Part shown: positions 1 through 64,000 of the stretch, piece by piece
Layout: every line of letters begins with the position of its first letter
How positions within the stretch are numbered: the first letter of the stretch is position 1
DNA from: Flavobacteriaceae bacterium PS02334
Lineage (GTDB): Bacteria > Bacteroidota > Bacteroidia > Flavobacteriales > Flavobacteriaceae
Direction: 5' to 3'
Assembly: GCA_029959295.1 (NCBI GenBank)
Contig: JASCOH010000003.1
Span: 496,001-560,000 of the forward strand
DNA: 64,000 nt
Made by a program: the position numbers and the translations under genes
Notes under the pieces: model-generated
Databases searched by the model: none
What the model was told of the DNA's origin: nothing
Seen by the model: only the letters and a program-made list of their open reading frames with translations

Positions 1-267
1 GGTAAGGAATACAACGGGTATATCACTTACAATAAAGAAAGTGGAAAAACAGGCTTTGAATTTCCTAACCAATATAAAGAGCGTACCCAACCAACCGAAG
101 CCCATAAAACACAAACGGCTGTCAACTCGGAAGGTAAAACAAACGAGGCTACACAGAACATTAAAGAACCTTTACAAAAAGGTCAACAAACGCCGAAGGA
201 CAAAAAACAGCAGGAACAGCAAGAAAAACCTAAAGCTCCTGCAAAATCCAAAGGCAGAAAAATGTAA
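1..267 (+). CDS. C-terminal part of a DUF3945/DUF4099-type mobile-element protein (5' end outside window)
   Basis: The reading frame is open from base 1 and ends at TAA 265-267, leaving 88 codons of a longer protein. The visible start, GKEYNGYITYNKESG, followed by GFEFPNQYK, resembles the repeat unit of DUF3945-type proteins that precede topB in Bacteroidota conjugative elements. The rest is a low-complexity tail rich in Lys, Gln and Glu ending KSKGRKM. The topB ATG follows 6 bases after the stop, so the two are probably co-transcribed. The molecular function of this family is not known to me. A different frame over the same bases encodes an Arg/Lys-rich peptide, which I regard as a shadow. 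The family assignment is from memory of the motif. Confidence 0.7.
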   Translation, partial: GKEYNGYITYNKESGKTGFEFPNQYKERTQPTEAHKTQTAVNSEGKTNEATQNIKEPLQKGQQTPKDKKQQEQQEKPKAPAKSKGRKM

Positions 268-273
268 CAGGAT

Positions 274-2367
274 ATGAAAACAATCATTGCAGAAAAACCA
301 AGCGTAGCAAGAGAAATAGCCGGCTTATTGGGAGCGTCCGAGAAAAAGGATGGTTACCTGATAGGCAACGGCTATTTTGTTACGTGGGCATTCGGTCATT
401 TAATCGGATTGGGAATGCCCGAAGATTATGGAGTTTCAGGATTTCAAAAGGAAACTTTACCAATATTGCCCAATCCCTTTCTATTAACAGTCCGTAAAGT
501 TAAAAAAGATAAAGGCTATTCGGTAGATGCAGGAGCATTAAAGCAATTGAAAATTATTGAGCAACTTTTTAATAAGAGCGATAGTATTATCGTTGCTACC
601 GATGCTGGTCGTGAGGGCGAATTGATATTTCGCTATATTTATGAATATCTCAAAAGTAATAAACCATTTGAACGGCTATGGATAAGTTCACTTACCGAGA
701 AAGCCATCAAACAAGGTTTTGACAATCTCAAAGATGGAAAAGACTTCGATGGATTGCATCAGGCTGCACAAGGCAGAAGCCGGGCCGATTGGCTTGTGGG
801 CATAAATGCTACACAGGCACTCTCCATAGCTGCGGGTAATGGTATCTATTCGCTAGGTAGAGTTCAGACTCCCACATTGGCTTTGATTTGCAAACGCTAT
901 CTGGAAAACAAGAACTTCTCCATAAAGAAATATTGGCAGATACAGCTATTACAACATAAAGAGCTGATAGATTTTAAAAGCCTTTCTCTAACCAAATGGG
1001 AAGATCAAGCATTAGCCAATGATACACTGAAATCTATTCAACGAAGCAGTTCAGCAACTGTTACTTCGGTAGAAACGAAAAGGCTCACTGAACAACCGCC
1101 ACTACTGTTTGATCTTACCGGATTGCAAAAAGAAGCCAATAAGAAACTGAGTTTATCTGCTGAAGAAACGCTTAATATTGCCCAAAGCCTGTACGAAAAG
1201 AAGTTTATCACCTATCCACGAACCGGAAGCAAATATATTCCTGAAGACATGTGGGCAGAAATTCCCAATCTGGTAAGATCCTTGCAAGACAGGGAAAACT
1301 GCAAACAATCTGTAACTAAAATGAAATGGGGGCGTTTCAATAAACGTATTGTAAACGATTTGCGTGTTACTGATCACCACGGGTTATTAATTACTGATAA
1401 AACACCATCCGCATTAAATGTAAAGGAAAATGCGGTTTACGATATGATTGCCTTTCGTTTGCTTGAAGCTCTTTCACAGGCCTGCATCAAAGAGATTACC
1501 GATGTTACTTTACAGGTAGTTCATTATGATTTCACATCGAAAGGCTGTAAGATTATCGAGGCTGGCTGGCGTGCCATTAAGGGAAGTTTTTCTGATGAAG
1601 ATACCGAACCAATTCAGGATTTGCCAGAATTGAGTAAAGGCGATGAGCTTAAAATAAATGAAGCTACAGTTCTTGAAAAGAAAACTAAACCGCCAGGACT
1701 TTATACCGAAGCAGGGCTTTTATCAGCTATGGAAAGTGCTGGTAAGGAAATAGAAAATGAGGACGAACGAAAAGCCCTGCAAAATATTGGTATCGGTACT
1801 CCGGCTACAAGAGCCGCGATCATCGAAACCCTGTTTACCCGTAATTATATCCAACGGGAAAAGAAATCTTTAATACCTACAGAAAAAGGATTGCAGGTAT
1901 ATGGATTGGTAAAAGACCGAAAAATAGCGGATGTGGCAATGACTGCCGAATGGGAATTGGCTTTGCAAAAAATAGAAAACAACGAAGCAGATGCAAGCAC
2001 CTTTCAGAAGGAAATGGAACAATACGCATCCACTATTACTGAAGAATTATTACAAACCTCCATTGCCCAAAGCAACCTGCCTAAATTAATTTGTCCAAAA
2101 TGCAAAAAACAGCATTTAATTATCCGTGACAAGATTGTAAAATGTTCAGATGAAGTGTGTGGTTGGGTGCAGTTCCGCAATGTATGTGGTGTACAAATCA
2201 GTATTGAAAATATAACAAGCCTTGTCAATAAGGGCAAAACTTCTTTAATCAAAGGGATGACGAGCAAAGCCGGAAAGAAATTCGATGCTTATATAGTACT
2301 GAAAGAAAATGCTGAGAGTTCCTTTGAGTTTGAGAAAAACAAAAGCAGTAAACGTAATGGAAAATAA
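274..2367 (+). CDS. topB: DNA topoisomerase III (type IA)
   Basis: This 697-residue protein is a type IA topoisomerase, which cuts one DNA strand through a tyrosyl link and passes the other. The Toprim domain starts at the N-terminus with IIAEKPS (Glu7) and has TDAGREGE near residues 109-116. The DxDxE motif appears as D-A-G-R-E, which as I recall is usual for the Firmicutes/Bacteroidota TopB group. The active-site Tyr314 lies in TYPRTGS. A C-terminal zinc ribbon is visible (CPKC, then CSDEVC). In CTnDOT-like elements a topoisomerase III of this type belongs to the excision/transfer region, so this is probably an element copy rather than the housekeeping enzyme. It is preceded by a DUF3945-type gene and overlaps the next start codon by 11 bases. 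Confidence 0.95.
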   Translation: MKTIIAEKPSVAREIAGLLGASEKKDGYLIGNGYFVTWAFGHLIGLGMPEDYGVSGFQKETLPILPNPFLLTVRKVKKDKGYSVDAGALKQLKIIEQLFNKSDSIIVATDAGREGELIFRYIYEYLKSNKPFERLWISSLTEKAIKQGFDNLKDGKDFDGLHQAAQGRSRADWLVGINATQALSIAAGNGIYSLGRVQTPTLALICKRYLENKNFSIKKYWQIQLLQHKELIDFKSLSLTKWEDQALANDTLKSIQRSSSATVTSVETKRLTEQPPLLFDLTGLQKEANKKLSLSAEETLNIAQSLYEKKFITYPRTGSKYIPEDMWAEIPNLVRSLQDRENCKQSVTKMKWGRFNKRIVNDLRVTDHHGLLITDKTPSALNVKENAVYDMIAFRLLEALSQACIKEITDVTLQVVHYDFTSKGCKIIEAGWRAIKGSFSDEDTEPIQDLPELSKGDELKINEATVLEKKTKPPGLYTEAGLLSAMESAGKEIENEDERKALQNIGIGTPATRAAIIETLFTRNYIQREKKSLIPTEKGLQVYGLVKDRKIADVAMTAEWELALQKIENNEADASTFQKEMEQYASTITEELLQTSIAQSNLPKLICPKCKKQHLIIRDKIVKCSDEVCGWVQFRNVCGVQISIENITSLVNKGKTSLIKGMTSKAGKKFDAYIVLKENAESSFEFEKNKSSKRNGK

Positions 2368-3238
2368 ACCGTCAATCGTACCCAAAGAAATCAGGAACCT
2401 GATTTATACTATCCGAGGTAAACAGGTAATGTTGGATAGTGACCTTGCCGCCTTATATCAGGTGGAAACAAAGAACCTGAACAAAGCCGTTAAAAGGAAT
2501 ATTGTACGTTTTCCTCTATCATTCTGCTTTCAACTGACCGACGAGGAAGTTGAAAACTTGAGGTTCCAATTTGGAACCTCAAGTTTAAACTACGGAGGCA
2601 GACGTTATCTGCCCTATGCTTTTACTGAACAAGGAGTTGCAATGGCATCTGCTATACTTCGTTCTGGTATAGCCGTTAAAATGAGCGTTGAAATAATGGA
2701 AGCCTTTGTAGAAATGCGGCGTATGCTTATCAGCAATGCTTCTTTGTTCCATCGTTTGGATAATATCGAGTTAAAGCAACTGAAAGCTGACCAAAAATTT
2801 GAAGAAATTTTTAAGGCTTTGGAAAGCGATAAGCTGCACAGCGAAAAAGGCATTTTCTATAACGGACAGGTATTTGATGCCTATACCTTTGTTTCTGACA
2901 TTATCCGCAGTGCCAAAAGTTCCATCATCTTACTTGATAATTATGTGGATGATACGGTTCTTACTTTACTGGGTAAGCGTAAGAACGATGTAACTGCTAC
3001 AGTCTTGACCAAGACCGTCAGCAATCAGTTAAGGTTAGATTTACAACGCTACAATAGTCAATATCCTCCGGTAACTATTGAGGTTTTCTCGGATGCCCAC
3101 GACCGTTTTATGATAATCGACAATACAGAACTCTACCATATAGGGGCATCGCTCAAAGACCTGGGTAAAAAATGGTTTGCCTTTTCAAGAATGGATATTG
3201 AAGTCGGCAGGATGCTTCATCTTCTGAATAATTATTAA
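2357..3238 (+). CDS. ORF6N domain protein with a PLD-like C-terminal half
   Basis: The start is placed at the ATG inside the end of topB (2357, 293 residues). A start at 2309 is possible but would add a topB-overlapping extension. Residues of about 10-100 form an ORF6N/KilA-N-like DNA-binding domain (IRGKQVMLDSDLAALYQVETK; then YAFTEQGVAMASAILRS), common in phage and mobile-element regulators. A short linker leads to a C-terminal domain with FYNGQVFDAYTF, IILLDNYVDD and HDRFMIIDN, which resembles one half of a phospholipase D-like fold. The usual HxK is HDR here, so nuclease activity is doubtful. A strong terminator follows directly. Its function on the element is unknown; a regulatory role is the best guess. 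Confidence 0.85.
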   Translation: MENKPSIVPKEIRNLIYTIRGKQVMLDSDLAALYQVETKNLNKAVKRNIVRFPLSFCFQLTDEEVENLRFQFGTSSLNYGGRRYLPYAFTEQGVAMASAILRSGIAVKMSVEIMEAFVEMRRMLISNASLFHRLDNIELKQLKADQKFEEIFKALESDKLHSEKGIFYNGQVFDAYTFVSDIIRSAKSSIILLDNYVDDTVLTLLGKRKNDVTATVLTKTVSNQLRLDLQRYNSQYPPVTIEVFSDAHDRFMIIDNTELYHIGASLKDLGKKWFAFSRMDIEVGRMLHLLNNY

Positions 3239-3267
3239 GCCTCTGAAAACTCAGAGGCTTTTCTTTT
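3239..3267. terminator. Rho-independent terminator between ORF6N gene and arsenite pump
   Basis: A perfect 8-bp stem (GCCTCTGA at 3239-3246, TCAGAGGC at 3251-3258) with a 4-base AAAC loop is followed by TTTTCTTTT. It begins at the base after the ORF6N stop and is 6 bases from the stop of the opposite-strand pump gene, so it can serve both convergent units. The U-tract is much better for the plus strand. Confidence 0.85.
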
Positions 3268-3272
3268 AGTCT

Positions 3273-4301
3273 TTAGTAATATTTCTTTTTCAGCCACAAA
3301 CTTGCTCTTACTAACAGTATCAATACAGGAACTTCAACCAACGGCCCAATAACGCCCACAAATGCCTGTGGGGAATGAATACCAAATACTGCTATTGCTA
3401 CGGCTATGGCTAATTCAAAATTGTTTCCTGTGGCTGTAAATGCAATGGATGCGTTTTTATCGTAAGGAACTTTCAGGGATTTATTGATAAAGAAGCTCAC
3501 AAAAAACATCAATATAAAATAGATGATTAGCGGTATGGCTACTTTTACCACATCCATTGGTAACTCTATTATTTTATCGCCTTTCAGACTGAACATTAAT
3601 ACGATTGTAAACAGTAACGCATACAATGTAATGGGCGATATTAGGGGTACAAATTTTCTATTATACCATTCTATACCTTTTGATTTGATAAGGAAGTAAC
3701 GGCTTATAAAACCTGCTAAGAATGGAATACCTAAGTATATCAATACGCTTTCGGTTACGTCTTTCATTGATACGCTTACGTTGAAATTGGCTAAGCCTAA
3801 TTTGTTTGGCAATACGTTGATGAAAAGCCAAACTAAGAAGCTATAAGAAAGTATCTGAAAGATACTGTTTAAGGCAACTAACATCGCTGTATATTCTCTG
3901 TTTGCCTTAGCTAAATCGCTCCATACGATTACCATTGCGATACATCTTGCCAAACCTATCAGTATCAAGCCAGTCATATAACCTGGTTCATTGCGTAAAA
4001 ACAAAACGGCTAACCCAAACATCAATATTGTACCAATTACCCAATTTAGGATTAAGGATATGCCGATTACTTTTTTATCTTTAAATGCTTGGGGCAATAA
4101 TGTGTAATCTACTTTTGCCAATGGCGGGTACATCATCAGTATCAGACCTATTGCCAAAGGAATGTTTGTAGTGCCTGCGGATAGGCTGTCAGTAATTTTT
4201 GAGATACCCGGAAAGGAATGTCCCAATCCTATACCTGTTGCCATTGCAAGGAATATCCATAAGGTTAGGTATCTGTCTAAGAATTTTAGTTTTGGTTGCA
4301 T
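3273..4301 (-). CDS. arsB: ACR3-family arsenite efflux transporter
   Basis: This 342-residue, very hydrophobic protein with about ten membrane segments belongs to the ACR3 (bile acid/Na+ symporter superfamily) arsenite exporters. Diagnostic parts are the N-terminal [18 protein letters not shown], the KVDYTLLPQ stretch, and Cys120 in [14 protein letters not shown], the conserved cysteine of the fourth membrane helix thought to handle the trivalent arsenical. The length matches the family. It is the last gene of the arsR-DUF6428-phosphatase-pump run on the minus strand, 3 bases from its neighbour, and so is presumably induced by arsenite through ArsR. The family is unrelated to E. coli ArsB, although the same symbol is commonly used. 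Confidence 0.93.
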
Positions 4302-4304
4302 TGG

Positions 4305-4919
4305 TTATTGACTGACTTTTGAAAAAACATAAAACATTTCTGTTGCTATCTGTAAACTTCTTTCTGCATATACCTTTGATTGCTCCGGTGTATTGTCCGA
4401 TATTTTAGGGTCTTCAAATGTGATAGGTATTCTTTTTTCCGCACCTGCTATAAACGGACATCCACCGTCTGCCTGCGAACAGGTCATAATGGCTGTGAAT
4501 GCTGATACAGGATTGAAAGGGCTATCGTATTTTTTTGAAAACCCAATTATAGGCAAAGCATTATCGCTGTACTTTATGGCATAGAAAGGATTGTTGGTGT
4601 CTGCAATTTTGAAAATATTAAATCCCTGTTCTGTCAATGTTTCTGCAACTTTCGGAAACAATGCCGTTTCTTCTGTACCACCCGAATAACAATATACGTT
4701 TGAGATATTAAAATGTGTGGACGCTATCTGTGCCCAAACCTGTGATAAATGGCTTCTGCGTGAATTGTGGGTACAAATGAAATTAAGGTTTATATCCTGT
4801 CCATTACTTGCTTTCTGCTGTACAAAATCTATCAGCGGTTGCAATGTGGTTTTACGTTCTTCGCTGATACTGTGAACGTCTATTTTATTGTTAATGAATT
4901 CGATTAATTTTTGATACAT
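4305..4919 (-). CDS. Arsenate-reductase-like low-molecular-weight protein tyrosine phosphatase
   Basis: The protein has 204 residues. The phosphatase P-loop CTHNSRRS (Cys49, Arg55) fits the CX5R signature of LMW-PTP and thioredoxin-coupled ArsC enzymes. Two more cysteines, Cys147 and Cys154 in TCSQADGGCPF, are seven residues apart, the spacing of the resolving cysteine pair in Staphylococcus-type ArsC. This supports reduction of arsenate to arsenite by a Cys relay rather than simple phosphatase action. The N-terminal 40 residues are longer than in classical ArsC. It sits between the DUF6428 gene and the ACR3 pump, which would export the arsenite made. A residual tyrosine phosphatase activity cannot be excluded. 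Confidence 0.85.
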   Translation of the reverse strand: MYQKLIEFINNKIDVHSISEERKTTLQPLIDFVQQKASNGQDINLNFICTHNSRRSHLSQVWAQIASTHFNISNVYCYSGGTEETALFPKVAETLTEQGFNIFKIADTNNPFYAIKYSDNALPIIGFSKKYDSPFNPVSAFTAIMTCSQADGGCPFIAGAEKRIPITFEDPKISDNTPEQSKVYAERSLQIATEMFYVFSKVSQ

Positions 4920-4938
4920 CGTATTTTATTTTTAGTAT

Positions 4939-5403
4939 TTAACAACATCCCGAATTAGGTTTACAGCAAGCATCTTTTAATTCTGCCAAGTTTACTTTTT
5001 GTTTTTCCGCAGGAATGCCGCAGGCATCACTTGCCAGGCAAGCGGTTTGTTTGTTCTTTAATACAAAATGGTTTCCGTTAAAATCCAAATCATATTTACC
5101 AATCGTTTCGCTTTGGTATTCTACCTCTATCTCGGCATCTTCGATACCTAATTTGTCTTCGGATAATTTGATGATGTTTAATAATTTGGTTGGCTTTAAC
5201 CGGTGTTCAAAGTCGTTAGCATTCCATAATTGGAAATTGACAACTTTTTCATTTCTAATCGTTCCGCCACAATCAATAAAGTGTTTGGTAATTACACCTA
5301 TTTCTGTAACGTGGAAATGTTCCGGTACAAATGTTCCGTTTTCCAATTGAAATTCAACATTATCCAATGCTGGTAAGATTTCTTTGATTTTTGATAGATT
5401 CAT
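4939..5403 (-). CDS. DUF6428 family protein (ars operon, copy 1)
   Basis: This 154-residue soluble protein has no signal peptide and no known activity. It belongs to a family (DUF6428) that recurs in Bacteroidota ars operons. The body is acidic with the motif VEFQLENGTFVPEHFHVTE and ends in a cysteine-rich segment (CLASDAC, then DACCKPNSGCC), a plausible thiol site for arsenite or redox exchange. It lies between arsR and the phosphatase gene, 19 bases upstream of the latter. A close paralogue is found at 6895-7359 beyond lgt. The metal-related role is inferred from context and cysteines only. Confidence 0.75.
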   Translation of the reverse strand: MNLSKIKEILPALDNVEFQLENGTFVPEHFHVTEIGVITKHFIDCGGTIRNEKVVNFQLWNANDFEHRLKPTKLLNIIKLSEDKLGIEDAEIEVEYQSETIGKYDLDFNGNHFVLKNKQTACLASDACGIPAEKQKVNLAELKDACCKPNSGCC

Positions 5404-5445
5404 TGTTACATTGCTTTATTACGATTAATATGTTCAAAAAAATGC

Positions 5446-5775
5446 TTAACAGCATTTATCAACCCCTACATTATCTACAAAGAAAGTATTAAGTTCTTTT
5501 TTAAGTCGTTGCCAAACATTTTCATCAATACAGTAGCACACGCTTGTTCCCTCTATATTTCCTTTGATGATACCAATGTTTTTAAGCTCTTTTAAATGTT
5601 GTGAAATCGTAGCCTGTGCCAACCCTAATTCTTCCACTAAGTCATTACAAATACAGGCGTTCTGCTTAATGATGTATTGTAGGATAGCTATACGGGCAGG
5701 ATGAGCCAATGCCTTTAAAGAGGTTGCCAAGCTGTTTTGCTGTTCTGTAAATATTTCTGTTTTTGTTACGCCCAT
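5446..5775 (-). CDS. arsR: ArsR/SmtB family metalloregulator
   Basis: I place the start at ATG 5775 (MGVTKTEIF, 109 residues), because an upstream in-frame start at 5823 would put the operator palindrome inside the coding region. The winged helix is clear: LAHPARIAILQYI, then NDLVEELGLAQATISQHLKELKNIGIIKG. Candidate arsenite ligands are the cysteines in QNACICNDL at the start of the recognition-helix unit, the classical position, with a C-terminal KCC pair. ArsR-type repressors bind DNA without metal and release on As(III). The gene heads the ars run toward the pump; a palindrome 18 bases upstream of the ATG is the likely operator. Confidence 0.9.
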   Translation of the reverse strand: MGVTKTEIFTEQQNSLATSLKALAHPARIAILQYIIKQNACICNDLVEELGLAQATISQHLKELKNIGIIKGNIEGTSVCYCIDENVWQRLKKELNTFFVDNVGVDKCC

Positions 5776-5792
5776 CTTATCTGTAATAATAC

Positions 5793-5808
5793 ATCGCAAT
5801 ATTACGAT
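5793..5808. promoter_or_regulatory. Candidate ArsR operator upstream of arsR
   Basis: ATCGCAATATTACGAT is a 16-bp palindrome with a single mismatched pair (ATCGYAATATTRCGAT). It lies 18-33 bases upstream of the chosen arsR ATG. On the minus strand it overlaps TAATATTG, a weak match to the Bacteroidota -7 box, so bound repressor would block the promoter. The assignment to ArsR rests on position and symmetry. Confidence 0.7.
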
Positions 5809-5863
5809 AAATATTTGAACCAATTAAATAACTTTCGAAAATTTATATCATAACGTCAATTCT

Positions 5864-6691
5864 TTATATAGTATGCTTTCGCATCCATCCTTTTAAGGTG
5901 AAAAACAGACCTAAAATTATAAATGGAATACTTAGTATTTGTCCCATATTCAACACCATCCCTTTTTCAAATTCTACTTGGTCGATTTTTAAAAATTCTA
6001 TCAATATCCTCATTGTAAAAATGAGAAAAATGCTTAGACCAAAATAAAAGCCATTCCCGATTTTTACTGTGTGTCGTCTATACAGCAATAACAGAATGAA
6101 AAAAATGATAAAATAGGATATCGCTTCGTACAGTTGAGCCGGATGTCTGGGAATACTGTCCACCCGTTTAAAGATAAATGCCCAAGGCAGATTAGTTGGA
6201 ACGCCAATCATTTCAGAGTTCATCAAATTTGACAACCTGATAAATGCTCCACCGAGAGGGGCAACAATAGCAATCAGGTCAAATATTTTTAATAGCCTTA
6301 TACTGTACTTTTTAGAATATAGCATCATTGCTATTATCAATCCCACTGTTCCGCCGTGACTTGCCAATCCCGCAATTCCCGCAAAATGATAACTCCCGTC
6401 CGAGCCTTTTTGTATAGGCAATAGTATTTCGAGTGGATTTTTTGAATAATATTCAAAGTCATAGAATAAGCAATGTCCTAATCTTGCACCCAATAAAATT
6501 CCAACAATTCCGTAAACGATTATCGCTTCGTGAGCCTGTGAACTTAAATTCTCATTTTTATAAATTTTCCGTAGAATGAAATAACATAGAAGCAGACCTG
6601 TCATAAATAACAGTCCATAATATTTAATTGAAAAACCGAGTATGTTTATTATTTCGGGGTCAACATCCCAATTTATATAAAGTAAATTCAT
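5864..6691 (-). CDS. lgt: Prolipoprotein diacylglyceryl transferase (accessory copy)
   Basis: The 275-residue multi-spanning protein matches Lgt, which transfers diacylglycerol from phosphatidylglycerol to the lipobox cysteine of prolipoproteins at the inner membrane. Visible signatures are GARLGH, SHGGTVG with the conserved His-Gly, and GGAFIRLSNLMNSE, the region around the essential Arg and Asn residues, followed by RHPAQLYEA. The length is normal, so it may well be active. Lgt is normally a single chromosomal gene; a copy next to ars genes suggests carriage on the element, perhaps to help make cargo lipoproteins (several lie downstream). It is on the same strand as arsR with an 88-base gap and may have its own promoter. 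Confidence 0.92.
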   Translation of the reverse strand: MNLLYINWDVDPEIINILGFSIKYYGLLFMTGLLLCYFILRKIYKNENLSSQAHEAIIVYGIVGILLGARLGHCLFYDFEYYSKNPLEILLPIQKGSDGSYHFAGIAGLASHGGTVGLIIAMMLYSKKYSIRLLKIFDLIAIVAPLGGAFIRLSNLMNSEMIGVPTNLPWAFIFKRVDSIPRHPAQLYEAISYFIIFFILLLLYRRHTVKIGNGFYFGLSIFLIFTMRILIEFLKIDQVEFEKGMVLNMGQILSIPFIILGLFFTLKGWMRKHTI

Positions 6692-6753
6692 TTGTTAAGT
6701 TTATCTATTGCAACAACTGCAGCTTATTTAAAATTGCTCTTCGTTAGAACCAT

Positions 6754-6794
6754 AAAAAAAGAGTACAACCTATATTTTTAATTAGAGTGTACTC
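6754..6794 (-). terminator. Rho-independent terminator downstream of second DUF6428 gene
   Basis: Read on the minus strand: GAGTACA (6794-6788), a 20-base loop, TGTACTC (6767-6761), then seven T (6760-6754). The long loop makes it weaker than a compact hairpin, but the perfect arms and T-run fit a terminator. It separates the DUF6428 copy 2 gene from lgt. Confidence 0.55.
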
Positions 6795-6894
6795 ATCCTT
6801 ACCCTTTCAAGTTATTAACAAAGTTACAAATTAAATCTTTGGCTAGTTACCGATTATATCTAAAGCTACCATCTTTAACTAAGTGTTTCTGACT

Positions 6895-7359
6895 TCAACA
6901 ACATTCCGAATCAGGAGAGCCACAACTGTTATCTGCTGAAGATAATTGTGGTTTTTGTTTAGCGGAGGGAATATTGCAGGCTTTCCGGGCAACGCATGCA
7001 GTAGCTTTGTTTTTCAACACAAATTTTTGACCGTTATAGTCCAAATCGTATTTCCCGATTGTCTCGTTCTGATATTCAACTTCTATGTATGCATCTTCAA
7101 TGCTTAGTTTTTCTTCGGCCAAATTGATAATGCTCAATAATTTTTCAGGTTTTAAGCGATGATCGTAGTCATCTGCACTCCATAATTGAAAGCTGACAAC
7201 TTTTTCATACCTAATCGTTTTTGCACAGTCAATAAATAGTTTTGTAATAACGCCTATTTCTGTAACGTGGAAATTCTCCGGCACTGATGTACCATTCTCC
7301 AGCTGGAATTCAACATTATCCAATAACGGTAATATTTTCTTGATTTCTGAAAGCTTCAT
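6895..7359 (-). CDS. DUF6428 family protein (copy 2)
   Basis: This 154-residue protein has the same length and layout as the protein at 4939-5403, with long identical stretches (for example VEFQLENGT, FHVTEIGVITK, KNK-TAC). The C-terminal cysteine cluster is kept in spirit but altered (ACVARKAC, DNSCGSPDSECC), so the two copies have diverged while preserving thiols. It forms its own unit, with a terminator at 6754-6794 downstream and about 240 bases of poorly coding DNA upstream. Its function is unknown; arsenic or thiol stress is likely from its paralogue's operon. Confidence 0.75.
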   Translation of the reverse strand: MKLSEIKKILPLLDNVEFQLENGTSVPENFHVTEIGVITKLFIDCAKTIRYEKVVSFQLWSADDYDHRLKPEKLLSIINLAEEKLSIEDAYIEVEYQNETIGKYDLDYNGQKFVLKNKATACVARKACNIPSAKQKPQLSSADNSCGSPDSECC

Positions 7360-7447
7360 TGTTGTAATACTTTTTATGCTATTTAAGAGCCTTTACCTGG
7401 TTGCATTACGCAACGGAATTAATGACGGTAAGATAACACAAATTATT

Positions 7448-7601
7448 TTAATGCTGATGCCCGCTATGGTCGTGAGGTTTGCTTCCCTGCACTTGCTCAC
7501 CTTCTGCAACGTTCACCGTAAAATCAGCGGTATGCACCTTAAACAGAACATCGCAGCAGTATTTTTGTGTAAAACCACAGGCTGCGATGCTTTTTAATCT
7601 G
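7448..7601 (-). other. Open frame fragment with Cys pairs and a His-rich tail, no start codon of its own
   Basis: Directly after the stop of the CopZ-like gene, in another frame, the minus strand reads through LKSIAACGFTQKYCCDVLF and ends GSKPHDHSGHQH before a stop at 7448-7450. The only start codon lies inside the CopZ-like gene (7642). The composition (ACGF, YCCD, terminal His cluster) looks like a metal-binding tail, so it could be the remnant of a longer metal-related gene truncated or frameshifted during assembly of the module, or a chance frame. I cannot name a family. Confidence 0.2.
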
Positions 7602-7820
7602 TTATGCGATCGGTTCTGCTTTAAAACCTTTCTTATTGACAATTGCGATCACCTGATCTTCTGTAATACCTTCGGACTTTACAGTAAGGATTTTATCCGA
7701 ATTGTCCGTATCCACGTTCCACTCACAAACTCCGCTGGCGTTATCCAGGTCAGACTGTACCTTTGATACACAACCACCGCAGTTAAGATTTGTCTTGAAT
7801 TTTAATTCTTTATTTTCCAT
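7602..7820 (-). CDS. CopZ-like heavy-metal-associated (HMA) domain protein
   Basis: A 72-residue single HMA domain. The metal site is NLNCGGCVSKV (CxxC at residues 14 and 17), followed by the expected beta-alpha-beta pattern and a KGFKAEPIA end. Such small chaperones hand Cu(I) to the N-terminal domain of CopA-type ATPases in the cytoplasm, and a CopA gene lies on the same strand upstream. The usual Met before the CxxC is replaced by Leu-Asn, so the metal could be copper or another soft metal. A VIT-family gene is 53 bases upstream. Confidence 0.88.
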   Translation of the reverse strand: MENKELKFKTNLNCGGCVSKVQSDLDNASGVCEWNVDTDNSDKILTVKSEGITEDQVIAIVNKKGFKAEPIA

Positions 7821-7873
7821 TTTTTTTAATTTTAATTGTTAATTGATATTTGATTGTAATGTATATACTCAAA

Positions 7874-8572
7874 TCAACTTATGTTTATTCCGAAAAGATG
7901 TCCCACTAAGGCTGAAACGGCCATAGCAACGGTTCCCCAGAACGCTATCCTTATCATTCCTTTCACAATACTTGAACCGCCCGTTTTTGCAGCAATGGCA
8001 CCAAGAATGATCAGGAAGATAATAGTAGCTCCGTACTGAAACTCTACCATTGATTTTTCAGGAGCAAAAATGGCAACCAACAAAGGCAGTGCCGCACCGG
8101 AAATAAAAGATAGAAAGGAGGCTACTGAAGCCAGTAGCGGTTTTGCCACGGTGATATCACTGATACCGAGCTCATCTTTTGCATGAGCATCCAAAGCGTT
8201 GTAGGCGGTCAGCTCCTTTGCAACCAGTAATGAAGTTTCCTTTGTAACACCTCTTTTCTGATATATTTCAGCAAGTTCCTGAAGTTCCAATTCGGGCATA
8301 TCCTGTAATTCTTTTTTTTCCCTCATCAGGTCGGCCTGCTCGGTGTCAGATTGGGAACTTACGGAAACGTACTCTCCGGCAGCCATTGACATGGCACCTG
8401 CTATTGTACCCGCCAAAGCAGCCAGAACAATTGAATACCTGCTGGGATCGGCTGCCGCAACACCTATGACGATACTGGTTGTGGAAAGCAGTCCATCATT
8501 TGCACCTAGAACAGCGGCACGTAACCATCCTATACGATTAACGTAATGTTTTTCAAGAGTATGTGTTTTCAT
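7874..8572 (-). CDS. VIT1/CCC1-family transporter
   Basis: This 232-residue membrane protein belongs to the vacuolar iron transporter (VIT1/CCC1) family, which exchanges divalent iron or manganese for protons. The first membrane segment carries AAVLGANDGLLSTTSIVIGVAAA and the second GAMSMAAGEYVSVSSQSDTEQADL, the family hallmarks. A cytoplasmic Glu-rich helical stretch (EKKELQDMPELELQELAE) corresponds to the metal-binding domain, and three hydrophobic segments follow. It lies between copA (85 bases upstream) and the CopZ-like gene. Iron/manganese is the family default; a role in copper resistance would be only by association. Confidence 0.9.
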   Translation of the reverse strand: MKTHTLEKHYVNRIGWLRAAVLGANDGLLSTTSIVIGVAAADPSRYSIVLAALAGTIAGAMSMAAGEYVSVSSQSDTEQADLMREKKELQDMPELELQELAEIYQKRGVTKETSLLVAKELTAYNALDAHAKDELGISDITVAKPLLASVASFLSFISGAALPLLVAIFAPEKSMVEFQYGATIIFLIILGAIAAKTGGSSIVKGMIRIAFWGTVAMAVSALVGHLFGINIS

Positions 8573-8657
8573 AATTTAACTGCTCCATCTGTTTTATAAT
8601 TAATACTGTTTGTGTATAAATGTATCTGTAATCACGACAAAAATCTATTGGGATTCC

Positions 8658-10877
8658 TTATTTTTTCCATTTTAAACGTAAACTGTTGCTCACTACGCTT
8701 ACACTGCTCAATGCCATTGCTGCACCTGCTATCATCGGGTTTAAAAGAAACCCATTGATAGGATATAAAATCCCCGCTGCGACCGGAATACCGATCAAAT
8801 TGTAGATAAATGCCCAGAACAGGTTCTGCTTGATGGTAGCAACGGTCTGCTTTGATAAACGTATTGCTTGTGGAATTTTGGTCAAATCAGATGAAATAAT
8901 GGTCATTTTGGCGACATCCATTGCGATGTCTGAGCCTTTGCCCATAGCGATACTTACATCTGCGGTTGCCAGTGCTGTACTGTCATTGATACCGTCCCCG
9001 ACCATAGCGACGGTTTTGCCTTTCTGCTGTAATTCTTTTACGAAATCGGCTTTGTGCTGAGGCAATACTTCCGCTCTGTAGTGCTTTATGCCTGTCTCTT
9101 TAGCAATGGCCTTTGCGGTCGTTTCATTATCTCCCGTCAGCATATAGAGGTCGATGCCCATTTCCTGCATTTCTTTGATTGCCTGTACCGAAGTTTCCTT
9201 AATCTTATCAGAAATGGCAATTACAGAAAGAGCCTGTTTGCTGTTTGCAAACCAAATTACCGTTTTGGACTGTTTGCTCCATTCATCTGCTCGCTTTTGC
9301 AGTTGTTCCGAAATATTGATTTTGTTTTCAAAAAGAAGCTTTCTGTTTCCTACAAAATAAGTTTCATTATTATGATCGGCTTTCGCTCCTTTGCCCGTAA
9401 TACTTTCAAACATCGACAGCGTTGTGGCCGTGGTTCCTGCCAAATGCTTTACTATGGCTTCTGCCAAGGGGTGTTCAGATTGCTTTTCGATGCTCAACAA
9501 AATATTTTTAACAGTATCGTCATTGTCCTGCCACAGGATGTCCGTTACTTCAGGTCGGCCTTCCGTAATGGTTCCCGTTTTGTCCAGTATAATGGCATTT
9601 ACTTTCTTGGCCAATTCAAGGCTTTCTGCATCCTTGATCAAAATGCCATTTTCAGCACCTTTGCCAACGCCTACCATTATTGCCGTAGGTGTTGCCAGAC
9701 CCAGTGCACACGGACATGCGATAACCAATACCGTAACCGCAGCCAGCAGTCCCTGTACCACACCGTTTTCACCGCCCAAAAGCAACCATAAAAGGAAAGT
9801 AAGAAAAGCGATGCTCATGACAACCGGGACAAAAATGCCTGCAATCTTATCTACCAGTTTTTGTACAGGTGCTTTGCTACCCTGAGCATCTTGCACCATT
9901 TTGATGATTTGGGCGAGCATTGTTTCTTTGCCTACTTTTACGGCCTTGAACCGGAAGCTTCCCTTCTGGTTAATAGTACCTGCAAACACCTTTTCATTTT
10001 CACTTTTCAGTACCGGAACAGGCTCACCGCTCAGCATACTTTCGTCTACATACGAGTTCCCAGACGTAACCAAACCGTCCACCGCTATTTTTTCGCCTGG
10101 TTTTACCAGTATGATATCGCCCGAGTTTACGTTTTCAATCGGGGTCTGTTGCTCAGTACCGTCCGCTAATATTACGGTCACGTTTTTTGGCTGTAATCCC
10201 ATCAGCTTCTTAATGGCCGATGACGTATTGCCTTTGGCTTTTTCTTCCAACAATTTACCCAAAAGAATGAATGCGATGATTACGGCAGCCGCTTCGAAAT
10301 ATACGTGGGCGTGTAGTCCTCTCTGATGCCAAAATTCAGGAAACAGCATGTTGAATACGCTGAACAGATAGGCAATCCCTGTACTTAATGCGACCAGCGT
10401 GTCCATGTTGGCAGAGCGGTGCTTTGCCTGTCTCCATGCGTTCACAAAAAAATCCCTTCCCAGCCATAACACTACAGGTGTGGAAAATGCGAGCATAATC
10501 TCATTGCCGTAAGGCATATCCATAAAGAACATCCCGATTACTACAACGGGTAACGAAAGGATTATTGCCCACGTGGTTTTGGTTTTTAGCTTTTTGAACT
10601 TTTCAGCGTGTATGGTTTCTAAGGTTTCCTGCTGTATGCTTTCGTCTTCAACCAACAGGTCGTAGCCACCGTCCTTTACCGCTTTCTGCAATTTATCCGC
10701 GTCGATTATGTCGGGCTGGTACTCAACAGTCAGGTTGCCCGTAGCAAAGTTTACAGAAGCACCGACAACGCCTTCCTGGTGCTGAACAATGCTTTCGGCA
10801 CTTCCGGCACAGGAAGCACAGGTCATTCCCAAAACTGGAAAGGTCTGCGTAATTGTATTTTTATTATTTGTTGCCAT
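8658..10877 (-). CDS. copA: Copper-translocating P-type ATPase (P1B)
   Basis: The 739-residue ATPase exports Cu(I) or a similar soft metal from the cytoplasm. One N-terminal HMA domain has GMTCASC (Cys20, Cys23). Later come the intramembrane CPC motif (ACPCALGLATP, about residue 386), the phosphorylation motif DKTGTITEG (about 430), the HP dipeptide in QSEHPLAEA, MLTGDN, and VGDGINDSTALA. Near the C-terminus, NLFWAFIYNLIGIPVAAG and MAGAAMALSSVSVVSNSLRL carry the conserved Asn, Tyr, Met and Ser of Cu+-ATPases. It starts the copA-VIT-CopZ series. The AraC-HMA regulator further upstream is a candidate controller. Confidence 0.95.
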   Translation of the reverse strand: MATNNKNTITQTFPVLGMTCASCAGSAESIVQHQEGVVGASVNFATGNLTVEYQPDIIDADKLQKAVKDGGYDLLVEDESIQQETLETIHAEKFKKLKTKTTWAIILSLPVVVIGMFFMDMPYGNEIMLAFSTPVVLWLGRDFFVNAWRQAKHRSANMDTLVALSTGIAYLFSVFNMLFPEFWHQRGLHAHVYFEAAAVIIAFILLGKLLEEKAKGNTSSAIKKLMGLQPKNVTVILADGTEQQTPIENVNSGDIILVKPGEKIAVDGLVTSGNSYVDESMLSGEPVPVLKSENEKVFAGTINQKGSFRFKAVKVGKETMLAQIIKMVQDAQGSKAPVQKLVDKIAGIFVPVVMSIAFLTFLLWLLLGGENGVVQGLLAAVTVLVIACPCALGLATPTAIMVGVGKGAENGILIKDAESLELAKKVNAIILDKTGTITEGRPEVTDILWQDNDDTVKNILLSIEKQSEHPLAEAIVKHLAGTTATTLSMFESITGKGAKADHNNETYFVGNRKLLFENKINISEQLQKRADEWSKQSKTVIWFANSKQALSVIAISDKIKETSVQAIKEMQEMGIDLYMLTGDNETTAKAIAKETGIKHYRAEVLPQHKADFVKELQQKGKTVAMVGDGINDSTALATADVSIAMGKGSDIAMDVAKMTIISSDLTKIPQAIRLSKQTVATIKQNLFWAFIYNLIGIPVAAGILYPINGFLLNPMIAGAAMALSSVSVVSNSLRLKWKK

Positions 10878-10974
10878 ATTTCGTTTGCATTAATTTACAT
10901 TACAAAATTGGCAATTATAACAGCGGCTGCTATTGTGATTTTTTGGAATTGATTTGTAAGATTTATTGTTTCAT

Positions 10975-11595
10975 TTAATCCACCTGCCGTTTAAAGCTAC
11001 AAAACAGAAAGTTCTGGGTTGTATTGAATGGTGTTGTATGGTCTTCCGTAATACACTTCAACTTATCAAAACCGTTTTTAAGTTCAGCGGTCAAAGTTTC
11101 CTCGTCATATTGTTTGATGTCAAGCCCACTGCATTTTGTCGGTCCGTTTTTAGAAAACGTACCGATGGTCATATAACCACGCACATTTCTTCTTGCAATG
11201 TCAAGATATTTTGACACCTGTTCTTTAGTGGTCAAGAAATGAAATGTCGCTCTGTCGTGCCAAATATCAAAAGTTGTATTGGGTTCAAATTCGGTAATGT
11301 CGCTAACGACCCATTTTACATTTTCGGCCTTATCGCCCAACCGTTTTTTCGCTTTTTCAAGTGCATTTGCAGAAATGTCTAAAACGGTTATATTTTCAAA
11401 TCCGTTGTCAAGCAAGTAATCAACTAATTTGCTGTCGCCACCGCCAATATCAATAATGCGGGCTGTTTTATCCACTTCAAACGAATGAATAAAATCCAAG
11501 GAAGTTTTGGGAATTTCCTGTGTCCAGCTTACCTGATCGGGGTTTTTTGTTTCGTAAACCGTTTCCCAATGATTTTTTCTATCTATATCGCTCAT
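10975..11595 (-). CDS. Class I SAM-dependent methyltransferase
   Basis: A 206-residue cytoplasmic protein with a Rossmann-type SAM site: motif I is RIIDIGGGDSKLVDYLL (about residues 46-62), the acidic end of strand 2 is VLDIS, and a conserved FDIWHDRATFHFL follows. This overall type resembles small-molecule methyltransferases related to the thiopurine/tellurite group, often carried next to metal resistance genes. It is not ArsM: the cysteine pattern expected of arsenite methyltransferase is missing. It lies between copA and the AraC-HMA regulator gene, about 100 bases from copA. The substrate is unknown; metalloid or thiol methylation is a guess. Confidence 0.85.
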   Translation of the reverse strand: MSDIDRKNHWETVYETKNPDQVSWTQEIPKTSLDFIHSFEVDKTARIIDIGGGDSKLVDYLLDNGFENITVLDISANALEKAKKRLGDKAENVKWVVSDITEFEPNTTFDIWHDRATFHFLTTKEQVSKYLDIARRNVRGYMTIGTFSKNGPTKCSGLDIKQYDEETLTAELKNGFDKLKCITEDHTTPFNTTQNFLFCSFKRQVD

Positions 11596-11655
11596 TTTCT
11601 ATATTCTAAATTGTAAAATTAAAGAAATTCATCAACCATATTATTGCTGTAAGAT

Positions 11656-12219
11656 TTACAAATTATCCAGCGGTTTTCTTTTATCTTCCTTTATTTGTTT
11701 GAAATGGCTCGGAGACAGTCCTGTAACTTTCTTGAATTGGTTACTTAGATATGCTACGCTGGAATAGTTCATCCGGAAGGCAATCTCACTGAGCGACAGT
11801 TCGTCATACACCAGCAATTCCTTGACCTTTTCGATTTTTTGGGCAATAAAGTATTTTTCTATAGTTGTACCTTCTACCTCTGAAAACAGGTTGGAAAGAT
11901 AATTGTAATCGTGGTGTAGCTGGCTGCTCAGAACATCAGAAAGGTTGTTTTTGTTATCGCTGTCCTGATAATGAACCAGATCAATGATAATGTTCTTTAT
12001 TTTTTCAATGATGCGACTTTTTTTATCATCAATTACCTCAAAACCTAACGGTATGAGAACTTTTTCCAATCTAGTTTTGTCCGATGACGTGAGGTCATTT
12101 TCGAGCTTAACCTCGCCGAGCTTTATGCTTTTAAGTGTCAGCTCCAGCTTTTCCAATTCATTCTGCACCACCATTATACAGCGGTTGCAAACCATATTTT
12201 TAATAAAGAGTGTCGTCAT
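11656..12219 (-). CDS. AraC-family regulator with N-terminal HMA-like metal-binding segment
   Basis: The 187-residue protein begins FIKNMVCNRCIMVVQNELEKL, with CxxC at residues 11 and 14 in the position of an HMA metal loop, followed by a ferredoxin-like region to about residue 70. The C-terminal half is an AraC/XylS DNA-binding domain: KIEKVKELLVYDELSLSEIAF, then MNYSSVAYLSNQFKKVTGLSPSHFK. This suggests a one-component sensor in which Cu(I) or a related metal controls the DNA-binding unit. The position upstream of the methyltransferase and copA on the same strand makes these genes its likely targets. Sensing is inferred from the fusion, not shown. Confidence 0.85.
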   Translation of the reverse strand: MTTLFIKNMVCNRCIMVVQNELEKLELTLKSIKLGEVKLENDLTSSDKTRLEKVLIPLGFEVIDDKKSRIIEKIKNIIIDLVHYQDSDNKNNLSDVLSSQLHHDYNYLSNLFSEVEGTTIEKYFIAQKIEKVKELLVYDELSLSEIAFRMNYSSVAYLSNQFKKVTGLSPSHFKQIKEDKRKPLDNL

Positions 12220-12284
12220 AATTTAATCTGTACCAATTGAAAAAATAAAGATATTTTTTTTTCTAAATCCCGTTGTGTCATTAC

Positions 12285-13097
12285 TTATTTGTTCAAAGTC
12301 CAAACGATTGCTTTTTCTTTTGTTGCCCTGAAAATCGTATTGTGCTTTTCTTTAGGTTCATCAGAAAAATTCCATTTGATGTTTGGATAATTTTCTGATT
12401 TAAAAATACTGGCTAACTCTTTCGTATAAGGCGAAACATCCGCTGCATTCGAGCCTGCAAACCAAATTCGTTTTTCCGTAGTAGGAAATTTTGTTAAATG
12501 CTCTTTTGCTGTTCTTACCAAATAATGATTGTTCCACCAAAGTGAAGGGTCAAAAGCGATATAATTATCAAACATTTCAGGTGTAAGGAAGAAAGTTTCC
12601 ATTACAAAAAGCCCTGATGCAGATTCGCCAATGATACTTTTTTCGCTTGTAGTTCTGTATTTTTTGTCAATTTCAGGGAAAAGCTCTTCTTTTATAAAGG
12701 CTCTGAATTTTTCCGAACCTCCCACGACAGGTGCAATTTCTTTGTCTTTTTCTACTTCGGTAAAACCTGTCAAGTCTCTTCTTCGCTCGGTGTTCTCAAT
12801 ACCTACAAGAATAAGTGGTTTTATTTTTTTCTCCTTAATAAGTTTAGCCAGTGTGTTGGCTATATGCGGAAAGTCTTCTTTAATTCCACCGTCTGCCATA
12901 TACATTACAGGTAAAGAATCCACACTTGTTTTGTAACCTTCTGGTGTCCATACATTGATGGTTCTTTTTTCACCAATTTGTTTGGACTGAACTTCAAAAG
13001 TTTCGTGTTCCGGGATCGGGTCGTTTGTTTGTGATCCGTTAGAGCAGCCTGTAAGGAAAAGAATTGCTGACAGCAAAACGAAATAAATGTTTTTCAT
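12285..13097 (-). CDS. Lipoprotein alpha/beta-hydrolase (putative esterase, EstD/Fes-like)
   Basis: A 270-residue protein with a lipoprotein signal (FLLSAILFLTGCSNG type, lipobox LTGC at Cys18), so it is probably membrane-anchored and periplasmic or surface exposed. The catalytic nucleophile motif is GESASG (about residue 158), with a preceding VMYMADGG oxyanion region and a C-terminal His in EKHNTIF. This arrangement matches the putative esterase family that includes enterochelin esterase-like and YbbA-type proteins. The substrate is unknown. It stands alone between the metal module and the DUF1896 gene, on the minus strand. Confidence 0.85.
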   Translation of the reverse strand: MKNIYFVLLSAILFLTGCSNGSQTNDPIPEHETFEVQSKQIGEKRTINVWTPEGYKTSVDSLPVMYMADGGIKEDFPHIANTLAKLIKEKKIKPLILVGIENTERRRDLTGFTEVEKDKEIAPVVGGSEKFRAFIKEELFPEIDKKYRTTSEKSIIGESASGLFVMETFFLTPEMFDNYIAFDPSLWWNNHYLVRTAKEHLTKFPTTEKRIWFAGSNAADVSPYTKELASIFKSENYPNIKWNFSDEPKEKHNTIFRATKEKAIVWTLNK

Positions 13098-13260
13098 AAT
13101 TTTTAAAATTTACTTTGGTAAAAATACAAATTAAATTCCTCGCCATTAACTTCCTTACGCCAAATCCTGCCTCTCAAAGCCAAACACTACCACTTTTTTA
13201 AAAGCGCTTATCTGTTGCTATAATTTTAGGTTTTCATCAAAATTCTAAACAAAATATAGT

Positions 13261-13698
13261 ATGGATACACAGCAAAAAGACCTTTCGTATTTTAAGTTAC
13301 GACTACAAGAATTACTCAATACCAGCTTTCCCGAAAAAGCCTTTGACACAAAGTTTATACAGCAGCGTTCCTCATGGGCGGCTAATGCTTACGAGGGAGC
13401 TTTCCGATCGGGAAATCCTATTGAAAGATGTGATGAAATAGCCAATTACATACTTTTTGAGGGCTTGCATTTCTCCAAATTTGATACGGTGTTCCAAGCC
13501 GTATGCAATGAGTTCGACACCATCATGGCAGATGAGGAACTGCGACCATTTGCCTTGAAAATGTCTCCTGTTTGCGAACCCGTTTTCACAAATTACCAAT
13601 TAACCGATGATTTCGCCTATACCACAGAGTACGACCTTCTCTACACTGAAATAACCGGAACCATCGCAATCTGGATTGAGGAAAATGGCCTTCAGTAA
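13261..13698 (+). CDS. DUF1896 family protein
   Basis: The 145-residue acidic protein starts [19 protein letters not shown] and contains [20 protein letters not shown], the pattern of DUF1896. This family is found almost only in Bacteroidota conjugative elements directly upstream of the giant methylase/helicase gene, exactly as here, where the next ATG overlaps its last 14 bases. No enzymatic motif is visible. It is probably a partner or regulator of the helicase, but there is no direct evidence for that. Confidence 0.85.
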
Positions 13699-16600
13699 AA
13701 AGTTCCATCTCCAACAGAACATTTATGCCCTAAGAACAGCTTTTAAACTTGATAAGGAGAAACGGACACCCACGTCGGGCGAAAGACTGCTAATGATGCA
13801 ATACAGCGGATTTGGCGGTCTAAAGTTCGTTTTGAACCCTGTAGCAGACGAAATAGACATCAACAATTGGAGAAAAACAGACCACCAGTTCTTTGAAGCT
13901 ACACAGGAATTGCACCAGCTTTTAAGAGAAAACTCCGCGGACGAAAAAGAATACCGTCGCTATGTAGATAGTATGCGGAACTCCGTACTTACCGCTTTTT
14001 ACACGCCTGCGCCACTGATCAAAGCATTGGCAGATGTAATGAAAGAAAACGGTATTACCGTCAATAAAATGCTGGAACCTTCTGCCGGAGCCGGAGCATT
14101 TATAGAAAGGTTCAAAGAAAGTTTTGGAACTATACGTGATATTTCAGCTTATGAAAAAGACCTGCTTACTGGAAAAATTCTGAAACATATCTACCCTGAT
14201 GTGAATGCACACGTCCGGGGTTTTGAAGACATACCTGAAGCAGATAAAGAGAGCTATGATCTGGTTACCAGTAATATTCCTTTTGGTACGGCTTCGGTTT
14301 TTGACCTTTCCTATACAAGAGGGAATGATCCTGCAAAAGCATTGGCGGCAAAAGCCATTCACAACTATTTCTTCTTAAAGGGAAGCGATATGCTTCGTGA
14401 TGGCGGTATCCTGGCATTCATCACCTCGCAGGGCGTATTGGACAGCCCTGCCAATCAGCCAATACGGGAAGCCTTGATGAAAGAGAACAATCTTGTATCT
14501 GTGGTCAGGTTGCCCAACAATCTCTTTACCGAACATGCCGGAACCGAAGTAGGAAGTGACCTGGTGATCTTACAGAAGAACAAGAACAAAAAAGAACTTA
14601 CCGAAAACGAAAAAGATTTCTGCCTATCTATCGATGCCAAAGACGATCGAAAGATAAATGCGTGGGTCATGTATTCAGCCTGTACTGTCTTTGACGAGAT
14701 TATCGAAAGCACAGACCAGTACGGACGTAAACAGCCTATCTTTCTGCACAGCGGAGGTGCCCAAGGTATTGCGGATGATGTAACAAAACTGCTAAGGGAA
14801 GATTTTGGGAACTACCTGAACCTTGACTTATACAACGGTAAAAAGCAAGATGCCTCTTTACAAAAAGAAGAGGTTCCACCGCCTGTACCTAAAGTTGAAC
14901 CCATTATTCAGCCGATAATTGCAAGTGAACCTTTAAAAGAAGAACAGAAACAGGTTCCATCAAATAATACAGTTCCCAATCAGGAAGTACAACTGAATTT
15001 GTTCGACCTTTTTGAAAGCCCGCAACCCGTAGCATTAGTTACACCTATACCAACAGTTAAAAAGAAAACGCCTGCCAAAAAGAAAGCTGTAAGGAAAAGC
15101 TATCAGGGCAATCTGTTCAATGGAACGATGCAGCAAACCTTTACGCCAACCCCAATTACACCAAAAGCGGAAACTTCCCAAAACGGACAGGCAGCAATTA
15201 TTGGCGATTTGTTTTCTGGCTTGAATGGTAACGGCAAATCTGAACAAATCCCCATACAAGTAATACCAACAGAACCAGAACCCTACACCGAACCTTTACA
15301 GGCTTTCCACAGAAACGATAGCCTGGTATCGTTCAAAGGAGCAGTTGGCTACCTGAAAAACATAAATGTTTACAGGGAAAACGCTGTGTTTCATCCTTTG
15401 GCTTTGCCACAAAACCAAAAGCTAAGAACCGAAGCCTATATCAACCTGCGTGATATTTATATTGATCTTTATCAAAAAGAAGCTGAAAAGCAAACAGAAC
15501 ATAAAGATGAGCGGGAAAAGCTGAACAGCTTGTACGACGCTTTTGTCAAAAAGTACGGCAACCTGAACAGTGCTGATAATATCAAACTCATCAAAACTGA
15601 TAGTGCCGGAAAGGAAATTCCTTATCTGGAACGTGTGGTTGGCGGTGTTGTGCATAAATCGGATATATTCCACCGTCCGGTAAGTTTCTCTACTACCACG
15701 CTTGCTACCGATAATCCCGATGAAGCCTTATCCGCATCGCTCAACCGATTTGGAACGGTTGACTTGGATTATATGTCAGAAATCAGCGGAATGCCTGCTG
15801 ATGAACTAAAGAATTCCCTGCACGGACGTATTTATTACGATCCTTTGCAGAAAGGGTATGAAATAACCGAAAGATGGATTGCCGGAAACGTGGTTGAAAA
15901 AGCAAACGATGTACGCAACTATGTAGAGAACCACCCTGAAGACAAAGAAGCAAAGGAAAGTCTTTCGGCTTTGGAAGAGGCTCGACCAAGGCGTATCGAA
16001 TTTGAAGAACTGGATTTTAATTTAGGGGAACGCTGGATACCCACAAGGATTTATGCCCGCTTCGCTTCGCACCTGTTCGATACGGATGTACGCATTCATT
16101 ATTCTGAAACCACAGACGATTTCAATATCAATTGCAACAGCAAGAACGTACACATCTGGGATAAGTACGCCATCAAATCGCAAAGCCGTACCTATGATGG
16201 AATTGCTTTACTGAAGCACGCTCTGGTCAATACCACGCCTGATATTACCAAAAAGGTTACAATAGATGACAAGGAAGTCAAGGTAAGGGATATGGAAGCC
16301 ATACAGATGGCGAATACCAAAATTGATGAAATCCGTACCGCTTTTACTGATTGGCTTCATGCCCAGAACGATGAGTTTAAAAAACGGCTAACTGATCAGT
16401 ACAATGACACGTTCAATTGCTTTGTACGTCCGCAATATGACGGAAGCCATCAGGAGTTTCCCGGACTGGACAGAAAAGGTCTGGGTATTGAAGACCTATA
16501 TTCAAGCCAGAAGGATGCCGTTTGGATGATAAAGCTGAATGGAGGAGCGATTTGCGACCATGAAGTAGGTGCTGGCAAAACCTTGATAATGTGTACGGCT

Positions 16601-19108
16601 GCTCAGGAAATGAAGAGGTTGGGCATGGTACATAAACCGATGATATTAGGGCTGAAAGCCAATGTCCACGAAATAGCGGAAACCTATCGTAAAGCTTATC
16701 CACACGCTAAAATCCTATATCCCGGAAAGGAAGATTTTACTCCACAGAAAAGACAACGGATTTTTGGCGACATCAAAAATAACGATTGGGATTGTGTGAT
16801 ATTGACGCATGATCAATTCGGGATGATACCCCAATCACCTGAAATGCAGAAAGAGATATTGGAAGGTGAGCTACAGAACGTTGAGGATAACCTTGCTGCT
16901 CTGGAAGCACAGGGCAATGAAATTTCAAGAGGTATGCTCAAAGGCGTACAGATACGCAAACAGAACCTTGAAGTCCGGTTGAAAACACTGGAACACGATA
17001 TTGAAAACCGAAAGGATGATGTAGTTGATTTTAAAATGATGGGCATCGATCACTTGTTGGTCGATGAAAGCCATCGTTTCAAAAATCTGATGTTTAATAC
17101 CCGCCATGAGCGTGTTGCCGGATTGGGCAATATGGCAGGAAGCCAAAGGGCAATGAACCTGCTGTTTGCCATCCGTACCATTCAGGAACGCACCGGAAAG
17201 GATTTGGGAGCAACTTTTCTATCGGGTACTACGATTAGCAATTCGCTGACGGAACTGTATCTGCTTTTTAAATACTTGCGACCACAGGCATTGGAAAAAC
17301 AAGGTATCAATTGCTTTGATGCCTGGGCAGCGATCTATGCCCGCAAGACTACCGATTATGAATTTTCGGTGGCTAACAATATTGTATCAAAAGAGCGTTT
17401 CCGCTTCTTTATCAAAGTGCCAGAACTTGCCCAATTCTATTCCGAGATAACGGATTACCGAACCGCCAAAGATATAGGCATAGATCGTCCGGAAAAGAAT
17501 GAGATACTATACAATATCCCTCCAACACCAGAGCAGGAAGTATTTATCAAAAAATTGATGGAATTTGCCAAAACGGGCAATGCTGAACTGTTGGGACGAC
17601 CGCCATTATCTCAAAGTGAGGAAAAGGCAAAGATGCTCATCGCTACGGATTACGCTCGTAAGATGTCTTTGGATATGCGGATGATAAACCGTAAATACGA
17701 AGATCACCCTGACAATAAAGCTTCCCATTGTGCGGCAAACATTGCCAAATACTACACTAAGTTCAATGCACAGAAAGGTACACAATTTATATTCTCCGAT
17801 CTGGGAACCTACAAGCCAGGCGAATGGAATGTATATTCGGAAATTAAACGCAAACTTGTTGAAGACCACGGTATCCCTGCAAACGAAGTTCGTTTTATAC
17901 AGGAAGCCAAAAACGAAAAGCAGCGTAAGCAATTCATCAGCGATGTCAATGAGGGAAAGATAAGGGTACTGTTTGGTTCTACAGAAATGTTGGGTACAGG
18001 TGTAAATGCACAGAAACGAGCGGTTGCCGTACATCACCTCGATATACCATGGCGACCGTCAGACCTTGCCCAAAGGGATGGGCGGGCTATCCGAAAAGGG
18101 AATGATATTGCTAAGTTCTTTGCAGACAACAAAATAGATATTTTTATCTATGCGGTTGAGAAATCATTAGACAGCTATAAATTCAATACCTTGTACAACA
18201 AGCAGGTTTTCATTGGTCAGCTGAAAAGTAACAGCATGGGCAAACGTACCATTGATGAAGGTGCAATGGACGAAAAAACCGGCATGAATTTCTCTGAATA
18301 CGTGGCAATACTTTCGGGAAATACCGATTTGCTTGAAAAAGCAAAATTGGAAAAACAGATTGCGGGTCTGGAAAGCGAGAAACAAGCATTCAATCGTTCT
18401 AAATACAGTTCTAAACATAAGTTAGAAGATGTTAAGGCTATGCTGGAAGGTTCCAAATCCCGATTGGAACGGATGAGCCTTGACTGGAATAATTTAGAAA
18501 AGCGAATACAAAAACATTCGGACGACAGTATTGCCAATCCTGTTCAGTTGGAGGGTTTGTCGGCAAATGCCGATGTCAAACAGATTGGTGCAAAACTCAA
18601 CCAGATAGCGGATAAAGCCCGCACAGGTGGTGATTATCAGGAAATAGGAAGTTTGTATGGATTTCAGTTATTGGTCAAAACCGAAGTTTCTGAAAAAGAG
18701 GGCGTGGATATTCGTGTAAACCGTTTTTTAATACAAGGTGAAGGCAATATCAAATACACGTACAACAACGGTATCATGGCGAAAGATCCTGAAACGGCAG
18801 CGATGAATTTTCTAAAGGCATTGGAAAAACTGCCCGGATATATAGAACAGGAACAAAAGAAAAATGTGGAACTCAAAAAAGACCTGCCTGTACTTCAGGA
18901 AATCGTAAACGGTACTTGGAACAAAGAAACCCGACTAAGCGAACTCAAAACGGAATTGGCTGGTGTAGAAAGAAAAATTATGTTGTCAATTGCTCCTGAG
19001 ACGAAAGAAGAGCCTGCTGAAAAGACTGAGAAAAAGGAACAAAACCAAAATATTTCGGAAGCCATTGTAAGAACAAAAGGCGTCCACATACCAAGGGGTG
19101 TGTTGTGA
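13685..19108 (+). CDS. Giant N6-methylase-like/SNF2-type helicase protein of a conjugative element
   Basis: The start is ATG 13685, preceded by GAGGAAA; an in-frame TTG at 13676 is less likely. The protein has about 1,807 residues. Residues 130-138 (MLEPSAGAG) are a SAM-binding motif I and residues 196-200 (SNIPF) stand where N6-adenine methylases have NPPY/F. A Pro/Lys-rich linker (about 395-560) follows. The helicase core has Walker [12 protein letters not shown] (about 958), DESH (about 1125), and motif [13 protein letters not shown] (about 1462), typical of SNF2-like translocases. A coiled-coil region ends the protein. Such proteins are backbone genes of Bacteroidota ICEs, perhaps protecting or processing transferred DNA. 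Methylase activity is uncertain because of the N-I-P-F motif. Confidence 0.92.
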
Positions 19109-19130
19109 AACGGAACTGACTTACAATGTA

Positions 19131-19176
19131 AAAAGTAAACGTAGACTATCATAAATCAACGTTTACTTTTTTGTTT
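19131..19176. terminator. Strong bidirectional terminator between helicase and rteC-like genes
   Basis: Perfect 12-bp arms, AAAAGTAAACGT (19131-19142) and ACGTTTACTTTT (19159-19170), enclose a 16-base loop, with TTGTTT after the stem on the plus strand and an A-rich flank giving a T-run on the minus strand. It separates the convergent helicase and RteC genes. Confidence 0.8.
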
Positions 19177-19184
19177 AGTTGGTA

Positions 19185-20015
19185 TTATACCTTTTCATCC
19201 TGTTCATCCATTTTTCTGATTAAAGCATCGCGTAAGCTATCAATGAATTTTGTACGGTTTATTTTTCGGGATTTAAGTTCCATAAAAGTATGATAGAAAT
19301 CTCCTAGATCAACATTAAAGATGCTTTCAAATGTTTTTGCTATTTCTTTTATGTCGGCATTTCCGTTATTAAAAACATTTTGTGAATACAGAGCATAAAT
19401 TAATTCGGTTAATGCAGTTTTATTGGCAGTCCATTTTAAAGGATTATCATCAAATGATTTTTTAGGGGTTCGGGTATTTAGCTGATCTTCAAGATATACC
19501 TGTATCAGGTCATTTGCAATAATTTTGGCTACTTTATAGTCGTGTGAAGTTGTAAAATTGTGATCTGCTTCGAAATAAAACGTGTCAAGGCTCAATTTAA
19601 TATCATGTTTTCCACGTACAAAATATTTGTGGTCCAAATAGGTGCTGTTAGTTCTGTAATATTTATAAAAATCGAGATTGTTATCAAAATACCTTTTCAA
19701 CTTTGAAAGTTCATTATCGATATATTTTTTAATGGCTTTCCCATTGCCATAAGGCTTTTTTGTTTCTATTTTGTAAACAGCATTGTGATAAATAAGTTTT
19801 GAAAGAATGACAGGCTTTAAATGCTTAAAGAAATATATTTCCTCTTCTGTACTATTAAAGCCTCGTTCTGCCACAAACTTTTTCAAATCTGCCATGTTAT
19901 TAATCAGAAGTTCAATAATCTCCTGCGCCAGCAAAATTGGATTTTCCATTTCCATTGTCAACTCAATAATTTTTTCCTCGACGTTTCGAATACATTCTCT
20001 ATAGCATTTTTCCAT
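19185..20015 (-). CDS. RteC domain regulatory protein
   Basis: A 276-residue protein of the RteC type. In CTnDOT, RteC is the DNA-binding activator of excision gene expression. The N-terminal part is helical (EKIIELTMEMENPILLAQEIIELLI) and the middle carries EEEIYFFKHLKPVILSKLIYHNAVYKIE, a family hallmark. A C-terminal DNA-binding region (ADIKEIAKTFESIFNVDLGDFYHTFMELKSRKINRTKFIDSL, read in parts) ends in DEQDEKV. Neither RteA nor RteB (the two-component partners) is in the window. It lies convergent with the helicase gene across a strong terminator. Confidence 0.9.
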   Translation of the reverse strand: MEKCYRECIRNVEEKIIELTMEMENPILLAQEIIELLINNMADLKKFVAERGFNSTEEEIYFFKHLKPVILSKLIYHNAVYKIETKKPYGNGKAIKKYIDNELSKLKRYFDNNLDFYKYYRTNSTYLDHKYFVRGKHDIKLSLDTFYFEADHNFTTSHDYKVAKIIANDLIQVYLEDQLNTRTPKKSFDDNPLKWTANKTALTELIYALYSQNVFNNGNADIKEIAKTFESIFNVDLGDFYHTFMELKSRKINRTKFIDSLRDALIRKMDEQDEKV

Positions 20016-20088
20016 TCGGTAATTTTTTGTGGTTATATAAACAATCTATTTTGTACGGTTAATTATCAAATGGAAGACCTTTTAATTC

Positions 20089-20727
20089 TTAGTCTTCCAT
20101 CAATTCTTTCATCTGCTCTATAAACTTTTCGGAAGTATAATTAGCAAATCCTGTGTGGTGAAATCGGATTTTTCCTGTCTTATCTAATACAAGCGTTGTG
20201 GGCAACGACCCGGCATAAATTTCTGCCGGAACATTACCACTGGATCTGTAAAGTGGAACTGAAAACTTTTCTTTATTCAAATATTCTCTTGCTACCGCTA
20301 TATCGTTATCCTCATTAATTGTAAGAAAGAAAAAATCAGGATGGTCTTTGAATGTGGAATAGAGTTTTTCAATAGAAGGAAACTCAGCCCTGCAAGGCGG
20401 ACACCACGATGCCCAGAAGTTGATGAATACTACTTTTCCTCTTAATGAGGAGGTATTCACAACATTGCCTTTCTCGTCGGAAAAATTAAAATCTGCGTTT
20501 ACCTGGTTCACTGTATCCGTGTCCTTTTTATCTATACTTGCATTAAAAATCCCTGTTGCCATAAGTTGTCGTAGCAGGAATGATTTTGCATCGGGGCTGA
20601 CGAACAGTACCCCGATCAAGATGACCATTAATATAGTAAAACCGTTTTTACGGATGTACTGCCAAAACTGATTTGTAGGTGGTTTTTCTTTTGAAAGCTC
20701 TTTGTTGTTCAACATAATTTCGTTCAT
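20089..20727 (-). CDS. TlpA-family membrane-anchored thioredoxin (copy 1)
   Basis: This 212-residue protein has one N-terminal membrane anchor (about residues 30-52, FTILMVILIGVLFVSPD), then a thioredoxin-fold domain facing the periplasm. The redox motif is NFWASWCPPCRAEFPS and the cis-proline region is GSLPTTLVLDKTG. TlpA-type enzymes reduce periplasmic disulfides or help metalate copper sites. It is the last gene of the TolC-RND-adaptor-TlpA-TlpA run, 2 bases from the second TlpA gene. The anchor differs from the lipoprotein anchor of its partner, so the two are not recent copies. Confidence 0.88.
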   Translation of the reverse strand: MNEIMLNNKELSKEKPPTNQFWQYIRKNGFTILMVILIGVLFVSPDAKSFLLRQLMATGIFNASIDKKDTDTVNQVNADFNFSDEKGNVVNTSSLRGKVVFINFWASWCPPCRAEFPSIEKLYSTFKDHPDFFFLTINEDNDIAVAREYLNKEKFSVPLYRSSGNVPAEIYAGSLPTTLVLDKTGKIRFHHTGFANYTSEKFIEQMKELMED

Positions 20728-20729
20728 TT

Positions 20730-21317
20730 TTAGTTACTTTCCACCAATTCTTTAAGGGCTTTCACTATTTCGGGGCTTGAATAATCCCTACCACCTTCTA
20801 AACGGGCAATCATATCTCCGCTTTTGTCGAGTATAACCGTAGTCGGAATTGCACCTCCTAAATAATCGGAAGGTATATTTCCGGCTGGAACATATACAGG
20901 CAGGTCATACTTTTTCTTATTCATAAATGCAGTAGATTTTTCGATTTTGTTATCCACATCTACCATTAAAAACACGATGTCGTTATTGCCGTTAAATGAT
21001 TGTTTCAGTTGGTTGATTGACGGCATTTCTTGAATACATGGCGGACACCACGTAGCCCAAAAATTGATGAATACCACCTTGCCTTTTAAGGATTTTAGCG
21101 ATACGGTTTTTCCATCCTTGTCTTTAAATACCACATCATCACCGGTCTGTTCCGGCAATGATGTATTTTCTTTTTCCGCGATTGCAGTTGGTGCGGATTG
21201 CGACACGGTTTTCGTTTGCTCATTGCCGTTGCAGCCCGCAAAGCAGAAGCCTCCAATTGTTACCAAAATGTACGTGAGCATCGCTCTTTTATTTAATTTC
21301 ATTTTCATATCCTTCAT
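20730..21317 (-). CDS. TlpA-family lipoprotein thioredoxin (copy 2)
   Basis: A 195-residue protein with a lipoprotein signal ending FCFAGCNG (lipobox FAGC) and then a thioredoxin-fold domain with NFWATWCPPCIQEMPS and GAIPTTVILDKSG. It should be a periplasmic thiol-disulfide enzyme tethered to a membrane. The catalytic CPPC is identical to that of the neighbouring protein, but the linker and anchor are different. It starts 6 bases after the stop of the RND adaptor gene, so it belongs to the same transcript. Its link to the efflux pump is unexplained; redox protection of cargo or pump parts is a guess. Confidence 0.88.
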   Translation of the reverse strand: MKDMKMKLNKRAMLTYILVTIGGFCFAGCNGNEQTKTVSQSAPTAIAEKENTSLPEQTGDDVVFKDKDGKTVSLKSLKGKVVFINFWATWCPPCIQEMPSINQLKQSFNGNNDIVFLMVDVDNKIEKSTAFMNKKKYDLPVYVPAGNIPSDYLGGAIPTTVILDKSGDMIARLEGGRDYSSPEIVKALKELVESN

Positions 21318-21323
21318 ATTTTG

Positions 21324-22430
21324 TTAGTTTATTTTACCCTCTTTGATTTCTTCTGACGGTTTCAGAATGATATTGTCTTCGGGCGAAAGATTACCGAAAA
21401 CCTCTGTCAGTGTATCTAAACGTACCCCCTCATTTACAGCAATCCGTTTTACCTCGTTGTTGTTCAACGTCAAAACATAAGTTCCCGACTGCGTATTTAG
21501 TACGCTCTTGGTCTGTACCCAATTCGACGGGCTTTTACGCTTTAATTTCAGCTTGACCTGTGCATAATCGCCTCCCTGCAATTCGCCTGACGGGTTGCTT
21601 ACGTCAAACTCCAATGTAAGGGAACGGTCTTCCTGGTCAAGCAGTCCCGATGTACGGGAAAGTTTGGCATCAAACGTTTTACCGGGCTGTGAGCTAACTG
21701 TAAATGTAGCGGGCATTCCCTGGTGTACGGATGCTGCGTGTTTTTCGGGCAGGGATAAGGTAAGGCGTAGCTTATTACTCTGTGCCATCATAAATAAAGG
21801 CGTATTGCTTCCTGTTCCTGCCAAAGCTCCTACGGAAACATTCCTCTGGGTAATCACGCCGTCAAACGGTGCTGTGATACGGAGATACTGCGACAACTGC
21901 GAAGAATGCGCCGTACCTGCTTTGGAAGCCTCATAGGCGGATTTGGCACTCTCCATAGCACTTTTAGCCCTGTCCAGCTCAATATCGGCTACCGCTCCGG
22001 TTGTTTTGGAAGCCGTTACCAATCGGTCATACGCCTGTTTTGCGTACAGGTAATCACTATATACCTTTTGCTCTGTGGATTTGTCGGAAAGGTACTGTTG
22101 CTGCATTTCGGGAGCTTCCAATACCGCCAAAAGCTGGCCTTTGCGAACCCTGTCGCCTCTATCTACATACATCCGTTGTACAAATCCCGTAACTTTAGCA
22201 TACACCGCTACCTGCTCAAAGGGTTTCAGTTCTGCCGGAACGGATATTTCGTATTCGGGATTGATAAACTGTACGGGAGCCGTTTTATAATTTACGGGCT
22301 TTTCCTGTACTTCCTTCACCTGTCCTTTTTCCTGCTCTTTTTGGGAACAAGCTGAAAGCATCAATACCAGCGATGTGGTCAATGCCAGTAGGATTGTTGA
22401 TTTTCTATTGATTGAAATGCTGTGATACAT
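21324..22430 (-). CDS. RND efflux periplasmic adaptor (membrane fusion protein)
   Basis: A 368-residue lipoprotein (LVLMLSACSQKE, lipobox LSAC) of the HlyD/AcrA type. Adaptor features in order are a barrel-sandwich start (VYAKVTGFVQRMYVDRGDRVRKGQLLAVLEA), a helical hairpin (about residues 105-165), the second lipoyl half (RITAPFDGVITQRNVSVGAL), and a beta-barrel to about residue 330. It links the inner-membrane RND pump and the TolC-type channel. It is 24 bases downstream of the pump gene. No Met/His-rich metal tail is visible, so the substrate class is not shown. Confidence 0.92.
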   Translation of the reverse strand: MYHSISINRKSTILLALTTSLVLMLSACSQKEQEKGQVKEVQEKPVNYKTAPVQFINPEYEISVPAELKPFEQVAVYAKVTGFVQRMYVDRGDRVRKGQLLAVLEAPEMQQQYLSDKSTEQKVYSDYLYAKQAYDRLVTASKTTGAVADIELDRAKSAMESAKSAYEASKAGTAHSSQLSQYLRITAPFDGVITQRNVSVGALAGTGSNTPLFMMAQSNKLRLTLSLPEKHAASVHQGMPATFTVSSQPGKTFDAKLSRTSGLLDQEDRSLTLEFDVSNPSGELQGGDYAQVKLKLKRKSPSNWVQTKSVLNTQSGTYVLTLNNNEVKRIAVNEGVRLDTLTEVFGNLSPEDNIILKPSEEIKEGKIN

Positions 22431-22454
22431 TGTAATGCTAATTTTTAAAGTTTA

Positions 22455-25400
22455 TTATATCGTTTGTTTACCGGATTGTTCTGCATAATACCTGCTCTCA
22501 TAATCATCAGGGTCTAAAGACGGACTGATGACTTTAGTCCTCGACATCAGGGAAGAAAAGAAATGCGGAACCAATAAAAGAATGGTTACGGTAGAGGCAA
22601 TAAGCCCGCCGATAACCGCCCTGCCCAAAGGTGCTACCTGTTCTGCTCCGTCGCCCAAGCCCATTGCCATCGGCAACATTCCGGCAAGCATTGCTGCTGC
22701 GGTCATTATTACAGGTCTTAACCTGGACGAGGCTGCAAGCCTTGCAGCATTGGCAGGTTTCAGGAGTAATTTTTTACGGTAATATTCTGCCTGATTGACC
22801 AACAGTACCGCATTGGAAACCGATACCCCGAGCGACATAATAATACCCATATAGGATTGCAGGTTGAGCGTACTGCCCGTAAGGAATAGAATAATAAGGC
22901 TGCCCGCAATTACGGCAGGCAATACCGATAGGATAATCAATGGCACTTTGAACGACTGGTAATAAGCCGAAAGCATCAGGAATATGGCAATAATGGCTAC
23001 ACCCAAACCTGCCAAAAGACTGCCCAATGTGTCATCTAAGAGCTGTAATGTACCCTCTGTCCAAACAGTTGTACCTCGGGGCGGCTCTCCCGCGTCTTTA
23101 ATGGCTTGCTTCACTGCATGGGAAGCTGTACCCAGATCTTTTCCGTACACATTGGCAACGATAGTTACATAACGGTTCGGTCCCTTACGGTTTACCTGTG
23201 CCGGAGCCGTGACCCTGCGTATGCTTGCTACATCTTCCAGCACAGGGCGAAGACTTCCCGCTTTCAAAGGAAGCGACCGCAGTCTTTCTTCCGACATAAT
23301 GCCCTCCGGTATCTGTACCTGCGTCTGGAATACCAATCCTGATTTGGGGTCAATCCATAAATTTTTGTCCGTAAAACGGGTAGATGATGTAGCCGTGACA
23401 AGACTGCGGGTAATATCGTGCATCGTCAGCCCGAACTGCCCGGCAAGATCACGGTTTACCTCGATTTCCATACTCGGATAAGCAATGGCTTCGGCAATGC
23501 GGACATCACGCAGGTAAGGCACTTTTTTAAGGTTGGCTTCAATCTTTGATGCGTGTGCATAAGCACCCTTTAACTGACCTGCACCTACTTTGACTTCAAT
23601 AGGTGTCATAGCACCCTGTCCCATAATCTTTTCGGTCAGTTCCATCGGTTCAAAATTGAATGCGACTTCGGGATGCACTACGGCAATCCTTTTCCTGATG
23701 TTTTCTTTCAGCTCTTCCATCGATCCGCTATATACTTCCTGATTGACCGATACCTGTAAAACCGCCTCGTGGGAAGCACTGGTAAATAAGAAAATAGGAT
23801 TGATGGGCGTTCCTGCGGAATGCATCCCTACAAATGCGGAGGTGATGTTGATGCCGTTCTCAGGTATAAGTTCACGGATGTCTTCGGTAATATCACTGAC
23901 GATCTGTTCCGTTTTTTCGATCCTGGTTCCCTGTGGTGCCTGTATCCGGAGCTGAAAATCTCCATTATTGGAAACGGGCATAACATCTGTCCCGACCACG
24001 TTCAAGAGCAGTGCGGCAATTCCTGCGGCAACGGCAACATATCCCACGAAAAGCACAAGTGATTTTTTTCCCCATTTCCGCATACGGTACGAATAATTCA
24101 CACGGAACTTATCAAAGAAAGCCCGCTTTCTCGGTGTGTTAGCTTCTGTATTGTGCTTGTTCTTCATCATCCAGTTTGCCAGTATCGGTACAAAAGTCTG
24201 CGAAGCCAAAAAGGAAGCAATCATCGCAAAAGCAACCACCATAGACAAAGGCATGAACATATCTTTTGGAATGCCCGTCATAATAAACGCAGGGGTCAAT
24301 ACCGCAAGAATACAGAGCAATATCAGCAGTTTGGGGATAGAGATTTCGAGCAGGGCATCTACGATCGACCGCTGTTTGGGCTTGCCCATTTCCATATGCT
24401 GATGTATGTTCTCTATCGTAACGGTTGCCTCATCTACGAGGATCCCGATGGACAGGGCAAGACCGCTCAATGTCATAATATTGATGGTCTGTCCGAAAAG
24501 GTGCAAAGTCGTAACTGCCGTAAGGATGGCAATCGGAATAGTCAGTACAACAATGATCGCTCCCCGAGTATCACCTAAGAAGAGTAATATGACCAATCCT
24601 GTGAAAACCGCTCCTAGAATCCCCTCGTGGATAAGATTGGAAAGGGAACGTTCGATATAACTCGACTGGTCAAATTCATAGCTAACCTTTACATCTTCAG
24701 GCAATTGGTCTTTCAGCATAGGAATGGCCTTTTTCAGGTTTTCCACGGCATCCAGTGTGGAAGCATCCGCCTTTTTAATAATAGGCAGGTAAACCGACCG
24801 TTTGCCGTTAATCAGGGCGTAACCGACGGTCTGGTCGGCACCGTCTTCCACACGGGCAACATCGCCAACATATACGGTGCGGTTATCACTTGTTTTTACA
24901 GGAGTTTTCAATAACTCGTCCGGTCCTTTGGCGATGGAATTAATGGGAGCCATTAGGTTTTCTTCTCCGATACGGATATTTCCGGCAGGTGACGGAAGAC
25001 TGTTTTTAGTAATGGCAACCGTTATATCTTCAGGGCTTAACCCGTTCGCCTGCATCGCTTCGGGGTCAATGTTGATGACAATAGAACGGACATTTCCGCC
25101 AAACGGAGCAGGAGAAGTAATGCCCGGAATCTGTACGAACATCGGTCTGATCTTGGTCAATGCCAATGTCTGTATTTCATTAACGGAACGCTGGTCGCTT
25201 TCAAAAACAAGGTTACCTACCGGAAGCGAACTGCCGTCGAACCTGACGACCATGGGCGGAACAGCTCCCGGTGGCAGAAATCCCATAGCCCTGTTTGTAA
25301 AGGTGGCAACTTCTCCGGCGGCTTGAGACATATCCGTTCCCGGATGAAAGGTCAGTTTCATGAGGGTCAGACCCTGTACGCTCTTGAAATCAATATTTTT

Positions 25401-25631
25401 TACACCGCTCACAAATAGGAGTACTTTCTGGAATTCGTTTGCCATAAAGCCGTCCATATACGCCGGTGAGAGTCCTCCGTATGACATCGATATGTATATG
25501 GCAGGCAGTTCAACTTCGGGAAAAATATCTACGTTTATTTTTTTTACGCTGTTATAGGAAAAGAAAGCTATAGCCAGTACGACAACCATAATCGCAATGG
25601 GCTTCCTTAACGCAAATCTTATCATGTTCAT
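22455..25631 (-). CDS. RND efflux permease (AcrB/CusA-type)
   Basis: A 1058-residue inner-membrane pump with the RND architecture: TM1 at the N-terminus (FALRKPIAIMVVVLAIAFF), a large periplasmic loop, TM2-6, a second loop, and TM8-12. The TM4 proton relay region reads LSIGILVDEATVTIENIHQHME and the conserved TM10-11 region reads GVSVSNAVLLVNQAEYYRK. The subfamily is closer to the HAE/HME group common in Bacteroidota; diagnostic copper Met triads were not obvious, so drug or metal export is open. It is 10 bases downstream of the TolC gene. An alternative ATG exists 6 bases downstream (MIRFAL). Confidence 0.93.
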   Translation of the reverse strand: MNMIRFALRKPIAIMVVVLAIAFFSYNSVKKINVDIFPEVELPAIYISMSYGGLSPAYMDGFMANEFQKVLLFVSGVKNIDFKSVQGLTLMKLTFHPGTDMSQAAGEVATFTNRAMGFLPPGAVPPMVVRFDGSSLPVGNLVFESDQRSVNEIQTLALTKIRPMFVQIPGITSPAPFGGNVRSIVINIDPEAMQANGLSPEDITVAITKNSLPSPAGNIRIGEENLMAPINSIAKGPDELLKTPVKTSDNRTVYVGDVARVEDGADQTVGYALINGKRSVYLPIIKKADASTLDAVENLKKAIPMLKDQLPEDVKVSYEFDQSSYIERSLSNLIHEGILGAVFTGLVILLFLGDTRGAIIVVLTIPIAILTAVTTLHLFGQTINIMTLSGLALSIGILVDEATVTIENIHQHMEMGKPKQRSIVDALLEISIPKLLILLCILAVLTPAFIMTGIPKDMFMPLSMVVAFAMIASFLASQTFVPILANWMMKNKHNTEANTPRKRAFFDKFRVNYSYRMRKWGKKSLVLFVGYVAVAAGIAALLLNVVGTDVMPVSNNGDFQLRIQAPQGTRIEKTEQIVSDITEDIRELIPENGINITSAFVGMHSAGTPINPIFLFTSASHEAVLQVSVNQEVYSGSMEELKENIRKRIAVVHPEVAFNFEPMELTEKIMGQGAMTPIEVKVGAGQLKGAYAHASKIEANLKKVPYLRDVRIAEAIAYPSMEIEVNRDLAGQFGLTMHDITRSLVTATSSTRFTDKNLWIDPKSGLVFQTQVQIPEGIMSEERLRSLPLKAGSLRPVLEDVASIRRVTAPAQVNRKGPNRYVTIVANVYGKDLGTASHAVKQAIKDAGEPPRGTTVWTEGTLQLLDDTLGSLLAGLGVAIIAIFLMLSAYYQSFKVPLIILSVLPAVIAGSLIILFLTGSTLNLQSYMGIIMSLGVSVSNAVLLVNQAEYYRKKLLLKPANAARLAASSRLRPVIMTAAAMLAGMLPMAMGLGDGAEQVAPLGRAVIGGLIASTVTILLLVPHFFSSLMSRTKVISPSLDPDDYESRYYAEQSGKQTI

Positions 25632-25641
25632 ATACGATTAT

Positions 25642-27027
25642 TTAAAGGTTGTTGAATAAAAAGTCGAAATCGGCGGTCAGTTCAGCTTCGTAAGCCAGCA
25701 ATACCCAATAATCACGGGAGGCCTCGATATGGGCGTTCTCTGCCTGTTCGAGCAGAAGGCGTATCTGTAAGAGCTCGCTCAGCGTGATCAGACCGCTCTT
25801 GTACCTTGCCAGGTACATATTGTAGGCATCACGCGACTGCTGTACAGCAAGTTTCGTTTTTCGGAGCTGCTCGTACTGTTGAACAATTTTTGCCTGCGAA
25901 GCGGATAAATCCGCCTGCATCGCCTGCTGGTACTGTGACTGCAATAATTTGGTACTTTCCGCTTCTTTAAAAAGCTGTTCGCCTTTCATACGGTTGGTAT
26001 GCAGGCTGGTCAGGTTCCAGGTGATGCCTATGCCTGCCAGAAAGTTGTTGGTGGTATTGTTAAAGCCGTCTTTCCATGTTCCCGATACCATACCGTTTGG
26101 GCTGATGCCCGTACCCCGATAGGCATAACCGCCCAAAAGGTTGACCGACGGTAAAGAAGACCTTTTCTGTGCTTCCCCGCTCAATGTGTAATACTCGGAT
26201 TGCTTATCCAAAGCATCTAAAATAGGATGTGAGGGATTGATGGACGTTATTTTACTTAACGTATTTTCGGAGGGATTGCCAAAACGGAAGGTAGATGCCG
26301 TATAATTGACGGTATCATTGCCGTACAGTTCCGATAGTTTAATGTAGGCGGCATTTTTAAACCCGTTCCATTTGTCGTGTTCACCCATTGCCTGCACATA
26401 GGATGAAGAGGCGATCAGACTGTCTGCCGCAGGTCTTAAACCCGATGCGGATAATCCTGCTGTGATTTTACGGATATCGTCCAATCTTTCGGCGTTCTTC
26501 TGTGTCCATTGCAGTTTGGCATCGTTGTACAAAAGAACGATGTACCTTTCGGATAGGGTCTTTTTCAGATTAAGTATATATGCATCTTTATCGATGACCG
26601 ATTTATTGTATAGGGCATCCGCCGCTTCGTTCTGTTTTCGGAGCTTTCCAAAGGAAAATACTTCCCATTCCACGATAGCAGAACCAAAGGTATTGGCTGC
26701 TGTAGAACTGCCTTCCAATGGTGCGGCCGAACCGCTTACATTGAAAAATCCGGCCTGCGGAAAGAAGGCTCCGGCACTGCCCTGGTAAGTACCATATGTA
26801 TTCTGTGCCTGTGCTTTTACCTGTGGCAGCGTATTGCCCTTAACTGCCCGTTGATTAAATTTTGCCGCGTCAATCGCCGACATTTTTGCTCCAACCCCGG
26901 GATAGTTCTCTTCTACTTTAGGCCAAAGACTGCCTAAGGTATTTTCTTGTTGCTGTTGTGCGTACAACGGTAACGCAGCAACAATGGCAAGCCACGAAAA
27001 TGTGGTTGCCATAATATGTTTTATCAT
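25642..27027 (-). CDS. TolC-family outer membrane channel protein
   Basis: A 461-residue protein with a signal peptide (IMATTFSWLAIVAALPLYAQQ) and the repeated helical-hairpin plan of TolC/OEP proteins. Long amphipathic helices are visible (for example QADLSASQAKIVQQYEQL and KLAVQQSRDAYNMYLARYKSGLITL). It forms the outer membrane exit of the RND system downstream. As first gene of the pump operon, it needs a promoter in the 27028-27139 gap or beyond; I see no clear -7 box there. The C-terminal end LFNNL is short but typical. Confidence 0.9.
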   Translation of the reverse strand: MIKHIMATTFSWLAIVAALPLYAQQQQENTLGSLWPKVEENYPGVGAKMSAIDAAKFNQRAVKGNTLPQVKAQAQNTYGTYQGSAGAFFPQAGFFNVSGSAAPLEGSSTAANTFGSAIVEWEVFSFGKLRKQNEAADALYNKSVIDKDAYILNLKKTLSERYIVLLYNDAKLQWTQKNAERLDDIRKITAGLSASGLRPAADSLIASSSYVQAMGEHDKWNGFKNAAYIKLSELYGNDTVNYTASTFRFGNPSENTLSKITSINPSHPILDALDKQSEYYTLSGEAQKRSSLPSVNLLGGYAYRGTGISPNGMVSGTWKDGFNNTTNNFLAGIGITWNLTSLHTNRMKGEQLFKEAESTKLLQSQYQQAMQADLSASQAKIVQQYEQLRKTKLAVQQSRDAYNMYLARYKSGLITLSELLQIRLLLEQAENAHIEASRDYWVLLAYEAELTADFDFLFNNL

Positions 27028-27139
27028 ATTACGATATAATTTTGGATAGGCCGTACAAAAGGCGACCGAAGATTATTTTAAAATGGAAACAATAGAAAAT
27101 CAATCTAAAAACCTGTAGGGTTGATAGATGGATAAGAGA

Positions 27140-27556
27140 TTAATGGGAGTAGTGAATGATGAGTTTCCTGTATTCCAGAAACAGAGGGATGGCATTGCGG
27201 ATTTTACCGCTACTGCTGTAAAGTGGATGCTTGTTTCCTTTGGTGATGTAACGAATACCGAAAAGGAAAAGAAAAGCAGCAGTAAAAATAGCTACCGGTA
27301 GTAAATCGGGACTACTAAGATTGTTTTGGTTTGACTGCGAATGGGTAATTTCAGTCGGGGAGCATTTTTCGAAAGTAGTTGCTGAAAAATTAGTGCCTCC
27401 CTTTGTTGGAGCCTGTTCCGTTTTAACCGGAATGCCGGCCATATTTTTTATGGCAATCTTTACAGGACAAGATGTAAGTAATACCAATAAGATTGCAGCG
27501 ATTACAAAAAAATATCGCTTACAGTTCATTGAAATATTTGGTATAGTCCTGTTCAT
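27140..27556 (-). CDS. Small membrane/lipoprotein-like hypothetical protein
   Basis: About 138 residues from ATG 27556 (another ATG at 27529 is possible and would give a cleaner signal, MNCKRYFFVIAAILLVLLTSC). A hydrophobic N-terminal segment ends in a Cys that fits a lipobox (LLTSC), and a second hydrophobic stretch (LPVAIFTAAFLFLFGIRYI) follows. Between them lies a Ser/Thr/Asn-rich periplasmic-looking segment with ATTFEKCSPTE. Proteins of this kind often precede Bacteroidota RND operons. I do not recognise a defined family, and its function is unknown. Confidence 0.6.
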   Translation of the reverse strand: MNRTIPNISMNCKRYFFVIAAILLVLLTSCPVKIAIKNMAGIPVKTEQAPTKGGTNFSATTFEKCSPTEITHSQSNQNNLSSPDLLPVAIFTAAFLFLFGIRYITKGNKHPLYSSSGKIRNAIPLFLEYRKLIIHYSH

Positions 27557-27681
27557 CAATCTACAAAAATAGTTTTATTTGATCAAGGGTGCAAGGATGA
27601 ATGTCTGATTTCCGCTATTTTAACATTAAATTTTCTATTAACTTGCTTATATTGAAGTTGAATTTTATTCCAAAATAGAAA

Positions 27682-27708
27682 GTGGGAACAATTTTAATTT
27701 GTTCCCAC
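27682..27708. terminator. Rho-independent terminator downstream of isochorismatase gene
   Basis: Perfect 10-bp arms GTGGGAACAA (27682-27691) and TTGTTCCCAC (27699-27708) with a 7-base loop. On the minus strand the stem is followed by CTTTCTATTTT, a reasonable U-tract for the gene ending at 27717; the plus-strand tail is poorer. Confidence 0.75.
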
Positions 27709-27716
27709 ATACATTT

Positions 27717-28265
27717 TTAGGCATTGATGTATTCATCTGCCGTTGTTACATTTGCATAGAAGAATGTCAAGGCTGCAATGAACGCAGTATGTACATCCTC
27801 TGCTTTAACCACTTTTCCCTGAAGCTCTTGATCTCTTGAAGCACAGGCATCACTGATAACCGTACATTCAAACCCAAGGTCTTTTGCCGCTCTTGTGGTT
27901 GCATCAACGCACATATGCGACATCATTCCTGTTATGACCACTTCAGTAACGCCGTTGGATTTCAGGTATTCCAATAGATCGGTTTCCCTGAAGCTGTTTG
28001 GGTAATATTTTTTTACCACTTTCTCTCCTTCGGCAGGTCTTACATTTTCGTGAATATCTGCCCCTGCTGTTCCAGGATGGAAAAATGGAATATTCCCGTC
28101 TGTTGCAAAATGCTGGATATGTGCGATAGGAAGATCGTTTGCTCTAAAATGATCGATCATTTTACGGGCCTGAAGACTTGCCTCCTCAGATCCTACAAGT
28201 TCCCATGCTCCGTTTTTGAAATAGTCGTTCTGGATATCTATAACCAGTAATGCTTTTTTACTCAT
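27717..28265 (-). CDS. Isochorismatase-family cysteine hydrolase (copy 1, AraC-site promoter)
   Basis: A 182-residue protein of the isochorismatase/nicotinamidase fold. The catalytic triad can be read as Asp10 (LLVIDIQNDYF), a Lys at 85/86 (VVKKYYPNSF) and Cys119 (GMMSHMCVDATTR). The fold serves nicotinamidases, isochorismatases and YcaC-type hydrolases; the substrate is not deducible here. Nicotinamidase is attractive because the upstream operon has two sirtuin-like NAD+ consumers that release nicotinamide, but that is inference only. The promoter at 28303-28359 carries the same double TGGTA box as the sirtuin and oxidoreductase promoters. Confidence 0.9.
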   Translation of the reverse strand: MSKKALLVIDIQNDYFKNGAWELVGSEEASLQARKMIDHFRANDLPIAHIQHFATDGNIPFFHPGTAGADIHENVRPAEGEKVVKKYYPNSFRETDLLEYLKSNGVTEVVITGMMSHMCVDATTRAAKDLGFECTVISDACASRDQELQGKVVKAEDVHTAFIAALTFFYANVTTADEYINA

Positions 28266-28302
28266 CTTTTTACAATTTATTTAACTTGTTAAACGTATGA
28301 TG

Positions 28303-28373
28303 CAAAGTTCGCCAATTAAATAACCGAACCGGCTACCAAAACTTGCCCAATAACTACCATTTTGATAAATATT
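28303..28373 (-). promoter_or_regulatory. AraC-type promoter site 1 (for isochorismatase gene at 27717-28265)
   Basis: On the minus strand, TTTATCAAAATGGTAGT holds TGGTA (28359-28355), and a second TGGTA (28338-28334) lies exactly 21 bp downstream. After a further 23 bp comes GAACTTTG (28310-28303), a near match to the -7 box TAnnTTTG. The first 17-base element is repeated at the two other promoters of this locus. Sites 21 bp apart fit two AraC subunits on one DNA face. Confidence 0.75.
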
Positions 28374-28407
28374 AAATGAATTATTGGGATGATCACGTAC
28401 TTTTCCG

Positions 28408-28983
28408 TTATCTGAACTCTGATCTTGGCAGCATTTCCTTTGCCGTTTCTACCAGCTCCAGGGCTTGAGCGTTACGTAAGAACCGAACGTCAAGTCCGTT
28501 TGGGCCAAGCCGGAAACGGTCCAGTGCATCAGCATCTTTAAAAACACGGTATAACCTTATACACCCTTCGGCATTTTCTATTAAATGCGTTATGTCTGCA
28601 ATACCTTCACTGTCATCATGGTCATGGTAGGCACAGATGAGGTGTACTTCCGGAACAAAAGGTAAATTGTTGACCGTACAATAATGCCCGTAATACTCGG
28701 CCGCCCTTAGCCCGTGGCCCTTATCAAGTCCTTCATCCTCCCGTCTGGAATCGTGAAAAACGGCAGCGAGACACAGTATATCTTTCTCTCTTTCCGTTAA
28801 TCCCATTTTTTCGCTCAGTTTCAGTGCAAGGAAAAGAACCCTGCGGCAGTGCGGTCTGGCATGGAGCGGGCTGTCTTCACGGTTAAAGCTCACTTCATTC
28901 TCCATAAAATCATACCAGTACCTGTATTTATCCGCTATAGAAATATTTTCCGGCAGATCAAGAATAGTTGTCGATGTGTTCAT
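28408..28983 (-). CDS. HD-domain protein (putative phosphohydrolase)
   Basis: A 191-residue cytoplasmic protein with an HD metal-binding set: His41/His45 (HARPHCRRVLF), the His77-Asp78 pair in AAVFHDSRREDEGLDKGHG, a further CAYHDHDD, and a late Asp in RVFKDADALDRFRLG. HD proteins hydrolyse phosphate esters or nucleotides. It is fused head to tail in the operon: its ATG directly follows the stop of the second sirtuin gene with no gap. An NAD+, ADP-ribose or nucleotide substrate would fit its partners but is not shown. Confidence 0.88.
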   Translation of the reverse strand: MNTSTTILDLPENISIADKYRYWYDFMENEVSFNREDSPLHARPHCRRVLFLALKLSEKMGLTEREKDILCLAAVFHDSRREDEGLDKGHGLRAAEYYGHYCTVNNLPFVPEVHLICAYHDHDDSEGIADITHLIENAEGCIRLYRVFKDADALDRFRLGPNGLDVRFLRNAQALELVETAKEMLPRSEFR

Positions 28984-29868
28984 TCAGGAATTTGTTTTAG
29001 CGTTATTCCCATCTTCTTTGTTCCTGTCATTATTCTTCCCTGCAAGGACATTCAGAAATTTCGCAATATTCCCGTCCATTGCAACGGACTGTCCAGCGAT
29101 CTCACTTGGGATATAAATATCGCCCTTGTTGAACGTTACATAGGTTGCATTCGGGTGTTTATAGGTAAAGTCCATGAACGGCTGTTTGATGAGCCTGTTA
29201 CGCATCCCCACACCCAGTTCCAGCAGGACAATTTTTTTGTCCGAAGGAACTTGACAAAAATCCCTGTAAGCTGATGCACTGTCGTTCCATCTGTGGTCTT
29301 TTACAAAATTCCGGTCGGTCTCAATATGCAATACCATCGGTCCGCCGCATTGGGGACAATTGGGTACAAGGTCTTTTGGCACCTTTCCATTTTCCTTCTG
29401 TGCGAACATCTTTATGAGCAGTTCTTCAGCTGGATAAACAGTTTCATGGCAACCTTTGCCGCACTGCATGTCGCAGCAGTTGCCCTCAATTTCAAAGAGT
29501 CTGTCCCTGTCAAACCCTGCGTGGATAAAATGGGCGTCTATATTGGATGTAACAACAAAATAATCCTTTTTTCGGATCAGGGATGTCAGGTTCTGCATAA
29601 CCTCACTCACTGGTCTGACCACGGTAAAATAATTGTACATACTGCTGTAAAAACCCCATCTTTCTTCTGCTGTACGGTAAGGAAAAAAGCAGCCGTTTAT
29701 AATGTTGGGGATCCCAAGCCGATTGCGATAGTACGAAAAATGCTCCCTAAAATCTGCGTTGTCCGCAAAAATATGGATACCGCCGGATATGGAGAGCCCG
29801 TTGCTTGCCCCTATAAGCACCTTATCTGCTTCGCATATCTCCCTGTAAGTTCTTTCTATGCTCTCCAT
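28984..29868 (-). CDS. Sirtuin-family protein B (non-canonical, Glu at catalytic His position)
   Basis: A 294-residue protein of the Sir2/SirTM type. The NAD-binding start is LIGASNGLSISGG, the NID motif is TSNID (107-111), and the zinc site has cysteines in QCGKGC and CPQC. The catalytic-His position of canonical sirtuins (xxHG) is Glu128 in FEIEGN. The canonical GIPDFR-type loop is changed (GIHIFADNADFRE), although an FRE remains. The ending LELGVGMRNRLIKQPF matches the SirTM pattern. Deacetylase activity is doubtful. ADP-ribosyl transfer, as in class M sirtuins, or regulatory use of NAD+ is possible. It shares one base (29868) with its paralogue's stop. Confidence 0.85.
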   Translation of the reverse strand: MESIERTYREICEADKVLIGASNGLSISGGIHIFADNADFREHFSYYRNRLGIPNIINGCFFPYRTAEERWGFYSSMYNYFTVVRPVSEVMQNLTSLIRKKDYFVVTSNIDAHFIHAGFDRDRLFEIEGNCCDMQCGKGCHETVYPAEELLIKMFAQKENGKVPKDLVPNCPQCGGPMVLHIETDRNFVKDHRWNDSASAYRDFCQVPSDKKIVLLELGVGMRNRLIKQPFMDFTYKHPNATYVTFNKGDIYIPSEIAGQSVAMDGNIAKFLNVLAGKNNDRNKEDGNNAKTNS

Positions 29869-30770
29869 TAGTAAATTCTTGATGGTGTAAATACTTCATT
29901 AGGGGCATGCTTTATCATTCCTTCAGTGGATCTGCCCAATAACTGTTTCAAAGTAATGGCAATATCGTCACTGATGGCAATGCTCTTATCAGCTATTTCC
30001 TTCGGCACAATGGCATGCTGCGGATTCAGCGTCGCATAAAATGACCGCGGCCACTGGTAGACCATGTTCATAAAGGGTTCCTTGATGAACATCGGGGTCA
30101 TCATGCCCACTCCAAGTTCCAGAAAGAGGGTATTGCGTCTGGAAAATGTGCGTAGAAAATCATGATAACGATCCATTTCCTTTTGATAATAACTGCCTTG
30201 CAGAAAAGTACGCGAACGTATCCAGGGATCCATTTCCCTGCCGCATTTGGGACAGCGTGGAATCAGGTCATCGGGAAGGGCATCATTTTCTATTTTTTCA
30301 TGCAGCTCATAAACCTGCTCTTTGTTATAGTAGATTTCGTCGTGGCACTTTCTTTTGCACTGCCAATAACGCCAGTCGCCCTGTATGCGGGTAATCCTGT
30401 CTTCATCGAATACGCGAAAAAACTGTGCATCTTGATTGGTCGTGGCTATATAATAGTTCCTGCCATCGAGCAGCTCGGCCAGTTCCCTGTAGGTTTCGCC
30501 TGTTTCACAGTCAAAAATATATTTGGATACCCTGATGAGCATTGCCCAATGTTCTCCCAAAGTATGCTGACGGTCGTACAGTCCGTCAAAGAAATTGTGA
30601 AAACCATATTTTTCCTCCAGTGAACCCGCAATCATGCGAAATACATCATCACATTGATAATAGAACTTGAAACCTGAAGCCGCGGACATTCCCGAAGCTC
30701 CGCCGACAACAATCGCATCGGCATCCTTAATTTTTTTATTAAGGAAATCTATCTGTTCCTCTGTAACCAT
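29868..30770 (-). CDS. Sirtuin-family protein A (class M/SirTM-like, Gln at catalytic His position)
   Basis: A 300-residue protein, close to SirTM enzymes in layout. It has AIVVGGASGMSAASGF (19-34), YIATTNQDAQFF (108-119, NQD for the usual NID), Gln130 in ITRIQGDWRYWQC at the catalytic His position, and zinc cysteines 138, 142, 173 and 176. It ends with LELGVGMMTPMFIKEPF. Known SirTM proteins have Gln there and mono-ADP-ribosylate a lipoylated partner instead of deacylating. No macrodomain, GcvH-like or LplA gene is present here, so target and partner differ or are elsewhere. It is the first gene of the operon after promoter site 2. Confidence 0.88.
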   Translation of the reverse strand: MVTEEQIDFLNKKIKDADAIVVGGASGMSAASGFKFYYQCDDVFRMIAGSLEEKYGFHNFFDGLYDRQHTLGEHWAMLIRVSKYIFDCETGETYRELAELLDGRNYYIATTNQDAQFFRVFDEDRITRIQGDWRYWQCKRKCHDEIYYNKEQVYELHEKIENDALPDDLIPRCPKCGREMDPWIRSRTFLQGSYYQKEMDRYHDFLRTFSRRNTLFLELGVGMMTPMFIKEPFMNMVYQWPRSFYATLNPQHAIVPKEIADKSIAISDDIAITLKQLLGRSTEGMIKHAPNEVFTPSRIY

Positions 30771-30796
30771 AAGATTCTGATAATTAAAAACGGTTA

Positions 30797-30866
30797 CAAA
30801 ATTAGTTTCAGAAGATTATGGAAAGGCTACCAAAACCGATGACATAACTACCATTTTGATAAAAAT
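30797..30866 (-). promoter_or_regulatory. AraC-type promoter site 2 (for sirtuin-sirtuin-HD operon)
   Basis: Read on the minus strand, the distal TGGTA (30853-30849, inside TATCAAAATGGTAGTTAT) is followed by the proximal TGGTA (30832-30828) 21 bp away. After 23 bp comes a perfect -7 box TAATTTTG (30804-30797). The 20-base block ATAACTACCATTTTGATAAA on the plus strand is identical to that at site 1. The leader to the sirtuin ATG (30770) is 26 bases. Confidence 0.8.
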
Positions 30867-30899
30867 TAATGATACTGGTCAGGAAGTGGCTTCCAGGAC

Positions 30900-31790
30900 T
30901 TACACCAGCGCGTGCAAAGTACTTCCGGACTGGTTGTCATGGAGAAACTCACCCGTGGTCATACCTGTCTGTGTTTTGAAAAAACGCATCAGGTGATTAG
31001 GTTCTGAAAAGCTTAGTTCATAGGCAATCTCACTGACGGTGAGCTTTGAATGGATGAGATAGTTCTTGATCTCCAGCAGCAGCCGTTGTTTGAGCAGATG
31101 CGTAGCAGTCACATTAAACTGTTCTTTGACAGCTGTATTGAGGGAAACCCTGCTGATGCCGAGCATTTCCGCATAGTCCTCAACACGCTGCTTTTTTTTG
31201 ATGTGTATTTCGATCAGGTGCTTGAACTGAAAAGCATAGTGGTTGCTGTTGTCCCTTTCCAAATCCAGATGGTTCCTTGTTGCATACTCCCTGTTGAGTT
31301 TCTGAAGGATATAATAGAGCAGCGAACGTACGATGTGTATGCTGTCCGGCTTGGTATGTACCAGTTCCGACTTTATTTCCGTCAGGAGGTTACAGTAGCC
31401 CTGGATAAGCTCGGTATCCACCGCCATTTTCAATGGATAATGAAGCTGGTAGAAATATAACAGCCTGTAGGCAAAAAGTTTATCGGAGAAAAATTCATTG
31501 AGAAAATCTTCCTGAAAAAGAAGTATCGTAAAGAGCTGTTCCTTTTCTTCCTCAAAATGCCATTGACGCTTCTGATGCGGAGAAATAAAAATAAGGCTGT
31601 TATCCGTAAGCTCGATCTGTTGATGGTTCAGTATAAGGCGGCCATGTGCTTTTTTAAAGAATACAATCTCGAAAAAATCGGTATTGAAAGGCACGTTTTT
31701 AAGGTATGTTCCGTTTGCACTTTCCAGATGGATAACGTTCAGAAGGAAGTCGACCCCGCAATCCGTTTTATGAAATTTTAAAGTTTCCAT
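30900..31790 (-). CDS. AraC-family activator of the sirtuin/oxidoreductase locus
   Basis: The start is placed at ATG 31790 (METLKFHKTD; an upstream start at 31823 would give 307 residues); the protein has 296 residues. The N-terminal half is cupin-like (FFKKAHGRLILNHQQIELTDNSLIFISPHQKRQWHF, read in parts) and could bind a small effector. The C-terminal HTH pair has RVEDYAEMLGISRVSLNTAVKEQF and KLTVSEIAYELSFSEPNHLMRFFKTQTGMT. It lies between promoter sites 2 and 3, and its double-HTH fits the 21-bp-spaced boxes, so it is the prime candidate activator. The effector is unknown; oxidative or electrophile stress would suit the targets. Confidence 0.88.
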   Translation of the reverse strand: METLKFHKTDCGVDFLLNVIHLESANGTYLKNVPFNTDFFEIVFFKKAHGRLILNHQQIELTDNSLIFISPHQKRQWHFEEEKEQLFTILLFQEDFLNEFFSDKLFAYRLLYFYQLHYPLKMAVDTELIQGYCNLLTEIKSELVHTKPDSIHIVRSLLYYILQKLNREYATRNHLDLERDNSNHYAFQFKHLIEIHIKKKQRVEDYAEMLGISRVSLNTAVKEQFNVTATHLLKQRLLLEIKNYLIHSKLTVSEIAYELSFSEPNHLMRFFKTQTGMTTGEFLHDNQSGSTLHALV

Positions 31791-31865
31791 AGTCTTTTTC
31801 CGAATTATAAAAATGAACTGCAATTTACAAAAACAGGAAATAAATAAAGGTATTTATAGGGGATA

Positions 31866-31934
31866 TATTTATCAAAATGGTAGTATTAGAACCTTCTTTG
31901 GTATCCACTGAACAGGATATGCTTTCTACCTTTG
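31866..31934 (+). promoter_or_regulatory. AraC-type promoter site 3 (for LLM oxidoreductase)
   Basis: TTTATCAAAATGGTAGT contains TGGTA (31878-31882). A second TGGTA (31899-31903) is 21 bp on, and after 23 bp comes TACCTTTG (31927-31934), a perfect TAnnTTTG -7 box. It lies between the divergent AraC gene and the flavin oxidoreductase gene at 32013, with a leader of 78 bases. Confidence 0.8.
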
Positions 31935-32012
31935 TATTATTATTTTACAAAGATACACCGGTGAGTAACCGGAATAAACAATGATTAAAGACAATAAAAA
32001 AGGCGTATAGAG

Positions 32013-33095
32013 ATGAACAATATCAGTACAATAAAAAAACAGGGAAATGCCCCCGTTCCGCTATCCATACTGGATTGGGCAACGACCGGAAAAGGGTTTT
32101 CCGCGATAGAGGGAATTGAAAAAAGTATCGAAATGGCAAAACTTGCCGACCGCAGGGGATTTGCCCGTTACTGGGTTGCGGAACATCACTCGATGCCTGC
32201 CGTTTCTACCTCATCACCGGCAGTTATGCTCGCCCGTCTGGTCGGCGAGACAAAGCACCTCCGTTTGGGAGCCGGGGGTATGATGCTCCCAAACTTTCCG
32301 CCCCTGGTAATTGCAGAACAGTTTGGTATGTTGGAGGCAATGGCTCCCGGACGGATCGACCTTGGTATAGGCCGTGCACCCGGAACGGATGGTTTTACTG
32401 CAACGGCTATCCGTGGTATGGGAAGCCCCGGAGCGGAGAACTACATGCAGCAGCTTGAAGAGCTGTTCCATTTTCTCGATAACGATTTCCCTGAAGGACA
32501 CCCATATAAGAATAAGGTCTGGGCGGTGCCCGGACCCGGACAGGATGCCCAGAACGGTATTGAACGTTCCATGGAAAGGCCTGCTGTATGGCTGTTGGGA
32601 TCTTCTGGCCATTCTGCAAAAATAGCCGGGAAACTTGGACTGCCCTTTGCTTTTGCCGCACAGCTTTCTCCCGAAAATCTGGAAGGGGCATTTGCGGTCT
32701 ATAGGGATAATTTCCAACCATCGGAAATCCTTGATAAGCCACACACTTTAGCTTGCTTTGCCGTATTTGCTGCCGACACCCAAGAAGAAGCCTTGTTGGA
32801 AACCGAAAGTTATGCACACAGCATGATGCGGATGATGAAAGGACAATCTTACGTAATGCCTTCTCCTTCAGAACTGGCCTCATTTCCATATACGCAACAG
32901 GACAGGTACCTGATGGAAAGCTGGCGGTCTAAAATGATCTATGGCACAGGACAGATGGTTGCTGACGGGTTGAACAGGGGGCAACAGGTATCGGGTGCCG
33001 ATGAGCTGATGCTGGTAAACCTCGGACATTCGCCCGAGAAAATGGTACATTCAGCAAAATTGATTGCCGATGCCTATCAGATGCCGGAGCTGTAG
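32013..33095 (+). CDS. LLM-class flavin-dependent oxidoreductase (luciferase-like monooxygenase)
   Basis: A 360-residue protein of the bacterial luciferase-like fold. Signatures are RRGFARYWVAEHHSMPAVSTSSPAVMLARL (in two pieces), LRLGAGGMMLPNFPPLVIAEQFGMLEAMAPGRIDLGIGRAPG (in parts), which form the flavin and barrel segments. Such enzymes use FMNH2 or F420 and often act as reductases or monooxygenases on unknown small molecules. Its promoter carries the double TGGTA site. As I recall, LLM-type oxidoreductases occur in the wider SirTM operons of some pathogens, which fits this cluster; this needs checking. It is followed 65 bases later by an isochorismatase-type gene. Confidence 0.9.
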   Translation: MNNISTIKKQGNAPVPLSILDWATTGKGFSAIEGIEKSIEMAKLADRRGFARYWVAEHHSMPAVSTSSPAVMLARLVGETKHLRLGAGGMMLPNFPPLVIAEQFGMLEAMAPGRIDLGIGRAPGTDGFTATAIRGMGSPGAENYMQQLEELFHFLDNDFPEGHPYKNKVWAVPGPGQDAQNGIERSMERPAVWLLGSSGHSAKIAGKLGLPFAFAAQLSPENLEGAFAVYRDNFQPSEILDKPHTLACFAVFAADTQEEALLETESYAHSMMRMMKGQSYVMPSPSELASFPYTQQDRYLMESWRSKMIYGTGQMVADGLNRGQQVSGADELMLVNLGHSPEKMVHSAKLIADAYQMPEL

Positions 33096-33160
33096 GCCGC
33101 CTAAAGGTTCCGTTATTAAGTTTACATAGTTATAGTATCTTTAACCCTAATTCTTTAAAT

Positions 33161-33703
33161 ATGAAAATCATAAAGGAAAATTCAACATTACTTGTTATCG
33201 ATATTCAGGAACGGCTGTTTCCAAAGATCATCAACGGGAAAGAAGTGCTGGAAACCGCAATCTGGTCAGTTGACCTTGCTAAAAAAATAGGTATTCCGGT
33301 TTTACTCACAGAACACTTCCCTGAAAAAATTGGGGCAACACCCGAAATTTTACGATCGAAGGTCAGTGAAAAGGATATTGTTTCCAAGACCTATTTTTCG
33401 GCCGTCCGGGAAGGTAACTTGACAAAACATTTCGCCGAAGAGCGTAAGCAGGTAATCGTTGTCGGTACGGAAACGCATATCTGCGTTCTGCAGACCGTAT
33501 TGGATCTGCTGGATGCGGGTTATGAAGTATTTATTGTAGATATGGGTGTTGGTTCCAGAACTGAAAATGACAGAACGCGTGGACTGGAACGGATGCAGCA
33601 GAACGGTGCTGTGGTCATAACAAGGGATATGCTGGTATTCGAATGGCTGGAAAAAGCAGGTACAGACCTATTTAAAGAGGTACTGGAGACATTTATCAAA
33701 TAA
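33161..33703 (+). CDS. Isochorismatase-family hydrolase (copy 2, YcaC-like)
   Basis: A 180-residue cysteine hydrolase: Asp14 (LLVIDIQERLF), Lys76 (DIVSKTYFSAV) and Cys108 (VGTETHICVLQTVLDLL) form the family triad. It resembles YcaC-type proteins more than nicotinamidases, while the paralogue at 27717-28265 differs in its triad context. It probably shares a transcript with the LLM gene and ends at a terminator 35 bases after the stop. The substrate is unknown. Confidence 0.9.
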   Translation: MKIIKENSTLLVIDIQERLFPKIINGKEVLETAIWSVDLAKKIGIPVLLTEHFPEKIGATPEILRSKVSEKDIVSKTYFSAVREGNLTKHFAEERKQVIVVGTETHICVLQTVLDLLDAGYEVFIVDMGVGSRTENDRTRGLERMQQNGAVVITRDMLVFEWLEKAGTDLFKEVLETFIK

Positions 33704-33738
33704 TTTTTTACTCTTCAGGCAGTGGGTATGTATAACAT

Positions 33739-33775
33739 TAAATGCGGGTAATAGTTCCGCATTTAGTTTATATTT
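33739..33775 (+). terminator. Rho-independent terminator after isochorismatase copy 2
   Basis: Arms TAAATGCGG (33739-33747) and CCGCATTTA (33757-33765), loop of 9 bases, followed by GTTTATATTTT. It ends the LLM-isochorismatase transcript and lies ahead of the convergent YtxJ gene. Confidence 0.7.
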
Positions 33776-33923
33776 TCCTTTATCAATCTTCTCAATTCAT
33801 TTACCGGAGACACACCTGTTTTCTAGGGTATCAAACTGTAATACATGAAAAGTGTGTTGTTTTTAGTTCGTACAAAAGACAATATAACAGCTGATTAGCG
33901 AAAAGCGTTTGTTGAAATGCCGA

Positions 33924-34310
33924 TTAAAGAAATCTAACTAGAGAACCGGCATCGATATTCTCGTGGGAAGTTGAAAAAACCACTTTCCCGTTTTTGATGA
34001 CCATGATTTGGGGAGATTGATGTTGAACGTTAAATCTTCTGGCTATTTCATTGGAAATCTCTCTGAAATGAATCAGATCCAGATAATATGCTTCTATTTT
34101 TTCTTTCGGATAATCAAATTCGTTTTCAAAGGAATTTAACACAAAACGGCTGATACTGCAACGGGTACTATGTTTAAAAATTATTATTGTCTTTTGATAA
34201 GAATCCGTAATGATTTCTTGTAGTTGTTGCAGATCGTTTAAGGGAACCCAATCAAAATCTTTTCTGTTCGATGGTTCATCACTGCCAAAGAGTCGTTTAA
34301 AAAAGCTCAT
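33924..34310 (-). CDS. ytxJ: Bacillithiol-system redox protein YtxJ
   Basis: A 128-residue thioredoxin-like protein. The single active Cys51 lies in IIIFKHSTRCSISRFVL, the hallmark of YtxJ, a monothiol bacilliredoxin-type protein. Bacillithiol is used by some Bacteroidota, so this can protect or reduce S-bacillithiolated proteins. It is the last gene of the redox run (methyltransferase, YgaP-type, DUF6132) on the minus strand, with a 155-base gap from the DUF6132 gene. No obvious promoter was found. Confidence 0.88.
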   Translation of the reverse strand: MSFFKRLFGSDEPSNRKDFDWVPLNDLQQLQEIITDSYQKTIIIFKHSTRCSISRFVLNSFENEFDYPKEKIEAYYLDLIHFREISNEIARRFNVQHQSPQIMVIKNGKVVFSTSHENIDAGSLVRFL

Positions 34311-34465
34311 ACGTATATAATTTAAGAATTTTATTGGGGCTGCTTTTTGTAAATTTTTATCTATTTACATCTTAATGAAGCTGGCATAATTACCTATGCA
34401 TTACTTAATTTTTTTAGGAATACAACTGTACCGCAGAGAAATTTAACAGTATAGGTACAGGTTTG

Positions 34466-34693
34466 TCACTGTTTGTTATTCCCTGAAATATCAAATTGTT
34501 TTTTATCTTTTTTAAATATTGAAAATAAAAGTCCCCCCATAACCGCACCATATATAGTACTGTTTAGTGGGTTGGATGTAATGGCACAAGTACCGGAAGT
34601 ACACCCGATGAATTTCCAATATAAATAACCGGCAATGGCCCCGATAAATACACCTGCCATGGTGAGCAGATGTTTTTTAGCGAACTTCTTCAT
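34466..34693 (-). CDS. DUF6132 family small membrane protein (copy A)
   Basis: A 75-residue protein with two hydrophobic segments around residues 11-25 (LLTMAGVFIGAIAGYLYWKF) and 46-60 (YGAVMGGLLFSIF), separated by GCTSGTCAITSNP, the DUF6132 signature with two cysteines. Its function is unknown. The start overlaps the end of the upstream YgaP-like gene by 17 bases, so translation is probably coupled. A second copy of this pair occurs at 39689-40167. Confidence 0.85.
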   Translation of the reverse strand: MKKFAKKHLLTMAGVFIGAIAGYLYWKFIGCTSGTCAITSNPLNSTIYGAVMGGLLFSIFKKDKKQFDISGNNKQ

Positions 34694-34910
34694 ACGTTAT
34701 TTCTTCTGATTTTGTTCCACTTTTCGCAATGGGCGTATTGCATCCGTTTACTCCGCAGCATCCTACGTTCATCAGGGGCATCAGGGCAAACAGAGCGCCC
34801 AGTCCTGCCATCAGCCATTCATTTGCCATAATACCCTGTACCATGACAATAACACCTAATGCCAGCCTAAATACCCGCATAAAATTCCAATTTCTTAAAT
34901 AGTTTTTCAT
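34677..34910 (-). CDS. YgaP-type transmembrane-domain protein (DUF2892-like, copy A)
   Basis: A 77-residue inner-membrane protein with two helices (VFRLALGVIVMVQGIM and LMAGLGALFALMPLMNVGCCG) and a cysteine-rich loop GCCGVNGC. The arrangement is the TM domain of E. coli YgaP, where it is fused to a rhodanese. Here the rhodanese is absent, and copy B at 39925-40167 has a rhodanese gene next to it. The tail ends ITYEEVR, almost the same as copy B. A role in moving sulfur or thiocyanate is an analogy only. Confidence 0.8.
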   Translation of the reverse strand: MKNYLRNWNFMRVFRLALGVIVMVQGIMANEWLMAGLGALFALMPLMNVGCCGVNGCNTPIAKSGTKSEEITYEEVR

Positions 34911-34947
34911 TATTCTACAGTTTGATTAATTTTTGAAGGCTTTGATC

Positions 34948-35514
34948 TTATTTGGCTGCTGTGCCTACTAAACGGATGCCTGACTCATTTTCAAATATAG
35001 CAAAGTCCGTAAATCCTGCTGCTGTAAACAGTTCTTTCCAGCCACGCCTGCTTCCTCCGGAAAAAGGTGTGAAGGAAGACACCAGCTTTGCACCCGGCAT
35101 AAGTACCCTGTGCAGATCTTTTAGTGCTTTGAGAGGGTCATTCCAAAAATGCATGTTGTCCATTGCGAGGGCACCGTTGAAATAACTGTCCTCAAAGGGC
35201 AGATGATCAACCGTCCCTTTTAAGAGCTTTACCAGACCCGTTTCTATACTTATTTCATTACGCTCACCGGCAAGGCGGTGCATGAGTTCCGAAGGGTCGA
35301 TACCGACAACTGATCCATGCGTTACTTTTTTTGCCAGAGTTTCCAGGCCTATTCCCGGACCAAACCCAATTTCAAGAACGCGGTCATTCTGCCCTAGCTC
35401 CAAGAGCTCCACAGCCTGACGGGCCATAGCATCTCCAGAGCCGACCATCGTTGCAGCCCCTTTTTCGCCCCACTTACCTTCGGGTATTACGAACATTCGG
35501 TACATATCCCACAT
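34948..35514 (-). CDS. Class I SAM-dependent methyltransferase
   Basis: A 188-residue methyltransferase: motif I VLEIGFGPGIGLE (about residues 45-57), acidic VVGIDPS after strand 2, and ALAMDNMHFWNDPLKAL, then HRVLMPGAKLVSSF. It resembles UbiE/small-molecule methyltransferases and has no signal peptide. It precedes the YgaP-like gene by 37 bases and follows the DsbA-like gene by 56. The substrate is unknown. Confidence 0.85.
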   Translation of the reverse strand: MWDMYRMFVIPEGKWGEKGAATMVGSGDAMARQAVELLELGQNDRVLEIGFGPGIGLETLAKKVTHGSVVGIDPSELMHRLAGERNEISIETGLVKLLKGTVDHLPFEDSYFNGALAMDNMHFWNDPLKALKDLHRVLMPGAKLVSSFTPFSGGSRRGWKELFTAAGFTDFAIFENESGIRLVGTAAK

Positions 35515-35570
35515 ATTTTATTTTTTTAGGAAGAGCCATTTTGTATTAACGCCGGGTCGTTGAAATACAC

Positions 35571-36278
35571 TTATTCACACTTCCCGTCGATTGTACAGCT
35601 GCTGCCCTGTGTAACTTCCAATTTTATTTCGGGATTGGACTTTCTCCATTCCGCATAGGATTTCGACAGGGTATCCGCAAATGCTTCTGATGGCTGTGCC
35701 CCCGAAACAGCGTATTTCCTGTCAAATACGAAGAAAGGTACTCCGCTGACACCTAAACTCTGCGCTTCCTGAATATCCTGCGTCATCTCATATCTATATT
35801 TTTCGTCGTCAAATATGAGTTTTGTTTCGTTTTCGTCCAATCCGATTTCTTTGCCAAGACGAACCAAGGTGTCTAAATCCGCTATGTCTGCACCCTCTGT
35901 AAAAAAGCCACGGAACAGACGTTCCTCGGCTTCGTTACCCAGCCCTTTGGACTTTGCAAATTGTAGCAGAAGATGGGCTTTTTGCGAATTGACGATAACG
36001 GATCTATCCAGATGATATTCCAGACCGGCCTGTTTAGCCATTTCCGTTACGTTGGTGAGCATTCCCTTGACCTGTTCAGAAGGCATACCTTTTCGCTTTG
36101 TCAGGTATTCCTCATAGCTTTCAGATGCTGTTTCGGGCAAGGATGGGTCTAACTGGAAACTCTTCCAGACTACTTCTACATGATCTTTATCTGCAAACTC
36201 TTCGAGGGCTTTTTCAAAATTCCGTTTTCCGATGTAACAGAACGGACAGATAACATCGCTCCAGATTTCTATTTTCAT
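35571..36278 (-). CDS. DsbA-family oxidoreductase (FrnE-like)
   Basis: A 235-residue thioredoxin-fold protein with CPFC (Cys11, Cys14) right at the N-terminus and a large helical insert (about residues 60-150). The sequence SGVPFFVFDRKYAVSGAQP (about 181-199) holds the cis-proline. It lacks a signal peptide, so, like FrnE, it probably works in the cytoplasm, and a cysteine pair occurs at the C-terminus (SSCTIDGKCE), as in FrnE where it serves extra redox exchange. It lies between thioredoxin and methyltransferase genes. Confidence 0.9.
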   Translation of the reverse strand: MKIEIWSDVICPFCYIGKRNFEKALEEFADKDHVEVVWKSFQLDPSLPETASESYEEYLTKRKGMPSEQVKGMLTNVTEMAKQAGLEYHLDRSVIVNSQKAHLLLQFAKSKGLGNEAEERLFRGFFTEGADIADLDTLVRLGKEIGLDENETKLIFDDEKYRYEMTQDIQEAQSLGVSGVPFFVFDRKYAVSGAQPSEAFADTLSKSYAEWRKSNPEIKLEVTQGSSCTIDGKCE

Positions 36279-36339
36279 TTCAGATTATTCTTTAGTTGAG
36301 ACCTTTGGACAATCAAACCTTTGGATCTCGTTAATTAAA

Positions 36340-36633
36340 TTACAATTCTTTATTTACCAGTGACACCAATTCCGATGCGGGAAAAACGCCAGATTGTCTC
36401 CACTTCAATTCGCCCTTCTTAAAAATCATTAAGGTAGGTACACTGCGGACCTGAAGCTGTGACGCAAGCTGCTGGTTCTGATCGATATCGATTTTGATAA
36501 CGGTAGCACTCTCACCGACATGCTGCTTTACCTCGTCAATGATAGGGCTCTGCATTTTGCAGGGACCGCACCAGGTTGCAAAAAAATCTACCAATACGGG
36601 TTTATCCTGATCAATTATTTCCTGAAAAGTCAT
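36340..36633 (-). CDS. trxA: Thioredoxin (copy A)
   Basis: A 97-residue thioredoxin with [14 protein letters not shown] (Cys22, Cys25) and VRSVPTLMIFKKGE with the cis-proline. The length is slightly short but complete. It is very like the thioredoxin at 39418-39711 (same FPASELV/LE ending), so the two are paralogues. It follows the OsmC gene by 70 bases, across a terminator, and precedes the DsbA-like gene. It probably supplies electrons to the local thiol enzymes. Confidence 0.93.
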   Translation of the reverse strand: MTFQEIIDQDKPVLVDFFATWCGPCKMQSPIIDEVKQHVGESATVIKIDIDQNQQLASQLQVRSVPTLMIFKKGELKWRQSGVFPASELVSLVNKEL

Positions 36634-36662
36634 ATACTGAATATTTTTAGTTTATTATTCTT

Positions 36663-36692
36663 TAAAAAAGAGTGCCGCTTTCTTAGAGCGGC
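36663..36692 (-). terminator. Rho-independent terminator downstream of OsmC gene
   Basis: Minus strand: GCCGCT (36692-36687), short loop, AGCGGC (36679-36674), then ACTCTTTTTT. It lies 12 bases after the OsmC stop and upstream of the thioredoxin gene. Confidence 0.7.
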
Positions 36693-36703
36693 TTTCTCCG
36701 TTA

Positions 36704-37132
36704 TCAGATCAATGAAGCCTCTAAGCTGATCTGTACTTTTAATGCGTTTCCTACCACACACATCTCTTTTGCTTTGTCTGCAAACTTTAGGAAGCTATCC
36801 TCATCAATACCGGTGATTTTCGCTTTGAGCTCTAGGTTGGAGTTCGTGATGACATTATTATCTATCACGAGCGAAACTTTGGTTTCAAGGTCGTCTGCCG
36901 TAAATCCGTTTTCAGAGAGGATATAGCCCAGTGTCATCGTGTAACAGGTTGCGTGTGCAGATGCCAGCAATTCTTCCGGATTGGTAAAGTTTCCGTCATT
37001 TTTTGCAAAGACAGGCTTGAAAGCGACCTTATCTATTTCCGAATTTTCGATATTCAACTGTCCGTTTCCTTTTTTAAAACTTCCTTGCCAAACGGCTTTA
37101 ACATTTGTTTCCTTAAACTTATTTCTTATAAT
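36704..37132 (-). CDS. OsmC-family peroxidase-like protein (start codon uncertain)
   Basis: The OsmC fold reduces organic hydroperoxides through two cysteines; here ELLASAHATCYTMTLG and EMCVVGNALKV carry the pair. The first common start codon in frame is TTG 37057, but the frame is open upstream to 37132 and reads NVKAVWQGSFKKGNGQL, a typical OsmC N-terminus, so I extend it. No ATG, GTG or TTG occurs in that stretch; only ATT (37132) or ATA (37129) would serve, close behind a -7 box. Either a rare start is used, or the native start codon was lost. The gene precedes the AraC gene's likely target promoter and ends at a terminator. Confidence 0.75.
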   Translation of the reverse strand: MIRNKFKETNVKAVWQGSFKKGNGQLNIENSEIDKVAFKPVFAKNDGNFTNPEELLASAHATCYTMTLGYILSENGFTADDLETKVSLVIDNNVITNSNLELKAKITGIDEDSFLKFADKAKEMCVVGNALKVQISLEASLI

Positions 37133-37143
37133 TTATTACAGTA

Positions 37144-37192
37144 CAAAGTTACCGAAGGTCGGAAGCACGGACAATGGATATAAGGTACAATG
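37144..37192 (-). promoter_or_regulatory. Candidate regulated promoter of OsmC gene (CATTGT direct repeats and -7 box)
   Basis: Minus strand: two CATTGT units (37192-37187 and 37176-37171), 16 bp apart and flanked by similar bases (TATACATTGTACC, TATCCATTGTCC), are followed after 19 bp by TAACTTTG (37151-37144), a perfect -7 box. The arrangement suits an AraC regulator, and an AraC gene lies 22 bases upstream. The TSS would lie only about 10 bases from the ATT candidate start, which complicates start choice. Confidence 0.5.
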
Positions 37193-37213
37193 TATAGGAC
37201 ATTTTTCCCCGAC

Positions 37214-38062
37214 TTAATCTTTTGTCGCCTCTTTTCTGAATTCAACAGGTGATTTTCCTGTCTGTATCTTGAAAAAACGGACAAAGTAGGATTGGTCGTC
37301 ATATCCGAGCTGTCCCGATATTTCCTTTACCGAAAGGTCGGTGTTGGCCAGCAGCCGTTTTGCCTGCAGGATGATCCTGTTCTTGATGATGGTGTTGGGC
37401 GATATTCCCTTTTCACGTACAATTTTCCTGTTCAGGGTCTTTGGACTGATATGGAGCAGCCCGGCATATTCCGCAACGCTGTGCATGCTCTGATAATGTG
37501 ATTCTACCAAATGGCTGAATCTACGGCTGAGCTCGTCTTCTGTCGTTCCCATTCCTTTTTGGTCCGGTGTCCTTTCAAGCCATGACCTGCTAGCCGTGAT
37601 AATGAGCTCCTTCAGTTTTGTCCTTGCCATTTCCTCCGTCCAGTAATCTTCCCTGTGCAGTTCCTGCCTTATCTCACCCATAAGTCGACTGAATGAAACA
37701 TGCTCGCTCTCTGTGAGTACGATAAACGGTGTTTCAAAAACATTGTTGAACAGTACGCCATCACAGGTCAGCTCTTTGTCGTGAAAGGCGATGCAGTAAA
37801 ATTCGGGATTGAAATACACAAGTTCCCCGTTGCTTTCATTGCCTATCTGAAACTGCTGCCCGATATTGAAGAAGAACAGTGTATCGCGGTCGGCTTTATA
37901 TTCCACAAAGTCAGAAATGACCGTACTGCCGTTACGGGCAAAAAGTACAACATAACAGTCCGCCGGCTTGTGGCAGGGAAACGGCAGCCGGTCGGCTCCA
38001 TTGGTCGTCCCGAACGGAACGTAACCTATTTTCCTGTTTCCAAATGATCTTAAAAGTTCCAT
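37214..38062 (-). CDS. AraC-family transcriptional regulator
   Basis: A 282-residue regulator. The N-terminal part is cupin-like (YVVLFARNGSTVISDF, then LFFFNIGQQFQIG) and may sense a small ligand. The C-terminal HTH has SVAEYAGLLHISPKTLNRKIVREKG and LSVKEISGQLGYDDQSYFVRFFKIQTGKSP. Direct CATTGT repeats in front of the OsmC gene just downstream are a candidate site. It begins 7 bases after the HxlR gene, so the two may be co-transcribed. Confidence 0.88.
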   Translation of the reverse strand: MELLRSFGNRKIGYVPFGTTNGADRLPFPCHKPADCYVVLFARNGSTVISDFVEYKADRDTLFFFNIGQQFQIGNESNGELVYFNPEFYCIAFHDKELTCDGVLFNNVFETPFIVLTESEHVSFSRLMGEIRQELHREDYWTEEMARTKLKELIITASRSWLERTPDQKGMGTTEDELSRRFSHLVESHYQSMHSVAEYAGLLHISPKTLNRKIVREKGISPNTIIKNRIILQAKRLLANTDLSVKEISGQLGYDDQSYFVRFFKIQTGKSPVEFRKEATKD

Positions 38063-38069
38063 ACAAAAT

Positions 38070-38417
38070 TTACAGGATTGGTTGTTCGTTCAGGTTCTCC
38101 AGTCCGAACGCAGCCAGCCTGTCAACGATCGGTAAAGTATTGAGACCCAATGTTGTCAATCGGTATTCTACCTTCGGAGGGATTTCGGGATAGGATTTTT
38201 TGGACACCAGTTTATGCTCTACCAGAAAGTTCAGCTCCTGAATGAGCATCTTTTCACTGATACCCGGGATGCAGCGTTTAAGTTCACCGTACCGAAGCAC
38301 TCTTTCATTGATCTGGAACAGGATTAGCAGTGTCCATTTGCCTCCCAACAGTTTCAATGATTTACGCACAGGGCAGTTCTCGTCGGACTGTCCAATATTT
38401 TTTTGACTTTTTTCCAT
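38070..38417 (-). CDS. HxlR-family transcriptional regulator
   Basis: A 115-residue winged-helix protein beginning with the HxlR hallmark CPVRKSLKLLGGKWTLLILFQI (Cys15 in NCPVRK) and LKRCIPGISEKMLIQELNFLVEHKLV. HxlR proteins such as YodB/QorR use that N-terminal cysteine to sense electrophiles or oxidants. It is divergent from the NTF2-fold genes, and the 114-base gap holds several TTGTACAA palindromes, which are likely its operators. Confidence 0.9.
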   Translation of the reverse strand: MEKSQKNIGQSDENCPVRKSLKLLGGKWTLLILFQINERVLRYGELKRCIPGISEKMLIQELNFLVEHKLVSKKSYPEIPPKVEYRLTTLGLNTLPIVDRLAAFGLENLNEQPIL

Positions 38418-38447
38418 CTGATTATCAATAATTCTAACCTAAAAGTA

Positions 38448-38507
38448 AGTACAATACCAATTGGTTTGTACTTGTACAAAAGTAAGTAATGTTTTAATTT
38501 TGTACAA
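38448..38507. promoter_or_regulatory. Candidate HxlR operators and promoter in the divergent gap
   Basis: AGTACAA (38448-38454) and TTGTACT (38466-38472) are arms around ACCAATTGGT. Overlapping it, TTGTACAA occurs at 38472-38479 and again at 38500-38507. The plus-strand promoter TTG (38472-38474), 20-bp spacer and TAATTTTG (38495-38502) lies within these sites, so a repressor would control the NTF2-fold genes and probably its own gene. Confidence 0.65.
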
Positions 38508-38531
38508 TAAACAATTAAAAAAGAGCGTATT

Positions 38532-38909
38532 ATGTCGAATCATCAAGAACTTAAAAATATAGCCACAAGAGCCTATCAACGAATTTTCGGTGACCTTGAT
38601 ATTACAGGGGTTGATGAATATATGGCGGACGATTTTTTACAGCATAACCCTACCATTGCAGATGGACGAGAAGGGGTGAAAAAACTTGTCGAAATGCTGA
38701 TTTCGCAGGGAATTCCAAAACAAAAAATCGATTTTAAGCATGTTATGGTAGAGAATGACACCGTAGTCCTACATTCAAAGTATGAAATGGCAGGAAAAGA
38801 ATGGAGGTTCATCGATATATACCGTATCAGTGACGGCAAGCTGGCAGAACACTGGGACGCGATGATGCCGATGCCCGAGCAGCCGGCAAACAATAATGGC
38901 ATGTTCTAA
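38532..38909 (+). CDS. NTF2/SnoaL-like fold protein (ester cyclase-like)
   Basis: A 125-residue protein of the NTF2-like alpha/beta cone fold: helical start (LKNIATRAYQRIFGDLDITGV), MADDFLQHNPTIADGREGV, and an ending IDIYRISDGKLAEHWDAMMP, the typical SnoaL ester-cyclase pattern. Enzyme members are polyketide cyclases, but many homologues have unknown, possibly electrophile-related roles. It is the first gene under the HxlR operators. The second NTF2-fold gene begins 46 bases later. Confidence 0.88.
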   Translation: MSNHQELKNIATRAYQRIFGDLDITGVDEYMADDFLQHNPTIADGREGVKKLVEMLISQGIPKQKIDFKHVMVENDTVVLHSKYEMAGKEWRFIDIYRISDGKLAEHWDAMMPMPEQPANNNGMF

Positions 38910-38955
38910 ACAGAAAAGAATCAATCATATTTATAAATTTAAAAATAGAAAAAAG

Positions 38956-39345
38956 ATGACAGCAAAAGAAATTGTTCTGGCTTATGCACAAGCCTTGGGA
39001 AAAGGGGATGTACCTGCCGCATTTTCGTTTTTCAGTGAAGATGTAAAATGGCACCAACCGGGAAGCAACCAGTTTTCGGGCGTAAAACAGGGGGCTGACG
39101 AAATCGGTAAGATGATCGGCGGTATGATGGAAACCTCAAAAGGAACCTTTGCACTGGCTCCCAACGGAGACCTGATGGTAAACGGTGATCTTGTTGCCAT
39201 GCCGTTGCGTTTCAGCGGTACGATTGAAGACCGTAAAATGGATATGGCGGGCATTGACCTGTTCAAGGTAGAAAACGAAAAAATTACCGAAGTATGGTTG
39301 TTCTCAGAAGACCAGGAAGCGGAAAATGTTTTTTGGGGGAAATAA
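38956..39345 (+). CDS. NTF2-like fold protein (nuclear transport factor 2 family), second copy
   Basis: The start is ATG 38956 (MTAKEIVLAYAQALGKGDV, 130 residues), since an upstream in-frame start would only extend over the previous gene. The fold pattern is FSFFSEDVKWHQPGSNQFSG, GTIEDRKMDMAGIDLFKVENEKITEVWLF (read in parts). It resembles KsI/SnoaL-type proteins, but not closely its upstream neighbour. It shares the HxlR-controlled transcript and ends 35 bases before a strong terminator. Confidence 0.85.
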   Translation: MTAKEIVLAYAQALGKGDVPAAFSFFSEDVKWHQPGSNQFSGVKQGADEIGKMIGGMMETSKGTFALAPNGDLMVNGDLVAMPLRFSGTIEDRKMDMAGIDLFKVENEKITEVWLFSEDQEAENVFWGK

Positions 39346-39380
39346 CCTCGACCCTTAAAAGATGTAAATAACAGACAGAT

Positions 39381-39419
39381 AAAGAAGCCGTTTCACAACT
39401 GAGGCGGCTTCTTTTTTTT
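39381..39419. terminator. Bidirectional terminator between NTF2-fold and thioredoxin genes
   Basis: Perfect 10-bp arms AAAGAAGCCG (39381-39390) and CGGCTTCTTT (39405-39414), loop of 14 bases, then TTTTT for the plus strand, and TTT on the minus side before AAAGAAG. It ends the two convergent transcripts. Confidence 0.75.
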
Positions 39420-39711
39420 ATAGATTTTCTTTTATTAATCTTTCCAATTCGCTCGCAGGAAAAACTCCTGACTGCCTCCATTTGACTTCTCCATTTTTAA
39501 AGATAGCCAATGTCGGAACACTACGTATTTGATATTGTGCAGCAATCTGTTGGTTTTGATCTACATCTATTTTAATAATAGTAGCTGTATCACCAATACG
39601 TTGTTTTAGTTCTTCCAATATGGGAGCCTGCATTTTGCAAGGTCCGCACCATGTAGCAAAAAAATCGACCAACACGGGTTTGTCTTGTTTAATAATTTCC
39701 TGAAATTTCAT
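39418..39711 (-). CDS. trxA: Thioredoxin (copy B)
   Basis: The start is ATG 39711 ([18 protein letters not shown]); an upstream start at 39837 would read through the neighbouring gene. The protein has 97 residues with [14 protein letters not shown] and [14 protein letters not shown], almost the same as copy A (36340-36633). It overlaps the DUF6132 copy B by 23 bases and is the last gene of the sulfur run from 44485. In that setting it may reduce persulfides left by rhodanese chemistry. Confidence 0.92.
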
Positions 39712-39925
39712 TCTTTTCTTTTTTATCTTTTTTATCTTTTTTGAACATTGAAAATGCCAAGCCACCAATAACCGTCTCATATAAAGCACTGTTAATAGAG
39801 CTTGATGTGATGGCACAGGTAGCTGTATTACAGCCAATGAACTTCCAATACAGAAATCCAGCTATGGCACCCAATGGTATATCAATTAAAATCAACAGTT
39901 TTTTTCTTGTAAATGTATTCCTCAC
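39689..39925 (-). CDS. DUF6132 family small membrane protein (copy B)
   Basis: A 78-residue protein with [20 protein letters not shown] and [13 protein letters not shown] as membrane segments and the DUF6132 core [15 protein letters not shown]. The Cys-X4-Cys pair of copy A is preserved. A long Lys/Asp tail follows ([12 protein letters not shown]). Its start shares a base with the YgaP-like gene's stop (39925), pointing to coupled translation. Its function is unknown, but the pair always sits with sulfur-redox genes here. Confidence 0.85.
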
Positions 39926-40167
39926 TATTTCGATTTTACTTCTTCATAGGTAATATCTTCTTTTTCGATAGTTTTCCTTGCTCTATAAGTGGTATCACAG
40001 CCGGTCGTACTACAACAACCAATATTAAACAGCGGCATTAGTGTAAATAATCCACCTAAGACAACAAGCATCCATTGCTGTGCCTGAATGCCTTGAACGA
40101 TGATCACAATTCCCAGAACCAGACGGATAATCCGCATAAAATTCCAGTTGCTTAAATAGTTTTTCAT
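39925..40167 (-). CDS. YgaP-type transmembrane-domain protein (copy B)
   Basis: An 80-residue protein with RIIRLVLGIVIIVQGI and LVVLGGLFTLMPLFNIGCCS as TM helices and GCCSTTGC as the cysteine-rich loop, matching the YgaP TM domain. The ending DITYEEVKSK parallels copy A (34677-34910). A rhodanese gene lies 10 bases upstream, so the YgaP fusion seems split into two genes here. The rhodanese has its own membrane anchor. Confidence 0.82.
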   Translation of the reverse strand: MKNYLSNWNFMRIIRLVLGIVIIVQGIQAQQWMLVVLGGLFTLMPLFNIGCCSTTGCDTTYRARKTIEKEDITYEEVKSK

Positions 40168-40177
40168 TTGTCTGTTC

Positions 40178-40549
40178 TTAATTCTCTGTAATTACTTTCT
40201 GTACATTGTTCCAAGTTCCGCCATTGACAACGTTATTAAAACCGTTTTTTTCTAAAATACTCTTTGCCTGTCCGCTACGGTTGCCACTTCTGCAAAATAC
40301 AACGATGTGTTTTTTACCCTTGAATTTAGATAATTGCCCCGAAACTTTATCCAATGGAATGTTTACTGCTTCTTTTACGCTTCCGGATGCAAATTCAGAA
40401 GGCGTGCGAACATCAACCAGGAAAGCACCTTCTTTGATAACTTCTTTTAGCTGTGTATTGTCTTTCTGACCGAAAAGATTTTTAAAAATTCCTAACATAA
40501 CTACTCCGATTATAATAATGAGAATGAATTTGAAACTTTGTTTTTGCAT
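40178..40549 (-). CDS. Membrane-anchored single-domain rhodanese
   Basis: A 123-residue protein with an N-terminal anchor (FILIIIIGVVMLGIF) and one rhodanese domain: FLVDVRTPSEFASGSV and active-site CRSGNRSG. It should move sulfane sulfur, probably in the periplasm, since the anchor is N-terminal and short. It stands next to the YgaP-like TM gene, which replaces the fused TM domain of E. coli YgaP. It is part of the run 44485-39418. Confidence 0.9.
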   Translation of the reverse strand: MQKQSFKFILIIIIGVVMLGIFKNLFGQKDNTQLKEVIKEGAFLVDVRTPSEFASGSVKEAVNIPLDKVSGQLSKFKGKKHIVVFCRSGNRSGQAKSILEKNGFNNVVNGGTWNNVQKVITEN

Positions 40550-40592
40550 CTTTTTTTGATTTATACCGTTGAGTGAAAAAGTGATGTGTCAT

Positions 40593-40907
40593 TTACTTTT
40601 TCTGTAATATTTCATCCAAGGCTTGCTGTACATTTTGCCACGGACCACCGTTCACTACATTTTCAAATCCGTGTTGCTGAAGGATTATTTGTGCATTTCC
40701 GCTTCTTGCTCCGCTTCGGCAGAAAACGATAATGTTTTCTTTGTTTTTAAATTGTGAAAGCTCCTGTTCCAATACACTTAATGGTATGTTTATGGCACCG
40801 TCAACACTTCCCGAATTAAATTCTTCAGGAGTGCGTACATCAACCAAAAAAAGAAAATCTTTATCTAAAAACTTATCTTTCGAAAGTTTGTCTAATAACT
40901 CTAACAT
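40593..40907 (-). CDS. Single-domain rhodanese (cytoplasmic)
   Basis: A 104-residue rhodanese with DVRTPEEFNSGSVDGAINIP and the active CRSGARSG, and no signal or anchor. It takes sulfane sulfur from persulfides, perhaps passing it to partners such as the peroxiredoxin or CstB-like proteins upstream. It is 71 bases downstream of the peroxiredoxin gene in the same orientation. Confidence 0.9.
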   Translation of the reverse strand: MLELLDKLSKDKFLDKDFLFLVDVRTPEEFNSGSVDGAINIPLSVLEQELSQFKNKENIIVFCRSGARSGNAQIILQQHGFENVVNGGPWQNVQQALDEILQKK

Positions 40908-40978
40908 ATGATGTAAATATTTATGATAAGAAGACTGACCCTAAATTTGCGTAAAGCCAATCTCCTTATTCTTAATGA

Positions 40979-41626
40979 TTAAATTGATTTTTTAGCAAGG
41001 TACCAATCCACCTGTTCTAAAGTCGTATCGGCTTTACGCTCTTTCAATCCTTCCAATGTTTTTGGTGCTCCTACAATCACTTTATCGCCAGGCTGCCAGT
41101 TCAAAGGCATAGCAACTTTGTATTCATCAGATGTCTGAAGTGCTAACAATGATCGTTTGATCTCGTCCATATTACGCCCTACGTTTAAAGGGTAATACAT
41201 AATCAAACGGATTTTTCCTGCCGGATCCATGATGAATACGGCACGGACAGCCGCAGTTTCGCTTTCTCCTGGTTGCAACATTCCGTACAATTTGGCTACT
41301 TTCATATCCAAATCTGCAATAATCGGGAAGTTGAACAATACACCTGTTTTTTCATCAACCGCATTTACCCAGGCAATATGACTGTGAATACTGTCGATGC
41401 TCAAGCCCATTAGTTTGGTATTGTGTTTTCCAAAGAAATCGCTCTCGTTAGCAAATCCTGTCATTTCTGTTGTACAAACTGGTGTGAAATCCGCAGGGTG
41501 TGAGAATAAGATAACCCAGCTTCCTTTATTATATTCTGAAAATTTGATTGCTCCTGTAGTAGTCACCGCTTCAAAATCGGGTGCCATATCGCCAATTCTT
41601 GGCATTGTATTGATTACTTGTTCCAT
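40979..41626 (-). CDS. 1-Cys peroxiredoxin (Prx6-like)
   Basis: A 215-residue peroxiredoxin with peroxidatic Cys51 in HPADFTPVCTTEM and no second cysteine in the whole protein, so the reductant must come from outside (glutathione/bacillithiol-like thiol or thioredoxin). The C-terminal extension with WQPGDKVIVGAP is the Prx6 type. It lies 30 bases downstream of the CstB-like gene, suggesting peroxide or persulfide duty. Confidence 0.93.
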   Translation of the reverse strand: MEQVINTMPRIGDMAPDFEAVTTTGAIKFSEYNKGSWVILFSHPADFTPVCTTEMTGFANESDFFGKHNTKLMGLSIDSIHSHIAWVNAVDEKTGVLFNFPIIADLDMKVAKLYGMLQPGESETAAVRAVFIMDPAGKIRLIMYYPLNVGRNMDEIKRSLLALQTSDEYKVAMPLNWQPGDKVIVGAPKTLEGLKERKADTTLEQVDWYLAKKSI

Positions 41627-41656
41627 TTTATTTAATTTTTTATGAGTTGATAACTT

Positions 41657-43039
41657 TTAACTGTTCAATGCTATCCATTCTTTCATTCCGGCACTATAGT
41701 TCTTCACATTTTTGAAACCGTTTTTAGCCAACAATGATTGTGCAATTGTTGCTCTATCTCCACTTTGGCAATGGATAATGATTTGTTTGTCTTTGTTGAA
41801 CTTGTCCAGATTGTCCAGTAATGTTCCCACAAAAACATGGTCTGCACCCTTTACATGGTAGGTCTCATATTCTGTCAATCCTCTTACATCTACGATTTGT
41901 GCATTTGGATTTCCGATATACGATTTGAATTCTTCTACATCTATGATGGCTTCAGTTTCCAATTCCAATCCTAAGTCTTCTACGTTGGTAATGTATCCGT
42001 AGATGTTATCCAAGCCTATTCGCATCAGTTTTCTGGTCAAATCTTCGATTTGATTATCATCGGCAACCAAAACGAATTGTTCCTGATAATTCAGTAACCA
42101 GCCCGCCCATGTAGAGAAAGAATTATTACCTTGGATATTGATACTTTCCGGAATAAATCCTTTCGCAAAATCTACTTTATTGCGAGCATCGATAACTTTC
42201 AATCCGTTGTTGTAGGCTGTTAAAAATTGTTCTTTCGATAATTTCGGATGTTTCGGGACCTCCACCAATAAAGGACGATTCACTTTGTTCAAGTGTTTCA
42301 TCATCGCAAAATATTTCGGTGGTTCTGGTTGTCCTTCCAAAAGATATTTCACAAAGCCCGCTTCATCATCTTCGTATTGAAATGCCCAGTTGCGGATTTT
42401 TTCATAGCCGACAGTAGAGCTTGGTACTGCTCCCAAAGCCTTACCACAAGCCGAACCTGCTCCATGTGCCGGCCATACCTGCACGTATTCCGGCAATTCA
42501 GCAAACCGTTGTATAGATTCATACATCTGTTTGGCTCCTTTTTCTTGTGTGCCAACCAAACCTGCCGCTTTTTCCAATAAATCAGGGCGGCCTATATCAC
42601 CAACAAAAACAAAATCTCCCGTGAATACCATTACCGGTTTATCTGTAGCCGGATGGTCTGTCAACAGAAAGCTGATGCTTTCCGGTGTGTGACCCGGTGT
42701 GTGCAATACTTCTAATGTCAAGTTTCCTACACTGATTTTGTCACCGTGTTTCAGCTTGGCATGATGCGGAAACTGGTATTCCCAATCTGACCCACCTTCG
42801 TCTGAAAGATACATTTGTGCTCCGGTCGCTGCTGCTAATTCGCGTGAACCGCAGAGAAAATCGGCATGGATATGCGTTTCCGTAATATGGGTAATTTTCA
42901 TATTGTTTTGCTTCGCAATTTCCAGATATACATCTATATCACGTTGAGCATCAATAACAATGGCTTCACCTTTTGCCTGACAGCCGATAAAGTAGCTCGC
43001 CTGTGCAAGACTTTTGTCGTATACGTGTTGAAAAAACAT
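41657..43039 (-). CDS. CstB-like persulfide dioxygenase-rhodanese fusion (MBL fold)
   Basis: A 460-residue protein with an ETHE1-type beta-lactamase fold at the N-terminus (THIHADFLCGSREL, GDFVFVGDIGRPDL, VWPAHGAGSACGK), then a rhodanese domain without the catalytic Cys (VIDARNKVDFAKGF) and a C-terminal active rhodanese (IIHCQSGDRATIAQSLL). CstB of S. aureus has the same plan and oxidises persulfide to sulfite/thiosulfate. The second copy upstream (43067-44485) and an exported third (48580-50046) share it. It is co-transcribed with the peroxiredoxin. Confidence 0.9.
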   Translation of the reverse strand: MFFQHVYDKSLAQASYFIGCQAKGEAIVIDAQRDIDVYLEIAKQNNMKITHITETHIHADFLCGSRELAAATGAQMYLSDEGGSDWEYQFPHHAKLKHGDKISVGNLTLEVLHTPGHTPESISFLLTDHPATDKPVMVFTGDFVFVGDIGRPDLLEKAAGLVGTQEKGAKQMYESIQRFAELPEYVQVWPAHGAGSACGKALGAVPSSTVGYEKIRNWAFQYEDDEAGFVKYLLEGQPEPPKYFAMMKHLNKVNRPLLVEVPKHPKLSKEQFLTAYNNGLKVIDARNKVDFAKGFIPESINIQGNNSFSTWAGWLLNYQEQFVLVADDNQIEDLTRKLMRIGLDNIYGYITNVEDLGLELETEAIIDVEEFKSYIGNPNAQIVDVRGLTEYETYHVKGADHVFVGTLLDNLDKFNKDKQIIIHCQSGDRATIAQSLLAKNGFKNVKNYSAGMKEWIALNS

Positions 43040-43066
43040 ATTTTTTAAATTTTTAAATGTTATTAA

Positions 43067-44485
43067 TTAAAGCATTGTGGTTGGGCAAACGTAATCGCTT
43101 ACTTTGAATTTTCCAGATTCTTTGATCGCCGTAAAACCACCTTGAACATCAATCAAATTGTCATAGCCTCTTGCTCTTAATATCGAATTGAATATCATAG
43201 AACGATAACCACCGGCGCAATGCACATAGTAAGTTTTGTCTTTGCTTACTTCGGCAATGTGTTCGTTGATATAGTCTAAAGCTATGTTTTCTGAGTCGAT
43301 CATGTGTTCTGAAAAATGCTCACTCTTTTTACGTACATCTAAAATGTTCAGGTTTGGATTTTCTTCCATTCGTTTTGCTAATTCATCTACCGAAATTGAT
43401 TCGATGGTATCGGTTTCTTTTCCCGCATTTTTCCAAGCGTCAAATCCGCCTTTTAAATAGCCTATAGTATTGTCATAACCCACACGAGCCAAACGGGTAA
43501 CGATTTCTTCTTCACGACCTTCGTCTGCAATCAATAAAATGGTTTGCTTAATATCTGGAATAAGTGTTCCAACCCAGGGAGCAAAATTTCCATCGATACC
43601 AATGTTAATGGAATTCGGAATAAATCCTTTGGTAAATGTTTGTGCATCACGGGTATCCAGTAACAAAGCATCGGTTTCATTAGCAGCCACTTCAAATGCT
43701 TCTGGATTTAGAGCTTGTGTTCCCTTGTGCAACACCTCATCAATGCTTTCATACCCTTTGATGTTCAACAAAACATTTTCAGGAAAATATCCCGGAGGCG
43801 GCATCAATCCATCCAATACTTCATCAATGAATTTTTCTTTTGTCATCGGCTGTAGGGCATAGTTGGTTTTCTTTTGGTTACCCAAGGTATCGGTAGTTTC
43901 TTTACTCATGTTTTTACCACAAGCCGAACCGGCTCCGTGTGCGGGATATACTATTATGTCGTCAGCCAACGGAATAATTTTGTTGTGCAGTGAATCGTAC
44001 AAATGAGCGGCTAATTTCTCTTGAGTTAAGTCGGCAATTACTTTCTGTGCCAAATCCGGACGACCCACATCACCAATAAATAAGGTATCGCCAGTAAATA
44101 ATCCTGTTTCTTTTCCGTTTTCATCTATTAAAAGAAAACAAGTACTTTCCATCGTATGTCCCGGTGTGTGGATTACTTTGATTTGAATATTTCCAACATT
44201 TAAAATTTCACCGTCTTTGGCAACATGTGCGTCAAATGAAGGTTTTGCAGTAGGACCAAAAATAATCGTTGCACCGGTTTTTTTAGCCAAATCTAAATGA
44301 CCGCTTACAAAATCAGCGTGAAAATGTGTTTCTAATACATATTTGATTTTGGCTCCGTCTTTTTCCGCTTTTTCGATGTAAGGCTGTACTTCACGAAGCG
44401 GATCTATTACCACGGCTTCTCCGTTACTTTCGACATAATAAGCTCCCTGAGCTAAACATCCTGTATAAATTTGTTCTACTTTCAT
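43067..44485 (-). CDS. CstB-like persulfide dioxygenase-rhodanese fusion, second copy
   Basis: A 472-residue protein with VLETHFHADFVSGHLDLAKKTG, GDTLFIGDVGRPDLAQ and VYPAHGAGSACGK in the dioxygenase domain. A degraded rhodanese segment (LLDTRDAQTFTKGF) and a C-terminal rhodanese with YYVHCAGGYRS follow. It differs from its neighbour at the active rhodanese loop (CAGGYR instead of CQSGDR), suggesting a different acceptor. It heads the eight-gene run ending at 39418 and has its own Crp-type promoter (44523-44567). Confidence 0.9.
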   Translation of the reverse strand: MKVEQIYTGCLAQGAYYVESNGEAVVIDPLREVQPYIEKAEKDGAKIKYVLETHFHADFVSGHLDLAKKTGATIIFGPTAKPSFDAHVAKDGEILNVGNIQIKVIHTPGHTMESTCFLLIDENGKETGLFTGDTLFIGDVGRPDLAQKVIADLTQEKLAAHLYDSLHNKIIPLADDIIVYPAHGAGSACGKNMSKETTDTLGNQKKTNYALQPMTKEKFIDEVLDGLMPPPGYFPENVLLNIKGYESIDEVLHKGTQALNPEAFEVAANETDALLLDTRDAQTFTKGFIPNSINIGIDGNFAPWVGTLIPDIKQTILLIADEGREEEIVTRLARVGYDNTIGYLKGGFDAWKNAGKETDTIESISVDELAKRMEENPNLNILDVRKKSEHFSEHMIDSENIALDYINEHIAEVSKDKTYYVHCAGGYRSMIFNSILRARGYDNLIDVQGGFTAIKESGKFKVSDYVCPTTML

Positions 44486-44522
44486 TTTTTATAATTTTTT
44501 AATTGTTTAAATATTAATGATA

Positions 44523-44567
44523 CAAAACTACAACCTGTTTATAACCCGTACAGTAACATAGGTTACA
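44523..44567 (-). promoter_or_regulatory. Crp/Fnr-type site and -7 box before CstB-like run (site A)
   Basis: AGTAACATAGGTTACA (44552-44567) is a near-perfect palindrome. On the minus strand its centre (44559.5) is 29.5 bp from the first base of TAGTTTTG (44530-44523), a perfect -7 box. The leader to ATG 44485 is about 37 bases. Confidence 0.8.
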
Positions 44568-44577
44568 AGACTGTTTT

Positions 44578-45381
44578 TTATAAGAATAATTCTTTGATAA
44601 GGATATAGATTCCCATAACCAGTACAAACCAACCGAATGCGGATTTGAGTTTATTTCCTTCTATTTTTTTTGACAGGAAGATTCCGATAAAAATCCCGAC
44701 AACGGATAATCCGGTAAAAGTGGATAACAAAGTCCAGTCTATGGTTTCACTACCTTGTAAATCTCCGGTAAACCCTAAAAGTGATTTCGCAGCAATTATA
44801 AATAAGGAAGTTCCTACGGCTAATTTCATAGGCATTTTTGCTAATAAAACCAATGCCGGAATAATTAAAAATCCACCACCTGCACCGACTAATCCGGTTA
44901 AAGTTCCAACCAAAGCTCCTTCCAACAGAATCATTGGATAGTTGTATTTTATTTCGCCGTCATCTGCATCTTTACAATGCGGACAAGGACGTATCATGGA
45001 TATCGAAGCAAATATCATTACGATGGCAAACAACACCATTAAGGCGATAGGTTTGGTAAATTCAAAACTTCCAACAGTGAAAATAACATCAGGAATCAGA
45101 GGCATCAGATATGCTCTGGTTAAATACACTGCAACAATAGATGGAATACCAAAAATAAATACGGTTTTAAAATCTACTTTTTTATGTAGGGCATTTTGAA
45201 CGCCACCGACCAAAGATGTTGCCCCTACAACGAATAAGGAATAGGCTGTTGCCAGAATAGGATTAACACCCATCACATACACCAAAATAGGAACGGTAAG
45301 TATGGAACCTCCGCTACCTATAAGTCCTAATGAAACACCTACTAAAACGGCCAATAAATAGCCTATAAAATCTGTTGTCAT
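44578..45381 (-). CDS. TauE/SafE-family sulfite/sulfonate exporter
   Basis: A 267-residue membrane protein with two repeated halves (GLIGSGGSILTVPILVYVMG and LTGLVGAGGGFLIIPALVLL), the TauE/SafE signature. A cytoplasmic loop has RPCPHCKDADDGE. In the S. aureus cst operon a TauE protein accompanies CstB to move sulfite/thiosulfate out, and the same logic fits here. It starts 54 bp upstream of site B. Confidence 0.92.
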   Translation of the reverse strand: MTTDFIGYLLAVLVGVSLGLIGSGGSILTVPILVYVMGVNPILATAYSLFVVGATSLVGGVQNALHKKVDFKTVFIFGIPSIVAVYLTRAYLMPLIPDVIFTVGSFEFTKPIALMVLFAIVMIFASISMIRPCPHCKDADDGEIKYNYPMILLEGALVGTLTGLVGAGGGFLIIPALVLLAKMPMKLAVGTSLFIIAAKSLLGFTGDLQGSETIDWTLLSTFTGLSVVGIFIGIFLSKKIEGNKLKSAFGWFVLVMGIYILIKELFL

Positions 45382-45405
45382 AATTCTCTAATTAAATCGA
45401 TAACA

Positions 45406-45450
45406 CAAAATTAGAGGACTGTAATAACGCAGGCAGTAACAATTGTTACA
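45406..45450 (-). promoter_or_regulatory. Crp/Fnr-type site and -7 box before TauE gene (site B)
   Basis: AGTAACAATTGTTACA (45435-45450) has its centre 29.5 bp from the first base of minus-strand TAATTTTG (45413-45406). The leader to ATG 45381 is 24 bases. Confidence 0.82.
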
Positions 45451-45534
45451 GAGCCCTAAAAATTATAAATTATTCGATTTATGTAAAATCATTTTGTGAT
45501 GAAATGGAATTTAATGTTTATTTATTCTGTACTT

Positions 45535-45579
45535 TGTAACAAGTGTTACAATTGTTTTTGTAATTTAGAAATACTTTTA
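45535..45579 (+). promoter_or_regulatory. Crp/Fnr-type site and -7 box before cydAB (site C)
   Basis: TGTAACAAGTGTTACA (45535-45550) is a perfect-arm palindrome centred at 45542.5. TACTTTTA (45572-45579, last base A instead of G) starts 29.5 bp away on the plus strand. The ATG of cydA is 68 bases on. Sites B and C are back to back in a 266-bp gap. Confidence 0.8.
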
Positions 45580-45647
45580 CAGTAGCATATAACAGACGAA
45601 TATATTCTTATTAAAGATTTGATATTCAGTTAAATTAACCATTTCTT

Positions 45648-46985
45648 ATGGAAGATATGATTCTTTATAATCGGTTGCAATTTGCTTTCACGATTACCTT
45701 TCACTACTTGTTTCCTCAACTCACTATGGGGCTTTCCTTGATGATTGTTTATTTTAAATGGAAATTTCTCAGAACGAAAAATGAAGACTACAATAATGCA
45801 TCAAAATTCTGGATGAAGATTTTTGCATTAAACTTCGCAATGGGCGTTGTAACGGGTATTCCAATGGAATTTCAGTTCGGCACCAATTGGGCGAAGTTCT
45901 CTGAGCTTACCGGAGGTATCATCGGACAAACGTTGGCAATGGAAGGAATGTTCTCCTTCTTTTTAGAATCTTCTTTTCTGGGTATGTTTCTTTTTGGAGA
46001 AAAGCTACTTGGACAGAAACTACACTTTCTTTCGGGACTGATGGTTTTCCTCGGTTCCTGGGCAAGTGGTTTTTTGATTATTGCTACACACTCTTGGATG
46101 CAACATCCTGTCGGTTACGAAATTTTTGAAAACGGAAAGTTTGTATTGAACAATTTTAGTGCTCTATTCAATAATCCTTGGCTGTGGCCTTCATATCTAC
46201 ATAATCAAATGGGTTCGTTAGTAACGAGTTCTTTTTTTGTGGCAGCCGTTGGAGCTTTCTATTTATTGAGTAATAAGCATAGTCGCTTTGGGAAGATTTT
46301 TGTAAAAAGCGGAGTCGTTTTCGGGGTAATTTCTTCAGTCATATTGGCTTTCCCTACGGGAGACTGGGCGGCTAAAAATGTGGTTAAATACCAGCCAGCA
46401 ACATTTGCAGCTATGGAAGGTATTTTCGAAACCGAAAAAGGAGGTTCTGAAATCGTTTTGGTAGGGCAACCCGATATGGAGAATAAAAAGCTGGATAATA
46501 AAATCGCTGTGCCCAATGTACTTAGTTTTCTTACTTATCAGCGTTGGGATGCTGAAATTAAAGGTTTAAACGAATTTGATGAATCTATACATCCCACCAA
46601 TGTTCCAGGTTTGTATTATGGTTATCATATTATGGTTGGCTTAGGAACTATTTTTATAGGAATTATGGTACTTGCATCGTTTTTGCTTTGGAAAGATAAA
46701 CTGTATAAAACGAAATGGCTGCTGTGGATTCTTATGTTTATGATCCCTTTTCCTTATATAGCCAATACAGCCGGATGGTACACGGCGGAATTAGGTAGGC
46801 AGCCCTGGCTTGTCTATAACCTGATGCGTATGGTTGATGGCGTTTCACCTACGGTATCTTCAGGAAATACATTATTTACTCTCTTGGGGTTTGTTGGACT
46901 GTATTTGCTTCTTGGATTGCTTTTTCTTTTACTTGTTTTAAAAATCATTCGCAAAGGTCCTGAAGCTAAAATGGCCTTAAAATAA
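45648..46985 (+). CDS. cydA: Cytochrome bd ubiquinol oxidase subunit I
   Basis: A 445-residue membrane protein of CydA type. The heme ligand His19 is at the expected position (FTITFHYLFPQLTMG), GRQPW occurs in TAELGRQPWLVYN, and it lacks most of the long Q-loop of E. coli (short-loop group). Cytochrome bd reduces O2 to water with high affinity and resists sulfide and cyanide, which matches the sulfur genes around. It forms a plus-strand operon with cydB, and site C suggests control by oxygen or sulfur status. Confidence 0.96.
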   Translation: MEDMILYNRLQFAFTITFHYLFPQLTMGLSLMIVYFKWKFLRTKNEDYNNASKFWMKIFALNFAMGVVTGIPMEFQFGTNWAKFSELTGGIIGQTLAMEGMFSFFLESSFLGMFLFGEKLLGQKLHFLSGLMVFLGSWASGFLIIATHSWMQHPVGYEIFENGKFVLNNFSALFNNPWLWPSYLHNQMGSLVTSSFFVAAVGAFYLLSNKHSRFGKIFVKSGVVFGVISSVILAFPTGDWAAKNVVKYQPATFAAMEGIFETEKGGSEIVLVGQPDMENKKLDNKIAVPNVLSFLTYQRWDAEIKGLNEFDESIHPTNVPGLYYGYHIMVGLGTIFIGIMVLASFLLWKDKLYKTKWLLWILMFMIPFPYIANTAGWYTAELGRQPWLVYNLMRMVDGVSPTVSSGNTLFTLLGFVGLYLLLGLLFLLLVLKIIRKGPEAKMALK

Positions 46986-46991
46986 TTGATT

Positions 46992-48068
46992 ATGGAGATA
47001 TTTTGGTTTATTGTATTAATGGTTATGTTGGGGATTTACATTATCCTCGATGGGTATGATTTTGGAGCCGGGATTGTACATTTATTTTTGGCTAAAACCG
47101 AGGAAGAAAAAAAAGCCGTAACTAATGCTATCGGGCCTTTTTGGGATGCTAATGAAGTGTGGCTGATTGCTTCAGGAGGTGTTTTATTCTTTGCATTTCC
47201 GACGCTATATGCATCGGCTTTTAGTGGTTTTTATCTGCCTTTAATGCTGGTTTTATGGTTGTTGATTTTCAGAGCTGTAGGACTGGAATTGCGAGGACAA
47301 GTACATCACAAAATGTGGGAAGCTATTTGGGACAAAGCATTTGGGATTGCAAGTTTTCTGTTGGCTCTTTTCTTTGGTGCAGCACTCGGAAACGTGGTAA
47401 GAGGTGTAAACCTTGGAATGGTCGAAAATGGTATTTCTACACAAGAAGCTCATTATTTCTTTCTGGCACTTTGGAACCCTACGTTTGATCCGCTTGCAGA
47501 GCATCAGGGGGTTATTGACTGGTTTACCTTGTTATTGGGACTTGTTGCTGTGGTAACATTAACCATTCACGGGGCTAATTGGATTATTTTGAAAACATCT
47601 ACATCACTCAACGGGCGGCTCAAAAAGGTAATTTTTAAATTGAATTTTGTATTGCTGGCACTGGTTGTTGCTTCTGCTTGTTTATGGCATTATGTAAAGC
47701 CCTTTCCTTTAAATAATCTGCAAACGCATTATTGGCTTTGGATATTCCCGATAATTGGTGCAGTAGGTCTAATCGGGTTGTTCAGAATTAACAAATTTAA
47801 AAAGGACAGCACCGGATTTTTATTTTCTTCTATGTTTATTTTCGGAAGCTTTGCCACCACTATAGCTTCTTTGTTTCCGACTTTATTACCTTCTACAAAT
47901 CAAATTAACCCATCATTGACTGTCTATAATGTGGCCGCTCACGAATACGGACTTTCAGTAGGTTTGGGATGGTTTATAGTTGCAGCTATTTTGGTTGTGA
48001 TATATTTCATCATTCAGTTCAGAGTTTTTAAAGGCAAAATGGATGATGTAGGTTACGGAGAGCATTAA
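46992..48068 (+). CDS. cydB: Cytochrome bd ubiquinol oxidase subunit II
   Basis: The start is ATG 46992 (MEIFWFIVLMVMLGIYIILDG, 358 residues); an in-frame TTG at 46986 directly follows the cydA stop. CydB signatures are GYDFGAGI and FWDANEVWLIASGGVLF, both near the N-terminus. It stabilises subunit I and binds quinol. The stop is just ahead of a 17-bp-stem terminator. No cydX- or cydDC-like gene is next to it. Confidence 0.95.
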   Translation: MEIFWFIVLMVMLGIYIILDGYDFGAGIVHLFLAKTEEEKKAVTNAIGPFWDANEVWLIASGGVLFFAFPTLYASAFSGFYLPLMLVLWLLIFRAVGLELRGQVHHKMWEAIWDKAFGIASFLLALFFGAALGNVVRGVNLGMVENGISTQEAHYFFLALWNPTFDPLAEHQGVIDWFTLLLGLVAVVTLTIHGANWIILKTSTSLNGRLKKVIFKLNFVLLALVVASACLWHYVKPFPLNNLQTHYWLWIFPIIGAVGLIGLFRINKFKKDSTGFLFSSMFIFGSFATTIASLFPTLLPSTNQINPSLTVYNVAAHEYGLSVGLGWFIVAAILVVIYFIIQFRVFKGKMDDVGYGEH

Positions 48069-48069
48069 A

Positions 48070-48110
48070 AAAACTCAAAGACTAAGCATTTGACTTAGTC
48101 TTTGAGTTTT
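48070..48110. terminator. Very strong bidirectional terminator overlapping the end of the thioesterase gene
   Basis: Perfect 17-bp arms (48070-48086 and 48094-48110) surround a 7-base loop CATTTGA; the arms end in AAAA/TTTT. It ends cydB, and on the other strand the thioesterase stop codon (48097-48095) lies within the stem. Confidence 0.85.
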
Positions 48111-48559
48111 ATCGCTAAAATTTCTCCTGTCGCACAAACAATTCCTTCAGCGGAAAGTGTCATATCTACCAAGATTTTTCTGCCCTCGATACTTCGGAGT
48201 TTTCCTTTTAGCTCCAGCTTTTTACCCATTGGTGTAGGTGCTTTAAAATCAACTTTAAGCGATGCTGTTACACATCTTATGGAAATAATAGCTGCATTTT
48301 CAAGATCAATATTTTCTGCCAGACAAGCAAAAGCCGCAGCCGAACCAGTTCCGTGACAATCTAATAAGGAAGCAACTAATCCACCGTAAACACTTCCGGG
48401 AATTGCTGTAAATATTTCATCTGGTAAAAAATGGGCGATAGTTTCATCTCCCATTAAATATGTTTTTAACTGATGACCATCTGGATTATTCTTACCACAT
48501 CCGTAGCAATGTGCTAGTTCATCGGGATACAAATCTTGAATTGCTTTTGATTTTTGCAT
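48095..48559 (-). CDS. PaaI-family hotdog-fold thioesterase
   Basis: A 154-residue hotdog protein: GSVYGGLVASLLDCHGTGSA (variant of the HGG segment), and SLKVDFKAPTPMGKKLELKGKL. It hydrolyses acyl-CoA thioesters in the family. A zinc-type N-terminal CYGCGKNNPDG is visible, as in a subset. Its own promoter is not clear; the gene begins 20 bases after the MBL gene's end, so it may be co-transcribed. Confidence 0.88.
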   Translation of the reverse strand: MQKSKAIQDLYPDELAHCYGCGKNNPDGHQLKTYLMGDETIAHFLPDEIFTAIPGSVYGGLVASLLDCHGTGSAAAFACLAENIDLENAAIISIRCVTASLKVDFKAPTPMGKKLELKGKLRSIEGRKILVDMTLSAEGIVCATGEILAIKLKD

Positions 48560-48579
48560 TCTACTCCTAAAATTTAAAG

Positions 48580-50046
48580 TTATTTTACAAGTTCGTTATT
48601 TTTATCTTTCCAATCATTAATTCCACCAGAATAATTCAGAATGTTTTCAAAACCGTTTTTTACAAGAATGGAATAAGCAATTGCCGCTCTTGTTCCGCTT
48701 TGGCAATGGATGATGACAGGTTCTTTTTTATTGATTTTATTAAGATTGTTTTCAAGTGTATTCAGTACTATATTTTCAACACCTTTGATATGGCCACTTT
48801 TGTATTCGTTTTCGGTACGAACATCAATTTTCTTAATGTTTTTGTTTCCCAAATATGATTTGAAAGTATCTATATCGATGGTTTTTACATTTTGCAAAGC
48901 CAAATTTTGTTCAGACGGATTAGTTATGTACCCATAGATATTGTCCATCCCGATACGCATCAGTTTACGGGTCAAATCCTCGATTTGATTTTCGTCTGCA
49001 ACCAAAATAATCTGATTTTGATAATCAACAACCGAACCGACAAACGTGGAGAATGTTTTCATATTTTCAATCAGAAGACTCCCCGGAATATATCCTTTTC
49101 CCGAAGTTGCTTTTGGGCGGGCATCTATTACGAGTAAACCATTTTTAATCGCATCTTCTGTTTCTTTTTGATTGAGTTTAGCAAGTTTTGGAACTTCAAC
49201 CAATAGCGGACGATCTACTCTGTTCAGATGTTTCATCATCGCAAAATATTTTGGCGGAGCTGGTTGATCGTTCAAAATATAGTTTACAAAATCAGTTTCT
49301 TTTCCCGAAAATTGCAAAGCAGGATTGGTCAATTTTTCTTGTTGCAAAGTAGATTGCGGAATATTGCTCAAACTTTTGCCGCAGAAAGAACCTGCTCCGT
49401 GTCCCGGCCAGATTTCTGTGTTATCGGGTAATTTCAAAAATTTCTCAATAGAATGATAGAGTTGCTTTGCTCCAATTTCCTGCGAACCAATTTGTCCTGC
49501 TGCTTTTTCCAATAAATCGGGACGGCCGACATCGCCTACAAAAATAAAATCTCCGGTAATGGCTTTTATTGGATTTGAAGTTCCGTCTTTTACCAAAAAC
49601 GTAATGCTTTCAGGAGTATGTCCAGGTGTGTGAATGACTTCTATCGTAATACTTCCAACCGAAATTTTATCGCCATTTTTCAGTCCGGTGTGTGGAAAAT
49701 CGTATTGCCAGTCTTTTCCACCTTCGTCAGACAGATATAACGGTGCTTTGGTTACTGTTGCGAGTTCTCGTGAACCACTCAGGAAATCTGCGTGTATATG
49801 GGTCTCGGTAATTTTGGTAATTTTTAAATTATGTTTCTCTGCAATTTGCAAATAGGTATCAATGTCTCTTTTAGGATCGATGACAATCACTTCTTTGGTT
49901 TCTGCATCCCCAATCACGTAACTTGCCTGTGATAGTGTTTCGTCATAAACACGTTCAAAGAAAAGAGTTTGTGCAAATGAGGAATTGGATAGGAAGAATA
50001 TTGCTACCAACCAAAGAAAACTGCTTTTTAAAAAGATGGATTTCAT
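48580..50046 (-). CDS. Exported CstB-like persulfide dioxygenase-rhodanese fusion (signal peptide)
   Basis: A 488-residue protein with a signal peptide (FLWLVAIFFLSNSSFAQ) in front of the same fusion: THIHADFLSGSRELATVTK, GDFIFVGDVGRPDLLEKAAG, IWPGHGAGSFCGK, an inactive rhodanese, and the active VIIHCQSGTRAAIAYSIL. It would oxidise persulfide in the periplasm, whereas its paralogues at 41657 and 43067 work in the cytoplasm. It has site D as its promoter. The exported form is unusual for ETHE1-type enzymes. Confidence 0.9.
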   Translation of the reverse strand: MKSIFLKSSFLWLVAIFFLSNSSFAQTLFFERVYDETLSQASYVIGDAETKEVIVIDPKRDIDTYLQIAEKHNLKITKITETHIHADFLSGSRELATVTKAPLYLSDEGGKDWQYDFPHTGLKNGDKISVGSITIEVIHTPGHTPESITFLVKDGTSNPIKAITGDFIFVGDVGRPDLLEKAAGQIGSQEIGAKQLYHSIEKFLKLPDNTEIWPGHGAGSFCGKSLSNIPQSTLQQEKLTNPALQFSGKETDFVNYILNDQPAPPKYFAMMKHLNRVDRPLLVEVPKLAKLNQKETEDAIKNGLLVIDARPKATSGKGYIPGSLLIENMKTFSTFVGSVVDYQNQIILVADENQIEDLTRKLMRIGMDNIYGYITNPSEQNLALQNVKTIDIDTFKSYLGNKNIKKIDVRTENEYKSGHIKGVENIVLNTLENNLNKINKKEPVIIHCQSGTRAAIAYSILVKNGFENILNYSGGINDWKDKNNELVK

Positions 50047-50126
50047 ATATTAATTGCTTTAAAATTTCAATGTTTTATATTTATCTACACTAACTTCGCA
50101 TAGTTATATGTGATATTATAAATAGA

Positions 50127-50171
50127 CAAAATTAGCAATTCCCATTTTGGCAGAAAGTAACATAGGTTACA
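50127..50171 (-). promoter_or_regulatory. Crp/Fnr-type site and -7 box before exported CstB-like gene (site D)
   Basis: AGTAACATAGGTTACA (50156-50171) has the same 16 bases as site A. Its centre is 29.5 bp from the first base of TAATTTTG (50134-50127, minus strand). The leader is 80 bases. Confidence 0.82.
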
Positions 50172-50233
50172 TAGGGGGTAGGAATAAAAAAAACATTCAA
50201 AAGCGCAGTTCCTCCATTGTTTTAATCTTTCAC

Positions 50234-50785
50234 CTATTCTTTGTTGGTGTCAAAATAGATATTCGGTCTTCCAAAAATCCATTTTACGAATGAAACAACC
50301 AATGCAATCGGAATTATGAATATAGCGGCTATAATCATTCCGTATTCATACAACAAAGAACTATCTGAATAAGGTTTCCCTTTCATTCTGGCACGCAGTG
50401 CACTCATCGGTAAGCCAATCATATTGCCCATCAGCATCAGTTGAATGGCTACCAATATAATTCTTGCCTCTTCTTTTCCGTATTCTTTTACAATGGCTTC
50501 GTATGTTTCCTGTTCTGGCAATCCACGTGTTTCGGCATAATGTTGAGCAAATAGAATGGCTTTCGATTCTTCGGGATTGACAAAGCTTTTGTCTCCCGTA
50601 AGGAAACCCGATATTTCATCGTTATTCATTCCCATTTTTAATGCCATCTGCGTATGAGCGTATGAACATACGGCACAAGCGTTGACCTCAGTTACTGCCA
50701 GTTGTAATCTTTCTAAAAATTGCTCATCAATGGTTTTCTGCTTTTTATTTTTGATAAATATTATTGCCGACCTCGGTGCTAACAT
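50234..50785 (-). CDS. Carboxymuconolactone decarboxylase/AhpD-like protein with C-terminal membrane segment
   Basis: A 183-residue protein with CAVC (Cys37, Cys40) and His44 in VNACAVCSYAHTQMALKMG, the AhpD-like redox triad. A C-terminal hydrophobic segment (YGMIIAAIFIIPIALVVSFV) anchors it to the membrane. It is a candidate peroxide or thiol enzyme at the membrane. The frame stays open for 15 codons upstream of the ATG (KVSLSELFRSL) but has no start codon there. It follows the ABC genes on the same strand. Confidence 0.85.
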   Translation of the reverse strand: MLAPRSAIIFIKNKKQKTIDEQFLERLQLAVTEVNACAVCSYAHTQMALKMGMNNDEISGFLTGDKSFVNPEESKAILFAQHYAETRGLPEQETYEAIVKEYGKEEARIILVAIQLMLMGNMIGLPMSALRARMKGKPYSDSSLLYEYGMIIAAIFIIPIALVVSFVKWIFGRPNIYFDTNKE

Positions 50786-50880
50786 TAGCGAACGAAACAG
50801 TTCTGATAAAGAAACTTTTCTTTTATACTAAGTTTGATTTTCAATGTTTTGAGGTATAGATATGTTATTATTCATTGTAC

Positions 50881-51573
50881 TTAATTTGTATGTCCGCCAA
50901 TGATGCTTCCGTCTTTCATTTCTATGGTACGGTCACTTTTCTGAGCGAATTCATCATCGTGGGTTACAGCAATAATGGTTTGTCCGAAACTGCGGGTCAG
51001 GTCTTTGAAAATATCAAAAACAATGTCTGTGTTCTTACTGTCCAAATTACCTGTTGGCTCATCACCCATAATAATCAACGGATCATTAATTAAGGCTCTG
51101 GCAATGGCAACACGTTGTTGCTGCCCACCCGAAAGTTTATTCGCAGGTTTGAGGGCCTGATCTTCCATACCCAGCATTTTTAACTTTTCATAAGCCCGTT
51201 CTTCTATTTCCTTTGGGGAAAACTTACCCAATTTCAGTGCGGGAATCATCACATTTTTCAGGCAGGTAAATTCTGCCAGCAGGTAATGAAACTGGAATAC
51301 AAAACCTATTTTTTCGTTTCGGATTGCTGCCAGTTCATCAACCGATTTTCCTGTAATTAATTCATTATCTATCACTAAATTTCCATTATAATCTCTGTCC
51401 ATAGTGGAAAGGATATAGAGCAAAGTAGATTTACCACTCCCTGACTTCCCGATAAGTGTTAGAAATTCACCTCTCTCTACTTCAAAACCAATATTTTTCA
51501 ACACCTGAAATTCTACCGGGTCATAAAAATACTTGTCGATATTTTCTGTTTTTAAAACGATATTTTTATCCAT
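50881..51573 (-). CDS. MacB/LolD-type ABC transporter ATPase
   Basis: A 230-residue ATPase: Walker A GKSGSGKST, Q-loop FVFQFHYLL, signature LSGGQQQRVAIARAL, Walker B LIIMGDEPTGNLD, and H-loop AVTHDD. It fits the mechanotransmission group of MacB, LolD and FtsE and goes with the FtsX-like permease 3 bases upstream. The pair forms, with the adaptor and TolC genes, a MacAB-TolC-like exporter. The substrate is unknown. Confidence 0.94.
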   Translation of the reverse strand: MDKNIVLKTENIDKYFYDPVEFQVLKNIGFEVERGEFLTLIGKSGSGKSTLLYILSTMDRDYNGNLVIDNELITGKSVDELAAIRNEKIGFVFQFHYLLAEFTCLKNVMIPALKLGKFSPKEIEERAYEKLKMLGMEDQALKPANKLSGGQQQRVAIARALINDPLIIMGDEPTGNLDSKNTDIVFDIFKDLTRSFGQTIIAVTHDDEFAQKSDRTIEMKDGSIIGGHTN

Positions 51574-51576
51574 GAT

Positions 51577-52800
51577 TTACTTTCTAAAAATGCTGACCGG
51601 ATCTACTTTTGCTGCTTTACGGGCAGGAATGTATCCGGCAAAAAATGTAATAACTAAGCCCATAACAACTCCCTGAATGAATTTCTGCAGTTCATAATCT
51701 ACAGGAAAGTATCCTATGTCACCACCGATATATACCTTTTTCAACAAGGTAATCATTAGCAATGCCATCAACATTCCGCCAACTACACCAATCAAGCCAA
51801 TAGATAATGCCTGCGTTACAAAAATCCGTATCACATCTTTCCCTTTAAAACCAATAGCTTTTAAGATGGCAATGTCATTTATTTTTTGTGAAACGGTCAT
51901 GTTCAGGATATTGTAAATGCCAAAACCAGCAATGAGCATAATGGCTGTAGAGACAAAATTGATCATAATGAACCGCATTTTGCTGAGTGCCATCAGCGAT
52001 TCGTTACTCTCTTTCCAATCTTCGGATTTGTATCCGGTTAACTGAGATAACTTTTCGGCAACGGCTGCCGCTTGATACGGATCTTTTACATTGACACTGA
52101 TGTCTGTTACATACACATTGTTTTCTTTGAGCAATTGCTGGGCCGTGTATAGATTAACGTACGATTTGGTGTCGTCGGCAGTTGAATTAAATGATCGAAA
52201 AATACCTGCTACACGGAGGTTCTTAGTTACACCTTTTTGTGATGTAAGATTGATATTATCACCAAGTACCAAGTTCATTTTTTCTGCTATTCCTATACCG
52301 ATTACGATGCCGTTCGGGTCGGATTTCAGGGTTTCAAATTTGCCTTCAACCATTGATGATGTAATGCTGTACATCATATCTGCTTCGTCTGGCTTTATCC
52401 CAATGCTTAATCCACTCACCTGAGTTTTTCCGTTATTATAAAACACGCTTGTGTTGACTTGGGCTGTTACCACAGTTACTTCCTTCTGTTGTTGTACCAT
52501 TTCTGCAATACCGTTCGGGTTAATGATGGTATTGACTTTGGGTACTACTTTCGGATTGGAAATCAGGTACTCGGCAGCAGTATCACTTACCAGATTTTTG
52601 CTGATGACATCATCATTGTACAACCGAATATGTGGAGTGTTTTTGAAAATATTTTCGTCAGATGCTTTATCAAAACCAACCAGTAAACTGTTCATGAAAA
52701 TATAGATTGACATTCCGAGCAATACCCCAAGAACGGCTACAGCAGTCATTTTTTTGCCTGAAAAAAGGTAAGTTCTGGCTATGTCTGTATTAATATTCAT
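51577..52800 (-). CDS. MacB/FtsX-type ABC transporter permease
   Basis: A 407-residue protein with one N-terminal TM (TAVAVLGVLLGMSIYIFMN), a large periplasmic domain, and three C-terminal TM helices, beginning with FVSTAIMLIAGFGIYNILNM and ending GYIPARKAAKVDPVSIFRK. This is the MacB/LolC/E plan without a fused ATPase. It is 3-4 bases from genes on either side. Confidence 0.92.
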   Translation of the reverse strand: MNINTDIARTYLFSGKKMTAVAVLGVLLGMSIYIFMNSLLVGFDKASDENIFKNTPHIRLYNDDVISKNLVSDTAAEYLISNPKVVPKVNTIINPNGIAEMVQQQKEVTVVTAQVNTSVFYNNGKTQVSGLSIGIKPDEADMMYSITSSMVEGKFETLKSDPNGIVIGIGIAEKMNLVLGDNINLTSQKGVTKNLRVAGIFRSFNSTADDTKSYVNLYTAQQLLKENNVYVTDISVNVKDPYQAAAVAEKLSQLTGYKSEDWKESNESLMALSKMRFIMINFVSTAIMLIAGFGIYNILNMTVSQKINDIAILKAIGFKGKDVIRIFVTQALSIGLIGVVGGMLMALLMITLLKKVYIGGDIGYFPVDYELQKFIQGVVMGLVITFFAGYIPARKAAKVDPVSIFRK

Positions 52801-52804
52801 CAGT

Positions 52805-53896
52805 CTAAAGTTTTATATGTTCCAGAATATCATCTTTGCTGATTCCTTCCAATATTTCTACATATTCGGTAGAAATGATACCTGTTTTTACAACAATGGG
52901 TTCGTCTTTTCCTTTTAGCTTTACCTTATTTCCAAAGCCCAAATAGCTTCTCGGAATTAATAAAGCATTCTTCTTTTCGCTTGTCAAAATATTAGCTTCC
53001 AGTTGTGTGCCGTAAATACTACTTGCAGCTGCTTCATTCAGCAGCACTTTTACAATAAATGATTGTGTTTTTTCATCAAATGCAGCTACTACTTCACTGA
53101 TTTTGCCTTCGTACACGTTGTTTTTATCTGTGTTGAACTGGATATAAACCAACTGTCTCAATTTTACTTTTCCGATGCTTTTTTCATCTACGTTCAATAC
53201 CACTTCCGGTTTGCTGTCATCAGCAATTGTGGCAACAATATCTCCTTTTTTGACATAATCTCCTGTTGATTTCAGCTTGTTGACAATCGTACCATTTTGA
53301 GGTATTATCAGTTGATTGTATCGTTCTATCACTTTGCTGTTTTGTAGCTGATTTTTGTTAGAAATCTGCTGTGTTTTGGCACGTTGCAACAGTTCTGCTT
53401 TTTGCTTTTTTAAGGCATTCAGCTGTGCCAGTGAATTTTTTGCTGCCAATTGCATATTCTCAAATTCTACCTTGGCTACACTTTGCTTTTGGAACAGTCG
53501 TTCATAACGTTCAGCTTGTTGTTTGTCTTGCTCGTATTTGCTTTCTGCATAGCGAATGTTTTGTTCCAGTTGCTGAATGGCAGGCGAATTTTCCGTTAGG
53601 TTTTCGTTGGCAATGGTTAATTGTTCCTCTGCCGAATGCGTATTGATACGGTTAGACGGATTGTCGATAACCGCAATGACCTTTCCTGTATTCACTTTGT
53701 CTCCCACCTCAAAATTGGCTTCTGTAAGTATGCCATCTGTTTGTGCCGTGAGATGATAGGCATCATCCCAATCGAGCATTCCCGATGCAAAAACTAATTC
53801 TTTTATATCTTTTACCACCGGCTGCGCTTCTTCCTTTGAACCACAGGATTGTAGTGTAACGAACAGTACAATGGTAACGAACAACTTTATTTTCAT
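52805..53896 (-). CDS. MacA-type periplasmic adaptor lipoprotein
   Basis: The start is ATG 53896 (MKIKLFVTIVLFVTLQSCGSK, 363 residues); an upstream start at 53968 would overlap the TolC gene. Lipobox LQSC. It has a barrel-sandwich part (LTEANFEVGDKVNTGKVIAVI), a coiled hairpin (about residues 90-175), and a second lipoyl half (IIPQNGTIVNKLKSTGDYV). It belongs to the HlyD family and connects the ABC permease to TolC. Confidence 0.9.
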   Translation of the reverse strand: MKIKLFVTIVLFVTLQSCGSKEEAQPVVKDIKELVFASGMLDWDDAYHLTAQTDGILTEANFEVGDKVNTGKVIAVIDNPSNRINTHSAEEQLTIANENLTENSPAIQQLEQNIRYAESKYEQDKQQAERYERLFQKQSVAKVEFENMQLAAKNSLAQLNALKKQKAELLQRAKTQQISNKNQLQNSKVIERYNQLIIPQNGTIVNKLKSTGDYVKKGDIVATIADDSKPEVVLNVDEKSIGKVKLRQLVYIQFNTDKNNVYEGKISEVVAAFDEKTQSFIVKVLLNEAAASSIYGTQLEANILTSEKKNALLIPRSYLGFGNKVKLKGKDEPIVVKTGIISTEYVEILEGISKDDILEHIKL

Positions 53897-53900
53897 ACGT

Positions 53901-55226
53901 CTAAAACTTATTATTGATGATAATTTTATTTTCACTAAATCCAATGCCTGCCAAAGCTGTAATAACATTTAGCTGGCTCAGCAGCATATCGGTTTGTGCA
54001 GTAAGTAATTTGTCTAAGGGCAGAATATTTTCCTGATATTGATCGAAGTATTTCTGATAAGTATCTTCTTTCAAGGTTTGAATTTTCTTAAAGTTTTCGA
54101 GCTGTGAAGATGCTTTTTCGTACTCCACCAACAAATTGCTATTGCGGGTTTCGTTTTCACGCAAAAAGTGAATACGATCATTTTCGGCCATTTGCCATTG
54201 CATTTTTTTCTCTTTTACCGCCGAATATTTTGAAACGGTAGTAGGTAAATCCCAACTCAAACGAAGACCAACGTAATTAAAATCAATCCAATTGGAATTT
54301 GGATGAAAAAAGGACTCATTACTCAAGTTTTGCCAATTAAAGGAAGATACAAATCCCAAAACGGGTAACTGTTGTTTCTGTGCCGCTTTCCATTCCTGTT
54401 CTGCCATTTTTTCTCTCAGCTGATAATGGTTTACCCATAAATTGTTGTTTGCTTCTGTCAATATTTGTTTATGATCGAAATCTCGAATGTTTTGATTTAA
54501 AATGGGACTGGCTTCATTCTCAAAAAACAAAGCAAGATTTTGCTGTTGGATTTGGATATTAAATTGCAATTGCGAAAGCTGATCCTGTAATCGAATGAGG
54601 TTCACTTCGGCTTCGTTTACATCTTGTTTTCGCACAATCCCTTCTTCAAACCTGTTGTTTACGATTGTTAAAATTTGTTTTGCAATGACGATATTCTGCT
54701 CTACCATCTGTTGTTGTCCCTGAAACGATAAGATATTAAAGTAAATGCCGTTCAACTGGTCATAAATAGTCCATTCGTTTATTTTTTGCTGATTGGCTAC
54801 CAGTTCCTGATTGGTTTTGGCAAGTTTTATACGGCTTATATTTCCAAGGTTAATAATATCGAACTGCGGTTGTATGCTGAATGTGCTGACATATTGCAAC
54901 CCCATTGTGATTTCACGAAAAGAACCGGGCAAACCGCCGAAAACTTCCGCAGGAATATAATTGGTTTGTAAATTCATATTATCAATAACCTGAGCCGATA
55001 CCGGAATTCTCGGATTAAAGGCATTTCCAACTGCGGTTTTTTTGTTCAGCTCTGCTAAATTTTGCTGGATGATGTCATTCCTGAAACTGACTTTTTTCTC
55101 CTTTGCAAAGGCAAGTACTTCGTCCAGCGTATGAAATTCTTTCTTCTCCTGCGACCATACCATAACAGGCAAGAAAAGGATGACTATAAGCAATTTATGT
55201 TTGTGAATATTCACTAACTTTCTCAT
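53901..55226 (-). CDS. TolC-family outer membrane protein of the ABC exporter
   Basis: A 441-residue protein with a signal peptide (LLIVILFLPVMVWSQ) and the duplicated long-helix pattern (RLQDQLSQLQFNIQIQQQNLALFFENEA, in parts). It is the outer membrane channel for the ABC system. The gene is 18 bases downstream of TetR, so the regulator and the pump form one transcript of five genes. Confidence 0.9.
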   Translation of the reverse strand: MRKLVNIHKHKLLIVILFLPVMVWSQEKKEFHTLDEVLAFAKEKKVSFRNDIIQQNLAELNKKTAVGNAFNPRIPVSAQVIDNMNLQTNYIPAEVFGGLPGSFREITMGLQYVSTFSIQPQFDIINLGNISRIKLAKTNQELVANQQKINEWTIYDQLNGIYFNILSFQGQQQMVEQNIVIAKQILTIVNNRFEEGIVRKQDVNEAEVNLIRLQDQLSQLQFNIQIQQQNLALFFENEASPILNQNIRDFDHKQILTEANNNLWVNHYQLREKMAEQEWKAAQKQQLPVLGFVSSFNWQNLSNESFFHPNSNWIDFNYVGLRLSWDLPTTVSKYSAVKEKKMQWQMAENDRIHFLRENETRNSNLLVEYEKASSQLENFKKIQTLKEDTYQKYFDQYQENILPLDKLLTAQTDMLLSQLNVITALAGIGFSENKIIINNKF

Positions 55227-55244
55227 TCAAAAAAATATTATAAA

Positions 55245-55826
55245 TTAGACCTTTATTAAAGCTAAAATGCTATTCATTGTTTTTTGTCCCTGAACCTCAA
55301 TATCAAATTCAAAAGAAGCCAATTTCCACTTCAGCATTTGCAGCCGAAACGTACCCATAACAATATGCACAAGTTCTTCTGAAGCTATTACTGTTCTAAA
55401 AACACCTGTCTCTTGTCCTTCCTTTATCAGGGAATTGAAACGGATGAAATTGGTTTGTAATAATTGCTGTATGGCATTTTTTACCTCATCAGAATTATCA
55501 ATCAACCCGTCTGATAAAACAATATTGATGAAGCACGGATTTTGTTTGAAATACGAAAACTGACTTTTAAAAAGTGTTGTAAACTTTTCTTCCGGTGATT
55601 GCTTTGTATTGATAATGGCATCAAAACGCTGGGTAATATTTTCTGATAAATAAGCAATTAATAGTGTTACGATTGCCTCTTTATTTTTGAAATGACGATA
55701 CAAAGCACTTTCTGAAAAATGCATTTCCCGAGCCAAATTTTTAGTTGTAAGCCCTGCAATGCCGCTTTCCATCAATATTTTACCTGATGCCTTTATTATT
55801 TCCAGCTGTCTTTCAGACAAATTCAT
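55245..55826 (-). CDS. TetR/AcrR-family regulator
   Basis: A 193-residue repressor-type protein: HTH ILMESGIAGLTTKNLAREMHFSESALYRHFKNKEAIV at the N-terminus (in parts) and a helical ligand-binding C-terminal domain. It leads the exporter operon and probably represses it, but its promoter also has site E, so both TetR and the Crp/Fnr protein may control expression. Confidence 0.92.
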   Translation of the reverse strand: MNLSERQLEIIKASGKILMESGIAGLTTKNLAREMHFSESALYRHFKNKEAIVTLLIAYLSENITQRFDAIINTKQSPEEKFTTLFKSQFSYFKQNPCFINIVLSDGLIDNSDEVKNAIQQLLQTNFIRFNSLIKEGQETGVFRTVIASEELVHIVMGTFRLQMLKWKLASFEFDIEVQGQKTMNSILALIKV

Positions 55827-55850
55827 TTAATCCAAACTATTTTAAAAATG

Positions 55851-55895
55851 TAAAAGTAGTTTAGCTCATTAAGCTACACTGTAACAAAGGTTACA
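55851..55895 (-). promoter_or_regulatory. Crp/Fnr-type site and -7 box before TetR-exporter operon (site E)
   Basis: TGTAACAAAGGTTACA (55880-55895) has perfect arms. Its centre is 29.5 bp from the first base of minus-strand TACTTTTA (55858-55851), the same -7 variant as at site C. The leader is 24 bases. Confidence 0.8.
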
Positions 55896-55909
55896 CAAAT
55901 AAAAAAATT

Positions 55910-56275
55910 TTAAGCCAGGTTTTCAATTGCTTCAAACACACAATCTACTGCCATGCTAAATGCAGGCATTCCACCTGTAATCGCTGCGGTTTCGCAAACT
56001 CCAAAAAGTTCTTTCACGGTTGCTCCGGCTTTTAAGGCTCCTTTGGCGTGCAATTTTGCAGGTTCTTTGTGCATACCGCCAATCAATAGGGAAAAGTGAA
56101 CCAATTGCTGGGTTTTCTTGTCAAGTGGATTGTTGTAAATGAGTTGTTCCCGGTATTTTTCGATGATTTCTATGGCATCTGTTTCGTCTGAAAGCGCTGC
56201 CAATTTTAATCTTTTCTCGATGTTTTCCGGAACGAAACCTAGCAGTTCTTCGTACTTTTTTCTAATGTTTTCCAT
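55910..56275 (-). CDS. Carboxymuconolactone decarboxylase-family protein
   Basis: A 121-residue CMD-fold protein (LVHFSLLIGGMHKEPAKLHAKGALKAGATVKEL, in parts) with GVCETAAITGGMPA. It has no CxxC motif, so it is unlike the AhpD-type at 50234. It shares a base (56275) with the DinB gene's stop and is probably co-translated. A metabolic or redox role is unknown. Confidence 0.88.
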   Translation of the reverse strand: MENIRKKYEELLGFVPENIEKRLKLAALSDETDAIEIIEKYREQLIYNNPLDKKTQQLVHFSLLIGGMHKEPAKLHAKGALKAGATVKELFGVCETAAITGGMPAFSMAVDCVFEAIENLA

Positions 56276-56820
56276 TATCCGATTAAGGTTGAAGTGTTAG
56301 GCCATTCCATATATTCAGCCGGATAAATTCCGTTTTGACGCATCAGCATATCCACTTGTCCTAAATGATACGAATGATGCCCGAACGTAATCCATAAAAA
56401 TGCCATTACCGTGTATTTCCGTCCCATAAAGGAAACTGTTTTGTTTAAATCTTCTTCGGTATAGCTTTTCAGGATTTCAAATCCTTTGGCAAAAACTTCT
56501 CTGTATTTTTCCACTAATTCCTGTCCGTCTGCAATGTTTTCCAATAAAGAAGCGTTATCAGGTTTTGGAATTACCAGTCCACTTTCTCCCTCTTTCATCG
56601 CTTGAAACCAATGAATTTCTGCCAATACAAAATGACGGATTAATCCACCTATATTAATTGTATTCACACGAGTTCCGAGATACATCACTTCGTTATCAAT
56701 TGGTGTACTTTTAAACACTTCATCAGGAACATCTTTCAGTAATTCCAACGTTTGAAGATAAAGTTGTTTGTGGATATTTAAGAAGCGGTTAAATTCCTGT
56801 ACTGTTGTTTTATTTTCCAT
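56275..56820 (-). CDS. DinB-family (bacillithiol transferase-like) protein
   Basis: A 181-residue four-helix-bundle protein of the DinB/YfiT type, with three metal-ligand-like histidines: IRHFVLAEIHW and FGHHSYHLGQVDM. DinB-fold proteins include bacillithiol S-transferases and other thiol-dependent enzymes. It is the first gene of a two-gene unit with site F in front. The bacillithiol link matches YtxJ elsewhere in the window. Confidence 0.87.
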   Translation of the reverse strand: MENKTTVQEFNRFLNIHKQLYLQTLELLKDVPDEVFKSTPIDNEVMYLGTRVNTINIGGLIRHFVLAEIHWFQAMKEGESGLVIPKPDNASLLENIADGQELVEKYREVFAKGFEILKSYTEEDLNKTVSFMGRKYTVMAFLWITFGHHSYHLGQVDMLMRQNGIYPAEYMEWPNTSTLIG

Positions 56821-56842
56821 TATTCTTGCATTTAAATTTTTG

Positions 56843-56887
56843 TAAAATTAATCGGGAACTAAAAGATACACAGTAACCATTGTTACA
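56843..56887 (-). promoter_or_regulatory. Crp/Fnr-type site and -7 box before DinB-CMD genes (site F)
   Basis: AGTAACCATTGTTACA (56872-56887). Its centre is 29.5 bp from the first base of minus-strand TAATTTTA (56850-56843). The leader is 22 bases. The site lies right after the stop of the methyltransferase gene. Confidence 0.78.
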
Positions 56888-56897
56888 GAAATAAAAC

Positions 56898-57590
56898 TTA
56901 TTTCGCTTTAACAATAAATTGATACGGCAGTAAATCTACATTCACTTCAAAAGAAGTATAACCAGCTTTTTTCAATTCTGCTACTACTTCATCAATCGAA
57001 ACTTTATGGTTTGTTGGAGGTCCCACCGGAACATCGGTTTTAAAGAAATCAATCACCACTAATTCTCCGTCATTTTTCAAACCTTTTTTTACTTTTGCAA
57101 AATACTCGGCTCGATTGTCAATATGGTGATATGAATTTACGATTAACACCATATCCACTTCATTGTCTTTCAAATCAGGACTGTCAAAAGGTATTTTGCG
57201 AAGAGTGATATTCTCGATTTTGTTGTCTTCAATACGTTTTTTTAGGAAAGTCTGAAACTCATCATTTACATCGGCTGCAATTACATTTGCTCCGTGTTTG
57301 GCAAGTTTCACAGAAAAATATCCCGTTCCCGCACCAATGTCCATAATGGCTTTTCCATTGATGTCGCCTAAGTATTGCATCACCTTGTGCGGTTGCTGGT
57401 ATTCGTCACGTTCTTTGGATTCGAAACGGTTAATCAAATCATCCGTAGAAGATTTGTGCATATATTCATTTGCAGAGTGTGCAGGTTTTCCGTCTCCGTG
57501 ACCGTGATGCTTTTTGTTTTGATGTTCCTGTGCCATAATTGTACTGGTTGAGGCAATCGCAAGGATTGCGGTAATAATTTGTTTTTTCAT
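56898..57590 (-). CDS. Class I SAM methyltransferase with signal peptide and His-rich N-terminus
   Basis: A 230-residue protein with an apparent signal peptide (ITAILAIASTSTIMAQE) and a His-rich stretch (KKHHGHGDGKPAHS), then a complete SAM-methyltransferase domain (AIMDIGAGTGYFSVKLAKHG; VDMVLIVNSYHHIDNR). SAM is not expected in the periplasm, so either the signal is a membrane anchor or the enzyme uses another ligand. It follows an APC permease by 11 bases in the operon of the copper-type TonB receptor. The His-rich segment suggests a metal. Confidence 0.85.
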   Translation of the reverse strand: MKKQIITAILAIASTSTIMAQEHQNKKHHGHGDGKPAHSANEYMHKSSTDDLINRFESKERDEYQQPHKVMQYLGDINGKAIMDIGAGTGYFSVKLAKHGANVIAADVNDEFQTFLKKRIEDNKIENITLRKIPFDSPDLKDNEVDMVLIVNSYHHIDNRAEYFAKVKKGLKNDGELVVIDFFKTDVPVGPPTNHKVSIDEVVAELKKAGYTSFEVNVDLLPYQFIVKAK

Positions 57591-57601
57591 TTTATATTAA
57601 T

Positions 57602-58906
57602 TTAATAATTAGACTTTTCTAATTTTTTACTCCAGAAATAAGTTCCTGTTCCAATGAGTAAATTGCTCATTCCTAATATTGTTTCAAACGGATTATTGAT
57701 AAACGCGTAGGTAATCATCCATACAGATAAAAGAATAAACACAATTTGAAACAGCGGAAATAATGGACTTTTGAAACCTTTTATTTGTTGATTTTGATTT
57801 TGCTTTCGCAATTTGAATACACCTAAAACCGTCATTAAAGAAGAAGCCGTGAGCAATATTCCGCAATAAATCATAATCTGTTCAAAGGTTCCGGTAAGCA
57901 ACAATAATGCACTGATGCCAAACTGCAACCACAAGGCTCTTTTAGGAATGCCGTTTTCCTGTGTTTGAAAGTACGACCAAAGACGATGTTCTTTTGCAAT
58001 GCTTAATGTTACTCTCGAACCAACCCAGACCATAGCACTAATGCCTGAGATTAACAGTAATGAAATAGCCAACCCAAAGAAATTTCCTACTTTTTCTCCC
58101 AACATTTGCTGTGTAGTAATGGTGCCTACGTTCAACTGTCCGGCTAAATTCTCAATCGGAACGTGTTTCAGAAAAACGTATTGCAATAAGGTGTATAAAA
58201 CCGTAACCAAAACCGTTCCTCCAATAAGTGCTTTGGGTAAAGATTTTAAAGGATTTTCAAATTCTTCGGTAATATAAGCTGCCGCATTCCAGCCCGAATA
58301 CGAATAACTTACATAAATCAGTGCAATTGCAAAAGCTGTTGACGTTAATTCGGTAAAATATCCTTTTGAAGAAACAATGTCATTACCCGAATGCTCCGGC
58401 AAAATCAAACCAACACCAATAATTATGACAATCAAAATTACTTTGAGCAAAGTACTGATGTTTTGAAATTCGGCACTCAGTTTCAAACTTCGGGTATGGA
58501 TTAATGTGATGATAGCGACCAAGGCAATACTCATCCATTTGGCATTGAAATTCCCAAATGGAAAATACTCCGAAAAAGCAATCGCAGCTAAAGCAATCGG
58601 TGCCGCAAAACCAACGGTTATCGAAATCCATCCCGAAAGATAACCGATTAAAGGATTGTAGATTTTGGACAAGAACGCATACTCTCCTCCTGATTTTGAA
58701 ATAACCGTTCCTACTTCAGCATAACTGAACGCTCCCGAGAGAGCCAAAATACCGCCTAAAACCCAAAGAGTAAGTACAACCGATGGATTATTCAAGTCTT
58801 TGAGTTGAAACCCTAAACTGGTAAATGCACCCGTGCCAATCATATTGGCAACCACAATGGCAATTCCTGTTAGCGTCGTGATTTTATGTTTGGATTTTGG
58901 CTGCAT
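57602..58906 (-). CDS. APC-family amino acid permease
   Basis: A 434-residue 12-TM protein of the APC superfamily: IVVANMIGTGAFTSLGFQL in TM1, GGEYAFLSKIYNPLIGYLSGW in TM3 (in parts). The substrate is likely an amino acid or amine. It starts 3 bases after the TonB receptor stop. In this operon it could import a metal-amino acid complex product or simply be a co-regulated nutrient carrier. Confidence 0.92.
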   Translation of the reverse strand: MQPKSKHKITTLTGIAIVVANMIGTGAFTSLGFQLKDLNNPSVVLTLWVLGGILALSGAFSYAEVGTVISKSGGEYAFLSKIYNPLIGYLSGWISITVGFAAPIALAAIAFSEYFPFGNFNAKWMSIALVAIITLIHTRSLKLSAEFQNISTLLKVILIVIIIGVGLILPEHSGNDIVSSKGYFTELTSTAFAIALIYVSYSYSGWNAAAYITEEFENPLKSLPKALIGGTVLVTVLYTLLQYVFLKHVPIENLAGQLNVGTITTQQMLGEKVGNFFGLAISLLLISGISAMVWVGSRVTLSIAKEHRLWSYFQTQENGIPKRALWLQFGISALLLLTGTFEQIMIYCGILLTASSLMTVLGVFKLRKQNQNQQIKGFKSPLFPLFQIVFILLSVWMITYAFINNPFETILGMSNLLIGTGTYFWSKKLEKSNY

Positions 58907-58909
58907 ACG

Positions 58910-60970
58910 TTAAAATTTATATTGCACGAAAACCGTAAAATTTCTACCGGCTTCATTAATCGGTACACTGGCAAAACCTTCCTGATTTCGGAATGCAAAA
59001 TTTAAGTGGTTGTGGTATGTCTTATCAAAAATATTTAGCCCGGCTATTCCGATACTTAGTTTTTCAACAGGTTTATAACCCAACCGTACATCCATAGTCT
59101 GATAACCCCCTGTTCTGATTTCTCCGAATGAATATGCCAACTCATTTTGGCTTGCTACAATGTTATACTGAATATTTCCCCAGAATTTTTCTTTTTCTAT
59201 TCCTGTAGAAATACGAGCGGTGAAGGGTGGAATTAATGGTAAAGATTCATCAAAATCCTTATTTCTGGTATAGATATAAGATAAATCGGTTTTTAAGAAA
59301 TAGTATTTTCCGAAATCCAATTTAGCAGAAGCATCAATGCCTGTTTTGTAAGCATCTTTTATATTTGTAAATACTTTAGCATCAGATGCTATATCAGGCT
59401 CAATTACTGCCGAAATATAATTTCTAAAAAAACCATAATATACAGATCCTTCAAAATGAATGGTATTGAAAAAACCATTTAGATTTTCATAACCATTTAA
59501 TCCAATTTCAAATTGATTATTTACCTCAGCTTTCAGATCTGGATTTCCGGTATAGGTATAACTATCCTGCCCGACATTGAACTGGTTGATGTATCGTTCG
59601 ATCATATTGGCAGAACGCACACCACGACCGTAAGCAAATTCTAAAAACAACCGGTCTGAAAATGCTTTTTTCACCGAAATGGTTCCACTTAGATTATGCT
59701 CTGTTCTTTTATTCAAATCATACAATGCGGAAAAATCTGCTTCCGGTTTACGAATGTCAGACATGACCATATCGTAACGTAATCCAGCGGATAAAATATA
59801 GGAAGTCAGAAAGTTCCATTTAGCTTCCGTATAAACTCCTATATCGTCAATATAAGAATCCTGCCATATAGAATTTATTCTTGTCACAGGGTTGGGTAAT
59901 GGATTACCGTTCTGCATCTTTATTAGTCTTGTGCGGTCTCCATCTCTATCAATATGCAGATAATCCATTCCGCTAAAAAAATGAAGTTTATCTGAAGTTT
60001 TCCATTCCAATTCTGCTTTTCCACCGATAGTTGTAGAATTTACATCGGCTGCTGCTTCTGTCGCTTTTGCCGTAGTACGGTTATAATTCGTCATCAAGTG
60101 ATCTACATAACTGTAATAGGTTTTTACTTGCAGGCTTTTTAGATTTTTTCCAATATTTTCCCATTTGTAATCCAATGAAGCAATGCTGCTGTTGTCATAT
60201 TCGGTATCCATAGGAAGACCTGCGTGGAGCACATCTCGTCCGAAAGCCTGTCTCCAGGACACTTGTATACGCTGGTGCGGGTTGATGTTATATCCCAGTT
60301 TGACTCCATAATCCGTACTTCTGAATGAGGACGGAATTTCAGTGCCGTCACCATCCTTGTAATTACCATAATCTCTGTAACCAAAATTTCCGGCTACGTC
60401 AAATTTTTGCGTTACATATTGTAGCTGAGCCATTCCTACATAGGCATTTCCATTGGTTTCGTAGCCTGAAGCCACCGAACCGTGAAAGCCGTGTTCTCCT
60501 TTTGATGGATTGCGTGTGACCAGATTGACGATGCCCCCAAAATTTGCACCGTACCGCACACTATAGGGACCTTTAATGATTTCTATTTTCTCAATTTCTT
60601 CAGGCGAAATGTGAGAGGTAATCGGATCCATACGATTAGGACAAGCGTGCATCACTTTCAGTCCACCATCGTATTGAATATTCAATTGCTCATATTGTGC
60701 ACCCCGAAATGTAGGATCCATTGCGTAATTCCCTCGTTTTATTAAAGAAAATCCATTTATGTCACTAAATAAGCCAGCTACATTTTTAGGTTGTACTATT
60801 TTTTCATTATAGTTGTTGGAAACTTTACTGAATGTGGGGTTTTCCAATCTATAACCCGTAATTATTATTTCATTGAGGATCGTTGTTTTTATAGTATCCT
60901 CTTTTTGCTCACTTTGAGCCATAGCTATATAAGGCACAATACAAAGCAAAGTCAATAGTATTGATTTCAT
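58910..60970 (-). CDS. TonB-dependent receptor, copper-type (CxxxM plug motif)
   Basis: The start is ATG 60970 (MKSILLTLLCIVPYIAMAQS, 686 residues); an upstream start at 61027 precedes the signal peptide. A plug domain (about residues 30-150) and a beta barrel ending FTVFVQYKF follow. In the plug, HACPNRMDPITSH has Cys110, Met114 and His108/His120, the CxxxM arrangement used for copper by the OprC receptor family. It lies between a small CNGKC protein (58 bp upstream gap) and APC permease. Copper import is inferred from the motif, not shown. Confidence 0.9.
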   Translation of the reverse strand: MKSILLTLLCIVPYIAMAQSEQKEDTIKTTILNEIIITGYRLENPTFSKVSNNYNEKIVQPKNVAGLFSDINGFSLIKRGNYAMDPTFRGAQYEQLNIQYDGGLKVMHACPNRMDPITSHISPEEIEKIEIIKGPYSVRYGANFGGIVNLVTRNPSKGEHGFHGSVASGYETNGNAYVGMAQLQYVTQKFDVAGNFGYRDYGNYKDGDGTEIPSSFRSTDYGVKLGYNINPHQRIQVSWRQAFGRDVLHAGLPMDTEYDNSSIASLDYKWENIGKNLKSLQVKTYYSYVDHLMTNYNRTTAKATEAAADVNSTTIGGKAELEWKTSDKLHFFSGMDYLHIDRDGDRTRLIKMQNGNPLPNPVTRINSIWQDSYIDDIGVYTEAKWNFLTSYILSAGLRYDMVMSDIRKPEADFSALYDLNKRTEHNLSGTISVKKAFSDRLFLEFAYGRGVRSANMIERYINQFNVGQDSYTYTGNPDLKAEVNNQFEIGLNGYENLNGFFNTIHFEGSVYYGFFRNYISAVIEPDIASDAKVFTNIKDAYKTGIDASAKLDFGKYYFLKTDLSYIYTRNKDFDESLPLIPPFTARISTGIEKEKFWGNIQYNIVASQNELAYSFGEIRTGGYQTMDVRLGYKPVEKLSIGIAGLNIFDKTYHNHLNFAFRNQEGFASVPINEAGRNFTVFVQYKF

Positions 60971-61028
60971 TTTTTTAAAATTTGATGAATGATAAATACA
61001 TTCCTTAATTAAATCAAGGAATTTCAAT

Positions 61029-61409
61029 TTAGACCATCAAATTTTCGGGTGGACGTTTGTATTTATCCAAATATGGAAAGGAATAGAAGGATTTTTTGGC
61101 AATATTTTTATTCTTCTGTAATCTTTCGATCTTTATAAACTCTAAAGTGAATTTTTCAGTAGGAATAAAATCAGAAAAGCTGATAATAGAAATTTGTTCG
61201 GGTATTTTTTCCTGTGTTTCTGAAGCCTCTTTTGTGGCTTTACTTAGACTGCATTTTCCATTACAATGCAGTTCCGGCTTCTCTTGATTTTCACAAAACA
61301 ATTCTATATACCTTTCGGTGTCCAATAAATAAAAAGCATAATGAAACTGTGCATAGAACGTTCTAAACACTAAAGTAAAGAGGAATATGTACAAGGCTGC
61401 TTTCTTCAA
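61029..61409 (-). CDS. Small periplasmic or membrane protein with HCNGKC motif
   Basis: A 126-residue protein with an N-terminal hydrophobic segment (ALYIFLFTLVFRTFYAQ) that may be a signal or anchor. Three cysteines stand close together (FCENQEKPELHCNGKCSLSK: Cys39, Cys49, Cys53), followed by a charged C-terminal part. Proteins with this CNGKC pattern stand next to copper-type TonB receptors in Bacteroidota, as I recall. It is first of the receptor operon, behind site G. A metal-binding accessory role is the best guess. Confidence 0.7.
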   Translation of the reverse strand: MKKAALYIFLFTLVFRTFYAQFHYAFYLLDTERYIELFCENQEKPELHCNGKCSLSKATKEASETQEKIPEQISIISFSDFIPTEKFTLEFIKIERLQKNKNIAKKSFYSFPYLDKYKRPPENLMV

Positions 61410-61437
61410 AGAAAATCTTTTGAAACCATTAATGCAA

Positions 61438-61482
61438 CAAAGTTACTTTGGCGAGATGGTATTTATTGTAACCAATGTTACA
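61438..61482 (-). promoter_or_regulatory. Crp/Fnr-type site and -7 box before copper-receptor operon (site G)
   Basis: TGTAACCAATGTTACA (61467-61482) has perfect arms. Its centre is 29.5 bp from the first base of minus-strand TAACTTTG (61445-61438), a perfect -7 box. The leader is 28 bases. Confidence 0.82.
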
Positions 61483-61553
61483 GAAGAGTACTAAGAGAGG
61501 TCTTTTCAGGCTTGTTTTTTTAAGGTCATGAGTTGCCTTTTCACAAATCACAT

Positions 61554-62801
61554 TTATTGAACTATCGTTTCTTTCATTCTTATCCAAACGATAATACCGG
61601 ATATAAGCGTAATAAACCCTGCAATGTGTACTGCCCATTCCAGTCCGAAGAAACTACCAACTATTCCAGCCATTAATGCACCGATGGCATAGCCCATATC
61701 CCGCCAAAAACGATAAACACCTAAGGATGATGCCCGCCATGTTGGATTTGCAGTATCGCTCACGGCTGCCAGTAAAGCGGGATATACCATAGCTGTACCA
61801 ATACCCAAAAATATTGAGCCAATTAAGCCCGATGTCAAAGGTTCAAACCATTCAAAACCGATAATAATATGCCCTAAAACCTGTACCAACATTCCCCAAA
61901 CAATCAAAGGTTTTCTGCCTATTTTGTCGGCTAAAGGTCCCGTAACAATTTGTCCTAATCCCCAAACCACCGGATATATGGCTTTAATCCAACCAATCCC
62001 CTCCAAACCGACTCCCATAGACATAAAAAGCAATGGAAACACACCCCAAGACATTCCGTCATTGAGATTGTTAATCATTCCTGCTTGCGAAACAGAAAAC
62101 AGGTTTTTGTTTTTGAATGAAGTTTCTTTAAACACCCACCATAAGTTGGGCTTATGTGCAGTTTCGTCTGTTGATACTTGTATAGCTTCTAATTGGGCGA
62201 ATTTTCGGGTGTCCCGAACCACAAAAATAGAAAGCAATAACCCAACAATGGTATAAGCTATTCCGATATAAAAAGGTTGCGGTCGTAGTCCGTAATACGA
62301 TGCCAAATACCCCGTAAGCAAAGCGGTCAATCCGACGGCTCCATAACCTGCAGCTTCATTTAAGCCCATGGCTAAACCTCTGTTTTTTTTGCCTACCAAG
62401 TCAATTTTCATATTGACGGTCATAGACCAGGCTAATCCCTGACTAATTCCAAGCAGGACATTCGCAAATAAAATCCAATTCCAAGACGGTGCAAAAGCTA
62501 AAATAAATGGAACAGGTAAACCAAATAACCAACCCCAAATCAAAACTTTCTTTCGGGTATATTTGTCTGCCAACACACCCGAAATCAGGTTGGTAAATGC
62601 TTTGACAACACCAAAAGCAATGATAAATGAAAAAACAACAACATCAGATTTAATATGGAATTCTTCCATTCCAACCAATGGAACAACGGTTCTTTCCAAG
62701 CCGACCATGCCCCCCACCATCATATTGACAAGGACAAGTAAGGTGAATTGCTGCCAGTTTTCTTTTAATCCTAAGCGTATTTTTTCTTTAGTTTCAATCA
62801 T
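61554..62801 (-). CDS. MFS transporter
   Basis: A 415-residue 12-TM major facilitator. Motif A is LISGVLADKYTRKKVLIWGW after TM2, and a second related loop is GPLADKIGRKPLIVWG. The substrate is unknown. It overlaps the DUF202 gene by four bases (ATGA), making a coupled unit Crp-DUF202-MFS. In Bacteroidota this trio goes with YeeE/YedE-like genes. Confidence 0.92.
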   Translation of the reverse strand: MIETKEKIRLGLKENWQQFTLLVLVNMMVGGMVGLERTVVPLVGMEEFHIKSDVVVFSFIIAFGVVKAFTNLISGVLADKYTRKKVLIWGWLFGLPVPFILAFAPSWNWILFANVLLGISQGLAWSMTVNMKIDLVGKKNRGLAMGLNEAAGYGAVGLTALLTGYLASYYGLRPQPFYIGIAYTIVGLLLSIFVVRDTRKFAQLEAIQVSTDETAHKPNLWWVFKETSFKNKNLFSVSQAGMINNLNDGMSWGVFPLLFMSMGVGLEGIGWIKAIYPVVWGLGQIVTGPLADKIGRKPLIVWGMLVQVLGHIIIGFEWFEPLTSGLIGSIFLGIGTAMVYPALLAAVSDTANPTWRASSLGVYRFWRDMGYAIGALMAGIVGSFFGLEWAVHIAGFITLISGIIVWIRMKETIVQ

Positions 62802-63127
62802 TCTACCTTTTCATATTTCAGCTTATAATCTCCTATATGAATTTCACTTTGTTTGATTTTTTTGTGGTTGCGGAAATAGTTGATAATGCCCACAACGAGT
62901 AAAAGCCCGGATATAACGAACAAGATATATTCAAAAATAACCGCCTCGTTACCATCAACGAGCTTGTTGACACTAAGTCCAGCCACCAAAAAATACATGG
63001 AGCTTCTTAAAAATGAAAGAAATGTCGATTGATTGGCAAGAAATGTACGTTGGATAGCTAATTCTTCTCTAAGTATCAGGTCTTTTTTGAAAGGTGAATT
63101 TATTTGTTCGCCTTTGGTTTCTTCCAT
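62798..63127 (-). CDS. DUF202 family membrane protein
   Basis: A 109-residue protein with the DUF202 signature LAIQRTFLANQSTFLSFLRSS (in parts) and two or three TM segments (FLVAGLSVNKLV; YILFVISGLLLVVGIINYF). Its function is unknown. It is in one operon with a Crp/Fnr regulator (4-base gap) and overlaps an MFS gene. Confidence 0.87.
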   Translation of the reverse strand: MEETKGEQINSPFKKDLILREELAIQRTFLANQSTFLSFLRSSMYFLVAGLSVNKLVDGNEAVIFEYILFVISGLLLVVGIINYFRNHKKIKQSEIHIGDYKLKYEKVE

Positions 63128-63131
63128 AGCG

Positions 63132-63761
63132 TTAGTTTAACAATTCTATGTTATTGCGATTCAGCTTTATTTTTCCTTCATTTTCCAAAGCTTTCAACAA
63201 TCGGGAAATAACCACTCTTGAACTGTTGAGTTCATAAGCAATTTCCTGGTGGGTTTTGGTAATGATATTGGAGTCGTTTATTTTACTCTTTTCAAACAAG
63301 TAATTATAAAGTCGCTTATCCATATTAGTAAATGCTATATTGTCTATGGCTGCGAGCATCTCATTGAAACGGTTATTATAACTTTCAAAAACAAAAGCAC
63401 GCCAGCTTTTATATTTACCCATCCATTCTTCCATTTTCCCTACGGGAATCATCGCTACCAAACCATTATTTTCTGCCACTGCCCGGATTTCACTTTTTTT
63501 ATCGCCCATACAGCAGGTAAGTGTCATAGAGCAAGTATCTCCTTTTTCGATAAAGTATAGTAATAGTTCACCTGTATCAAAATCCTCACGCATTATTTTT
63601 ATAGCACCACTAATAAGCAAAGGCATGGTTTTGATGTATTTTCCTATATCGATTAACACATCGCCTTCTTTAAATTCAACCAGCTTCGAAACTGAAATTA
63701 TTTCGTCAATCAGCTCTTTTTCAAATATACCCCGATAGGTTTCACGGATTAATTCTTCCAT
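63132..63761 (-). CDS. Crp/Fnr-family transcriptional regulator (candidate regulator of sites A-G)
   Basis: A 209-residue regulator: a cyclic-nucleotide-binding-type beta barrel, then an HTH reading HQEIAYELNSSRVVISRLLKAL. Three cysteines occur at 77, 83 and 84 (GDTCSMTLTCCMG) in the sensory domain, so it may respond to oxidation or persulfide; the N-terminal FeS cysteines of FNR are absent. It lies after the YeeE/YedE gene, 13 bases on. The seven palindromes in this window match Crp/Fnr geometry, making this its prime candidate partner. Confidence 0.9.
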   Translation of the reverse strand: MEELIRETYRGIFEKELIDEIISVSKLVEFKEGDVLIDIGKYIKTMPLLISGAIKIMREDFDTGELLLYFIEKGDTCSMTLTCCMGDKKSEIRAVAENNGLVAMIPVGKMEEWMGKYKSWRAFVFESYNNRFNEMLAAIDNIAFTNMDKRLYNYLFEKSKINDSNIITKTHQEIAYELNSSRVVISRLLKALENEGKIKLNRNNIELLN

Positions 63762-63774
63762 AGTTATTTTGATT

Positions 63775-64000
63775 TTAATGAGGCAACTTATTTTTTATCA
63801 ATCCATATAACCAAGTGCCTAATACAGCTCCTAAAATTACAACTAAAATCGGAAAATAGCCAGCCCCTGTCATTACAAACATAGGACCCGGACATGCTCC
63901 TGCCAACGCCCAGCCCAATCCAAAAAGAATACCGCCTATTAAATAGCGTGGAATACTTTTATCCTTGTCTGCAATGACAATGCGATTGCCATTCACGTCT
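63775..64000 (-). CDS. YeeE/YedE-like (DUF6691-type) sulfur transport protein, C-terminal part
   Basis: The frame is open to the window end (last full codon at 63997-63999), so only the C-terminal part is visible. It carries IGGILFGLGWALAGACPGP with the conserved Gly-Cys-Pro loop (Cys in GACPGP) of YeeE/YedE thiosulfate importers. A GTG at 63994-63996 is in frame but DVNGNRI upstream looks conserved, so the true start is beyond the window. It is the upstream neighbour of the Crp/Fnr gene, probably in one operon. Confidence 0.85.
   Translation of the reverse strand, partial: DVNGNRIVIADKDKSIPRYLIGGILFGLGWALAGACPGPMFVMTGAGYFPILVVILGAVLGTWLYGLIKNKLPH

Follow-up and report, generated by a model that had tools for sequence, protein, structure and literature searches.

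A candidate Crp/Fnr-type sulfide regulon with identically built promoters on a probably mobile island of a Flavobacteriaceae bacterium

Described regulators of sulfide and nitric-oxide responses

Transcriptional control in Bacteroidota is little known. Control of hydrogen sulfide detoxification has been well studied for regulators of the CsoR, ArsR and sigma-54 types (PMC8148161). The sulfide response of A. baumannii comprises SQR, PDO, TauE, cydAB and the copper receptor OprC, a sulfide-induced list nearly the same as the list of targets predicted here (PMC7315123, PMC8148161). The FisR and BigR regulons of that species contain SQR, PDO, TauE and YeeE/YedE, like the island regulon, but they are controlled by a sigma-54 activator and a repressor of the ArsR family, whereas the window encodes a CRP/FNR protein (PMC7315123). 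Similarly, the cst operon of S. aureus carries a rhodanese, a persulfide dioxygenase and a TauE/SQR-type set, as in the window system, although CstR is a CsoR-family repressor of a single operon (PMC8148161). For another CRP/FNR-family protein, HcpR2, both the operator and the rule of its recognition have been published: the operator is GTAACnnnnGTTAC, common to the window system, and specificity is attributed to the residue at the place of CRP Glu-181, as we propose here (Rodionov et al., 2005, PMC1274295). P. gingivalis HcpR senses nitric oxide through haem, with Met68 and His149 (PMC12750200). In class II promoters of NtcA and CRP, the operator is likewise centred at -41.5 and bound by a protein of the CRP/FNR fold; in contrast, their ligands are 2-oxoglutarate and cAMP and the promoter element is a -10, whereas the window system has the -7 box of Bacteroidota and presumably another ligand (PMC3898017). 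A CRP/FNR-type sulfide regulon of Bacteroidota was not found in our literature search, in which subscription journals were thinly covered. Nor did it return a description of the regulon, the sensor or the whole circuit, the component parts of which are of known kinds.

Promoters with one geometry

In the window (the whole 64-kb stretch of DNA analyzed), seven matches to WGTAACNNNNGTTACW were found, as the initial annotation had reported, and none occurred in any of 100 dinucleotide shuffles. The first base of a TAnnTTTR box lies 29.5 bp from the palindrome centre in all seven, on the same strand as the gene that follows. The sites and their genes are as follows.

44552..44567, minus: palindrome AGTAACATAGGTTACA (plus-strand letters); box TAGTTTTG 44523-44530; metallo-beta-lactamase/rhodanese gene 43067-44485, start codon 45 nt from the box's first base
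45435..45450, minus: palindrome; box TAATTTTG 45406-45413; tauE 44578-45381, start codon at 32 nt
45535..45550, plus: palindrome; box TACTTTTA 45572-45579; cydAB 45648-48068, start codon at 76 nt
50156..50171, minus: palindrome; box TAATTTTG 50127-50134; metallo-beta-lactamase/rhodanese gene 48580-50046 and thioesterase-like ORF 48095-48559, start codon at 88 nt
55880..55895, minus: palindrome; box TACTTTTA 55851-55858; tetR-like gene 55245-55826, then OEP, HlyD, MacB-FtsX and ABC genes, start codon at 32 nt
56872..56887, minus: palindrome; box TAATTTTA 56843-56850; DinB 56275-56820 and CMD 55910-56275, start codon at 30 nt
61467..61482, minus: palindrome; box TAACTTTG 61438-61445; ORF 61029-61409, TonB receptor 58910-61027, amino-acid permease 57602-58906 and methyltransferase 56898-57590, TTG start at 36 nt

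The predicted target proteins and the regulator are these.

43067..44485, minus: metallo-beta-lactamase/rhodanese protein, persulfide-dioxygenase/CstB-like by its domains (NCBIfam matches all under cut-off)
39418..43039, minus: same-strand genes behind it, possibly co-transcribed as judged from orientation only
41657-43039, minus: second metallo-beta-lactamase/rhodanese protein
40979-41626, minus: peroxiredoxin
40593-40907 and 40178-40549, minus: rhodaneses
39418-39837, minus: thioredoxin
44578..45381, minus: TauE/SafE-family exporter (PF01925, 4.5e-41)
45648..48068, plus: cytochrome bd oxidase CydAB (PF01654, 1.9e-149; PF02322, 2.1e-80)
48095..50046, minus: metallo-beta-lactamase/rhodanese and thioesterase-like proteins
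50881..55826, minus: TetR-like regulator, outer-membrane efflux protein, HlyD-like protein, MacB/FtsX permease and ABC ATPase
55910..56820, minus: DinB/thiol-transferase-like protein and CMD (AhpD-like) protein
56898..61409, minus: small ORF, TonB receptor, permease and methyltransferase
63132..63761, minus: Crp/Fnr-family regulator, 209 aa (PF00027, 1.1e-6; PF13545, 3.8e-8)

Most of the labels first given to these genes were borne out, namely the two metallo-beta-lactamase/rhodanese fusions, TauE, CydA/CydB, TetR with OEP-HlyD-MacB/FtsX-ABC, DinB with CMD, and the TonB receptor. The copper label of the latter stands as its best NCBIfam match only (TIGR01778, 274.7 bits), which falls under the cut-off of 472.45. 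In what had been described as an eight-gene run, the six ORFs of at least 100 aa were checked.

A search of the window for the 14-bp core with up to one mismatch gave 11 matches vs. 1.35 expected. The 4.585-Mb genome has 10 copies of the exact core, GTAAC-N4-GTTAC, and 8 of them fall inside 22,969 bp (binomial P ~2e-17, for an interval picked after the fact). The eighth clustered site, at contig position 563509 directly past the window end, also has its box at 29.5 bp and precedes a sulfide:quinone-reductase-like (SQR-type) gene. Neither of the two remaining places has a box at that distance; one is upstream of umuDC-like genes in an apparent prophage and the other within coding sequence, adjoining the ATP synthase beta gene. 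A genome-wide search for the core with the box at its fixed offset, as the initial annotation had proposed, returned exactly eight exact matches, all of them the clustered sites. With up to two mismatches there were 18 matches vs. 25 for a reversed control pattern, so that weaker sites are not separable from noise, and no bigger regulon was seen elsewhere in the genome in that scan. A candidate ninth site, degenerate with two mismatches (C33:562143-562186), is proposed from its position before a YeeE operon. With the sigma-A box placed from -12 to -5, as published for F. psychrophilum (PMC9723704), the palindrome centre would stand at -41.5, and by this convention the single fixed distance is that expected of a class II activator.

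The same arrangement recurs around relatives of the window crp/fnr gene. In 80 fetched loci (1,499,199 bp), palindromes were found near the regulator homologue in 74. The box lies at 29.5 bp in 135 of the 180 palindromes and is absent at the other 45; the next most frequent offsets were seen 6 times each, and 119 of 137 site-box pairs were left after removal of look-alikes. A sliding or second spacing was rejected: the gap between palindrome and TAnnTTTG was 22 bp in 85 cases, vs. 21 bp in 2 and 23 bp in 4. Start codons in these loci tend to lie about 31 nt downstream of the box, and a -33 TTTG beside the operator is not conserved. Among 136 downstream genes, 76 encode proteins of three core groups: metallo-beta-lactamase/rhodanese (41), TauE (22) and SQR type (13). 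The other 60 include YeiH-type (PF03601; 5), SulP (4), peroxiredoxin (4), CydA (2), YeeE-type (2), TetR, DUF983, Tll0287, fatty-acid-hydroxylase and efflux genes, and the crp/fnr gene itself is the first gene behind the site in 7 of the 136. A chance origin of the sites was rejected, given the shuffles, the one-mismatch excess, the genomic clustering, the exact site-box matches and these loci. The initial observation was right and, indeed, understated, and the class II geometry it had suggested gains strong, though indirect, support from the recurrence of the offset around homologues. That the operator had already been published as the HcpR2 motif (PMC1274295) was not noted there.

The regulator and residue 183

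The 63132-63761 protein matches both PF00027 and PF13545 over their cut-offs and thus belongs to the CRP/FNR superfamily. Five Crp-like proteins were found in the genome by PF13545 search, a sixth match looking ArsR-like. Only the window regulator has an Arg-Val-x-x-x-Arg recognition helix (SSRVVISR); the other four have Glu instead. It differs from CRP itself, carrying Val at the position of CRP's Glu-181 and scoring 48.6 bits against the NCBIfam CRP model (cut-off 266). R182, V183 and R187 are present in 81 of 81 close relatives. Its only three cysteines, 77, 83 and 84 (GDTCSMTLTCC), are also kept in these (C77 and C83 in 81/81, C84 in 79/81). Aligned by eye with the CRP sequence, they presumably stand at the cyclic-nucleotide-binding cassette. 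The four-cysteine Fe-S ligand set of FNR is missing, and none of the cysteines is in the N-terminal FNR arrangement. The closest solved structure by sequence is 3dv8 (profile E 8.4e-21), a Crp/Fnr protein of Eubacterium rectale; it has C-x5-C at the same place, but Glu in the recognition helix where the window regulator has Val. The C-x5-CC cassette is not in itself proof of persulfide sensing, since C-x5-C is present in the distant 3dv8 and, in a wider set of relatives, C83 is kept in 74 of 86 and C84 in 50 of 86.

The residue at position 183 tends to go with the operator in the genomes classified. GTAAC promoters were found in 31 of 42 genomes with a Val-183 relative (the other 11 lacking an exact one) vs. 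4 of 35 Glu-only genomes, with p 4e-8 by a plain table. The genomes classified were 77 of the 127 matching at 1e-30: every genome with a match of at least 40% identity and five below (G007, G095, G099, G143 and G154), three of the latter taken because they had sites. Without these five, a hand count gives 30 of 40 Val vs. 2 of 32 Glu genomes. In 40 loci, picked with their site status known, sites occur in 17 of 23 with Val and in 0 of 17 with Glu. Val and Glu were exchanged only about four times on the tree, and the 2 to 4 independent pairs that this yields give a tree-aware test no power. One Glu genome, G162, has GTAAC promoters before TauE and SQR-type genes. A GTGAC version of the site with box was matched in 12 of 395 genomes (2 for the reversed control) and, among classified genomes, in 8 of 39 with a Glu regulator vs. 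2 of 38 without (p 0.087), which is suggestive only of Glu relatives binding GTGAC. The initial assignment of the sites to this protein gains strong, though indirect, support from the association in the loci, the auto-promoters (7/136), the sole R-V-x-x-x-R helix and the Val/Glu pattern.

Proposed circuit, alternatives and the island

Taken together, the eight clustered palindromes, and the degenerate ninth with them, are quite probably operators of the island's own Crp/Fnr class II activator, governing a sulfide/sulfane-sulfur regulon on an integrative-conjugative-type island. A Crp/Fnr dimer at -41.5 would cover the site of the -33 element and bring RNA polymerase to the TAnnTTTR -7 box. The identically built promoters would then most likely switch on the hydrogen-sulfide detoxification genes jointly: the SQR-type flavoprotein may oxidize sulfide, the metallo-beta-lactamase/rhodanese proteins and rhodaneses may oxidize the persulfide so formed or pass it on, TauE and YeeE-type proteins may move sulfur oxyanions, cytochrome bd may maintain respiration, and peroxiredoxin, thioredoxin and DinB-like proteins may protect the thiol pool. 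We think that the inducer is sulfide or persulfide, sensed by cysteines 77, 83 and 84, probably through the C-x5-CC cassette.

Since cydAB is a predicted target here and in two relatives' loci (L045 and L047), and FNR-type proteins are relatives of the regulator, it might instead sense low oxygen or general redox as FNR does, cydAB and sulfide genes both being needed at low oxygen. We consider this unlikely, as the regulator has only its three cysteines and, in the relatives, the core targets are sulfur genes and cydA accounts for 2 of 136. It is quite unlikely, too, that the protein is a nitric-oxide regulator of HcpR2 type, with the sulfur genes a by-product of nitrosative stress control. 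The operator is identical (PMC1274295), and G238, a genome without a relative of the regulator at E 1e-5, has it before a hybrid-cluster-protein gene at the same 29.5 bp from the box; yet hcp (PF03063) has no match in this genome (5 of 14 known genomes gave control matches), which led us to reject an HcpR/NO regulon. Moreover, the targets are sulfur genes, HcpR is not among the PDB relatives at E 1e-3, and the regulator differs from HcpR2 in its Val for Pro in the recognition helix and its cysteine cassette (PMC1274295).

Binding of the palindromes by a regulator encoded elsewhere would account for G230, G238, G077 and G380, which have a site-box match and no match to the window protein at E 1e-30, but it is very improbable given that the sites surround the regulator gene in 74 of 80 loci, with auto-promoters in seven, and that none of the other Crp-like proteins found in the genome matches the palindromes. 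Of the sulfide sensors described so far, most act by repression (CstR, SqrR/BigR; PMC8148161); repression by the window protein from these sites nevertheless seems extremely improbable. The centre is fixed at -41.5, the position also seen in canonical NtcA-activated promoters (PMC3898017), and a repressor would need no single exact distance, nor is there a conserved -33 TTTG beside the operator.

If the class II reading of the Crp/Fnr protein is true, the same kind of gene set that other regulators control elsewhere is here apparently wired to a CRP/FNR-type activator through one exact promoter geometry. An inducer and a sensor site would then be predicted, and reporter promoters would be at hand. 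The detoxification programme would also travel with a dedicated regulator and a private operator, so called because 8 of the 10 operator-like places of the genome are inside the island. It is conceivable, though we put it somewhat below an even chance, that a CRP/FNR branch widespread in Bacteroidota, in which the C-x5-CC cassette replaced cyclic-nucleotide binding, is the phylum's activating persulfide/sulfide sensor and is transferred from one family to another on conjugative islands together with its entire regulon, the relatives' operator having shifted between GTAAC and GTGAC via residue 183 (Val/Glu) with geometry and sulfur targets kept.

The island carrying the regulator and promoters is probably mobile. 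Plasmids gave no DNA match to window positions 43000-64000 and four protein matches (41-49.5% identity); the annotation of the one looked at, in Persicobacter, shows no evident sulfur genes nearby. The site cluster sits among conjugative-transposon genes; these surroundings, and the extension of the cluster past the window to the SQR-type gene, had been missed earlier.

Promoter architecture in the window genome

The initial annotation described seven GTAAC-N4-GTTAC palindromes in the window at an identical distance from a -7 box, an observation that was confirmed and that extends past the window. All seven palindromes were present at the stated positions, and in 7 of 7 the box TAnnTTTR, oriented like the gene it precedes, begins 29.5 bp from the palindrome centre. 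The window spans positions 496001-560000 of contig C33 in a genome of 4,585,233 bases (69 contigs), which contains 10 exact copies of the palindrome, 8 falling within 22,969 bp. The eighth, just outside the window, has box TACTTTTA at 29.5 bp and precedes a flavoprotein gene matching Pyr_redox_2, whose product scored 233.2 bits against the sulfide:quinone reductase (SQR) model, below the cut-off of 525. Neither palindrome outside the cluster has a box at 29.5 bp, leaving the 8 clustered sites as the only combinations of exact core and box in the genome. A degenerate copy, TGTAACCTATGTAACA, with box GAAATTTG at 29.5 bp, precedes Sulf_transp/DUF6691 genes, downstream of which the crp/fnr gene lies on the same strand; by count this copy is not significant, since with 2 mismatches the genome gave 18 matches to the pattern vs. 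25 to the reversed control.

Two minor features were seen nearby or elsewhere. On the opposite side of the SQR-type gene's promoter, just beyond the window (L011:7600-7880), is a sequence that by eye resembles the broken-off start of a dihydroorotate dehydrogenase gene and is perhaps an insertion scar. On a prophage-like contig (L012:3118; contig C7:3119), a ninth exact palindrome, TGTAACTATAGTTACA, stands amid further GTAAC/GTTAC repeats before umuDC-like genes and is probably read by a different repressor.

A published Flavobacterium psychrophilum start-site map gives a sigma-A box spanning -12 to -5 (PMC9723704), which would place the palindrome centre at -41.5, the class II position likewise given for NtcA (PMC3898017). 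Counted from the box's first base, the start codon comes after 30 to 88 nt in the seven window promoters, and among 136 related promoters this distance crowds around 31. Two palindromes in related loci (L057:8712 and L085:18220) have a box at 29.5 bp on both sides, and each may serve two divergent promoters.

Proposed pairing of regulator and operator

The Crp/Fnr protein (63132-63761, minus strand) was scanned against 84,980 species' genomes; of the 261 loci obtained, the 80 best, with identities of 57-100%, were kept. Within their 1,499,199 bp we found 180 exact palindromes, distributed over 74 of the best 80 loci. Fifteen other palindromes, chosen as controls, had between 0 and 17 occurrences each in this DNA. 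Palindrome density was 120 per Mb in these loci vs. 0.44 per Mb in the window genome outside the cluster. A box at 29.5 bp stands on at least one side of 135 of the 180 (137 pairs in total), the next commonest offsets having 6 each. Near-identical copies are included (L039 and L040 match the island of the window at 100% identity), and 119 of the 137 pairs remained once look-alikes were removed. Because the peptides used to find the loci take in the residues that precede the recognition helix and the latter half of the cysteine cassette, conservation of both regions among the 80 loci is partly built in. A wider test of both features used 395 genomes of the phylum Bacteroidota, 127 of which have a relative at 1e-30; 86 regulators in 77 of these were classified.

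A PF13545 profile search of the window genome returned six places, one of which looks ArsR-like. By eye, the recognition helix S-S-R-V-V-I-S-R belongs to the window protein only among the five remaining, Crp-like proteins, and the other four have Glu in this helix without the flanking Arg. Rodionov et al. (2005; PMC1274295) published GTAACnnnnGTTAC as the HcpR2 operator and tied it to loss of CRP Glu-181, which is Pro in HcpR2. The window protein has Val-183 at this position; the operator and recognition rule are thus old knowledge, and here they support pairing the protein with the GTAAC sites. It is unlikely to be HcpR2 itself, since no hcp gene was found in the window genome. In genome G238, the same operator with a box at 29.5 bp precedes a hybrid-cluster-protein gene (L239:6295-8002), and no relative of the window protein was found at 1e-5, indicating that the geometry is common to another Bacteroidota regulator of the superfamily; this is likely an HcpR2 promoter. 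Taken with the conserved sites, the distinct helix and the published rule support the proposal of the initial annotation that the window protein is the probable class II regulator of these promoters.

Exact operator plus box occurred in 39 of the 395 genomes (reversed control, 3). Arg-182 and Arg-187 are present in all 86 classified regulators, and residue 183 is Val in 45 and Glu in 41. Of the 42 genomes that have a regulator with Val, 31 contain GTAAC promoters, vs. 4 of 35 with Glu only. In the latter four, the sites precede TauE and SQR-type genes (G162), a rhodanese (G154), a thioredoxin (G111) and an outer-membrane efflux protein (G099); no second regulator was found in G162, G154 or G099 down to 1e-5. 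GTGAC-N4-GTCAC with a box at 29.5 bp occurred in 12 of 395 genomes vs. 2 for the reversed control, before a metallo-beta-lactamase/rhodanese gene in G273 and a peroxiredoxin in G076. In G088 (L188:9163-10130) and G367 (L189:3198-4115), a Glu-type Crp/Fnr gene is followed directly by this operator and box, then by a YgaP-like transmembrane gene. Such sites are what a one-residue operator shift would look like, with geometry and sulfur targets kept. The association of Glu regulators with GTGAC sites was not significant (p 0.087), and residue 183 changed only about 4 times on the tree.

Targets, proposed signal and cysteines

The target was taken as the first gene behind the box (136 of 137 boxes) and grouped by clustering, with a Pfam listing that covers 25 of the 39 families. 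Three core groups account for 76 of the 136: metallo-beta-lactamase/rhodanese (41), TauE (22) and SQR type (13). The crp/fnr gene itself is the target in 7, DinB, Tll0287-like, YeiH-type and DUF983-like genes in 5 each, TetR, fatty-acid-hydroxylase, SulP and peroxiredoxin genes in 4 each, and CydA in 2; the rest form smaller groups. The window targets are:

metallo-beta-lactamase/rhodanese gene, behind which come another gene of this kind, a peroxiredoxin gene, two rhodanese genes and a thioredoxin gene
metallo-beta-lactamase/rhodanese gene, the other of the two targets of this type
TauE
cydAB
TetR-headed exporter
DinB-CMD
TonB receptor operon

This list resembles the sulfide response of Acinetobacter baumannii, which comprises SQR, persulfide dioxygenase, TauE, cydAB and a copper receptor, with yeeE-yedE-pdo2 as a second operon (PMC7315123, PMC8148161). 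Mainly from this resemblance, we infer that the signal is sulfide or persulfide.

Cysteines stand at three positions of the window protein: 77, 83 and 84. Cys-77 and Cys-83 occur in all 81 close relatives and Cys-84 in 79; among the 86 classified regulators the counts are 86, 74 and 50, respectively. The Glu-type proteins of G088 and G367 lack the CC cysteines. By-eye alignment puts the three where CRP has its cyclic-nucleotide cassette, and 3dv8, the closest protein of solved structure, likewise contains C-x5-C. The cysteines most likely act as a thiol-based persulfide switch; they may instead ligate a metal, haem or Fe-S cluster. Near the island are a BrxC-type monothiol bacilliredoxin (33924-34310) and a DsbA-like protein (35571-36278), a pair that hints at thiol chemistry based on bacillithiol; neither gene showed an operator upstream.

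Probable mobility of the island

Topoisomerase and RteC genes lie on one flank of the region, and coupling-protein, relaxase and MobC genes on the other, kinds typical of Bacteroidota conjugative elements. Stretches of the same DNA occur in Empedobacter tilapiae (91.6% over 14.4 kb), Moheibacter lacus (93.5% over 9.6 kb) and Sphingobacterium wenxiniae (90-92% over 5.5 and 4.7 kb), and in G269, which belongs to a different family, the regulator is 97% identical and there are 8 operator-box sites. Regulator, private operator and targets therefore seem, from these comparisons, to travel together. Regulator type, operator and target kinds are each of known kinds; their combination, in which a putative class II activator of the CRP/FNR type, bearing a cysteine cassette, would control a sulfide regulon carried on an island, was not found in print, which is weak evidence of novelty given partial literature coverage. 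The conjugative-element region also encodes a 1810-aa protein (13676-19108) with N6-methylase, SNF2-related and helicase domains.
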